Positions 1 to 41,872 of a stretch of DNA of 41,872 nucleotides are shown piece by piece. Numbering within the stretch: position 1 is the first letter of the stretch; the number at the start of each line of letters is the position of its first letter. Made by a program: the position numbers and the translations under genes. The stretch covers positions 1 to 41,872 of the forward strand of contig JALOOO010000042.1 of the NCBI GenBank assembly GCA_025454375.1, in the 5' to 3' direction. The DNA is from Leptolyngbya sp. Prado105. GTDB taxonomy: Bacteria; Cyanobacteriota; Cyanobacteriia; Leptolyngbyales; Leptolyngbyaceae. Below the pieces are notes generated by a model. That model saw only the letters and a program-made list of their open reading frames with translations, had not been told where the DNA came from and did not search any database.

Positions 1-865
1 AGGTTTCAATTGCTCTTTTTTCAAGTGAAACCTGGATTCCAGATTCTTCTAGAAGTGGGGCTTGAAGTGATTTGACTTTTTCCCGAATTTCACTCAGCGG
101 CAGATGATGATGTGAGGCTTCCTCCAGAAGTGCTTGTCTTTGATCCTCATCCTTGAGTTTGGCAATCTCCATTGCTTTTGTATATTCAATTTTTCCACTT
201 CTAAGCGCATCTAAAACTTCTGGTGGTTTCTTGAGAAGCGGTAATCGACTGGACACAAATGACTTCCATGACAAACGCCCCAAGAACTTGAAGACCTCTT
301 CTACTTGCTGGGCTTCTGGACTAACCAAAACGTTTTGGTTAACCGTTCCCTTAGTGGCATTATTCATCTGGTAAAGCAGGCTGATGACTTCTTCAACGGA
401 AGAATTTAGCTCCATTGCCAAAGCGTCTAACGTCCCCTCGGTTTCCTCCAGTGGCGAAAGGTCTTGACGTTGCATGTTCTCAACCAGGGAGGCAAACAGT
501 GCCTGTTTATCATCTAGATCGAAGACTTTGATTGGAACAGTCGGTAAACCTAAAAATTGAGCTGCTCGGTAACGCCGTTCTCCTGCAATCAGTTCGTATT
601 CTCCTGGTTGCCCGTTCGCTAGGGGTCTCACCCAAAGAGCGGAGCGAATTCCATTTGCCCTGATTTCAGTGTTTGCCCAGTCTTCAATCTTCTGTTGATC
701 GAAATAGCGGCGTTTTTGCAGCGAAGTTCGATGAATAGAAGACAGAGGAGCAACTTGCTCTGCGCCATCTACTGCCATTTGCTCAGTTATCCTTTCGCCG
801 AATACGAACTCAGAAAGCTGAGAATCCGACTGAATAGCATCTTTCAGACTGCGCCTATTTGCCAT
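1..865 (-). CDS. parB: ParB-like partition protein (3' end cut by window edge)
   Basis: Plasmid or chromosome partition protein that loads on a centromere-like site and works with the ParA ATPase. The frame is open from the ATG at 865 to the window edge, giving at least 288 residues with no stop. It contains the two classic ParB boxes: ELIAGERRYRAA near residues 97-108 and ENMQRQDLSPLEE near residues 127-139, followed by the helix-turn-helix part. The start overlaps the end of parA by 11 bases, so the two are translationally coupled in one operon. The tail after about residue 270 is charged. Family assignment is secure. That it serves a plasmid rather than the chromosome is inferred from the short ParA partner. 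Confidence 0.93.
   Translation of the reverse strand, partial: MANRRSLKDAIQSDSQLSEFVFGERITEQMAVDGAEQVAPLSSIHRTSLQKRRYFDQQKIEDWANTEIRANGIRSALWVRPLANGQPGEYELIAGERRYRAAQFLGLPTVPIKVFDLDDKQALFASLVENMQRQDLSPLEETEGTLDALAMELNSSVEEVISLLYQMNNATKGTVNQNVLVSPEAQQVEEVFKFLGRLSWKSFVSSRLPLLKKPPEVLDALRSGKIEYTKAMEIAKLKDEDQRQALLEEASHHHLPLSEIREKVKSLQAPLLEESGIQVSLEKRAIET
17..32. promoter_or_regulatory. parS-like palindrome inside parB (candidate)
   Basis: The 16 bases TTTTTCAAGTGAAACC match the widespread bacterial parS consensus TGTTTCACGTGAAACA at 13 of 16 positions by eye, and the core TTTCAAGTGAAA is palindromic except at the centre. Such sites often lie in or beside parB. A single copy inside coding sequence could be chance. 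Confidence 0.25.
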
Positions 866-1502
866 TGAAGAACCTCACTGCTTCATCAAACAAAGCTTCG
901 TAATTTGCAGCGGCATCTTTTGCGGGTTTTCCCCGCATTCCGAAAACAGTGGAACCTTGCCCTGGTGCATCCTTAATACACTGGCGATCGTAGATGACCG
1001 TCTCCATCAAGGGCACCAGGCTATCCCCTAGCGCCTCTTGCGCTTCTCGTAGAAGAACAGACCCTTTGCTAACGGCATTCAAAAATATCGCAGCTTTGGG
1101 CATTCCTCCACGAAGTTCTTTGGCATGGCGAATAAATTGGAGAATTTTGCCAGTGCTGCGAAGATCAATAATGGAATCGCGAGACGGGACAAGGACAAGA
1201 TCACATCTTGCCAAGATTGCCTTTGTGACCTCAGATAGCGATCCAGGACCGTCCACGATCACAATATCGAACTCATCTGACAGCTTCGGCAAAGCCTCAA
1301 ATAGAGTTTCTGGGTCGCTAATAACCTGGTACGGCAGACCAATTTCTTTAAGCCAGACAGAGCTACTTTGCTGTCCATCAGCATCCACGAGGGTTACGGA
1401 GTGCCCTTGCTTTGACAACCATTCTGCTGCGTGGGCAGCTCCCGTGGATTTGCCTGCTCCGCCTTTCTGATTCGCAAATGCGAGAATCTTGGGAAGCTTC
1501 AT
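855..1502 (-). CDS. parA: ParA-family partition ATPase
   Basis: Walker-type ATPase that positions the replicon together with ParB. The deviant Walker A motif KGGAGKST lies at residues 13-20, Walker A' VDADGQ near 39-44 and Walker B VIVDGP near 81-86. At 215 residues it is a short ParA without an N-terminal DNA-binding extension, like many plasmid ParA proteins. It is the first gene of the pair: its last 11 bases contain the start of parB. The ribosome-binding site is weak (an AGAAGG about 13 bases before the ATG). Autoregulation by a short ParA is unlikely, so ParB or the nearby XRE protein may control the operon; that is inference. Confidence 0.93.
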   Translation of the reverse strand: MKLPKILAFANQKGGAGKSTGAAHAAEWLSKQGHSVTLVDADGQQSSSVWLKEIGLPYQVISDPETLFEALPKLSDEFDIVIVDGPGSLSEVTKAILARCDLVLVPSRDSIIDLRSTGKILQFIRHAKELRGGMPKAAIFLNAVSKGSVLLREAQEALGDSLVPLMETVIYDRQCIKDAPGQGSTVFGMRGKPAKDAAANYEALFDEAVRFFNGK

Positions 1503-2070
1503 AAATTTTCAGTGACCTTCTGGATTTAACCAATGACAAGAATTCTAACGTGAGTTGATCGTTTAGCATCTAAAAATTATTGGCGAGAGCCATCAATAAA
1601 AAAATGAAGTGCCAAGCCAAGATATTTCTGCTGTCCCTAGTTTAAGAATTTAGGCAAAGAGAGCTTGCTGATTCAAGGAGTAGCCAAGTTGATCGAAAAG
1701 CGTTCGTAGAAGTGATTTCTAGATATTTTTAGTTTGATGGAAGTCAATAACTTGAATGCAAGACTGACTCGATTTAGGCAACTCTCTAACGAAATAGTCT
1801 CAGTCTTGATCTTTGATCATTGTTCTGTCGAAGCACCTTATGCAGATTTAGAGTCCCAACTCCTGATCCATTCGTCTCTTAAAATCTTAGCCTGTGGAAA
1901 AACCTTAAATCTTGGATAAGTCCACAAATCTCTTCTCTGATCCACACTGGCAGATAAAAGATAATTTTCTGGACTTGTCCAGTGGATCAGGCAACCGATC
2001 TTGAAAACTGTCAAGAAGTTGACCTACTCACCTAAAATTTGCGGTATTCTTATTCCACGTCTTATGCTCA
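1503..2070. other. Non-coding region upstream of parAB with short inverted repeats
   Basis: I see no convincing gene in these 568 bases. The stretch 1913-1990 is dense in inverted repeats: TGGATAAGTCCA at 1913-1924, the perfect palindrome TGGAC-TT-GTCCA at 1970-1981, and the imperfect pair CTGATCCACACTGG (1937-1950) with CCAGTGGATCAG (1979-1990). These are candidate operators for the XRE protein just downstream, or partition or replication sites. No DnaA-box cluster or iteron array is obvious. Confidence 0.45.
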
Positions 2071-2325
2071 ATGACTCCGGCTATGACCCTTCCTGGATCT
2101 ACAATGACCTTTAGCGAGTGGCTCTGTTTCAAGCGAAAACGGAGTCGAATTCGCCAGAAGGATTTGGCATCGGCTTTGGGTTTAAGTAAGCAAACGATCA
2201 GTTCCTGGGAGACGGGTGAAAGCTTTCCTAAACTGACTCCACTTCAAATGCAAATTCTTTGCGAGAAGTTGGACTGTTCTTTGAGTGAACTTGCAAGTTA
2301 TCAGGCTATTGCAGAAGCCTCGTAG
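2071..2325 (+). CDS. XRE-family helix-turn-helix regulator
   Basis: Small DNA-binding protein of 84 residues. The segment from about residue 23 to 75 is a Cro/CI-type helix-turn-helix: the QKDLASALGLSKQTISSWE stretch holds the two helices and a W-E-x-G signature follows. It probably represses its own promoter or the partition operon, with the palindromes at 1913-1990 as plausible operators. The start is uncertain: ATG codons occur at 2071, 2083 and 2104 and none has a clear Shine-Dalgarno. The domain itself begins with MTFSEWL (2104), so the first 11 residues may not be translated. Lone XRE genes next to parAB are common on plasmids. Confidence 0.8.
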   Translation: MTPAMTLPGSTMTFSEWLCFKRKRSRIRQKDLASALGLSKQTISSWETGESFPKLTPLQMQILCEKLDCSLSELASYQAIAEAS

Positions 2326-2404
2326 CGGGTGTGGCAATCGTGAGGCAATATGTATTGCGGAGAAGTTGTGCTCTTTCCGGGATTTCAATGGTTCGATCGA
2401 GAAT

Positions 2405-3079
2405 CTACTCATCCGAAGCGGGAACAAGCCAGATACCAGATTCACTTAGGTCACAGTAAAAGTCTTCTTCGGTGTTCTGAGGAGGCTCAAGTGGAAATCC
2501 CCCTAATAAAAGACCTAGCCACAATTCAATTGGCGATAATTTCCGGATCGACTGTTGAATTTGTGACACTGGGATAGGAGTGCAAACCTTTTTCCGTTTG
2601 AGCCATTGAGAGATAGCTTTCGACCAGGCTGCGGGGTCTTCATCGCCTGCTAACTCTTTCAACATTTGTAGAACTCGTTTTGGTGGAACCGGAGCAGCGA
2701 TCGAGGGAGAGTCTGTGATGCGCGGTCGCGTTTTCTTAGTCTTGCCCCAGTCTTCCTCGTCATCTTCCAAGTTGAGGCTCATCGTGTGTCTCTCCCAACG
2801 ATCATCCTCGTTATCAAGAACGGGAAAGCCCTCACTGGTTTCTTGCTCTGGTTCTAATACCTCTTCTAACACCGCTGTCTGCTGCTGGTAAATCTGCATC
2901 TTGAGGAAAATGACTTCAGCAATGAGCGCGACCGCATCCCCTCCAAGTTGAACACAATCAGTATCCGGCAACGTTACAAGGCACTCATCTAATAATCGAC
3001 AAAGTTGGCGGCAATCAGCTTCCAACGGCGCTGCAATGGCGCTTTGGAGAGCAGCATGAAGATCACGCCACCCTGTCAT
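2405..3079 (-). CDS. Hypothetical protein, partner of the next gene upstream
   Basis: I do not recognise this 224-residue family. The N-terminal 70 residues look helical and include conserved-looking cysteines (near residues 23, 27, 33 and 42). A long acidic, low-complexity middle (about residues 70-130, rich in E and D) follows, then a basic C-terminal helical part with a KRKK stretch. Its ATG overlaps the stop codon of the 182-residue gene upstream (ATGA, 3076-3079), so the two are translationally coupled. Antisense reading frames in 2350-2577 are shadows. Position near parAB suggests plasmid-associated genes, but no function can be read from the sequence. Confidence 0.7.
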   Translation of the reverse strand: MTGWRDLHAALQSAIAAPLEADCRQLCRLLDECLVTLPDTDCVQLGGDAVALIAEVIFLKMQIYQQQTAVLEEVLEPEQETSEGFPVLDNEDDRWERHTMSLNLEDDEEDWGKTKKTRPRITDSPSIAAPVPPKRVLQMLKELAGDEDPAAWSKAISQWLKRKKVCTPIPVSQIQQSIRKLSPIELWLGLLLGGFPLEPPQNTEEDFYCDLSESGIWLVPASDE

Positions 3080-3624
3080 ATTTGTCTCCAGGGGTTAGGC
3101 AGTTCGCAATCGCGAATATGCTTATGAATAGTTAGAAATTTTTTGAAGGGTTTGCCCTGATTAAGAGAACGACTAAACTCTTTAGTAAATTCTGCCAGGA
3201 TTTCTTCCATCAGATTGCCAACTTCATCGCCACGCATTCCCCAGCACGGAATGGGTTGTCGTCTTGCACGACACTGGGTTCCGACCCAAAGTTGGAACTC
3301 AACTGCGTGGACAAGAGTAACGTTCTTCTTGAAATTGTCAGGCTCCTCCGAGAAAATGATCCGAATGGCTGTCGGACGTTCAGGAATAGGAAAGCTGACT
3401 GGATCAATTGTCTGTTGGGCTTGCTGGTGGAGATGATAACTCAGCCGCCGCTTTGCCGTTTGTTCAGCGCGATTTTGATACTGCCAGCGGAGTTTCTTAC
3501 AGCGATCGTTCTCCTCAACCCAACAGCCGTCGCCGCCCTCTAATGTGGGTCCATGAACGAGCCGTGCCCACTCAATGGAGTAGGTAGCGCATTCTAAACA
3601 TTTTGGATTAGGGCGGCGCGGCAT
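3076..3624 (-). CDS. Hypothetical cysteine-motif protein
   Basis: Unrecognised 182-residue protein. The N-terminus carries a C-x2-C pair (residues 9 and 12) followed by two more cysteines near 34 and 42 in a GDGCW...DRCKKLRW context, which could form a small zinc site. The middle is basic and helical (RRLSYHLHQQAQQ), and the C-terminal half contains a mixed hydrophobic segment around HAVEFQLWVGTQCRARRQPIPCWG. It is first in a two-gene unit with the following gene, with a 4-base overlap. An AT-rich leader with a 12-bp direct repeat (3743-3775) precedes it and may hold its promoter. Confidence 0.7.
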   Translation of the reverse strand: MPRRPNPKCLECATYSIEWARLVHGPTLEGGDGCWVEENDRCKKLRWQYQNRAEQTAKRRLSYHLHQQAQQTIDPVSFPIPERPTAIRIIFSEEPDNFKKNVTLVHAVEFQLWVGTQCRARRQPIPCWGMRGDEVGNLMEEILAEFTKEFSRSLNQGKPFKKFLTIHKHIRDCELPNPWRQI

Positions 3625-3742
3625 ATTGAGTCAAAGAATGCTGAATTACAAATCAAGCCAAGCTCTCACCTGTTTACACAGCCCTGAAAAGGCTGTTGTG
3701 TCTAGAATACAGCGTTTTTTGAGAGTTGCTCCTGAAATATCT

Positions 3743-3775
3743 AGAATTTTAGTAAGAATTTTAGTAAGAATTTTA
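3743..3775. repeat. 12-bp tandem direct repeat (2.75 copies)
   Basis: AGAATTTTAGTA occurs at 3743-3754 and 3755-3766, followed by a partial third copy, AGAATTTTA, at 3767-3775. It lies in the AT-rich leader of the minus-strand gene that starts at 3624. Possible regulator sites or simple slippage. Confidence 0.7.
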
Positions 3776-3842
3776 TTATTCTACAATTAATTCTAATTTG
3801 GATTGTTCCGAGGGCTTGAAACGTAAGACGGCTGTTCGCAGA

Positions 3843-3890
3843 ATCAAATTTTCCGTATGGCTAGGAGATAAACCATGCGGAAAATTTGAT
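3843..3890 (-). terminator. Long stem-loop after the TPR gene
   Basis: ATCAAATTTTCCGTATGG (3843-3860) pairs with CCATGCGGAAAATTTGAT (3873-3890): an 18-bp stem with one G-T type mismatch and a 12-base loop. It begins 41 bases beyond the stop of the minus-strand TPR gene, so a terminator or 3' mRNA-stabilising hairpin is most likely. There is no clear U-tract. Confidence 0.55.
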
Positions 3891-3931
3891 CAGTGCGCTT
3901 CTTTGAAGTCACGATGCGGGTGCCAATGCAA

Positions 3932-4978
3932 TTAAGAGCGCATGAGTTTCTGAATGGTGTCTACTGCATTTCTGTAGTCTTTCATTTTGCCTTGCCGTTG
4001 AAATATATTGGCAGCTTTCTGAAAGTCAGCGATCGCGCCCTGTTTATCTCCCAGTTCAGAGCGGGATTCGCCTCGGTTGAAGTAGGCATAGGCATTGTCC
4101 GGGTTTAGCCGAATTGCTTCAGTAAAGTCAGCGATCGCGCCCTGTTTATCTCTTAATAAAGCACGAGGGATGCCTCGGTTAAAGTAAGCTTGGGCGTGGT
4201 CTGGTTGCAGTTTGATGGCTTGATTGAAATCTGTGATCGCGCGTTGATACTCACCTAAGTCTGTGAAAGAATTTCCTCGATTGTTAAAGGCTAAGGCATA
4301 GTCTGGTTGTAATTTGATCGCTTGGTTATAATCCTCAATTGCGCCTCGTTGATCTCCTAATTGACGGCGGATACCGCCTCGGTTGACATAGGCAATGGCA
4401 AAAGTTGAGTCGATTTTGATCGCTTCAGTGAAGTCAGCGATCGCGCCCTGGTTGTCTCCTAGCTCAGAACGAGCAATGCCTCGGTTAAAGTAAGCAGAAG
4501 GATACTGGGGCAACAATTTAATCGCTTCAGTGAAGTCGGCGATCGCGCCCTGCTTATCTCCCGACAAAGCGCGTGCAATGCCTCGATCGTGGTAATTCGG
4601 CGGGAAATCTGATTCAAATTTAATCGCTTGGGTGAAGTCAGCAATTGCGCTCTTGGTATCGCCCAATCTAACGCGAACTGTTCCTCGACCATTATAAGCA
4701 CTGGAATAATCCGGTTTGATTTTGATCGCCTGGGTGAAGTCAGCGATCGCGCCCTGATAATCCCCTTGCTGCAATTTGTCAAAACCACTGGTATGCAATT
4801 CTGCTGCCCGCTTGGGAGGCGCAGTCCATCTTGCTACAGAGGATCGTACTTGGGCCTGAGATTGAGGAATGATGCTAAAACTGATTGCGATCGCTAAGAT
4901 GAGTTGGATGCTGGCTATCAGAGTTTTCCTAGGGGAAGTTTGCTTTCTCGCACTGTATCTATGTCTCATCATCAGCAC
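3932..4978 (-). CDS. Secreted TPR-repeat protein
   Basis: A 348-residue protein with a signal peptide (basic start, hydrophobic core LIASIQLILAIAISFSII, cleavage likely near SQAQ at about 40-43). Eight 34-residue TPR units run from about residue 60 to 330, with the pattern AY-NRG-x4-LGD-x-QGAIADFTQAIKL-PD. TPRs form a right-handed superhelix that binds proteins, so a periplasmic scaffold role is likely but the partner is unknown. At DNA level the units are about 102 bp and five of them carry the HIP1 octamer at the same codons (GCG ATC GC, encoding A-I-A). The gene has its own downstream hairpin. Several in-frame ATGs (4978, 4972, 4969) compete as starts. Confidence 0.88.
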   Translation of the reverse strand: MLMMRHRYSARKQTSPRKTLIASIQLILAIAISFSIIPQSQAQVRSSVARWTAPPKRAAELHTSGFDKLQQGDYQGAIADFTQAIKIKPDYSSAYNGRGTVRVRLGDTKSAIADFTQAIKFESDFPPNYHDRGIARALSGDKQGAIADFTEAIKLLPQYPSAYFNRGIARSELGDNQGAIADFTEAIKIDSTFAIAYVNRGGIRRQLGDQRGAIEDYNQAIKLQPDYALAFNNRGNSFTDLGEYQRAITDFNQAIKLQPDHAQAYFNRGIPRALLRDKQGAIADFTEAIRLNPDNAYAYFNRGESRSELGDKQGAIADFQKAANIFQRQGKMKDYRNAVDTIQKLMRS

Positions 4979-5201
4979 CGTCGTCTAAGTGTTTTCTCTT
5001 AAAATATCAACAGCTTAACTCAGAAGCATGGATCAAACTTCACGGGAAGAATTAATTTAGGATTTGTGAATTTCATTCGCGCCCTGAAGAATTCTCCTAT
5101 GGCAGTTCTTCAGAGTGTGGATGCTTATCAGCCTTGAGTTTCTAGAGCGATCCCAGAGATTGCTTAGGGAATGCTGGAAACAACCATTCACCAAAAAGTT
5201 T
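4979..5201. promoter_or_regulatory. Divergent intergenic region with small stem-loop
   Basis: Upstream region shared by the leftward TPR gene and the rightward secreted-protein gene. It contains a perfect 8-bp inverted repeat CTGAAGAA / TTCTTCAG (5084-5091 and 5106-5113) with a 14-base loop. I could not place confident -35/-10 boxes. Confidence 0.35.
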
Positions 5202-5254
5202 ATGAAGGATAGGAAACTATTCTTGAGTGTTGCACCAGTGCTGCTCTACTTCCT

Positions 5255-5698
5255 ATGGCTACGTCTGCTCACGCCTCAACTGCTCTACCAATGACGATTT
5301 CGACAGGCGAGGGGATGTTCAGTATGACGGTTCCAGACTCTGATACGACAAAATCGGCTTACGGTGGTCGGCTGCGAGTGTACGACGTTCATATCGCCAA
5401 AATGTTTGAGGTGACACGCTGGATGTGCGCGTCTGGACGGCTTTCTCCCGGAACTACTTGGACCTATATGGCTGACAATAGCGCAGCCAACATGGGAGAT
5501 TTTCGGATCAGTTGTGAACTTGCGAACGATATTGCAATGGCTTACGGACTTGGGAAACCTGAATCGACTTCAGTGCGTGTGTCCTATGAGGAGTCTGGAA
5601 GCGCCACGAAAACTTGGAGTATTCCGATTCTGAATATCACAGGTGGAAAGATCGATCGCTGGATGCGATTTACGAGCAATTTCAAACCCGTGCGATAA
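5255..5698 (+). CDS. Putative periplasmic protein, signal peptide out of frame
   Basis: The readable frame gives 147 residues beginning MATSAHAST, which looks like the end of a signal peptide (AHA cleavage site) rather than a start. A typical signal-peptide start, MKDRKLFLSVAPVLL, lies just upstream at 5202 but is in another frame and runs into a stop. Adding one base near 5246 would join them into a perfect signal peptide leading into ATSAHA. So the gene either carries a one-base deletion or there is a sequencing error. The mature part has a GEGMFSMTVPDSD opening, two cysteines (about 48 and 88) and no domain I recognise. It is followed 34 bases later by another small secreted gene. Confidence 0.6.
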   Translation: MATSAHASTALPMTISTGEGMFSMTVPDSDTTKSAYGGRLRVYDVHIAKMFEVTRWMCASGRLSPGTTWTYMADNSAANMGDFRISCELANDIAMAYGLGKPESTSVRVSYEESGSATKTWSIPILNITGGKIDRWMRFTSNFKPVR

Positions 5699-5732
5699 AA
5701 GCAGTTGTAGCAGTTTCTGAAGGTTTACTACG

Positions 5733-5897
5733 ATGTTGAAACTACAAGCCATCGGAATTGCCGCAGTGCAGGCACTCTGGCTGATTGCACCTCCAGTTCT
5801 TGCTCAGGAGAACCAGGTGGAGCTTGATTCTCAATTTGGACTTTTCGATCAGGGGTGTGTCGAAGAATTTCAGTGCTTTGAATTTGTTAGGGGGTAA
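5733..5897 (+). CDS. Small secreted peptide (54 aa), possibly truncated
   Basis: Short gene starting at ATG 5733. Its first 26 residues form a convincing signal peptide (MLKLQAIGIAAVQALWLIAPP, then VLAQ), followed by an acidic 28-residue tail with two cysteines (GCVEEFQCF). It ends in a run of five G (5890-5894). One G fewer would extend the frame to a tag at about 5934 and add roughly a dozen residues including another cysteine. The gene therefore may be a truncated relic. It lies between two other decayed or damaged secreted genes, so this looks like an eroding cluster of periplasmic proteins. No known family recognised. Confidence 0.5.
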   Translation: MLKLQAIGIAAVQALWLIAPPVLAQENQVELDSQFGLFDQGCVEEFQCFEFVRG

Positions 5898-6051
5898 AGA
5901 AATGCCCTATGGCTATCAGAATTGTGATGTTTAGTAAAAAATGGATTTTGCGGAGATTTATGAGATGAAAACTCAAATATTATTCAGAGGGATAACTGCG
6001 ATCTCTAGACTACTGCTTAGTGATATGAGTGCCGGTGCTGTGCCCGCCCCG

Positions 6052-6061
6052 AATTAGAATG
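6052..6061. repeat. Target-site duplication, left copy
   Basis: AATTAGAATG directly precedes the left IS end and is repeated exactly at 7572-7581 after the right end. A 10-bp duplication fits IS4-family insertion. Confidence 0.93.
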
Positions 6062-6081
6062 CTATCCATTACGCAAAAGTA
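6062..6081 (+). repeat. IS left terminal inverted repeat
   Basis: Twenty bases, CTATCCATTACGCAAAAGTA, the exact reverse complement of 7552-7571. Confidence 0.95.
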
Positions 6082-6212
6082 TGCAGAAATGTTTCAGGGC
6101 GGGGCATTGAAGAATTGGGTGTGAGAAGATGAAGCACGATCGCGAAAATTGAACAGACTGGGAGGTCATACAGATGTTGCGAGATTGGGCGAGCTAAGAA
6201 ATCCATTACGGG

Positions 6213-7532
6213 GTGTTTGATGATTTTCGACATGGCAAACGGTTGAGCGCAGTGGTGCAGTTGTTGAGTGAACATCCGAGTGAGAGCGTCCCGCAAGCCA
6301 GTCGAACGGCAACGGAAAGTCAAAGTATTTATCGATTTTGGGCAAATCCGAAGGTGAAACCGGAGCAGATTCTAGCGAGTCACCGAGTAAGCGTGATTGA
6401 GCGGGTAAAGACTCAGTCAGTGGTGCTAGCGATTCAAGACACGACGGATTTGGACTTCACGAGCCATCCAGCGACGAGTGGATTGGGCTTTTTGCACAAC
6501 GGCACGAACCAAGGGATCAAAATCCATAGCTGTATCGGGGTAAGCGGAGACGGCGAACCCTTAGGCTTACTGCATCAACAATCGTGGACGCGCAGCGAAC
6601 GCACGGGCAAACGGGGCAAGCGCAAGAAAAAAGTAACTGCCGACAAAGAAAGTCAACGCTGGTTAGATACGTTGAGTGCCGCCGAACAGAATGTGCAATC
6701 GAGCGTCACACTCGTGCATCTGGGAGATCGCGAAGCCGATATCTATGACTTGTTCGTGTTGCCGCGTGCTGCGAACAGTGAATTGCTGATTCGTGCGGAG
6801 TATAACCGTCGAGTTCAACACGAGTTGGGCTATCTGATTCCAACGATTGAACAAGCTCCGGTGCTGGGATATCGAAGCATGGAGATTCAGCGCAATCCGG
6901 AGCGTCCTAAGCGCACTGCCGAGTTGAGTGTGCGAGCAATGCGCGTCACGATTGAAGTGCCCAAGGATCACAGGCAAGCGAAGCAGTGCCGTCCAGTAGC
7001 AATGAATGCCATCTTGGTCGAAGAAACCACGCCACCTGCGGATGGCAGCAAGCCGATTCGCTGGCTATTGCTCACCACCTTGTCAATTGAAACCTGGGAG
7101 CAAGTTTGGCAGTGTGTGCGCTGGTATAGCTTGCGCTGGTTAGTTGAACGCTATCATTACACCCTCAAGAGTGGCTGTCGGGTTGAACAACTGCAACTCG
7201 CAACCAAAGACCGCTTGCTGAAAGCACTCGCAACCTACGCAATTGTGGCATGGCGCTTGATGCAGTTGACCTATCGTGCCCGCCTCACACCCGACGAGTC
7301 TTGCGAGTGCTGGTTGCTGCCTGCGGAGTGGAAACTGCTCCGGCGCAAATTTGAACCCAAAAATCGCACGAAAAAGCCGCCAACGCTGCGACAAGTTGTG
7401 CGCTGGATTGCCCAGCTAGGCGGCTTCTTAGCGCGTAGAGGCGATGGCGAACCGGGCTTGAAAACTCTGTGGCGAGGGCTAGGCGTACTCCATGATTTGC
7501 TTGAAGGAGCGCAACTCGCAACCAGAACCTAG
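6213..7532 (+). CDS. IS4-family transposase, N-terminus disrupted
   Basis: DDE transposase of 439 residues read from a GTG at 6213. Catalytic residues visible: D76 in QDTTD, D172 in GDREAD, E312 within the YREK signature (Y305, R308, E312, K319, spacing 2-3-6). The N-terminal region (RHGKRL) is the usual IS4 DNA-binding start. The probable native start is upstream: a strong GGAGG (6161-6165) precedes an ATG at 6174 in the same frame. That reading meets TAA at codon 8 (6195-6197), in the context W-A-S-stop-E-I, consistent with a CAA-to-TAA change. Translation must therefore begin at a poor GTG, or the gene is inactive. Confidence 0.9.
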   Translation: MFDDFRHGKRLSAVVQLLSEHPSESVPQASRTATESQSIYRFWANPKVKPEQILASHRVSVIERVKTQSVVLAIQDTTDLDFTSHPATSGLGFLHNGTNQGIKIHSCIGVSGDGEPLGLLHQQSWTRSERTGKRGKRKKKVTADKESQRWLDTLSAAEQNVQSSVTLVHLGDREADIYDLFVLPRAANSELLIRAEYNRRVQHELGYLIPTIEQAPVLGYRSMEIQRNPERPKRTAELSVRAMRVTIEVPKDHRQAKQCRPVAMNAILVEETTPPADGSKPIRWLLLTTLSIETWEQVWQCVRWYSLRWLVERYHYTLKSGCRVEQLQLATKDRLLKALATYAIVAWRLMQLTYRARLTPDESCECWLLPAEWKLLRRKFEPKNRTKKPPTLRQVVRWIAQLGGFLARRGDGEPGLKTLWRGLGVLHDLLEGAQLATRT

Positions 7533-7551
7533 CACCTGCTTTGGTTCTGGC

Positions 7552-7571
7552 TACTTTTGCGTAATGGATAG
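7552..7571 (-). repeat. IS right terminal inverted repeat
   Basis: TACTTTTGCGTAATGGATAG, exact reverse complement of the left end; immediately followed by the right target-site copy. Confidence 0.95.
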
Positions 7572-7581
7572 AATTAGAATG
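7572..7581. repeat. Target-site duplication, right copy
   Basis: AATTAGAATG, identical to 6052-6061. Confidence 0.93.
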
Positions 7582-7772
7582 GAGGACTCACTTGAAAGGA
7601 TGCACCTGAACACCTTGACTGGCAAGTTGTTGATTCTGACTCCAGCGGGCTGAACTGCCATATAGCAAAGCGATTTCAAAATGAGACTTAGCGGCTTACC
7701 ACAAGAGAAAGAAATCCCAAAAGTTATGAGTTCGAGCGAGCAGTATGATTGCATATTCACACATCCATAACA

Positions 7773-8630
7773 TTACCTCCCTAACCTAACTTCTTGATCT
7801 TCCTGTAGAAAGACGAATGCTGCCATTTTAAGCGCAAAGCTTGTGACTTCGTAGGCTTTATCTTCTCCTAAATCAAAGGTCAAATTTTTACGGAATACTT
7901 CATTAGTTTCATTTTTGGAAAGGACATCAGTAACAATTTTTGATAACTTCGCGTCTGGTGCAAGATGATCGAGTCGAGGTAATGGCGGAGAACCACTTTG
8001 CAAGACATTTAGGCTGTTTTTAAACATATACACACAAAGCAAGGTAATTTCTTTCTCTCTCTCTGGAGGAAGATTTTTTTGGTCTGCTGCTTGGGCGCAT
8101 TTCAGCCCAACCGCTTCGGCGGAAGTGTACTGTAGCTGAGAAATTTTTTGCTGATTCTGAGGTGCTGTTGCTGATCGAGTTTGTTTCGCGGAATCTGCTG
8201 TGAAAATGCCGCGTGCTCGATTAACTTGATAAGTGCCGCTTTCCAAAGATTTACTGTCTGGTGAAAGAACTGCACTAGCTGTGAATTTCCAACCCCGATC
8301 AAATCCGCAACCTGGATCAGGATCGTTTGAGACAAAGCTCAACAGCAGAGTCCGGTCTTGCCTTGTGCCTGTGAAATTTCCTGCACCACATAGGGTTTGC
8401 TTGCCTGGGTCATTTGTAAAGTTGATATATCCAGAGATTCGATTTTGCGGTTCAAACACAATGTCAATCGTGACCTTGCCGCTTAGAGCATAAGTGGTAT
8501 TTGTAAATGGTCCAGAGTATCTGATGCGCTGACCAGACTGTATTGCAGATTGAGCTAAAGCTGGGTTTGGCATTGAAGCGATGAGTACACATGATAGCAA
8601 AGATCCGATCGTCAAGGAAATTTGATGCAC
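7773..8630 (-). CDS. Secreted hypothetical protein
   Basis: A 285-residue protein with a signal peptide (hydrophobic core SLLSCVLIASMPNPA, cleavage near ALAQS at about 26). It starts with GTG at 8630, supported by an AGGGA about nine bases upstream. The first mature half (about residues 30-145) reads like a beta-rich domain with paired cysteines (near 81 and 107) and repeated aromatic/Thr strands. A low-complexity linker follows, then a helical C-terminal half with two cysteines (about 176 and 198) and a regular amphipathic pattern. I do not recognise either domain. It stands alone on the minus strand beside the IS, so the cluster of damaged secreted genes ends here. Confidence 0.75.
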   Translation of the reverse strand: MHQISLTIGSLLSCVLIASMPNPALAQSAIQSGQRIRYSGPFTNTTYALSGKVTIDIVFEPQNRISGYINFTNDPGKQTLCGAGNFTGTRQDRTLLLSFVSNDPDPGCGFDRGWKFTASAVLSPDSKSLESGTYQVNRARGIFTADSAKQTRSATAPQNQQKISQLQYTSAEAVGLKCAQAADQKNLPPEREKEITLLCVYMFKNSLNVLQSGSPPLPRLDHLAPDAKLSKIVTDVLSKNETNEVFRKNLTFDLGEDKAYEVTSFALKMAAFVFLQEDQEVRLGR

Positions 8631-8804
8631 TTGTAGCTTCCCTCTGAATAAGTTGATTTGTGCGATAGCGGCAAAACTGATTTAAATTAGGCTTTAGATA
8701 CCTGTTGTGATCTGCTCTAAAGGCAAAGCAAGAAGTATAGAAACAGACTTCTGAAACATGTTAGGCTTCTGAAACTTGAAGCTTGGAATGGGAACGATCG
8801 ATTG

Positions 8805-8831
8805 TAGGAGTAAGGGTCTGCCTCACTCCTA
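8805..8831 (-). terminator. Stem-loop after the 203-aa secreted gene
   Basis: TAGGAGTAAGG (8805-8815) and CCTCACTCCTA (8821-8831) form an 11-bp stem with one mismatch and a 5-base loop, 13 bases past the stop of the minus-strand gene at 8845. A weak or U-poor terminator is likely. Confidence 0.6.
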
Positions 8832-8844
8832 AGCGATTTAGGAT

Positions 8845-9456
8845 TTAACAGCCGTACGCCGCGCCCCCGTGACAGTTTCCATAGAATCCACTACTGGACG
8901 CAGGAGGCGCAGACTCAGGCGCAGAGGGTTGACCAAAGCGAGCCTCATCCTGCTGTCTGATCAATTCGTCTTGAGCAAAGTCTCGACCAGAAGGCGATCC
9001 TGCTGAGAACCCGCCACCGCCAAGCATTGCCCCAAAGACAGTTTCCAGAAACTGCAATTGCGCTCTCCGCTGTGCTTCTTTTTGTGCAAGATAGGCTTTC
9101 TTTTGTTCGGGGGTGAGGCTTTCAAAGTAGCGCCGCTCTTGTTCTCGTCTGATTGCTGCTGCTTGCTGACGAGCTTCGGCTCTTGCCTTTGCCTCTTGTT
9201 GTCTTCTTTGGAAATCGAGTTGACGATCGCGAATCCGCTGGTCACGATTTAGTCTTATTTGCTCAGCATTGCGTCGCTGTTGTGCCCATCTTCTTTGTAG
9301 CTCGATCCGATTGGCAAGGGTTGCTGGCGACTCAGCGATCAGGACTGGCTCATTTGAGCGAGATGAACGGGTCGGAGATGCAGATGCTGCGATGCCAGGG
9401 GCAAAACTGGACAATGAAACAAGTGCCAGGGTCGTTAAGCCGATAACAGATTTCAT
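8845..9456 (-). CDS. Secreted Gln/Arg/Ala-rich coiled-coil protein
   Basis: A 203-residue protein with a signal peptide (LTTLALVSLSSFAPGIAAS, cleavage near 24-26). Residues about 45-135 form a long, highly charged helix rich in Q, R, A and E (for example RRQQEAKARAEARQQ), probably a coiled coil. The C-terminal 50 residues are Gly/Ser/Pro-rich and finish with a short Gly/Tyr/Cys tail. The low-complexity composition prevents family assignment. It follows the TPR-CHAT gene on the same strand after 103 bases and has a hairpin downstream. It could belong to the CHAT transcript, but the gap makes this uncertain. Confidence 0.7.
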   Translation of the reverse strand: MKSVIGLTTLALVSLSSFAPGIAASASPTRSSRSNEPVLIAESPATLANRIELQRRWAQQRRNAEQIRLNRDQRIRDRQLDFQRRQQEAKARAEARQQAAAIRREQERRYFESLTPEQKKAYLAQKEAQRRAQLQFLETVFGAMLGGGGFSAGSPSGRDFAQDELIRQQDEARFGQPSAPESAPPASSSGFYGNCHGGAAYGC

Positions 9457-9559
9457 GATTGAGTGTTCCTTAATCTCGAAGGGGTAACGTTAAAACTCTG
9501 AGTATCTTTGTGTCTTCACTCCATTAATCAGGCGATCGCGTATCGTTTTACACGTCTGC

Positions 9560-11875
9560 TCAAAATATTTTTTGAGAGAGTGGACTCCAATCGCCAGAGT
9601 GAAAGAATCCAGCCCAATAGTGCGGGTGACTGAATCGACCCGACTTCAGCATCGTGCGCTGAGTCTCTTGAAGGGCAATACTTCGACTTTCGCCTTGTAG
9701 CAATCGGTTATAGTAACTGCTCATCAGCGAATAGGTAGCTTGGTCATCGACATTCCACAAGCTCAAGACAAGACTTTTTGCGCCAGCGAGAATAAATGCG
9801 CGGCGTAGTCCATAGACTCCCTCACCGTTTTTAATTTCGCCGACTCCAGTTTGACAGGCAGAAAGGACGACTAATTCTGTTCCGCGCAAATTGAGCGTCT
9901 GAACTTCTAATGCGCTCAAGGCTCCCTCAAATTGGTTTGATTTGGGGTCAAATCCTGCTAGGGCAAGTCCAGATCGCAACATTGGATTTTCAACTGAGCT
10001 AGCAGGTGCGATCGCTTGAGCATAAAGCGGGGGAACTTGATCAGGCAGGAAAAAACCGTGAGTCGCGATATGAAGAATTGAGGGCGCTTTGGCTTGCTGA
10101 ATTGCAGCTTTGGTTGCCTGCTGTCGTGTCAGAACGGTAGCTTTTGGTAGAATCTGCTGAAGAATTTTGGCTTCTTCGGCAGTGCTGCTCAGTCGATCGC
10201 AGCACTCTAATAAATTAAGCCCGCTAGAGCGGCGACTGGCAGCCGTACTGGGTCTACTGGAAAAGTCGGGATCAGCGATGATTAAGGCATTCTGCTGAGG
10301 GCGATCGCTTTGAAGATATTTGAGTTGAATTAAGTCTCGTCCGCTACTCAGGTAGCTGATGTCATACGTTTCGACCAAATAGCGATCGGTTTCATCTACG
10401 AGGGCATCAAAGGGGAGCAAGTTTAGCTGATCATCGGGTGAGAGAAACAGTCTCTGGGTGTTGCCAAGTTTGGTGCGGATGGGACGAGTCAGCTTGGCTT
10501 CGAGCTTTTGTGCGACGGCTTTTAATTGAGCAACGTCAGAGAGCTTGTCATCTAACTTTTGCCGAAACTGTACAAGTAAAGAGTCGATTTCTGAAGCATT
10601 TCCTAGATCAAAAGTTTGGGCAGCTCCAGTTGAGGACAGTAAGTAGGCAGCATATCGAGGCGCACCCCAGCGATCTCGCTCTGCTAGACGGTAGGGGCGA
10701 TATTTAATGAATTCAACCAATGCACTGTCTTTGGGAAGAACTCTCTGAACAGCTTCCCAATCTGATAACCCTGCTTTTGCTTGAAGTGCCTGATTGTCAT
10801 CTGATTGCTTGATCGCTGCCTTACCTTCTAATCCGATCTGCTGCATGAAAGCGACATTACTATCTCGTTCCAGTCGCTTGATCCCTGGGGGAAATTGAGC
10901 TTCAATTATCAATTCCTGAGAGTATCGCTGAGAGAAGACTGCGAATGCCTTGCTGAGTAACTCTTGGCGAGCTTGTAGCATTGATTCTACTGAGGGCAGT
11001 CGCAGAGATTCTCTTCGTAAGAGGTCTAGGATTATCCCTTTACGATTCAGAACTGTATTAAGCGCAAGTTCAGTCGCTTTGCGATCGCTGACCTGCTGAC
11101 TGAACGAAATAATTGCACTGGTTGAATACTGGAAGTTATTGACGTAGGCTTGGTTTTCTTGCTCAGAAACGGTGCTAGACAATGCAAGTCCTAAAATCGT
11201 TTGTTCGATCGCAAATAAGCCTTCTAGATCTTTAAACTGATAACGGTTAAAGGCTTCGTCATAGACTAATTTTCGTCCTGAATTAAGGGTACTAAATAAG
11301 AGACTTTCTCCAGATCCAGCCTCATTTTTGATTCTTTGCTGGATTGCTTGTGAATTTTCATCTTGGGGTAGAGGTGGCTCAACCCCAGCGATATCTGTCT
11401 GAGTCTTCTTAATCGCTGAGATCGCTTGTTCAATGTAGGGCTGAAATTTGCCTTGCTCAGCTAGAAAGCTAGGATCGAGTAACACGATCGAGATTAACGT
11501 CTTGAGTTCTAGCCATGTGTTTTGAGTATCACGGCTCATCGAAAGAGCTTGCTCTAAATGTTCCAGTGCAGATTGCTGATCTGATCGATTTGTGATGCCA
11601 GCAGCACTAAGTTTGACATAGGCATTACCTAACATCCAGCGTGCCTCTGCGATCATTTGGCGATCGCGACTTTTTTCGTAGCTTGTGAGGGCTTTTTGAT
11701 AAAGCACAATTGCCTGACTAAACTTGCCCTGCTTTTCTAATTGCTGCGCCTGCTCAAGCCACTGTAGACCCTCATTCATAACTTGAGCTTCTACCTTTAA
11801 AGGCTGTATACCAATCACTGGACTGATTGCTGGAATCAATATTAAGGTCAGTGCTTCACAGGCTAATTTACGCAT
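9560..11875 (-). CDS. Secreted TPR-CHAT protease-like protein
   Basis: A 771-residue protein. A signal peptide or N-terminal anchor (ALTLILIPAISPVIGI) is followed by TPR-like helices (WLEQAQQLEKQGKFSQAIVLYQ) and a long helical middle. The C-terminal third is a CHAT domain, a caspase-like cysteine protease fold. Its catalytic dyad is visible as the H of LHIATHGFF (near residue 608) and the C of VLSACQTGVGE (near 673), followed by the usual GVYGLRRAFILAGAKSLVLSLW stretch. CHAT proteases such as the TPR-CHAT of gRAMP/Craspase cleave specific partner proteins. It is expressed behind the DUF928 gene with only 5 bases between them. The substrate is unknown; the sigma/DUF1822/CHASE2 genes across the shared promoter are plausible pathway partners. 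Confidence 0.9.
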   Translation of the reverse strand: MRKLACEALTLILIPAISPVIGIQPLKVEAQVMNEGLQWLEQAQQLEKQGKFSQAIVLYQKALTSYEKSRDRQMIAEARWMLGNAYVKLSAAGITNRSDQQSALEHLEQALSMSRDTQNTWLELKTLISIVLLDPSFLAEQGKFQPYIEQAISAIKKTQTDIAGVEPPLPQDENSQAIQQRIKNEAGSGESLLFSTLNSGRKLVYDEAFNRYQFKDLEGLFAIEQTILGLALSSTVSEQENQAYVNNFQYSTSAIISFSQQVSDRKATELALNTVLNRKGIILDLLRRESLRLPSVESMLQARQELLSKAFAVFSQRYSQELIIEAQFPPGIKRLERDSNVAFMQQIGLEGKAAIKQSDDNQALQAKAGLSDWEAVQRVLPKDSALVEFIKYRPYRLAERDRWGAPRYAAYLLSSTGAAQTFDLGNASEIDSLLVQFRQKLDDKLSDVAQLKAVAQKLEAKLTRPIRTKLGNTQRLFLSPDDQLNLLPFDALVDETDRYLVETYDISYLSSGRDLIQLKYLQSDRPQQNALIIADPDFSSRPSTAASRRSSGLNLLECCDRLSSTAEEAKILQQILPKATVLTRQQATKAAIQQAKAPSILHIATHGFFLPDQVPPLYAQAIAPASSVENPMLRSGLALAGFDPKSNQFEGALSALEVQTLNLRGTELVVLSACQTGVGEIKNGEGVYGLRRAFILAGAKSLVLSLWNVDDQATYSLMSSYYNRLLQGESRSIALQETQRTMLKSGRFSHPHYWAGFFHSGDWSPLSQKIF

Positions 11876-11880
11876 GATAT

Positions 11881-12636
11881 TTACAGAGGACTATGAGTGA
11901 GATCCTCAAGCCCAATCTCGCCCAGTAAGTCATTCCAACTGGCTTGATGAGCATTGGGATCACGTTGATAAAGGGTTGCAAGTATCGATAAGCTATCGAG
12001 CCAGATCCCATTTTGAGCGTACAAATCAATCTGTTGAGTTGGAGACGATGCGTTGAGTTGGGTTCGCAAATCAGGAGATATGGGAGCAAGCTGAACCCAT
12101 CCACTGAGCGGCTCCAGACGCTTACGGATTTCCGGCGAAATCGGATCAGCAGGACGCAACGACCAACGATATAGAGTATTCGGTTGAAGCCCTACAAAGG
12201 ATTTAGGCAGTGAGATCGAGACGAGTCCAGAGGGAGGGAGCGCGACAGATTGCTGGTAGATGGGCTTGCCGGATTGCTCTAGCTGAAATTCGAGGTTGAT
12301 CCCACGAGTCTGCTGAAGATACAGCCAAAACGTAGGATGAGGGGTCGCACTCAAAACCCAAACTTGCGGAATCGGTAAAAAATCAACAACCTTCTCAAAC
12401 TCAGGCACAAGAGCAGTAATTTGGGCTGCCTTGGCTCGGTTTTCAGGCTGACGACTCCCGATGCTACTCCGCTGCCCAGGGGTGCTAAGTGTACGCGGTG
12501 GCTTCGGGGGTGTAAAGCGGCGCTTAGAACGGGTCATTTTGACGACTTCAGCAGAAGCCAAGTTAGCACCCTCGATCGCACTCAGGCTAAATAGCCAAAT
12601 CGGTATCAGAAATAGAATTCCATACTTCGATCGCAT
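11881..12636 (-). CDS. DUF928 family secreted protein
   Basis: A 251-residue protein with an N-terminal signal peptide (GILFLIPIWLFSLSAIEGANLASA). It matches the cyanobacterial DUF928 pattern: an FTPPKPPRTLSTPGQRSS stretch near 41-58, ITALVP near 73-78, HPTFWLYLQQ near 99-108, then a beta-rich body with LQPNTLYRWSLRP. The function of DUF928 is unknown; it is often beside CHAT/TPR genes in cyanobacteria. The ATG at 12636 has a GAGGG a few bases upstream. It is the first gene of a two-gene unit with TPR-CHAT and shares its upstream region with the rightward sigma-like operon. Confidence 0.88.
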   Translation of the reverse strand: MRSKYGILFLIPIWLFSLSAIEGANLASAEVVKMTRSKRRFTPPKPPRTLSTPGQRSSIGSRQPENRAKAAQITALVPEFEKVVDFLPIPQVWVLSATPHPTFWLYLQQTRGINLEFQLEQSGKPIYQQSVALPPSGLVSISLPKSFVGLQPNTLYRWSLRPADPISPEIRKRLEPLSGWVQLAPISPDLRTQLNASSPTQQIDLYAQNGIWLDSLSILATLYQRDPNAHQASWNDLLGEIGLEDLTHSPL

Positions 12637-12825
12637 GACACCCTCGGTATATTTGGCTTGGAGCCGTTCGATGTCCTATGATTTTATACAGTGAAAGCTA
12701 AGTAAAGGTCAAGTCTTATTTGTCACAACTATTGAAGCGAATTCAGTTTTACGATTTGAGCAACGTGTAAATTCTTCTCATCTAGAGTGATTAAAGCGAT
12801 AGAAGGTTCTGCTGCGAGGAGTCAT
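12637..12825. promoter_or_regulatory. Divergent promoter region between the two CHAT operons
   Basis: 189 bases separate the DUF928 start (leftward) from the preferred sigma-like start (rightward). Promoters for both must lie here or nearby. I cannot fix -35/-10 boxes with confidence. An AGGAG at 12817-12821 is the ribosome-binding site for the rightward gene. Confidence 0.5.
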
Positions 12826-13977
12826 ATGTCCGAATTTGACCCAATTCAATCTGATCCAGAACAAATGGCAGTGACGATTCTCAGGCGTAACGCTCTATAT
12901 CGCTTACTTCATCGAAATCATCCTCCAGAGATCTATCAGACGATCGCTCAACGCGCTGAGCGACATTTGAGCTTGCATTTGCCTGATCTAACGCATTATT
13001 ATTCTCCAGTAGAAATGGAGCAGCAATTACAGCGAGTTTGCCTTGAGACTTGGCAAGCGGTTTTAGGAGAACCAGAACTCACTGCCCTAGCGATTCATGT
13101 TCAACAACAGCCCACTCGAAGTCTGTCTTTTCAAAAAGCGATCGATGTACTTCTACGGGCGTTTGCCGTGAGTCAGCGGATTAAAAAGCGACCCGATAGC
13201 CTCTCAGAGGAAGCTTACCTAGAAGCTCAAAATATGTTACAGCTTTGGATTTGTAAGAATATTTTCTCCTTTAATCCAGCACGAGGCGAATTTATTAAAT
13301 GGGTGAACTATCGTTTCGATCGCACTTTTTTACTCGAAAAAAAGCAAGCAACTTATCAAGATTACCGAACCAGTGATGATCTGGACAACCTTCCTGCGAT
13401 CGATCCAGCATCTTTTGAAAGTACGCTCTTAAACTGGCTGCTAGAAGATTACATCTTTCGGATTCCGAATCGAGATAAACCGGAAGTGACCTTTCTCGAT
13501 ATTGCGGTTGCCCGTATTCAGAATCAGTCCTGGCAAGCGATCGCGGATCGATTTAGCTTTAACGGGCTGTCAACTCCTAGTAATTTTTTCAAAACTTGGC
13601 TCAAGTATCTGACGATGCCTCTCATTACAGGACGCAACCAATCAAGCTTGTATCGGCTTCGGCTGTCCCGCTTTGAGAGTGAATCTTGGTCAACCCTTGC
13701 AGCACACTTTGAGATCGATGAAATTAGCCTAAAAAAACTGCATCAGACTCGATTGCAGCAGTTTCCGAGCTATCGAGATGTTACACGATCTGAGCGCTAC
13801 CGCATTGAGATCGAGTCAGCATCACAGGTGACATTTGCAGAAGTGGCTAAGACGTTACTGGAAGAAGGGCATCTTTGGCAAGAGCCTGCTCAGCGTTTCC
13901 AGATTGATCCAACGCGGCTCAAAATTTTCTATGATCAAACCCTAGAAGCTCTTTGGGGTCAGACTCAATTTGATTAG
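12826..13977 (+). CDS. Sigma-70-like protein of a CHAT operon
   Basis: About 383 residues from the ATG at 12826. I chose it over the GTG at 12787 because AGGAG sits 4 bases before it. A segment FNPARGEFIKWVNYRFDR (about residues 155-172) resembles sigma region 2 of ECF-type factors, and a later SWQAIADRF (about 235-243) and similar SWSTLAAHF resemble sigma-4-like helix-turn-helix segments. The protein is far longer than an ordinary ECF factor and may have duplicated helical modules. It overlaps the following DUF1822 frame by up to 8 bases, and the gene trio sigma-like / DUF1822 / CHAT-CHASE2 recurs in cyanobacteria. It could be a real sigma factor or only a derived DNA-binding scaffold. Confidence 0.75.
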   Translation: MSEFDPIQSDPEQMAVTILRRNALYRLLHRNHPPEIYQTIAQRAERHLSLHLPDLTHYYSPVEMEQQLQRVCLETWQAVLGEPELTALAIHVQQQPTRSLSFQKAIDVLLRAFAVSQRIKKRPDSLSEEAYLEAQNMLQLWICKNIFSFNPARGEFIKWVNYRFDRTFLLEKKQATYQDYRTSDDLDNLPAIDPASFESTLLNWLLEDYIFRIPNRDKPEVTFLDIAVARIQNQSWQAIADRFSFNGLSTPSNFFKTWLKYLTMPLITGRNQSSLYRLRLSRFESESWSTLAAHFEIDEISLKKLHQTRLQQFPSYRDVTRSERYRIEIESASQVTFAEVAKTLLEEGHLWQEPAQRFQIDPTRLKIFYDQTLEALWGQTQFD

Positions 13978-14989
13978 TCTTCACGATCTCACTACTCTTC
14001 AAAACTCCACAATGATTATGACCTCAGACCCTTTCACCCAGAACGTTCTACCGATTCCCAGCTTTCCCATTTGCATCACTGCGATCTCACAACAACAAGC
14101 TGAGCAAATGGCGCAGAGTGCTCCACCGCTAAAGCAAGCAATGATTTATCACAATGCTCTTGCAATCTTTGCGGTGCATCATTACCTGAGTTGTCTTGGA
14201 TTTGAACCCGATTTACAAGCGACTGAATTCCAAGATCCATTGCAGCGCTATTTGCTGAATAGTGCCGATGTATTGCTTCCTGGAATCGGTGCAATTGAGT
14301 GCTGTCCAGTTTTGCCACACCAAAGCCAAGTGCGAATTCCAGCAGAAACCTGGGGAGATCGACTCGTCTATATTGCAGTAGAAATTGATCTCACGACCCA
14401 TCAGGCAACATTACTCGGCTTTGTCGATCGCATCAACCCCAATACTGAGGACATCCCTTTGACTGCACTTCGAGGCGTTGATCAACTTCTAGACGTTCTC
14501 CATACTGCAAAGCCCATCCACATCAGTCTCCAACACTGGTGGTCTGAACAGTTTGGCTCCGGGTGGGCTGCGCTCAAAGAACTGTTCTCTCCAATCCCAG
14601 CACTTAACGCTTATCGTAGCTCTGAGCGGCTGGCACTCGCTCAACAGATGCGAGAATTTCTAGAGCCGCAATTCGTCGATCGAGTGGGAGGCTATCAAGT
14701 GATTGAATTGTCTTCTGAAAGCTCAATTGTCCTTGTACTTCAAGCAAAAACCAGTTCAGATCCTGAATTTGAACTCTCGATTGAAGCGATGCCGGGTCTT
14801 AATCAGACCTATCTCCCTGACCAGCTTAAACTGGCGATACTTGACCCCGATCGAGTTGAATTACTCATGGCAAGAACTCAGCACAAAAATCGCCATCTTC
14901 AGTTAGAATTTGCAGGATCTACGGGAGATAGCGTCATTGTCGAACTGAGTCTAGATACGGTTGAGTTTGAATGTAGCATCACCCTATAA
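13970..14989 (+). CDS. DUF1822 family protein
   Basis: About 325-339 residues. The start is unclear: a TTG at 13970 overlaps the sigma-like stop, and ATGs lie at 14012 and 14018 with no strong ribosome-binding site. The body matches the DUF1822 family: an N-terminal helix with NALAIFAVHHYLSCLGFEPDL (about 63-83), then ADVLLPGIGAIECCPV, a QVRIPAETWGDRLVYIAVEID strand region, and a C-terminal beta-rich domain. The family has no established biochemistry. Its fixed position between a sigma-like gene and a CHAT-CHASE2 gene suggests an adaptor or regulator linking the protease to the sigma-like protein, which is inference. Confidence 0.85.
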   Translation: MISLHDLTTLQNSTMIMTSDPFTQNVLPIPSFPICITAISQQQAEQMAQSAPPLKQAMIYHNALAIFAVHHYLSCLGFEPDLQATEFQDPLQRYLLNSADVLLPGIGAIECCPVLPHQSQVRIPAETWGDRLVYIAVEIDLTTHQATLLGFVDRINPNTEDIPLTALRGVDQLLDVLHTAKPIHISLQHWWSEQFGSGWAALKELFSPIPALNAYRSSERLALAQQMREFLEPQFVDRVGGYQVIELSSESSIVLVLQAKTSSDPEFELSIEAMPGLNQTYLPDQLKLAILDPDRVELLMARTQHKNRHLQLEFAGSTGDSVIVELSLDTVEFECSITL

Positions 14990-15003
14990 ACGGATTGCAG
15001 CGT

Positions 15004-17289
15004 ATGGTTTCCAAACTCGTCACACTTCGTTTAGATGGCTCGATCGACATCGGGTTAACCGTCAGTATTAAAATTAGCGAAGAGTATCAGCCTGCTCACG
15101 TTCAAGCGATCGGACATTTACCAGCAAATCCGCATCTCATCGCTCAGTATCACGAGTGGCAAAAAGCCTATCAATCCCTAGAAGCCCAGACGCGAGCGAT
15201 TCAACCTAAAGCGGCTCGCATTGATAGTTCAACTGCTGCAATTAAGCAGAGATGCCGCGATTTGTCGATCTCTCTACGTCAACAGATCAACCTATGGCTA
15301 GACAATGTTAGCTTCAATCCGATTCGACGCGCGTTCTACCAAGAAATTTCTCAATCAGACGAAGCTCGTATCTTGATCCAATCCGATGATCCACAACTGT
15401 GGAAATTACCTTGGCAGCTTTGGCGCGAACTTGAAAATTATCCTCACCTAGAGTTTGGCTTTAGCAAAATTAGTTATCGTAAGCCGCCTATTCCAGCACA
15501 GAAAAAACAATCCCGCATCAGAATCTTAGCAATTTTTGGGGATCAACAAGGCATTGATACGACAGTCGATCAAAATCAACTCCAGGCGTTGCCCAATGCT
15601 GAAGTTGAAGTGCTGCATCAACCGTCTCTTCAAGTTTTTTCATCCAAGCTATGGGGGCAGACCTGGGATGTATTGTTCTTTGCAGGACATAGCCGAACTG
15701 CAAACACAGTAGGCTATTTGCAATTGAATGAAACAGAAAGCATGACGCTTTCAGAATTACAGTACTCTTTAAGACATGCGGTTAGGCGTGGTGTGCAGCT
15801 TGCGATATTCAATTCTTGTGATGGCTTAGGGCTAGCATGGGCATTAGATGAATTGAATATTCCACAAATGATCTTGATGCGTCAAATTGTACCTGATCAA
15901 GTCGCGCAAATCTTTCTAGGCTACTTTTTAGAGGCTTATGCTAGGGGGCTTTCTCTCTATGCTTCAGTCAGGCAAGCTCGCGATCGCTTAGAAAGTTTAG
16001 AGCATCAATTTCCCTGTGCAACTTGGCTTCCTGTGATTTGCCAGAATCCAGCTACTGTTCCTCCAACTTGGGCAAGATTGCAGGGCGCAGAAGTCAGATC
16101 TTACTCAACATCCCGTTATCACAAGGTGCTTTTGAGCTTAGGGTTAGGGCTAGGAATTACGGGTGCAGTACTCGGACTGCGGTTTAGTGGTTTGATCCAA
16201 CCGATGGAGCTAAAAGCGTATGATACAATATCGAACCTTTCTCACTCCAGATCTCAACCAGACCCAAACATTCTCATTGTGCAAGTTACCGAGAATGATC
16301 TCACGATTCCTCAGCAGCGAGATCGAGTTGATTCTCTCTCCCCGACCGCTTTACAGCAATTGATGAAAATTCTAAATCGTGCTGAGGCAAGCGTGATTGG
16401 ACTCAGTATCTACCGTGATAGACCTGTGACCTCACAAAATCTTTCTCAGTGGGTGAATACAGCATCTCCGTTAGTGACGACTTGCCGCGTTAAAGATAAC
16501 AGTATCTCTCAATCAGAAGTGAGTCCCCCTGCAAATTTTCCGATCGAAGCGGTTGGGTTCAGTGACCAATTAATTGATCCGGATGGTATTGTTCGTCGTC
16601 ACTTGATTGCGATGCAACCAGAAGCCGGACGCTGTGTTCCAACTTATGCGTTCAGTCTGCAAATTGCACTTCGACATCTTGCTCAGGATAATATATCGCT
16701 TCAATTTCTTGAAACAGGTGATTGGAAGTTAGGAAAAGCCGTGATGAAAGCGCTGAAACAGCATCATGGTGGATATCATAAAATTGACGATCGCGGAATG
16801 CAAATCTTATTGCGTTACAGAAATCCTCCTACCTTTGAGCGGTTGACATTAGCTCAGATTCTTAATGGTGAAATTGCTGATCAGTCAATTAAGGGTCGGG
16901 TCGTTCTCATTGGAACAACGGCTGAGAGCTACAGAGACTATCACAGTACACCATCTGAACAGCGGGTTGCAGGAGTAACGCTGTATGCACAGATGATCAG
17001 CCATATTATCGACGCTGCAAGGGGTGAGCGATATCTGGTTTGGGTTTGGCAACCTTGGATGGATAGCTTGTGGATTGCGGGTTGGATACTGAGTCGAGCT
17101 TTTTTGAATGTATATATAGAACTAAGAATATGGCGTTATCTTTCGCTCAGCGTGAGCGCGGTAAGTCTTGCTGGGCTATGTTGGATCATTTTTGTAGTCT
17201 GGGGTGGCTGGATTCCACTCATCCCAAATCTTTTAGGATTACTTGTAGTTGAGGTATTTACTTCAACGCATCGTAAAACTAAGACTTGA
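15004..17289 (+). CDS. CHAT-CHASE2 membrane sensor protein
   Basis: About 761 residues from the ATG at 15004 (a TTG at 14995 is possible). The N-terminal half is a CHAT caspase-like domain: H of LFFAGHSRTA near residue 229 and C of IFNSCDGLG near 272, then the TWLPVICQNP ending. A transmembrane segment (LSLGLGLGITGAVLGL, about 376-391) leads into a CHASE2 sensor domain, starting MELKAYDTISNL and ending with GRVVLIGTTAESYRD and VAGVTLYAQMI. Three C-terminal membrane spans follow. CHASE2 normally senses an extracytoplasmic signal, here coupled to a predicted cytoplasmic protease. It is last in the sigma-like/DUF1822 operon. The activating signal and substrate are unknown. Confidence 0.9.
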   Translation: MVSKLVTLRLDGSIDIGLTVSIKISEEYQPAHVQAIGHLPANPHLIAQYHEWQKAYQSLEAQTRAIQPKAARIDSSTAAIKQRCRDLSISLRQQINLWLDNVSFNPIRRAFYQEISQSDEARILIQSDDPQLWKLPWQLWRELENYPHLEFGFSKISYRKPPIPAQKKQSRIRILAIFGDQQGIDTTVDQNQLQALPNAEVEVLHQPSLQVFSSKLWGQTWDVLFFAGHSRTANTVGYLQLNETESMTLSELQYSLRHAVRRGVQLAIFNSCDGLGLAWALDELNIPQMILMRQIVPDQVAQIFLGYFLEAYARGLSLYASVRQARDRLESLEHQFPCATWLPVICQNPATVPPTWARLQGAEVRSYSTSRYHKVLLSLGLGLGITGAVLGLRFSGLIQPMELKAYDTISNLSHSRSQPDPNILIVQVTENDLTIPQQRDRVDSLSPTALQQLMKILNRAEASVIGLSIYRDRPVTSQNLSQWVNTASPLVTTCRVKDNSISQSEVSPPANFPIEAVGFSDQLIDPDGIVRRHLIAMQPEAGRCVPTYAFSLQIALRHLAQDNISLQFLETGDWKLGKAVMKALKQHHGGYHKIDDRGMQILLRYRNPPTFERLTLAQILNGEIADQSIKGRVVLIGTTAESYRDYHSTPSEQRVAGVTLYAQMISHIIDAARGERYLVWVWQPWMDSLWIAGWILSRAFLNVYIELRIWRYLSLSVSAVSLAGLCWIIFVVWGGWIPLIPNLLGLLVVEVFTSTHRKTKT

Positions 17290-17448
17290 AATAGTTTTGA
17301 TGAACAGTCCTTCAGATTCGATGCTATCCGTAAATGTTTTTCACTCTCATCAAGCATCATGTAGCGCGATTCATCATGAGTCACTTCATCAGTGAGTACA
17401 TAGTGTCTAAGCATAATTCTTCTGAACCTCTAAAACGTTTTAATCTGT

Positions 17449-17487
17449 GTGGCAAACGCCACTGAAGATTCTGAAGGCTTTCGCCTT
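17449..17487 (+). promoter_or_regulatory. Two tandem tetraloop hairpins in the leader
   Basis: GTGGC-AAAC-GCCAC (17449-17462) and AAGGC-TTTC-GCCTT (17474-17487) are two perfect 5-bp hairpins with 4-base loops, 11 bases apart, just before the PP-loop gene. They could act on translation or RNA stability; short stems like this also arise by chance. Confidence 0.4.
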
Positions 17488-17498
17488 GCTGCCTCGCA

Positions 17499-18653
17499 AT
17501 GGGTGAGGTATTAAGAATGCTTACAGAACTTCAGGACTTAGAAATTACTGCTGCAACAGACGTGCCAGCACCGATCGCTCGTGCAATGGAGCTAGGAGCA
17601 GCCTTAGCAGTTTCAGTCAGCGGCGGAAAAGACAGTATGGCAATGCTTCAGCATGTCGCTGCCTTACATCATCGTTATGGGTGGAAAGGCGAAATCTATG
17701 CCATTTTCGCTGAACTAGGGCGAATTGAGTGGAGCGGAGTGCTTGAACATATTCGACAGGCTTGCGATCGCTTAGGAATTCGCCTAGTTGTCGTCCAGCG
17801 TCAGAAAGGAGGAATGATCGATCGCTGGCGTGAGCGCTACCAAACGCTTAAAGCTGAGGGCAACACTAAGCCGTTCTGGTCTAGCAGTGCTCAACGGTAC
17901 TGCACCTCTGATCTCAAACGAACCCCAATCGACGCTCACCTACGATCGCATCAATTAGTCGTCTGTGCGACAGGCATTCGTGCCCAAGAATCGACGAATC
18001 GAGCAAAACAGCCTGTTTTCAAGATACGGAGTAATATTGCCGCTAAATATCTGAAAACGCCAGCAGACCATAAGGACGCACAGCAACAGGAAGCATGGGC
18101 AGACCATGCCCTGGAGCAGTGGCTATTGAGCGATCGCGTTGGACGATTAGCTTTGGATTGGCATCCCATCTTTAATTGGGATATTGAGCGAGTTTGGCAG
18201 ACGTTAGGAACCAGTTCAACGGATCTCGATCGTCGTCGCGAACTGTTTCGTCAGGGAGATTTCTGGAATGCGCTTGAAGGCTTTTCAGCACACTGGGCTT
18301 ATGTGGCGGGCAATTCTCGTCTGTCGTGCAGCCAATGTGTTCTAGCATCTATGGGAGACCTCAAGACAGGTGCCTTACACAATCCGTTCACTTGGCTGGA
18401 GTTGGCGTTGTTAGAGCAGGAGTCAGAGTGGAGTTTCAAACGGAACTTTTGGCTGACCTCGTTGCGCTCTTACGTTCTTGCCATGTCTTCTGATCAACGT
18501 TACCAATTGCTCAAGACACTGTACGGCTTGAGATTGGTGCAACGCTGGGCAGATTATTTCAGATTGCAGTTTCTCCAGCAGGTTTCAACGGATGCGATCG
18601 CAATCTGGACTGACAAATTTCTTCAAACAGTTCTCGAAGAATTGCTGGAGTAA
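17499..18653 (+). CDS. PP-loop (PAPS-reductase-like) protein
   Basis: A 384-residue member of the PP-loop ATP-pyrophosphatase superfamily that includes PAPS reductase and DNA-sulfur proteins such as DndC. The nucleotide-binding loop SGGKDS is at residues 41-46. A RYCTSDLKR motif and TGIRAQES follow, as in PAPS reductases, and a later C-S-Q-C pair could help bind an iron-sulfur cluster. The length exceeds assimilatory PAPS reductase (about 240). No cysteine-biosynthesis genes are nearby; instead it immediately precedes the DISARM genes on the same strand, and PAPS-reductase-like genes occur in other defence loci (Dnd, Ssp, type 4 BREX). A role in DNA or nucleotide modification is therefore plausible but unproven. 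Confidence 0.85.
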   Translation: MGEVLRMLTELQDLEITAATDVPAPIARAMELGAALAVSVSGGKDSMAMLQHVAALHHRYGWKGEIYAIFAELGRIEWSGVLEHIRQACDRLGIRLVVVQRQKGGMIDRWRERYQTLKAEGNTKPFWSSSAQRYCTSDLKRTPIDAHLRSHQLVVCATGIRAQESTNRAKQPVFKIRSNIAAKYLKTPADHKDAQQQEAWADHALEQWLLSDRVGRLALDWHPIFNWDIERVWQTLGTSSTDLDRRRELFRQGDFWNALEGFSAHWAYVAGNSRLSCSQCVLASMGDLKTGALHNPFTWLELALLEQESEWSFKRNFWLTSLRSYVLAMSSDQRYQLLKTLYGLRLVQRWADYFRLQFLQQVSTDAIAIWTDKFLQTVLEELLE

Positions 18654-18657
18654 ATTG

Positions 18658-18682
18658 CCATTGGAGTGCTTCGCTCTATTGG
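18658..18682 (+). terminator. Imperfect hairpin after the PP-loop gene
   Basis: CCATTGGAGTG and CGCTCTATTGG pair imperfectly around a 3-base loop (one mismatch, G-T pairs), starting 5 bases after the stop. It separates the PP-loop gene from drmD and could end its transcript; no strong T-run. Confidence 0.4.
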
Positions 18683-18799
18683 TGTAGTGTGTTTAGTTTC
18701 AACTTTGGAGGCAATCCCAGCGGATGTCTCCATTAATTTTCAAGGTCTGATCGGAACTTTGCCAGTCAGAAATTAACCGCTACAATCGGAGATCGTTTT

Positions 18800-18815
18800 A
18801 TACCCGTATGAGTAT
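18800..18815. promoter_or_regulatory. Candidate operator upstream of drmD
   Basis: ATACCCGTATGAGTAT is palindromic at 12 of 16 positions and lies 54 bases before the drmD start. It may bind a repressor of the defence operon. I cannot identify a matching promoter with confidence. Confidence 0.25.
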
Positions 18816-18869
18816 GATAGCTAGAAGTGGCATATTTGCACAGGCTCAATTCATACAATCTGTATCCTT

Positions 18870-21800
18870 ATGCGCGGCATCAAAGCCATTCCAGAGCAGG
18901 GACAACTTGTTAAAGTGCGGCAGCGCCTGTATGTGGTGACTGACGTGCGCCAGACTACGTTGCCCGCTGGTGTTTTGTTTTCCAAAATCACACCTGTTCA
19001 ACATCTCGTTTTGTTGTCCTCGATCGAAGATGATGGCTTGGGCGAAGAGCTTCAGGTGATTTGGGAGTTAGAACCTGGAACGCAAGTGTTTGAGCGAGTG
19101 GAACTGCCCAAACCCACAGGTTTTGATGATTCCGCACGACTGGATGCGTTTCTCGATGCGGTGCGGTGGGGAGCTGCTTCTTCTGCCGATATTCGCACCC
19201 TCCAAGCCCCGTTTCGGAGTGGCATTGACATTGAGGACTATCAGCTTGATCCGGTGGTTCGAGCGATTCAGATGCCGCGTGTCAATTTGCTGATCGCCGA
19301 TGATGTTGGACTCGGAAAGACGATCGAAGCAGGTCTAGTGGCTCAAGAACTCCTGATTCGTCATCGCTGTCGGCGGATGCTGATTATCTGTCCGTCTTCG
19401 CTGCAAATTCAGTGGCGTGACCAAATGCGAGATAAATTCGGGCTAGATTTTCGTATCGTCGATAGTGCCTTGATGAAGGAGTTACGGCGGCAGCGAGGGA
19501 TTCATGTGAATCCCTGGATTCATTTTCCTCGGCTGATTACCTCGATCGATTTTCTCAAGCGCGATCGCCCCCTGCGCCTTTTCCGTGAGGTGCTACCCGC
19601 AGAAGGCGAATCAATTTATCCACGTCGGTTCGATCTCTTGATTGTGGATGAAGCCCATAATGTGGCTCCCTCTGGCAGTGGGCAGTATGCGATCGATTCT
19701 CAACGCACCGCCACGATTCGCTTGCTAGTTCCGCATTTTGAACACAAATTATTTTTGACGGCAACGCCCCACAATGGCTATCCAGAGAGTTTTACAGCAC
19801 TGCTAGAACTTCTGGATACGCAACGGTTTGCTAGAGGAGTCGAGCCGGATCGCAATCAGCTTCAAGTCGTGATGGTGCGGCGGTTGAAGCAGGAAATGCA
19901 AAATTGGGATGGATCGCCCATGTTTCCGGGGCGCAAATTAGAAGCGATCGCAGTCGATTACCCACAACCAGAACGACAGGTTCATGCCGCACTCAGACGC
20001 TACACAGAGTTACGAACAAAAGGTGTGGATGACAACGTTGAAAAATACGCGACGGAATTCGTCTTGAAGCTGCTCAAAAAACGGTTGTTTTCCTCACCAG
20101 AAGCATTCTTGACGACCTTGACACAGCACCAAGACTCTTTAACCTCCGCTCGCCGTCGTCAAACCAGTCGCCTCAATGCAAAACCAACCGAAGGAATTTT
20201 GCGACGGCAACTCGAACAGGTGGAAGAGGATTTCGCAGATGACGAGCTGTACGAAGCGGCAACGGATGAGTCGATTAGCAACACGAGCCGCTTGTTTCGA
20301 TCGCTAGCTCCAGAAGAACAGGATTTACTTCGAGAAATGCTTCAGTGGGCGGAAACGGCGGCTCGACAACCCGATGCCAAAGCGGATCAACTGCTCAACT
20401 GGATTAATGCTGTCATTCGCCTCAATGGGCAGTGGTCGAATGAACGAGTGATTATCTTTACGGAATATCGAGCGACCCAGAAGTGGCTCTATAACTTGAT
20501 GGCATCGGAGGGATTAGTCCAGGGCGATCGCCTGATGATGCTTTATGGTGGGATGAATTCCGACGATCGCGAGGCAGTTAAAGCGGCATTCCAAGCGCAT
20601 CCTGATGTTTCTCCAGTTCGGATTCTATTAGCTACGGATGCAGCTTCGGAAGGTTTGGATTTACAAAACTTCTGTTCGCGGTTGATTCACTACGAAATTC
20701 CCTGGAATCCGAATCGAATGGAGCAGCGGAATGGACGCATCGATCGACATGGACAGCGATCGAGCGAAGTGCGAATCTATCACTTTGTCGGGAAGGACTA
20801 TCAGGAGCAATCCACGAGCGGGACTCGTCCAGGCGATTTAGAGGGAGACTTAGAGTTTCTGATGCGGGCGGCGCTGAAGGTCAATAATATTCGGGAAGAC
20901 CTGGGGAAAGTAGGTCCCGTGATCGCGTCGCAGGTCGAAGAAGCGATGTTGGGACGGCGGGTGACGCTGGATACGTCGAGAGCGGAGCGAGAATCGGAGC
21001 CTGTACGCCGGATGCTCAAATTTGAGCGCAAAGTGCGCGAACAGATTGAGAAGCTACGGGAGCAATTACATGAAACACGGCAAAACTTGCGGTTGACTCC
21101 AGAAAACATTGAAGCGGTGGTGCGAATTGGGTTGGAATTAGCGGATCAGCCTCCGTTGATTGAAGCAGACATCGAAGGGCTGCGAGGTCGAGCGTTTCAT
21201 TTACCGCAACTTAAGAGTAGTTGGGCGGTTTGTGCTGAGGGCTTGGAGCATCCGCACACCAAAGAGATTCGCCCGATCGTCTTTGATCCCAGTGCAGCCC
21301 ATCGACGGGATGATGTTGTTTTGGCACATCTGAATCACCGCTTGGTACAAATGTGTCTTCGCTTGCTGCGGGCGGAAGTTTGGTCTACAGAAGGCAAAAA
21401 GCAACTGCATCGAGTGGCAGCTAGAGTCGTTTCGTCACAGTCTGGGCTGGAGACTCCCGCAGCCGTCGCATATGGACGCTTAGTAATTTTGGGCAGTGAC
21501 CAGCAGCGATTGCATGAGGAAGTCATTGTGGCTGGGGGTGAATTGAAAGAGGGGCGCTTCAGTCGGTTAGGGGTGATGAAGCTGCAAGCGGCATTAGGTG
21601 CTGTCTCTGATCAAACAGTTCCCGAAGCGATGCAGCAGAAATTGGCTCAGATGTGGGACAAGTGTGAGGGTTCGCTGATGCAGGCGTTAGAGGTGCGAAA
21701 GACGGATCGATCGACGAGTCTGCGACAGGATTTGCAGAACCGGGCTGAGAAAGAAATCGCTGACATTACTGCGGTCTTGACCGAACTGCAAAAAAGCATT

Positions 21801-22028
21801 CTCGCTGAGTTGCAGGAACCTCAAATCGAACAGCTTGAAATCTTTAGTAATCCAGAGCGAGAGCAGTTTGAGCGGAATATCAATAGCTTGAAAGCGAGGC
21901 TGGAACAAATTCCGATCGAGATCGAGCAAGAAACCGCTTTGATCCGAAAGCGGTTTGAAAATCCCACGGCGCGGCTGTTTCCCCTAGCGGTCACATTTTT
22001 GGTTCCACAAAAGCTTATTCGACCCTAG
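18870..22028 (+). CDS. drmD: DISARM SNF2-like helicase DrmD
   Basis: A 1052-residue SNF2-family helicase/translocase. Motif I DVGLGKTIE is at residues 145-153, motif II DEAH at 260-263, motif III LTATPHN at 296-302, and the second RecA lobe has VIIFTEYRATQ, LLATDAASEGLDLQ and the arginine-finger region RNGRIDRHGQRS. This architecture plus the genes that follow (adenine methylase, DrmA/DrmB, phospholipase-D-like DrmC) identify class 1 DISARM, where drmD heads the operon. The C-terminal 350 residues are largely coiled helical (EREQIEKLREQLHETRQNL). It starts with ATG 18870; no good ribosome-binding site is visible. The helicase assignment is sure, and the DrmD role rests on context. Confidence 0.92.
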   Translation: MRGIKAIPEQGQLVKVRQRLYVVTDVRQTTLPAGVLFSKITPVQHLVLLSSIEDDGLGEELQVIWELEPGTQVFERVELPKPTGFDDSARLDAFLDAVRWGAASSADIRTLQAPFRSGIDIEDYQLDPVVRAIQMPRVNLLIADDVGLGKTIEAGLVAQELLIRHRCRRMLIICPSSLQIQWRDQMRDKFGLDFRIVDSALMKELRRQRGIHVNPWIHFPRLITSIDFLKRDRPLRLFREVLPAEGESIYPRRFDLLIVDEAHNVAPSGSGQYAIDSQRTATIRLLVPHFEHKLFLTATPHNGYPESFTALLELLDTQRFARGVEPDRNQLQVVMVRRLKQEMQNWDGSPMFPGRKLEAIAVDYPQPERQVHAALRRYTELRTKGVDDNVEKYATEFVLKLLKKRLFSSPEAFLTTLTQHQDSLTSARRRQTSRLNAKPTEGILRRQLEQVEEDFADDELYEAATDESISNTSRLFRSLAPEEQDLLREMLQWAETAARQPDAKADQLLNWINAVIRLNGQWSNERVIIFTEYRATQKWLYNLMASEGLVQGDRLMMLYGGMNSDDREAVKAAFQAHPDVSPVRILLATDAASEGLDLQNFCSRLIHYEIPWNPNRMEQRNGRIDRHGQRSSEVRIYHFVGKDYQEQSTSGTRPGDLEGDLEFLMRAALKVNNIREDLGKVGPVIASQVEEAMLGRRVTLDTSRAERESEPVRRMLKFERKVREQIEKLREQLHETRQNLRLTPENIEAVVRIGLELADQPPLIEADIEGLRGRAFHLPQLKSSWAVCAEGLEHPHTKEIRPIVFDPSAAHRRDDVVLAHLNHRLVQMCLRLLRAEVWSTEGKKQLHRVAARVVSSQSGLETPAAVAYGRLVILGSDQQRLHEEVIVAGGELKEGRFSRLGVMKLQAALGAVSDQTVPEAMQQKLAQMWDKCEGSLMQALEVRKTDRSTSLRQDLQNRAEKEIADITAVLTELQKSILAELQEPQIEQLEIFSNPEREQFERNINSLKARLEQIPIEIEQETALIRKRFENPTARLFPLAVTFLVPQKLIRP

Positions 22029-22067
22029 TAGGCTGGTAAGGCTGACTTTTCGTTCAATGGTGAACTT

Positions 22068-22559
22068 ATGCAAAAGACCCAAGCTTTCGCAATCCTTGCC
22101 CCGGTTCCAGAGATGCACTTGATTTCTGGATTGGAAGCGATCGCGGCTCAACTCGATTGGGATGACCTTCCTGCCGATCATGTGCCGAAAGTGGCGTTTG
22201 GCACGATGGCGTTTGAATTGTTTGCGGAAGTTGAGGCGCTGCGGGCGGGAAAAGCAATCGAGGTTTTGATCTATGCGTCTCATGCGAAAGGCGAACAGCC
22301 GTTGAACCCAGAGGCGACTTGGCGAGGACTGTACGTGGGATATGTCGGATCGCGTCGAGGTCGGTATCCAGGGAAAGCGATTTATCGTCCTAAATCGACG
22401 ATTACAGATAGTCCGACTTGGGCAGGGTTTTGGGAAGTTCAGGAATTAGAACGGCTGAAGACTACAATTCCCATTGGAAATTTGCGAGGTAAAAATAAGA
22501 AGACCCATTATCAAGCTCGATTTATTCCCGAAGGTCCAGTTCTGATCGAATTCCCCTAA
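22068..22559 (+). CDS. Unknown DISARM-associated protein (163 aa)
   Basis: A small protein between drmD and drmMI, 39 bases after the first and 3 before the second, so it is clearly in the operon. The N-terminal half is alpha/beta with an acidic patch (AAQLDWDDLPADHVPK). The centre has a Gly/Arg/Tyr-rich segment (GLYVGYVGSRRGRYPGKAIYRP) and the end is beta-rich (KKTHYQARFIPEGPVLIEF), hinting at a small nucleic-acid or modified-base binding barrel. I do not recognise the family. Its fixed position suggests a cofactor for the methylase or the helicase. Confidence 0.8.
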   Translation: MQKTQAFAILAPVPEMHLISGLEAIAAQLDWDDLPADHVPKVAFGTMAFELFAEVEALRAGKAIEVLIYASHAKGEQPLNPEATWRGLYVGYVGSRRGRYPGKAIYRPKSTITDSPTWAGFWEVQELERLKTTIPIGNLRGKNKKTHYQARFIPEGPVLIEFP

Positions 22560-22562
22560 ATT

Positions 22563-25500
22563 ATGTCTACTGCTCGTCATCACGCTGAATGGTTGTCGTT
22601 AGTTGAAGCGTCGGGTCCATTTTTGAGTTTGCCTGTGCTGCTCAAGACGTTTCCGGCTGGGTTGGATGCTCATGACCCGGAGCATTTGAAGCTGTTGCGA
22701 TCGGCATTTGAGGAATGGCAGGATAACCAATTTGGACTCAAGCCAGAGCCTGCGATCCATCGGGCATGGGTAGAGTTTGTGCTGAAACAAACGCTGGAAT
22801 TGCCGGATGAGGTGTTGCTGAGTGGACAACAGATTCCGTCGGGTTTGAGTGTGACGTTTGCGGAACAGAATGAGACGATTCGCCCGGATTGGGTGGTGGT
22901 TGAGCCGACTGGAACGCCGAACGCTGGGAAGCCTCGATTCTTGGTGCAGATCGTTTCGGCAGAGCAGGGATTAGAAAAGCCATTGAAGGGAGCGCGATCG
23001 TCATCCAGTCCGGCGACGCGAATGATGGAATTGCTTCATGCTTGCAATGTGCGGTTGGGATTGGTGACGAATGGCGAACATTGGATGTTGATAAATGCGC
23101 CGAAGGGAGAAACAACCGGATTCATTTCCTGGTACAGCACTCTTTGGATCGAGGAGCATTTGACGCTGCGGGCATTTCGGAGCTTGCTAGGAGTGCGGCG
23201 ATTCTTTGGAGTAGATGACTCTCAGATTTTAGAGAAGTTACTGGCGGATAGTTTGACCGATCAGCAGGAAGTCACGGATCAGTTGGGCTATCAAGTGCGA
23301 CGGGCGGTTGAGATGCTGGTGAGCGCGATCGCACGTCTCGACCAAGATCAAAATGGCGCATTGCTGAAAGACATTTCAGAATCAAAGCTTTATGAGGCAG
23401 CATTGACCGTGATGATGCGACTGGTGTTTCTGTTTTGTGCAGAGGAGCGGGGCTTGTTGTTGCTCGGCGATCCGATTTATGATCAGCATTATGCCGTGTC
23501 TACTTTGCGCGAACAGTTGCGATCGCACGCGGATCAGTACGGCGAAGAAGTCTTAGAGCGGCGGTCAGATGCGTGGTGTCGATTGTTAGCAACGTTTCGA
23601 GCGGTGTATGGCGGAATTTTTCACGATACGTTGCAGCTTCCAGCATACGGTGGGAGTTTGTTCGATCCCAATCGCTTTCCATTTTTAGAGGGACGAGCGA
23701 AAGGAACGAACTGGTTAGAATCCGAGGCTGATCCGTTGCGGATTAACAATCGGATTGCGCTGCATTTGCTCGAAGCATTGCAGATTCTCCAAATTCGCGT
23801 CCCTGGAGGAGTCGAGCCGCGTCGATTGTCGTTCCGGACATTGGACATTGAGCAGATTGGGCACGTTTATGAGGGTTTGCTGGATCATACAGCGGTCAGG
23901 GCAACGGTTCCAGTGTTGGGATTGGTGGGGACGCGCTATCAGGAACCGGAGATCGAACTCGCAGAATTGGAGCGATATCGGGCTGAGAGTGAAGATAAGC
24001 TATGGGTGTTTTTGAAAGAGCAGATGGGGAAATCGCCTGCTGCAATTAAGAAGTTGCTGAATGCAGAGATTGAACCTCGCGAGGTGCAGCGATTACGGAC
24101 GGCTTGTAATAATGACCCGGACTTGTTCGATCGCGTTTTGCCGTTTGCTGGCTTAGTTCGGAAAGATACGCTGGACTATCCGATCGTGATTTTGGCGGGT
24201 AGTGTGTATGTGACCGAAGGAGTCGATCGACGACAAAGCGGAACGCACTATACGCCGCGCAATTTGACCGAAGAAATTGTGCAGTACACGCTGGAACCGT
24301 TGGTATATGAAGGGGTGGCAGAGGGGAAACCGAAGGAAGCATGGCGACTGCGATCGCCATCCGAATTGCTGCAATTGAAGATTTGCGATATGGCGATGGG
24401 CAGTGGGGCATTTTTGGTGCAGACTTGCCGCTATTTGGCAGGGAAATTGGTCGAGTCGTGGCAGCAAGCAGAGGCGGAACATCCGGGGCAGATTGTGATT
24501 GCGCCAGAGGGAACGCTGTCGATCGCGCTTCCAGAAGAATGCCCGATTCCGAAGGAGCCAGAGGAACGATTGCTGGTGGCACAGCGGATTGTGGCGGATC
24601 GCTGTCTGTATGGGGTTGATAAAAACCCGCTGGCAGTCGAGATGGCAAAACTATCGCTGTGGCTGGTGACGCTGGCGAAGGGGCGACCGTTTACGTTTTT
24701 GGATCATGCGCTGAAGTGGGGCGATTCGCTGTTGGGGTTGACTCGTGCGGAACAGATTGAGTTTTTAAGTTTGAATCCGAATCCAGAGATGGAGCAGTTG
24801 TCGATCGCGGCTCAAACGTGGCGACCGATTTTGCAGGATGCGATCGCAAAACGCCGCAAACTCGAAAGCTTCAGTACGAATGTGATTCAGGATTTACAAG
24901 AAAAAGAGCGACTGTATGCCGAGGCAGAACAAGAGATCGAGCGGCTGCGGTTTGTGGGCGATTATTTGATTGGACGGGCATTGGCAGATGCAGAAAAAAC
25001 GGCGAATTTGGCAACGGAAGAGTTAATGGTGATTTCGGATCGGATTAGTCGAGAATTACAGCGAAAGGAAACAGAAGCGGAATCGCTGGAGATTAGAGCG
25101 CTGAAGGAAAGTACGGAACGGATGATGAATCTGGGAAATCCAGCGAATCAAGCGCCTCGAAAACCGTTTCATTGGTTGCTAGAGTTTCCTGAAGTGTTTT
25201 TGGAAGGGGAAGCGAAGGGATTTAGTGCGATCGTGGGGAATCCCCCATTTCAAGGTGGTAAAAAAATTACAGGTGCGCTTGGGACAAACTATCGAGAATT
25301 TCTAGTTACACATTTGGCAAATAACATAAAAGGAAATGCAGATTTATGCGCTTATTTCTTTTTACAAACTGAACAATTGCTAAACAAATTAGGCGGATTT
25401 GGATTAGTTGCCACAAATACGATTGCTCAAGGCGATACTCGCGAAGTTGCATTAGATCAACTATCTACTAATAGTAATGTAATTACTCGTGCTATTTCTA

Positions 25501-26234
25501 GCCGTCCTTGGTCGGGAACGGCAAGCTTAGAAGTTTCCATTGTTTGGTTGTACAAAGGTACATGGCATGGAAGAACTTTCTTAAATGAAAAGCATGTTAA
25601 AGGTATAACGCCATACTTAACTGAAGCTGGACAGTCGATCGGCAATCCATTCAGACTGATTTCAAACAAAAGTAGGGCATTTATTGGATCGTTAATTCTT
25701 GGGACAGGGTTTACCCTCACTCCAGAAGAAGCAATGTTACTGATTGAAAAAGATGTTAGTAATAAAGACGTTTTATTTCCTTATCTTAATGGCGAAGATT
25801 TAAACTCCCAGCCTAATCAAGCCGCAAGCCGCTATGTGATTAATTTCTTTGATTGGGCATTGGATGAGGAACACGATGACCCCAGAAAATTTAAAGGTAA
25901 GCCTTACGCCTTGGATTATCCGGATTGTTTAGAGATTGTCAAAAAAAGAGTTAAACCTGAACGTGACAAGCTTGGACTGAAGCAAGATTCTTCTGCTAAG
26001 GGCTATGCAAAATTTTGGTGGCTGTACGGAAGAAAAGCTCTAGAGCTTTATTCCACAATTAGAGATTGTAGACAAGTATTAGCAACGGCGGAAGTGAGCA
26101 AATACATCAATTTTGCATTTTGCTCAAGCCGAATAGTATTCTCTCATATGCTAGTTGTTTTTCCTTTTGAGAAGAACAACTACTTCAGTTGTCTTCAATC
26201 TAATGTTCATGAAATCTGGGGGGGTCAACGTTAG
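22563..26234 (+). CDS. drmMI: DISARM adenine methylase DrmMI, main part (frameshifted)
   Basis: Predicted N6-adenine DNA methyltransferase that marks host DNA in class 1 DISARM. It reads 1223 residues before an abrupt stop. S-adenosylmethionine motif I DMAMGSGAFLV is near residues 606-616, the acidic motif region VDKNPLAVEMAKLSLW near 685-700, and catalytic motif IV NPPF near 892-895. The target-recognition part lies after that. Just before the stop, the ending HEIWGGQR is produced by a run of seven G (26218-26224). With eight or five G the frame continues into a typical methylase tail, STLESRFRYTPSDCFETFPFP. The recognition segment is AT-rich and lacks HIP1 sites, unlike both flanks. Confidence 0.9.
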   Translation: MSTARHHAEWLSLVEASGPFLSLPVLLKTFPAGLDAHDPEHLKLLRSAFEEWQDNQFGLKPEPAIHRAWVEFVLKQTLELPDEVLLSGQQIPSGLSVTFAEQNETIRPDWVVVEPTGTPNAGKPRFLVQIVSAEQGLEKPLKGARSSSSPATRMMELLHACNVRLGLVTNGEHWMLINAPKGETTGFISWYSTLWIEEHLTLRAFRSLLGVRRFFGVDDSQILEKLLADSLTDQQEVTDQLGYQVRRAVEMLVSAIARLDQDQNGALLKDISESKLYEAALTVMMRLVFLFCAEERGLLLLGDPIYDQHYAVSTLREQLRSHADQYGEEVLERRSDAWCRLLATFRAVYGGIFHDTLQLPAYGGSLFDPNRFPFLEGRAKGTNWLESEADPLRINNRIALHLLEALQILQIRVPGGVEPRRLSFRTLDIEQIGHVYEGLLDHTAVRATVPVLGLVGTRYQEPEIELAELERYRAESEDKLWVFLKEQMGKSPAAIKKLLNAEIEPREVQRLRTACNNDPDLFDRVLPFAGLVRKDTLDYPIVILAGSVYVTEGVDRRQSGTHYTPRNLTEEIVQYTLEPLVYEGVAEGKPKEAWRLRSPSELLQLKICDMAMGSGAFLVQTCRYLAGKLVESWQQAEAEHPGQIVIAPEGTLSIALPEECPIPKEPEERLLVAQRIVADRCLYGVDKNPLAVEMAKLSLWLVTLAKGRPFTFLDHALKWGDSLLGLTRAEQIEFLSLNPNPEMEQLSIAAQTWRPILQDAIAKRRKLESFSTNVIQDLQEKERLYAEAEQEIERLRFVGDYLIGRALADAEKTANLATEELMVISDRISRELQRKETEAESLEIRALKESTERMMNLGNPANQAPRKPFHWLLEFPEVFLEGEAKGFSAIVGNPPFQGGKKITGALGTNYREFLVTHLANNIKGNADLCAYFFLQTEQLLNKLGGFGLVATNTIAQGDTREVALDQLSTNSNVITRAISSRPWSGTASLEVSIVWLYKGTWHGRTFLNEKHVKGITPYLTEAGQSIGNPFRLISNKSRAFIGSLILGTGFTLTPEEAMLLIEKDVSNKDVLFPYLNGEDLNSQPNQAASRYVINFFDWALDEEHDDPRKFKGKPYALDYPDCLEIVKKRVKPERDKLGLKQDSSAKGYAKFWWLYGRKALELYSTIRDCRQVLATAEVSKYINFAFCSSRIVFSHMLVVFPFEKNNYFSCLQSNVHEIWGGQR
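26218..26224 (+). repeat. Homopolymer run of seven G causing the drmMI frameshift
   Basis: The reading frame breaks exactly in this G7 tract. G8 or G5 would fuse the two halves of drmMI. G-tract phase variation switches the related PglX methylase gene of the Pgl system in Streptomyces, so a contingency locus is possible, as is sequencing error. Confidence 0.9.
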
Positions 26235-26746
26235 AAAGTCGCTTCAGATATACTCCCTCTGACTGCTTTGAAACCTTTCCTTTCCCCACATCCGATCCCT
26301 CAGATCTCAGCACCCAATTCCCAACCCTAAACGCGATCGGCGAAACTTACTACACCCATCGCCAATCCATCATGCTCGATCGACAAGAAGGACTGACCAA
26401 AACCTACAACCGCTTCCACGACCAGACCCAAATCGCAGACGACATTGCGAAACTACGATCGCTGCACATCGAAATGGATCAACAAGTCGCGATCGCCTAT
26501 GGTTGGCAAGACCTCGACTTAGGGCACGACTTCCACCCAACCAAGCAAGGCATCCGCTTTACGATTAGCGAAACGGCGCGGCGGGAAGTCCTCGATCGAC
26601 TGTTGCAACTGAACCACGACCGATACGCTGAAGAAGTCGCCCAAGGCTTACACGACAAGAAAAAATCTAAAGGTAAAACTAGCGGCAAGAAAAAAGCAAC
26701 AAAGCCAGCAGATTCCTCGGACACTGTACAAGGGAGCTTGTTTTAG
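26225..26746 (+). pseudogene. drmMI: DrmMI C-terminal part, out of frame
   Basis: Continuation of drmMI in another frame, 173 residues to the stop at 26746. It begins STLESRFRYTPSDCFETFPFP, the motif that normally closes the target-recognition region in this methylase class, then a helical tail (YYTHRQSIMLDRQEGLTKTY, AIAYGWQDLDLGHDF) and a lysine-rich end. On its own the first ATG is at 26372, without a good ribosome-binding site, so separate translation is unlikely to give a working subunit. The sense strand here is C-rich while the upstream part is G-rich, suggesting a different ancestry for the tail and downstream genes. Confidence 0.85.
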
Positions 26747-26802
26747 ACCGCTTCATCCGGCACCCGAATATGTAAAATCTCGTTTCGCATCAAGGGTTTA
26801 AT

Positions 26803-26988
26803 CTATGACTCTGAAACCGCTAAAACTGTGAGCGTTTCTTTGATCGCATTAACCACCTCCAAACTGTAGCTATCTTTCCCTACTGTTACTGGATGGTGAT
26901 CAATAATCGTTGCCACATCGCCTTGATGCAACTGATGCTTAGGAAAATCATCCCGCAAAGCAACTCTCGCAAACAATTCAAACATCAT
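26803..26988 (-). CDS. DUF4926 small protein
   Basis: A 61-residue protein read leftward inside the defence island. The start at 26988 (double ATG) is preceded by AGGAGG with a 6-base gap, an excellent ribosome-binding site that rules out longer starts. The opening MMFELFARVALRDDFPKHQL and the GDVATIIDHH segment match the DUF4926 pattern (core ..L-GDVGTVV..). DUF4926 proteins are often beside DUF6883 proteins and are suspected antitoxin or immunity-like partners, but no DUF6883 is seen here. It lies between drmMI and the DUF4365 gene and opposes the operon direction. Confidence 0.75.
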   Translation of the reverse strand: MMFELFARVALRDDFPKHQLHQGDVATIIDHHPVTVGKDSYSLEVVNAIKETLTVLAVSES

Positions 26989-27126
26989 CTTCTGCCTCCT
27001 AATGTCGATACAACGTGGCAATCTTTGTCACCTATCCAAGAAACGCAATCATTCTTAATATTTCTCGCCAAAAAAGGCATTTTTTGAGAGAATCAGGGCT
27101 ATATAGTATAAATGATCTGAATTGAG

Positions 27127-27660
27127 ATGGCGGAAGGCTTAACGACTGGCGGAATGTACAGAACCCTTCAGCAAGAAGAGTTCAGCTATGCCTATTTGGA
27201 TGCGATCGCAGCCGTTGCTGGATACGCTCTGCAAGTCAAAGGCAGAGCGCTCGATAACGCTGGAATCGATATCTCGGTTGAAGTGCCTGGAGAAATTGGC
27301 AGAGTCCTCTCCCCCAGGTTCGATGCCCAAGTCAAGTGCATCTCCGATAGCAGCATTATTCGTGATGAATTTGTCCATTATGCCCTTGCCGTTCATAACT
27401 ACCGTCGTCTAATCCACCCCAATCCGAGTTGTCACCAGCTTCTGATCCTCGTCTTTGTTCCCAGAGATACGGCAAACTGGCTAGATATCACAGAAGATCA
27501 AACTCTCCTCAAAAAGTGCGCCTACTGGATATCGTTAAAAGGAGCGCCTCCCACTCAAAATACAGAAACAATTACCGTTCAGGTTCCTCGCAAAAACCTT
27601 TTGACTCCAAATACGCTCCAAACCATCATGCAAACCATTGCAGAAGGTGAAGCTCTATGA
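27127..27660 (+). CDS. DUF4365 putative nuclease
   Basis: A 177-residue protein of the DUF4365 family, a PD-(D/E)xK-like nuclease fold. Near the N-terminus QQEEFSYAYLDAIAAVAGY is typical, followed by the D of AGIDISVE (near 48-53) and the D-A-Q-V-K motif (near 66-70), the likely metal-binding and catalytic residues. LLILVFVPRD, CAYWISLKGAPP and the VPRKNLLTPNTLQ ending are also family features. Its stop overlaps the next start (ATGA, 27657-27660), so it forms a coupled pair with the 379-residue protein. Found inside DISARM, it may be an effector nuclease of an embedded two-gene module. Confidence 0.85.
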   Translation: MAEGLTTGGMYRTLQQEEFSYAYLDAIAAVAGYALQVKGRALDNAGIDISVEVPGEIGRVLSPRFDAQVKCISDSSIIRDEFVHYALAVHNYRRLIHPNPSCHQLLILVFVPRDTANWLDITEDQTLLKKCAYWISLKGAPPTQNTETITVQVPRKNLLTPNTLQTIMQTIAEGEAL

Positions 27661-28796
27661 AACTACCAGAAATCAGTTTAGAAAAATTCTACGCGATTAA
27701 TCCAGAAACGGTGGCAACTTACCTCCGCAGCAATGGTTGGCAGGAACAAACACAAAGCGAAAATCAACACTCAATCTGGCAATTTGTGAGTGAGGCTAGA
27801 GGGGAATTTATCTTACTCCTGCCACTCAACCCTGAGATTCCTGACTTTCCTGATCGCATGTATGACACTTTTCGGACACTCGCGATCGTCGAGCAACGCT
27901 CTGAAGCCTTAATTTTTAACGATCTAGCAGATGTTCGTTATGTGGCTAAGGAAAAAGAGCGCGAAATCTTGAACCTTAGACTTAATTTTGTGGATGGTCA
28001 GCCTCAGATTAGCTTTCAAGAAGCACCTGCCAAGCGGCTTGCGATGATTCTAGGTTCACTCCAAGACACGCTTGATGCGATCGGACAAGTCAAAGCAGGA
28101 CGAGCAACACCATTCGGCAAAGTCGCAGAAGAAATCACAGCACAAACCCAACTTTCTGTCTTGGGAATCTTCAAAGGCTCTTTTGGTATTCGGCTGGCTT
28201 CTGCGGCTCCCTCAATTCAACAACTCAGTTTTTTAGAGAATCCTCTCGCTGAAAGTGTGCTTGAAGAATTTCTAGAATTGGTCAATCAAAGCACCAATGA
28301 AACTAGACTGCGAGAAATTCTAATTCGCCTACAGAGACGGTCAGCCTCTCGATACCGCAAATTTCTCTTGTCACTAGTGGATGCAAACGCTGATCTTTAC
28401 CTTGACTGGGGTTCTTCCAATACCGAGAAAGGCGGTTCTGCTGCACTCTCTACCCTCAGCGCGTTGAATGCAGTTGAGATTGTTCGCAAAATGGAAGTTG
28501 AGTCGCCAGTTGAGTTCGAGATTCGGGGACAGCTTCTCTCGGCTAGCACAACCCGAAAAACCTTCGAGATTAGGGATATCATCGAGGGTGTTTCCTATTC
28601 CGGCAAAATCACAGATAACGCGATCGAAGATGAAGTTGAGTTAACTTTAACAAAGAAACTTTACTCCGCTCGTCTCCAAGAAATCGTTAAGACGAACCCT
28701 ACAACAGGTGAAGGTAGCATTGAGTATAAGCTAGTTTCCCTCCGAACCTGGAACACGAATTCTCAACCAACCCAGCAGGAAGATTTGGTGAGTTAA
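27657..28796 (+). CDS. Unknown partner of the DUF4365 nuclease (379 aa)
   Basis: I do not recognise a domain. The N-terminal ~100 residues are alpha/beta (ETVATYLRSNGWQEQ, then an acidic proline-rich turn and MYDTFRTLAIVEQRS). The middle has a short glycine motif LGIFKGSFGIRLAS near 170-183, followed by a helical region with ETRLREILIRLQRRS. The C-terminal third is beta-rich (EFEIRGQLLSASTTRKTFEIRD, then VSYSGKITDNAIEDEVELTL), which could be a small binding barrel. Translationally coupled to the DUF4365 gene, so likely its sensor or regulator. It is 121 bases before the helicase fusion gene. Confidence 0.75.
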   Translation: MKLPEISLEKFYAINPETVATYLRSNGWQEQTQSENQHSIWQFVSEARGEFILLLPLNPEIPDFPDRMYDTFRTLAIVEQRSEALIFNDLADVRYVAKEKEREILNLRLNFVDGQPQISFQEAPAKRLAMILGSLQDTLDAIGQVKAGRATPFGKVAEEITAQTQLSVLGIFKGSFGIRLASAAPSIQQLSFLENPLAESVLEEFLELVNQSTNETRLREILIRLQRRSASRYRKFLLSLVDANADLYLDWGSSNTEKGGSAALSTLSALNAVEIVRKMEVESPVEFEIRGQLLSASTTRKTFEIRDIIEGVSYSGKITDNAIEDEVELTLTKKLYSARLQEIVKTNPTTGEGSIEYKLVSLRTWNTNSQPTQQEDLVS

Positions 28797-28917
28797 TTCA
28801 ATACTCGTTTCGGCAGTTCTTCGTTATCATGTGCCAAGATTAACCCTGTCGTAGCCGTAGAAAACACTTACTTCTGCGATCACGACATTCGATGTTCGAT
28901 TCAGCCCCGGAACTCTT

Positions 28918-31032
28918 GTGCCTTTTGAGATCATCCACAAGCCCACCTTCACCAATCAACTCCTCGCCATTCCAAAAGAGCGAGTCCTACAGATATTGGA
29001 GAAAATCGAGGTGCTTCGAGACGATCCCAAACCTCACAGCAATCTGAAGAAAAAGCTACACGGTTATAAAGGCGATATTTATCGTCTGCGCTCCGGGGAT
29101 TACCGCATTATTTATACCTACGGAGATGGTTGGGTCGCTCTGTTGGGAGTCGATGCCCGCAAGGACGTTTATAAGGGCAGTAAATTAGTCGCAGAGGAAA
29201 CGGAGATCAATGTCGCTGCCTTTTCTAATCTTGAAGATCTCCTCACACCTGAAAAATCGCCGTCTGCACCCCCTAAATCTGCTGAAACCACAACGCCTTT
29301 ACCCGTCGAGCTAACTGAAGAACTGCTCGATCGCTTGCTCATCCCCAAAGCCTGTTATCCGGCTTTGCTTGCCTGCCGTACCTTTGATGATCTGCTCGAA
29401 GCGGATATTCCGGCTGGGGTGTGCGATCGCGTTTTTGACTGCATCACCGCGCCGAATTTTGACTTAGTACTCAGACAACCAAGTTTTGTCACCGGAAGCT
29501 CAGACGAACTCCTGCGCTTTAAAGAAGGAGATTTGCTTGGTTTTCTGCTCAAGCTCAATTCGGAACAGGAGAAATATGTCACCTGGGCACTGAACGCGGT
29601 CGGTCCTACCCTACTCAAAGGCAGTCCTGGGACAGGTAAAAGCACCGTCGCAATTTATCGCACTCGCGAAATTCTCAATCAGCTCAAAGCGAGTCAAGAT
29701 AGCTCCGCTACACGGGTACGTGCCCGCTCACCTCGAATTCTATTCACCACTTATACGAATGCGCTCGTTTCATTCTCTGCACAATTGCTACAGCAGCTTT
29801 TAGGCGATGATGCTCAGCTTGTCGAGGTCAAAACTGCTGATGCTTTGATGTACTTGATTGTGTGCCAACTCAGCGGACAACCCCAAATTGGAACAACCAG
29901 AGAACTGCTCAAACTTGTTCAGCAAGCCATTCCCTGTGCGATCTCAACCCTAGAAGGCAATGTTCTACAGCAACAGGCACAACGTTTGATTCTGCAACGC
30001 CTTCAGCCCGAATACTTACTTGAAGAGCTGATCGAAGTCATTGATGCAAGAGGAATTGATTGCTTAGAGGACTATCAAGCAACTCCGCGCACAGGTCGCA
30101 ACATTCCTCTCAATAAGATTCAACGTCAAGCTGTTTGGAACCTGCGGCAACAGTTCAATCGCCTCTTGAATATGAAAGGAATGGAAACTTGGGCACAAGT
30201 GAGACTTCGTGCCCTCAAACTGCTACAGAATAGCGAAATGTTGCCAATGTATGATGCTGTGGTCATCGACGAAGCTCAAGATCTCAGTCCTACAGTCCTC
30301 CGTTTCCTAATTCAACTCTGTGGCGCACCGAATCGAATCTTCATTACTGCTGATGCCAATCAATCGATTTATGGCAGTAGTTTCCGGTGGAGTGATGTGC
30401 ATGAGTCGCTCAAATTTGTCGGACGCACAGGCATTCTGAAAATTAATCACCGTACTACTCAAGAGATTGGAGAAGCTGCCTATTCGTATTTGAAAGACGG
30501 CACACTCGATCCAGAAGGTGAGGAGCGACTTTACGTTCATACAGGTCCATCACCTGCGGTTCGTGCCATCGTCGATCGCGCTTCTGAAGGGAATTTACTC
30601 GCTCAATTCTGCCGCACGGCTGCCCACGAATTCCGTTTGGGACTCGGAGCCTGCGCGATTCTTGTTCCAACTGAAAAAGCAGGAAAAAACATTGCTGGAC
30701 AGTTGAATTATCTGGGAATTGAAGCCCGATTCATGACCAGCAAGGACTTAGATCTCAACTGTAAGGGGGTGAAAATTTTGCCGCTCAAAGCTGCCAAAGG
30801 ATTAGAGTTCCCGATCGTCGCGATCGCAGGGTTTCTAGAAGCCCCCTATCCGACCATCCCGAAAGGTACTCTCCCCGAAGCTGCCACTGAAACTTTCGTC
30901 CGAGAACGGCGCACCCTCTATGTTGCGATGACCAGAGCGATGCGTGCCCTACTCGTTCTCGTTCCTGCCAAAAAACCGTCACTGCTTCTACAATCCTTTG
31001 ACCCCCAACTCTGGAACCTCGGCGAATCATGA
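28918..31032 (+). CDS. RelE-like / UvrD-like helicase fusion
   Basis: A 704-residue protein from a GTG at 28918. Residues 1-90 look like a RelE/ParE toxin fold (LQILEKIEVLRDDP, LHGYKGDIYRLRSGDYRIIYTY, VDARKDVYKG). From about 225 there is a superfamily 1 helicase: Walker A GSPGTGKST, Walker B VVIDEAQD, SIYGSSFRW, INHRTTQEIGEAA, LPLKAAKGLEFPIVAIAG and YVAMTRAMRALLVLVP. The fusion suggests the toxin-like part targets the helicase to ribosomes, RNA or a trigger, or that it has lost toxicity. Its stop overlaps the start of the drmA-drmB gene (ATGA, 31029-31032), so it is co-translated with the DISARM core. Confidence 0.88.
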   Translation: MPFEIIHKPTFTNQLLAIPKERVLQILEKIEVLRDDPKPHSNLKKKLHGYKGDIYRLRSGDYRIIYTYGDGWVALLGVDARKDVYKGSKLVAEETEINVAAFSNLEDLLTPEKSPSAPPKSAETTTPLPVELTEELLDRLLIPKACYPALLACRTFDDLLEADIPAGVCDRVFDCITAPNFDLVLRQPSFVTGSSDELLRFKEGDLLGFLLKLNSEQEKYVTWALNAVGPTLLKGSPGTGKSTVAIYRTREILNQLKASQDSSATRVRARSPRILFTTYTNALVSFSAQLLQQLLGDDAQLVEVKTADALMYLIVCQLSGQPQIGTTRELLKLVQQAIPCAISTLEGNVLQQQAQRLILQRLQPEYLLEELIEVIDARGIDCLEDYQATPRTGRNIPLNKIQRQAVWNLRQQFNRLLNMKGMETWAQVRLRALKLLQNSEMLPMYDAVVIDEAQDLSPTVLRFLIQLCGAPNRIFITADANQSIYGSSFRWSDVHESLKFVGRTGILKINHRTTQEIGEAAYSYLKDGTLDPEGEERLYVHTGPSPAVRAIVDRASEGNLLAQFCRTAAHEFRLGLGACAILVPTEKAGKNIAGQLNYLGIEARFMTSKDLDLNCKGVKILPLKAAKGLEFPIVAIAGFLEAPYPTIPKGTLPEAATETFVRERRTLYVAMTRAMRALLVLVPAKKPSLLLQSFDPQLWNLGES

Positions 31033-34000
31033 AGATTATCAAGCTCCCAGCAATCCTTCCCGGCACTCTCGATCTAGAAAAGATCAATCAACAATTGCGC
31101 GATCGTACTGCTCAACTCGATTGGAGTGTGGTTGTTTCAGCATCTGATCAGTCTCTCAATACTTTACTTGTTGGACTTGATTTATCAGACGATGCAGATG
31201 TTTTGGGAGATAGTACGTTGTCGGAAACGATCGCGAGCAAGATCGTGCAGGTGCTTCAGGAACAACCAGAACCTACTAAAGCTAAACAGTCAGAGCCATC
31301 TGAACCCAAAATTGCTCCTGCTGTTTGGCAGCAGTCCACCCTATTGGAGCCTCAGTTTGTCGCAACGAATTTAGAACAAAATGAGGGGCAAGGCAATCTG
31401 ATCGAGGTTCAGTTCGTCCCAACTCCTTCATCGGAAGCGAATTCACCTGCTGCGGAGAATGACAAAGCGCTATCCCCTAATGCTTCGCCTGTTATACAGC
31501 CCCCTTCCTACTACCAAATTCGAGCCGAGCTAGAGGAAGCTGTCTTAGCCGACTTGTTAGGTCCAGCAGGCGGAGAATACGAAGAAGTGGATGAAGCGCG
31601 AGTCAGCGATCGCTACCTCGTCGGACTACTGGCTCCCCTACATCGACGCAATCGCCCCGCTCAATCCGATGATCAACTTGAACAGCTTGAACTGATCGCC
31701 GCGAAGACTGGAACCGTTGATGAAAGTACCGAGCAGCTCGACGAATTAGCTGTGGGTGGAACCAGTACGATCGAGGATGGCACAACCGAAACGATCACTC
31801 CCGCGATCGAAACCATGTTTCCCTCCTCGCTGGGAATGAGCTTCTGTGTGAGTGGTACTGCTAAAGCCATCACGATCAAAGCGGGATGGGGGCAATATGA
31901 TCGCACCAAGAGCGAGTATCTCCAAACTTCAACAGGCGCACCTAAAGCCGTATGGCGCAGGTATCCGGTGATTGGGCAATCTCCGCCCATTGTTCTAAAA
32001 GCAGGTGCAGTTAATTCCTGGCGGATCGACCCAGAGCGCGAAGTTTATGTGCGTGGGCAAATTCGTGCTGTTGGCTCCGATTGGATTATCAGCTTGTTCT
32101 TAGTTAATGAACAGCGAGAACCCGATCGCTCTCCGGATCAGGCATGGCTATTTCAGCCCGAACTCAGCGTTGAATCTGCTGACCCCGATCATCGTGATAT
32201 TTTTATCCGTAAAGCAACGAGGCGATCGCTCGGCAAACTCGACCCTGTACAGTACGCCGAAGAACAAGCGATGGAGATGATCTATCGGCATCAAGTTGAA
32301 TTTGCCGTTGGACATGGGATGGGCGTTCACGCTGAATTAGCAGAAGGAAGCCAGGATCACGCGATTCGTCTTTGCACTCGTGTCGTTCCCGCTTATGAAG
32401 TTCCTAAAACGGATGCTCCTACGCCAGACGAAATTCCTGGACTGGCAGGACTTGTTCTAGATATGAAGGAGTTAGCAGAATCGACTCCAGAAGCTTTGGC
32501 TACGAAGCTGAATCCGCTCGTTGCTGCGTATGCGAACTGGATAGAAGGACAGGCTGCTCGGATTGCTGATCCAACGACCAAATTGCAGGGTTATGAAGCG
32601 ATCGCAACGGATGCTCTCGCTAACTGTACTCGCGCTTTAGAACGCATTCAGTCGGGACTGGAACTACTACAATCTGATGCACAAAGTTTTGAAGCGTTTC
32701 AGTTCATGAATCGCTCAATGTGGCAACAGCGAGTTCATTCCCTTTATGCAGAACAGATTCGCCGGGGTGAGGCTCTAGAACTTGGCACGATCGATATTCC
32801 AAGAAATCGGTCTTGGCGACCCTTCCAGCTTGCATTTATCCTGCTCAACCTGCCAAGCATTACTGACCTGAATCATCCAGATCGCACCCATGAAACACAA
32901 GCGATCGCAGATTTACTTTGGTTTCCCACAGGAGGAGGTAAGACGGAAGCCTACCTGGGACTGACCGCTTACACGATCGGATTGCGACGATTGCAAGGTA
33001 CGATCGCAGGGCGCTCTGGTGAATCAGGTGTTGCCGTGTTAATGCGCTATACGCTCCGACTGCTCACTCTGCAACAATTTCAACGCGCTACAGCTTTAAT
33101 CTGTGCCTGTGAAGCAATCCGTCGAGAAGATCCTGTGAAATGGGGAAACGAACCGTTTCGGATCGGATTGTGGGTTGGACAGAAAACGACTCCCAATCGC
33201 ACTGAACAAAGTGAAGAATTCCTCAAGCAAAATCTTAAAACAGAAAAATATCAACCTACGAGCAGCGGTTCTCCCCACCAGCTCACGAACTGTCCTTGGT
33301 GTGGTTTCAAGATTGACCCTGGCAAACAAAATATCAAAGTTGAATCCTTTGCAAAGGGGCAGGCACGGACGCTGATTTACTGTGGTGACACCCTCGGTCG
33401 CTGCTTATTTTCCCAGAAACAATCTCCCACTGAAGGTTTACCGATCCTCGTTGTCGATGAAGAGATCTACCGTCGTTTACCGACTCTGCTGATTGCAACG
33501 GTCGATAAATTTGCTCAAATGCCCTGGAATGGAGCAGTGCAAATGTTGTTTGGGCAGGTTGAAGGCTACTGTCAACGACATGGATTTGTGTCTCCTGAAA
33601 TTGAAGATTCTCCGAGTCATCCCGCGAAGTACGGGCAACCGTCTGCCAAGACCCTATCCCATAACCCGTTGCGTCCTCCAGATTTGATCATTCAAGACGA
33701 GTTACACCTGATTAGTGGACCCCTTGGAACTTTAGTAGGACTGTATGAAACAGCAGTCGATCAACTGTGTTCCTGGACAGTGAATGGCAAAACGGTTCGC
33801 CCCAAAGTGATTGCTTCCACAGCAACGATTCGGCAAGCACGAGATCAAATCCATCATCTTTTCCTGCGCCAAGTGCAGATCTTTCCACCGCAAGGCTTAG
33901 ATGTGACTGATAACTTCTTCTCACTGCAACGAGAGCCAAGTGAAGACTATCCTGGACGGCGGTATCTAGGCATCTGTGCAACGGGACGCAGATTAAAAGC

Positions 34001-36887
34001 TGCTTTAATTCGAGTCTACACCGCAGGGCTTGCAGCATCTCAGGCGCTTTACCAGAAGTATGGCGAAGCGGCTGACCCGTGGATGACGTTGGTCGGTTAC
34101 TTCAACTCGATGCGAGATTTGGGTGGAACTCGGAGATTGGTTGACGATGACATTCAATCGCGACTTGGCAAGATGGATCAACGGGGACTCGCCAAGCGAT
34201 CGCGCATTGAGGTCAAAGAACTCACGTCTCGAATTGCTTCGACGGATATCCCGATCGTGTTAGATGCGCTAGAAGTTCCGTTCAATCCGAATCGGGACAA
34301 AAAAGTAGATCCTCGCAAGCCGATCGATGTTTTACTCGCAACGAACATGATTTCGGTCGGTGTCGATGTCCGACGATTAGGCGCGATGGTCGTGACTGGA
34401 CAACCGAAAACAACCGCAGAGTATATTCAAGCCACGTCGCGGGTTGGACGAACGTTTCCTGGCATCGTGTTCACCGTTTATAACTGGGCACGACCGAGAG
34501 ATTTATCTCACTATGAGCAGTTTGAACACTATCACGCGACGTTCTACAAGCACGTTGAAGCATTATCGGTGACTCCCTTTGCGCCGCGTGCCATCGATCG
34601 GGGACTCGCTGCTTTACTCGTTGCACTCGTGCGGTTGAAAGGAACGGAACTCAACAAGAATGACAAAGCTGGACGCATCGATCGCAATCATCCGCATATT
34701 CAAGAAGCAATGAATACGATCGTGACCCGTGCTGCCAATGTAGAAGGACTCAAAACGCGAGATTTGGTCAGACAGGAATTAGAAGCCAAACTCGACTACT
34801 GGCTAGAACAATCTGCGAACTTAATCGGTGGAGCCGTGCTGGGCTATCAAGCTCAGAAAGATGGCGTGACTCAAGGGTTACTCACGCAGCCTGGACAGGG
34901 AGATTGGCAACCGTTTACCTGTTTGAACTCGCTTCGCAATGTGGAACCGACGATCGGGCTAATTCTCGACGATCGCATTCCCGATGATGATTTCCGTACT
35001 CCGATTGAAATCCTTATGGCACAAGCACAACCTCGTAATAAAGTTGGTGAACTCCGACCCAGCCAGATTCTCTTTTCGGCGGGTATCGGCTCCGTGATTG
35101 ATTTACCCAATCTTTCCACAATGGTGATGGGACTCGATGATTGGGACATTAATCATTCAAAAGAATTAGGAGAGGAACGATTGCTTGGAGCGGTGAAGCG
35201 ATCTCTCTCATCCTCTGTAAAACGCTTACTGTCTCCACCCCTGCCTCCCGAATCCGATGCAGTGCCAAGCTTTCTCGACGAAAGCCACCGAGTCGGGATT
35301 CCAGTTTCCCCATTTCCCACCTGGATGCTCTGCCCGAATTGTCGCCTGCTGGCACCGCTACAGTCTCGATTGTTTGATCTCAAAACGGATCGCTTTCGTC
35401 CTGATCAAAACCGCTATGTCCACACGAACTGTCCGAAGGGCAAATACCCGCCGACAGTGATTCCAGCTCGTTTTCTTGTTGCCTGTAAGCATGGGCATTT
35501 AGATGACTTTCCTTGGCGGTACTTTGTTCATCGTGGTGCGGATTGCAAGAAAGGAACCCTACGGCTGCACGAGTATGGTGTATCCGGCTCTGCGGCGGAT
35601 ATTGAGGTGAAATGTGATAGCTGTGGAGCGACCCGGCGAATGTCTGATGCCTTTGGTGAACCCGGCAAAAAGAATATGCCTCAGTGTCGCGGTCGCCATG
35701 TTCACCTGCGGAATTTCGATGAAGGCGGTTGCGACCAACAGATGGTTGGCATTTTGTTGGGCGCTTCTAATAGCTGGTTTCCCATTACCCTGTCTGCGCT
35801 TTCAATTCCAACAGCAACCGATAAGCTGGCGCAACTAATCGAAAAACATTGGACAGTTCTAGAGAAAGCGGTTAGTCCAGAAGTCCTCGCTGCGTTTCGC
35901 TCAATTGGGCAATTGAAAGAATTTGCTAAATACTCAGATTCGGAGATTTGGGCACAAGTTCAGCAGAAGCGATCTGAAACGATCGACGACGAAAGTAGTG
36001 AAGCGAAAGATATTAAAACTCCAGAGTGGCAAGTGTTTTCAGCCGCAGAAACAAGCCTAAATTCGCCGGATTTTTGGCTTACGCCTGTTACGTCTCCCAA
36101 AGGCTATGAGTCTTATATTGAGAAGGTGGTACTAGTCGATCGCTTGCGAGAAGTCCGAGCATTAGTCGGTTTTTCACGCATCGAATCTCCCGGCGATTTT
36201 GCTGAAACTGGAGAGTTACCCGAAGATTACTGGGCACCCCTCAGCCGTCAAGAGCCAAAGTGGGTTCCGGCTACCGAAGTTCGGGGAGAAGGGCTATTCA
36301 TTCAATTTAGTGAAGCTGCGATCGCACAATGGGAAACTCTACCCGAAGTGTTGATCTACGAAAAACAGAGCATTGAAGCTCATCGTCGTTGGCGCACGGC
36401 GCGATCGCTGAATCCAGATACGAACTATCCAGGCGTTCGATACATTCTGCTGCATTCTTTTGCTCATGCTTTGATGCGACAATTTGCGATCGAGTGTGGC
36501 TATACGGCTGCGAGTCTCCGAGAGCGCATCTATTCAAAAGATGCACACGACGAGAACGGACCCCAGGCAGGGATTCTGATTTATACGGCTGCTCCAGATA
36601 GTGAGGGCACATTAGGAGGGCTTGTCAGCTTAGGAGAGCCTGCTACTCTCGGTCGCCATATTGATCAGGCATTAGAGCAAATGTGTCTATGTGCCTCCGA
36701 TCCGCTGTGCGCGGAACATAGTCCACTACAGTCTCCTAATACACTGCACTGGGCGGCTTGTCACGCTTGTCTCTTTAGTCCAGAAACGTCGTGTGAACGA
36801 GGCAATAAGTACCTCGATCGAACGGTACTCATTCCAACCGTTAAGACTGAACTCTCTCAACTTGCCTTTTTTAAGTTTGGGGATTGA
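31029..36887 (+). CDS. drmAB: DrmA-DrmB fusion, DISARM core
   Basis: A 1952-residue chain joining two DISARM core proteins that are normally separate. The DrmA part (to about 1330) is a helicase/translocase: WFPTGGGKTEAYLGL (Walker A, ~632-646), IIQDELHLISGPLG (motif II, ~887-900), then MISVGVDVRRLGAMVVTGQP and ATSRVGRTFPG (~1108-1145). The DrmB part starts at about 1336 with LRPSQILFSAGIGSVIDLP. It carries zinc-binding cysteines (CPNC, CDSCG) and a C-terminal DUF1998 region, RYILLHSFAHALMRQFAIECG, with a C-rich end (CLCASDPLC, CHAC, SCERGN). An in-frame ATG at 35016 sits at the junction, marking an old drmB start. DrmA and DrmB form a complex on incoming DNA; fusion fixes 1:1 stoichiometry. 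Confidence 0.93.
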   Translation: MKIIKLPAILPGTLDLEKINQQLRDRTAQLDWSVVVSASDQSLNTLLVGLDLSDDADVLGDSTLSETIASKIVQVLQEQPEPTKAKQSEPSEPKIAPAVWQQSTLLEPQFVATNLEQNEGQGNLIEVQFVPTPSSEANSPAAENDKALSPNASPVIQPPSYYQIRAELEEAVLADLLGPAGGEYEEVDEARVSDRYLVGLLAPLHRRNRPAQSDDQLEQLELIAAKTGTVDESTEQLDELAVGGTSTIEDGTTETITPAIETMFPSSLGMSFCVSGTAKAITIKAGWGQYDRTKSEYLQTSTGAPKAVWRRYPVIGQSPPIVLKAGAVNSWRIDPEREVYVRGQIRAVGSDWIISLFLVNEQREPDRSPDQAWLFQPELSVESADPDHRDIFIRKATRRSLGKLDPVQYAEEQAMEMIYRHQVEFAVGHGMGVHAELAEGSQDHAIRLCTRVVPAYEVPKTDAPTPDEIPGLAGLVLDMKELAESTPEALATKLNPLVAAYANWIEGQAARIADPTTKLQGYEAIATDALANCTRALERIQSGLELLQSDAQSFEAFQFMNRSMWQQRVHSLYAEQIRRGEALELGTIDIPRNRSWRPFQLAFILLNLPSITDLNHPDRTHETQAIADLLWFPTGGGKTEAYLGLTAYTIGLRRLQGTIAGRSGESGVAVLMRYTLRLLTLQQFQRATALICACEAIRREDPVKWGNEPFRIGLWVGQKTTPNRTEQSEEFLKQNLKTEKYQPTSSGSPHQLTNCPWCGFKIDPGKQNIKVESFAKGQARTLIYCGDTLGRCLFSQKQSPTEGLPILVVDEEIYRRLPTLLIATVDKFAQMPWNGAVQMLFGQVEGYCQRHGFVSPEIEDSPSHPAKYGQPSAKTLSHNPLRPPDLIIQDELHLISGPLGTLVGLYETAVDQLCSWTVNGKTVRPKVIASTATIRQARDQIHHLFLRQVQIFPPQGLDVTDNFFSLQREPSEDYPGRRYLGICATGRRLKAALIRVYTAGLAASQALYQKYGEAADPWMTLVGYFNSMRDLGGTRRLVDDDIQSRLGKMDQRGLAKRSRIEVKELTSRIASTDIPIVLDALEVPFNPNRDKKVDPRKPIDVLLATNMISVGVDVRRLGAMVVTGQPKTTAEYIQATSRVGRTFPGIVFTVYNWARPRDLSHYEQFEHYHATFYKHVEALSVTPFAPRAIDRGLAALLVALVRLKGTELNKNDKAGRIDRNHPHIQEAMNTIVTRAANVEGLKTRDLVRQELEAKLDYWLEQSANLIGGAVLGYQAQKDGVTQGLLTQPGQGDWQPFTCLNSLRNVEPTIGLILDDRIPDDDFRTPIEILMAQAQPRNKVGELRPSQILFSAGIGSVIDLPNLSTMVMGLDDWDINHSKELGEERLLGAVKRSLSSSVKRLLSPPLPPESDAVPSFLDESHRVGIPVSPFPTWMLCPNCRLLAPLQSRLFDLKTDRFRPDQNRYVHTNCPKGKYPPTVIPARFLVACKHGHLDDFPWRYFVHRGADCKKGTLRLHEYGVSGSAADIEVKCDSCGATRRMSDAFGEPGKKNMPQCRGRHVHLRNFDEGGCDQQMVGILLGASNSWFPITLSALSIPTATDKLAQLIEKHWTVLEKAVSPEVLAAFRSIGQLKEFAKYSDSEIWAQVQQKRSETIDDESSEAKDIKTPEWQVFSAAETSLNSPDFWLTPVTSPKGYESYIEKVVLVDRLREVRALVGFSRIESPGDFAETGELPEDYWAPLSRQEPKWVPATEVRGEGLFIQFSEAAIAQWETLPEVLIYEKQSIEAHRRWRTARSLNPDTNYPGVRYILLHSFAHALMRQFAIECGYTAASLRERIYSKDAHDENGPQAGILIYTAAPDSEGTLGGLVSLGEPATLGRHIDQALEQMCLCASDPLCAEHSPLQSPNTLHWAACHACLFSPETSCERGNKYLDRTVLIPTVKTELSQLAFFKFGD

Positions 36888-36890
36888 TCG

Positions 36891-37694
36891 GTGGAAATGT
36901 TCTCTCCCAACCTACTAGAACAAATTCGCCGCGTGGCTCAGGAAGTTCCTGTCTCAACGCTGGATGCTTTGATTCAAGCTCTCATGAGGATGAATCAGGG
37001 CGAATTGCCCAAAATGAGGCACAATCTTCTCCAACTGATTCCCAGAGCAGCGTGGCGGCAAGAGTTCAATCACCTGATTGAGATTTGGCAGGCAGAGACC
37101 AGTGACCTGGATGGCAGAGCGATTGCGATCGCGCTTTCTACAGCAGTTCATTGTCAGACTCGAATGCGCCAGGATCTATCAGTTGAACTCGTTTGGACAG
37201 GACCAAATCCAGAATCTTTTCCGTTGCGTCGAACCGATCAAACCTTGCTGCAACTGATTCGAGATGCACGGCACGATCTTCTAATCGTTAGCTTTGCAAT
37301 CTATAATATTCCTGAAATTGTTGGGGCATTAATTGCAGCGCTGGATCGTGGTGTCAACATTCGCATCGTCGCAGAAACTCCCGAAGCCAGCGATGGCAAG
37401 ATTTCATTTGGGCTTTCGTCAACGTTTGGGGCTGAGGTTCTTAGGCGGTCGCAACTCTACGTCTGGCTGAAAGCGAAACGTCCGGTCGATGAGCAAGGCA
37501 GGTATGGCTCACTTCATGCCAAATGTGCCGTGAGCGATCGACAACATCTTTTTGTCTCCAGTGCAAACTTGACTGAGTATGCCATGTCGCTCAACATAGA
37601 GATGGGCGTATTGATTCACAATCAGAGCTTGGCAGAACAAGTAATTCAGCAGATTGATAGCTTAATCCTGCACGGGAACTTGTCGATTTGCTAG
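36891..37694 (+). CDS. drmC: DISARM phospholipase-D-like protein DrmC
   Basis: A 267-residue protein, third core DISARM gene, starting 3 bases after the DrmA-DrmB stop (GTG 36891, or ATG 36897). One HKD motif of the phospholipase D superfamily is present near residues 208-215, in SLHAKCAVSD, followed by LFVSSANLTEYAMSLNIEMGVLI. Only one HKD copy is seen, so the nuclease-like enzyme would act as a dimer, as is usual for small PLD proteins. In DISARM, DrmC is reported as partly dispensable. The N-terminal half is helical. It closes the plus-strand operon and converges with the minus-strand membrane-protein gene 76 bases on. Confidence 0.92.
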   Translation: MEMFSPNLLEQIRRVAQEVPVSTLDALIQALMRMNQGELPKMRHNLLQLIPRAAWRQEFNHLIEIWQAETSDLDGRAIAIALSTAVHCQTRMRQDLSVELVWTGPNPESFPLRRTDQTLLQLIRDARHDLLIVSFAIYNIPEIVGALIAALDRGVNIRIVAETPEASDGKISFGLSSTFGAEVLRRSQLYVWLKAKRPVDEQGRYGSLHAKCAVSDRQHLFVSSANLTEYAMSLNIEMGVLIHNQSLAEQVIQQIDSLILHGNLSIC

Positions 37695-37770
37695 CAAAAG
37701 ATAATACTGTTGTATTCAATTGAGCAATTTTCGAGACAACTCTGATTGCAGAACTCTTAAAATCTTTATT

Positions 37771-38679
37771 TCAGTTATGATCTTCAAGACTGATTGCTTG
37801 CGGGTGATCGCGCCAGAGGTAGCGAGTGAGTTGCTCGCCATGCTGAGATTCTGTGTCAGTCCGATCCGGTAGAGGAAAGCGAAGTGACTTATAAAGCAAG
37901 TAGCGGTGAGTGTCGAAAGCGGCAGTGATCAAGTCGGCGTATGTTCTGGCAGCATCAAGCATCCAAGTGTTATAGATGACTAGAGCGCCGATCGCACCGA
38001 AACTCGCCCATTGTGCGCCGAAGATAGGGTACCAAATCATAAATAGAATCGACCAAAACCAAGCACGAGCAGCGGCATTAAGATCGCTACGAGCGGTAGA
38101 GAGATCAATGCGGACGGCATCAGGTAGTAAGAGCCAGAGATGAGTCCAGCAGATGACAGCATCAAGTCCGTAGCGTTTGAGAGGGCGACGCTCGGCAGAG
38201 CGAAGAATATTACCGAGTCGGGTGGGAAGAAGCTCATCATCATCGGGGAAATAGCGAAATTGTTGATCTCGCTGAAAATGCAGAGTCCTTTGCTGAGTAT
38301 TCATGCTTGACCCAAGGTTATTCAGCGTCCTAAGTTGTTCGATGAGTTGATTACGCTGTTTACGAGATCGTTTCACGAGGAAGTTGTTTAAGCCTCGAAA
38401 TCTCTGAAACCAGTAGCCTTCGAGAAACTGAATGATGAGGATATCAAAGCGTTGAGTGGTCACAGCAGAAATGCTGATGATGAGAAAAATCCCGAAAAGG
38501 CTGGCTATCTGCAGCGGTTCAGGCAGCGGAATGAACCAGTTACTCAGGTTTTTCCATCCCAGCTTTTGCCATGCAGCGATCGCGCCTCCTGCCCAGAAGA
38601 TAAATGCTGGGGTCAGGAGCGTAGTAATCCATTGCTCGGCGAATTTGCCGCTAAAGGCTTCGAGAAATTTTGCCGACAT
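37771..38679 (-). CDS. Multi-pass membrane protein in CHAT cluster
   Basis: A 302-residue membrane protein I cannot name. Hydrophobic spans lie near residues 18-37 (ITTLLTPAFIFWAGGAIAAW), 58-77 (IASLFGIFLIISISAVTT), and two in the C-terminal half near 205-240 (WFWSILFMIWYPIFGAQ, FGAIGALVIYNTWML). A central soluble part with FPDDDELLPTRLGNILRSAE and RYGLDAVICWTHLWLLLPD is the conserved-looking core. The start at 38679 has an AAGGA upstream. It is last in a minus-strand set after the zinc-ribbon gene (18-base gap) and the TPR-CHAT gene, so it could be the membrane effector or anchor of a CHAT protease module. Confidence 0.8.
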   Translation of the reverse strand: MSAKFLEAFSGKFAEQWITTLLTPAFIFWAGGAIAAWQKLGWKNLSNWFIPLPEPLQIASLFGIFLIISISAVTTQRFDILIIQFLEGYWFQRFRGLNNFLVKRSRKQRNQLIEQLRTLNNLGSSMNTQQRTLHFQRDQQFRYFPDDDELLPTRLGNILRSAERRPLKRYGLDAVICWTHLWLLLPDAVRIDLSTARSDLNAAARAWFWSILFMIWYPIFGAQWASFGAIGALVIYNTWMLDAARTYADLITAAFDTHRYLLYKSLRFPLPDRTDTESQHGEQLTRYLWRDHPQAISLEDHN

Positions 38680-38697
38680 TACGATTGATCCTTGCGG

Positions 38698-39078
38698 TTA
38701 ATCGATGAGTTGAAGGGGGCGATGGGTAGGGTCATTGGAACAAGAAGGAATGGGTTCGTTGGACTCAATTTGAGACCAAGTATAGCCGCAGTCGGGGCAT
38801 TGATAACGCGGGTAGATGATCGGTTCAGAAGTTCCTGGAAGTCGGGCATAGCCTCTAACACCTTCGATAAAATCTGGATCAGCTAAGAGGGCGAAGGCTA
38901 GTTCGCGAAGGCGCTCGTTGCTAGCGAGAAGTGAAAGAATCTCATTGCTAACGTTCTCACTCGCTTGCGCTTGTAGAATAAGCGCGTCGAGTTGGACGAT
39001 CTGTTCAGGAGAAAGAATTTGGGCGGCTTGAGATCGAAGTGCTTGTGCGGCTTTTAGAATTTGCTCAGGAGTGTACAT
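38698..39078 (-). CDS. Zinc-ribbon protein between CHAT and membrane genes
   Basis: About 126 residues from the ATG at 39078 (MYTPEQIL); a TTG at 39126 would add 16 residues but is less likely. The N-terminal 80 residues are helical (LKAAQALRSQAAQILSPEQ, SLLASNERLRELAFALL), a possible effector-association domain. The C-terminal end has a zinc-ribbon: YQCPDCGYTW, then a third cysteine in IPSCSNDPTH with a nearby histidine. It sits between a TPR-CHAT gene and a membrane-protein gene in the same direction, so it may connect the protease to the membrane protein. Family not recognised. Confidence 0.72.
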   Translation of the reverse strand: MYTPEQILKAAQALRSQAAQILSPEQIVQLDALILQAQASENVSNEILSLLASNERLRELAFALLADPDFIEGVRGYARLPGTSEPIIYPRYQCPDCGYTWSQIESNEPIPSCSNDPTHRPLQLID

Positions 39079-39157
39079 AGGAGAAACGACCTGCGGAAAA
39101 ATGTACGTTGAAACTTTAAAGTTCAAGAACTAGATTCAATTTTCGTGATAGTTGAGG

Positions 39158-41872
39158 TTACGCACCTGTATAACTGAAAGCAGCCCAGTGAAAGGGATGG
39201 GCAAAATGATTTGGAGGTAAAAGAATCAGAGTCTGAAATAGATCAAGGTGGGTGAACTGAAAATATTGAGCTTTTTGCTGGCTAGTGGTATCGCGAACCC
39301 ATAGCTGAGCTTGGCGGAGGGCAAAGTCAATTGGAAGGTTATCTTTGTGCCATAGGTCATAGAAGCGTGCTAAGAGAATCATGGTGCTGAGGTCGGAGAC
39401 AGCCCAAAGTGAGGCGATGATCCCCGCAACTCCAGCTTGCAACAATCCTGTGGGCAGACTAATAACTTCATCGGCAAGCTCAGTTCCTATGAGTCCAGTC
39501 TCACAGGCAGAAAGAACAACAAGACGAATACCGCTCTGTTCGTTAAGTTTGAGATCGAGGAATTGACGTAGAGTGAGCAGTCCATCATTCATAGCAAGTC
39601 CACTATTAAGAGGCTCACGCGGGTTAGCGGTGCCGTGGCAGGAAAGATGTAGAACGTTGCACTCAGGTAGTACAGCAAGGACAGATTCTACTGTAGCTTC
39701 TTCATGTTTTAGAACTCTAGACTGTGGGAAGTTAGCGATCGCTGCTGCCACTTCACGACTAGAGTTTGGCAAATCTCTCAGGGGATTGTCGATCGCCACC
39801 ATTGCTCCTGTTGATGATTGTCGAGCGATCGCTGCTGCTGCGGCTAATGATCGAGCATTAGGCGCGTAAGTAAAACTAATCTCATCCAGAGCGTATCGTT
39901 TGCCCATGGGTCGAGTCGAGTCATCGACCCATGCCGCATGGAGCGGTAGCAGGCTCAGGTATCCGGTGGGGATGAGAGTCGCTTGCTGAAAGGTGTGCTG
40001 CTTGAGGCGATCGGTCAGCGGTGCCATCAAGGGTTCCCAGAGTCTTTGAGTCACATGATCGATCACATCTAGCCAAGTCTGACGATTTTCTCGGAATTGC
40101 TTGTAAGCATCAAACCAAGTGTCTTTGAGTAAATCAATCAGGTCAGTTTCATTCAACTCATCTAACCAAAGATCCATAATGTTAGTCTGAGTTACGATGA
40201 GAGCAAGACTACCTAGTTGAGTTGAGATAAGATAAACCAAAGGAACATCAGGACGAATGGCTTGCTGAATATCATTAAAGTTTGGCTGAGCCAAAAAGTC
40301 TTTGTACCCTTCTACCTGACGGATCTCTGTAATTATTTCCGTTAGGGTTTGGCGCAGCCGTAGAGCCTCAGTGCGGAAGACTTCTGGGGTGAGGTTATTG
40401 CGTTCTTCGGAGATCAGCCGCAGTCGCTGTTGAGCTTCCAAGTTACGGAGTTGGGTAGTGGTAGCCTGGTATTGAGCAAAAAGCTCCGAATGTACTTGCT
40501 GAAGTTTGGTCAGATTAGCTCGGTCTCGCTCCAGGGTTTCGCTGAGTCCACGAGCGCGACCTTGCTCTAGGGTGAGAACAGCAGCTTGCAAGTCGCCCAC
40601 GTGAGCCAGCGCATAGGCAGCGCGACGAGGCAAACCTCCAGTAGCTGCCAGTTCAGCAGATCTGCTATCAAGGAGATTGGCGCTCTGATACAGGGTTTCA
40701 GATGCCTGAAGCGCTTTTTGGTAGATGGAGATAGCGTCTTGCCAGCGCTGTTGCTCACTGTAGAGGTGCCCTAGTGTACGGGCTGTATTGCGATAATTAT
40801 TGGGCAATGATACGGGGTCAAAGATGTTCAAACTGGACTGACACGCCGCGATCGCTTGTTCTAAATTTTTGGTTCGATCGCCACGACTGCGGTGATAGTA
40901 AGCGAGTGCCAGATTGTTCATGGTGGCTGCCCACTCTCTAGGCATCGCTTCCTGCGTTATGACGGTCAGGGCTTGTTGACAACCTTCTATTGCTTGTTCG
41001 ACATTCTCCGATCGGTCTCCACAAATGCGGTCAACGTAAGCGGTTGCTAAGTTCATCTGGTTCAGTGACCATTGGGTAGGCATATCTGCTTTTGTCTGCA
41101 CCGTCAGGGCTTGCTGGTAGTAGTCAATTGCTTGTTCGATATTCTCTGATCGATCCCCACGGATGCGATCTTTGTAGGTTGTTGCCAGATCGTGCATGGT
41201 ACCTGCCCACTCCACAGCCATATCTGCCCTTGTCAGCACCGTCAGGGCTTGCTGGTAATAGTCAATCGCTTGTTCGATATTCTCTGATCGATCCCCACGG
41301 ATGCGATCTTTATAAGCACCACCCAGATTGTGCACAGTGATTGCCCAGTCTCTGGGCATATCTACTTCTGTTAACATCATTAGGGCTTGCTGGTGATAGT
41401 CAATTGCTTGTTCGATATTCTCCGCTCGGTCGCCTCGAACACGAGCATAATAGGCATTTGCCAGATCCATCACGGTTTGTGCCCACTCGATAGGCATCGC
41501 CTCCCGCGTTCTTACTGACAAGGCTTGCTGGTAGTAGTTAATCGCTTGTTCGATATTCTCTGCCCAATCTCCACGGATTCGTTTTTTGTAAGCGACCGCT
41601 ACGTGACGTATGGTTTGTGCCCACTCTACAGGCATTGCCTCCCGCGTTCTTACTGACAAGGCTTGCTGGTAGTAGTTAATCGCTTGCTCGATGTTATCTG
41701 CTTGAACTCCACGGATGCGATTAGAGTAGGCAATTGCTAAATTCATCACAATGGTTGCCCAATCAATGGGCATGGCAGTCTGTGTTATTGCTGATAAGGC
41801 TTGCTGGTAGTAGTTAATCGCTTGCTCGATGTTATCTGCTTGAACTCCACGGATGCGATTAGAGTAGGCATT
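39158..41872 (-). CDS. TPR-CHAT protease-like protein (5' end cut by window edge)
   Basis: Open frame from the window edge; at least 904 residues. The N-terminal part holds seven or more 46-residue TPR-type units (pattern MP-EWA-T-x5-A-AY-x2-R-RGDR-ENIEQAI-YYQQAL-V-T). Then comes helical linker sequence, and a C-terminal CHAT caspase-like domain with H in LHLSCHGTA (near nt 39640) and C in LVVLSACETG (near nt 39508), plus GLLQAGVAGIIASLW. No signal peptide can be judged because the start is outside. It is first in a set with the zinc-ribbon and membrane-protein genes, so protease activity could be coupled to them. The TPR units are nearly identical in DNA (75 bases identical across one 138-bp period), showing recent expansion. 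Confidence 0.88.
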   Translation of the reverse strand, partial: NAYSNRIRGVQADNIEQAINYYQQALSAITQTAMPIDWATIVMNLAIAYSNRIRGVQADNIEQAINYYQQALSVRTREAMPVEWAQTIRHVAVAYKKRIRGDWAENIEQAINYYQQALSVRTREAMPIEWAQTVMDLANAYYARVRGDRAENIEQAIDYHQQALMMLTEVDMPRDWAITVHNLGGAYKDRIRGDRSENIEQAIDYYQQALTVLTRADMAVEWAGTMHDLATTYKDRIRGDRSENIEQAIDYYQQALTVQTKADMPTQWSLNQMNLATAYVDRICGDRSENVEQAIEGCQQALTVITQEAMPREWAATMNNLALAYYHRSRGDRTKNLEQAIAACQSSLNIFDPVSLPNNYRNTARTLGHLYSEQQRWQDAISIYQKALQASETLYQSANLLDSRSAELAATGGLPRRAAYALAHVGDLQAAVLTLEQGRARGLSETLERDRANLTKLQQVHSELFAQYQATTTQLRNLEAQQRLRLISEERNNLTPEVFRTEALRLRQTLTEIITEIRQVEGYKDFLAQPNFNDIQQAIRPDVPLVYLISTQLGSLALIVTQTNIMDLWLDELNETDLIDLLKDTWFDAYKQFRENRQTWLDVIDHVTQRLWEPLMAPLTDRLKQHTFQQATLIPTGYLSLLPLHAAWVDDSTRPMGKRYALDEISFTYAPNARSLAAAAAIARQSSTGAMVAIDNPLRDLPNSSREVAAAIANFPQSRVLKHEEATVESVLAVLPECNVLHLSCHGTANPREPLNSGLAMNDGLLTLRQFLDLKLNEQSGIRLVVLSACETGLIGTELADEVISLPTGLLQAGVAGIIASLWAVSDLSTMILLARFYDLWHKDNLPIDFALRQAQLWVRDTTSQQKAQYFQFTHLDLFQTLILLPPNHFAHPFHWAAFSYTGA
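41520..41872. repeat. 138-bp tandem repeat array in the TPR region
   Basis: Units repeat every 138 bases (46 codons). The stretch 41658-41732 is identical over 75 bases to 41796-41870, and two less perfect units precede it from about 41100. This is the DNA form of the TPR array; it continues past the window edge. Confidence 0.85.

Follow-up and report, generated by a model that had tools for sequence, protein, structure and literature searches.

Introduction

Helicases of the YprA family usually carry the helicase core and an OB-CON-DUF1998 module in one chain, with DISARM being the split exception, according to the available part of PMC12458937. The same text describes ARMADA type II, in which the YprA helicase ends in a C-terminal Vsr-type nuclease domain and a gene for a RelE-GajB-like helicase follows the YprA gene. 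The DISARM structure from Serratia reveals that the C-terminal pivot arm of DrmA lies within the OB fold of DrmB, and the purified DrmA-DrmB complex is already ~1:1 (PMC9142583, in part). The accessible sections of a paper covering cyanobacterial DISARM report no complete system and make no mention of a fusion (PMC9716671). Here we describe a DISARM locus on a contig of Leptolyngbya sp. Prado105 (the window, 41,872 nucleotides), in which drmA and drmB are joined in one frame (Table 1).

Table 1. Features of the DISARM locus, with positions in the window
Feature	Position	Strand	Remarks
drmD, SNF2-like helicase, 1052 aa	18870..22028	+	NCBIfam DISARM_DrmD E=0 over 8-1048; GLGKT and DEAH motifs
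163-aa protein between drmD and drmMI	22068..22559	+	without known family
drmMI, first 1223 residues	22563..26234	+	PADLOC DrmMI profile 4-1182/1347; NPPF motif at 893
drmMI C-terminal end, other frame	26372..26746	+	PADLOC DrmMI profile 1229-1342/1347
DUF4365 protein, PADLOC candidate PDC-M02A	27127..27660	+	also in L161 at 48%
PADLOC candidate PDC-M02B	27657..28796	+	overlaps PDC-M02A stop; also in L161 at 48%
RelE/ParE-like domain fused to UvrD/GajB-like helicase, 704 aa	28918..31032	+	stop overlaps drmA start
DrmA part of fused ORF	31029..34994	+	~residues 1-1322; NF038325, 7s9v_A alignment, motifs
Junction	34995..35033	+	~residues 1323-1335; low confidence in predicted fold
Relic drmB start codon	35016..35018	+	aligned with drmB ATG of four unfused relatives
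DrmB part of fused ORF	35034..36887	+	~residues 1336-1952; NF038324, 7s9v_B alignment, Foldseek
drmC, phospholipase D-like	36891..37694	+	NCBIfam DISARM_DrmC_I 1.9e-70; one H-x-K at 209

Gene content of the operon

The gene order is drmD, a 163-aa ORF, drmMI, extra genes, the joined drmA and drmB, and drmC. PADLOC and NCBIfam models were matched for all five DISARM genes, in agreement with the class and gene order of the original prediction, and membership of class 1 DISARM is supported at the level of sequence. DrmD scores 1381.4 bits with NF038317 (cut-off 610) and the PLD-type DrmC 237.1 bits with NF038319 (cut-off 133). The 163-aa protein is not matched by any PADLOC, Pfam or NCBIfam model; its orthologues adjoin drmD in genomes G404 (86%) and G185 (80%).

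drmMI is present (PADLOC E=0) but spread over two frames in this assembly. Its longer part holds the core of the adenine methyltransferase along with most of the target-recognition region, and the frame changes close to a G7 run at 26218, the window's only run of at least seven G or C. In five relatives, drmMI is one open frame of 1376-1419 codons from stop to stop.

Four accessory genes had been proposed between drmMI and drmA. That count does not hold, as one of these ORFs is the out-of-frame C terminus of drmMI and another, directly upstream of drmA, is a recurrent helicase partner. The latter matches UvrD-helicase (Pfam, 1.7e-19), while its ParE_toxin match (1.4e-4, 22.8 bits) lies just under the Pfam cut-off of 23; 19 of 20 aligned N-termini match ParE_toxin. 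This RelE/ParE-UvrD helicase recurs upstream of drmA in many relatives among cyanobacterial DISARM loci, tying DISARM to ARMADA by content. A tentative reading, possible but rather doubtful, is that the ArmD-like helicase works in many cyanobacterial class 1 DISARM operons, which would then stand between DISARM and ARMADA and have a second arm directed at nucleic acid. The window's lineage would also have gone back to the single-chain helicase of ARMADA and MrfA, and the slot between drmMI and the helicase gene would collect other defence genes in some lineages.

DrmA and DrmB share one reading frame

The ORF at 31029-36887 encodes 1952 residues and is open from end to end, without an internal stop. 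Residues 164-1313 match NCBIfam DISARM_DrmAS (NF038325; profile 1-1165/1165) with 1442.6 bits (cut-off 950), and residues 1338-1937 match DrmB_fam (NF038324; profile 1-604/604) with 711.5 bits (cut-off 240). The DrmB part also matches Pfam MZB (5.6e-10), as expected of a DUF1998/MZB protein, and the motifs GGGKT (635), DELH (890) and QATSRVGR (1134) are intact in the DrmA part. By sequence alignment, the solved chains 7s9v_A and 7s9v_B correspond to residues 157-1322 and 1336-1949, respectively, with borders close to those of the family models. The usual class 1 layout, which was not used to define membership, has drmA and drmB as separate genes, whereas here there is one open frame. With both models covered whole, the predicted DrmA-DrmB fusion is confirmed in this sequence, that is, in one genome and one assembly.

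In four close relatives, including one from the same genus, drmA and drmB are separate. Codon 1330 of the fused ORF is an in-frame ATG (35016) to which the drmB start codons of all four align; judged from these alignments, it is the old drmB start, as originally proposed. The pairwise alignments reveal a junction 20-25 nt shorter in the window, and the conserved DrmA tail of the relatives is absent. A deletion at the boundary (20-25 bases net) would have removed the last drmA codons together with the stop and set drmB in frame, yielding a single DrmAB chain.

Distribution and ancestry of the fusion

A search for other fused DrmA-DrmB proteins, called for in the original prediction, found no other whole fusion among the loci read, leaving the window's genome as the sole case. 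The family search and a gene-order search covered an identical set of 42 genomes, and the latter yielded nothing further. Open-frame lengths had suggested fusions in G129, G048, G002, G191, G042, G197 and G116 (the last with one stop), but each locus has separate ORFs, since open-frame length merges same-frame neighbours. In G585 the DrmB open frame spans 2142 aa, but because a run of N separates drmA from drmB there, this does not demonstrate a fusion. Locus L053 (G048:C193), with a DrmA piece and a DrmB piece in frame, is the remnant of an internal deletion rather than a whole fusion.

In the tree, the window's DrmA nests among unfused DISARM DrmA rows (five-row clade, SH-aLRT 100). Because of this position, and because no other whole fusion occurs in the loci read, the fusion is derived. 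Unique non-synonymous changes are few in the window's gene (DrmA, 2 versus 11 synonymous; DrmB, 2 versus 8), small counts that cannot tell changes before the fusion from changes after it.

Alternative explanations

A joined frame could be a sequencing or assembly artefact, with drmA and drmB separate in the living cell. The fusion is seen in one genome only, from a single assembly of 383 contigs, drmMI on the same contig shifts frame at a homopolymer, and no other locus read holds a whole fusion. However, the junction does not differ from the relatives by a one-base slip: 19+1, 23+2 and 23+2 bases are missing relative to three of them and a net 21 relative to the fourth, bases adjoining the alignment gaps have changed, and the DrmA and DrmB halves are otherwise open. 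We therefore regard an artefact as very unlikely. Relaxed selection could also have produced the fusion as a by-product of a decaying operon, in keeping with the frame change in drmMI and with the restriction of the fusion to one genome. Against this, the remaining operon frames are open, and the per-site N/S of the window's unique changes is 0.018-0.028 in drmD, the N part of drmMI, RelE-UvrD, DrmA and DrmB, which makes decay improbable; the value for drmC is 0.16, from 7 changes.

The frame could instead be joined while ribosomes still start at ATG 35016, producing free DrmB beside the fused DrmAB. This ATG and the codons after it are conserved with the relatives, and Shine-Dalgarno pairing is not strictly required in cyanobacteria. 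Yet anti-SD pairing upstream of the ATG is +0.3 kcal/mol in the window, whereas the four relatives have -5.8, -6.7, -2.7 and -2.7. The contrast is weak, as the median for random 14-mers drawn from the window is -1.8 and drmD, drmMI and M02A likewise score near zero. Internal initiation seems unlikely.

Predicted structure and working of the single chain

The fold model covers residues 985-1952 with a mean pLDDT of 77.6; an earlier model from 16 rows (mean pLDDT 55.9) was set aside. The model used places the arm strand at 1309-1313 and the first DrmB strand at 1337-1342; its pLDDT drops below 50 over 1321-1334 and likewise over 1299-1305, the latter holding the DNA-contacting valine. Foldseek matches the model to 7s9v_B (TMt 0.91), such that the DrmB-like domain predicted for the C-terminal third is present as a fold. 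The structural match to 7s9v_A is poor (TM 0.16 and 0.12; rmsd 15.6 over 352 columns), and the model therefore does not show how DrmB would sit relative to DrmA within the single chain. No MrfA chains are among the Foldseek matches listed.

Homology and prediction suggest that the pivot-arm sequence of DrmA is kept and runs via ~13 probably flexible residues into the start of DrmB. We consider it likely that a boundary deletion in this class 1 DISARM operon created one DrmAB chain that functions like the normal DrmA-DrmB complex. The pair would become obligate, and in that sense the fusion would fix DrmA and DrmB at 1:1 as claimed, but the ratio itself is not new given the Serratia complex. 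Judging from this locus, a small deletion may be enough to reverse the split in DISARM, since DrmA and DrmB are already interlaced at that point. With a natural single-chain DrmAB, one can readily test whether activation of DISARM depends on the pivot arm being a free end, and the one-gene construct is convenient for structure work. As a natural experiment on a familiar machine, it is useful, if modest.

Comparison with known systems

Like class 1 DISARM of Serratia (PDB 7s9v, 7s9w; PMC9142583, in part), the window has drmD, drmMI, drmA, drmB and drmC, and its sequence matches the two solved chains, covering DrmA from residue 131 onwards and almost all of DrmB. The two differ in that the window's DrmA and DrmB are one chain and its operon contains the RelE/ParE-UvrD helicase and other genes, whereas the Serratia operon, as described there, additionally has a cytosine methyltransferase.

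Candidate identity as ARMADA type II was rejected. No nuclease domain was matched after DrmB (Pfam finds MZB and Helicase_C only, and the protein ends 15 residues past the DrmB model), and the RelE/ParE-UvrD gene precedes the YprA gene instead of following it. The window also has the PLD protein drmC, and its DrmA matches DISARM models.

The single-chain YprA-family helicases MrfA, DpdJ, DruE and ArmC likewise combine the helicase core with the OB-CON-DUF1998 module (PMC12458937), a layout that the fusion would restore. However, family models and tree place the window's protein within DISARM, where its single-chain state arose secondarily. The novelty claimed for a natural fusion was overstated, the single-chain layout being usual in the YprA family outside DISARM.

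Operon organization and the fused reading frame

The operon lies entirely on the forward strand and runs drmD, a 163-aa ORF, drmMI, extra genes, a 1952-aa ORF and drmC. As originally predicted, DrmA and DrmB share one frame: the 1952-aa ORF is open from end to end without an internal stop and contains complete matches to two NCBIfam profiles, DISARM_DrmAS at residues 164-1313 and DrmB_fam at 1338-1937. In a phmmer search of the PDB (E threshold 0.001), it matched two different chains of the solved Serratia complex, 7s9v_A (DrmA) on 157-1322 and 7s9v_B (DrmB) on 1336-1949, which therefore place the junction at about residues 1323-1335. The fusion is confirmed in the assembled sequence, and the system is a class 1 DISARM carrying a derived single-chain DrmAB, which probably works like the normal DrmA-DrmB complex. 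The first 156 residues of DrmA form an N-terminal extension that many cyanobacterial DrmA proteins have and that no Pfam family credibly matches.

Locations of the features discussed (window positions unless another source is named)
Feature	Location	Strand	Remark
Tn5-family transposase gene	6213-7532		upstream of operon
CHAT-domain proteins	9563-11875; 14995-17286; 39161-41773	-; +; -	flanking operon
PAPS-reductase-domain protein	17499-18653		just upstream of drmD
drmMI, first segment	22563-26234	+	DrmMI profile 4-1182
drmMI frame change	near 26218
drmMI, second segment	26372-26746	+	DrmMI profile 1229-1342
Slot	26747-28917
RelE/ParE-UvrD helicase	28918-31032	+	704 aa
DrmA-DrmB ORF	31029-36887	+	1952 aa
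DrmA N-terminal extension	31029-31500	+	residues 1-156
Relic drmB start (ATG)	35016	+	in frame; codon 1330
Second drmA, drmB, drmC set	G000:C92:1335-7463 (L050)		window's own genome
DrmA-DrmB remnant	2485-4473, G048:C193 (L053)
Split drmA, G404	15784-17310 (L156)
Split drmA, Planktothrix rubescens	7997-9151 (L074)

Selection was gauged from codons altered only in the window versus otherwise identical relatives (three to five per gene). Non-synonymous and synonymous changes numbered 2 and 11 in DrmA, 2 and 8 in DrmB, 4 and 41 in drmD, 3 and 24 in the N part of drmMI, 1 and 12 in RelE-UvrD, and 3 and 4 in drmC. On these counts the locus lacks the appearance of an old pseudogene; the numbers are low, however, and give no date for the fusion.

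The four accessory genes of the original prediction did not survive, as the second drmMI segment, matched by the same DrmMI model, is part of drmMI in another frame. The frame change lies near the window's only run of at least seven G or C, inside the divergent target-recognition part, and drmMI is a single open frame of 1376-1419 codons in five relatives. It may be a sequence error, a switchable tract acting as a slippage switch of the methyltransferase, or a true break.

Origin and rarity of the fusion

The junction was compared in four near relatives: G404, a member of the window's own genus; Myxacorys californica (L054, whose contig is that of G185); Tildeniella nuda (L056, whose contig is that of G416); and Leptolyngbyaceae MP9P1.79 (L055). 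In all four, DrmA ends with a conserved DDFRxPQPMPSS plus one residue before the stop, and the drmB ATG aligns with the ATG of the window, bearing out the proposed relic start codon. The interval between the codon of the motif's arginine and the ATG measures 21 bases in the window versus 41 in G404, 46 in Myxacorys, 46 in Tildeniella and 42 in L055, making the window shorter by 20, 25, 25 and 21 bases, respectively; its alignments contain two gaps each against the first three (19+1, 23+2 and 23+2) and several against L055. Anti-Shine-Dalgarno pairing 5' of the ATG is -5.8 (Myxacorys), -6.7 (L055), -2.7 (Tildeniella), -2.7 (G404) and +0.3 kcal/mol (window), a weak difference because the median for random window 14-mers is -1.8 and three further genes of the window lie near zero. 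In an 87-row DrmA tree, which left out loci without a DrmA match of >1000 residues, rows of <36% identity and listed duplicates, the window and its four unfused relatives form a five-row clade (SH-aLRT 100), within which the window groups with three of the four (fork support 80). Judged from these sequences, the split state of drmA/drmB came first in this lineage and the fusion arose from it. Breaks of another kind also occur: the drmA 5' end of G404 lies ~1.1 kb apart from the remainder of the gene, and drmA of Planktothrix rubescens is likewise split.

Other fusions were sought, and no whole one appeared among the loci read. Both genes were present in 17 of 20 stretches (L034-L053), where the only ORF with parts of both, in L053, was rejected as a remnant in which an internal deletion has put pieces of DrmA and DrmB into one frame. 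Both were also present in 97 of 102 further loci (L054-L155), with no ORF matching DrmA plus DrmB; this set comprised the best 80 of 554 confirmed relatives from a species-level genome collection, 4 viral-contig loci and 18 loci of the window's family, some genomes being counted twice. DrmB_fam scored above cut-off in 64/217, 11/61 and 74/388 genomes (three overlapping sets, the last including the window), with open frames of at most 711 aa except in the window (1961) and in genome G585 (2142), which was rejected since a run of N separates drmA from drmB. Plasmids yielded 87 matching records; 25 of the 30 listed have at least two named features beneath the match, the other five being H5, H8 and H28-H30. 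The fusion is unique among the loci read, though not proved unique. Titles and abstract openings from searches of open-licence papers, together with passages of PMC12458937 and PMC9142583, yielded no report of a fused DrmA-DrmB, a weak negative. The window's own genome also holds a second, distant and unfused drmA, drmB and drmC set on an 8.6 kb contig, its DrmA ~40% identical.

Helicase, slot and neighborhood

At 27 loci, a RelE/ParE-UvrD helicase match lies no more than 3 kb upstream of drmA and on its strand; removing three second copies (L056/L158, L140/L161 and L066/L142) leaves 24. It is absent there from 45 loci with at least 3 kb read, which include at least one double (L085/L086) and many distant systems; a further 28 loci were too short, 11 lacked a drmA start, and 13 duplicate or partial loci had been left out beforehand. 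Within the 34-row cyanobacterial clade of the DrmA tree, the helicase is present in the window and in 19 other rows; of the remaining 14, seven have <3 kb to read and seven truly lack it. ARMADA II has such a RelE helicase, ArmD, and the RelE passages of the same paper do not name DISARM for an ArmD-type helicase (PMC12458937).

The stretch between drmMI and the helicase varies among lineages and resembles a cargo slot within the operon: the relatives' loci L035, L159, L055 and L161 each hold different defense-type genes there. Ten chosen proteins from seven loci were scanned with PADLOC (threshold 1e-5), and seven, from four loci, matched its models. In G185 these were sacsin-like and DarT-like proteins, with weak matches to TmtA and, for DarT, a Pfam match at 3.2e-23; G416 gave IetA/IetS and a ResIII helicase, L055 a Uma2 protein, and L161 a HIRAN protein adjoining PDC-M02A/B. 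Slot proteins of L057 and L059 and a protein of L082, its position relative to drmMI not seen, had no PADLOC match.

One of the flanking CHAT-domain proteins carries CHASE2 and another TPR repeats. The PAPS-reductase-domain protein has no match in the relatives' printed stretches, many of which end short of that position.

Structure of the join

A fold prediction for residues 985-1952 (76 alignment rows) gave a mean pLDDT of 77.6 and a pTM of 0.74. Foldseek matched it to 7s9v_B (TMt 0.91, rmsd 3.2), and the C-terminal third therefore has the DrmB fold, as anticipated; 7s9v_A was a poor structural match (TM 0.16 and 0.12, rmsd 15.6). The 50 matches listed include no MrfA chain. Within the Serratia complex, residues 1296-1319 at the C-terminal end of DrmA wrap around the N-terminus of DrmB and contribute a strand to the DrmB OB fold; V1296 contacts DNA bases (PMC9142583). 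Over the linker at 1290-1340, the prediction recovers the arm strand (1309-1313), followed by the first DrmB strand at 1337-1342, and falls below pLDDT 50 at 1321-1334 and 1299-1305, among others. The 7s9v_A alignment ends with chain residue 1313 at window residue 1322; if it is ungapped between 1296 and 1313, V1296 would correspond to V1305, which is invariant in alignment A3 (16 rows). The Serratia structure is our main reason to infer that a short flexible link forms the join, at a place where DrmA and DrmB already touch. In the YprA family, according to PMC12458937, the helicase and OB-CON-DUF1998 usually form one chain and are consistently separate only in DISARM; on that account, the fusion in the window is a return to the common form.
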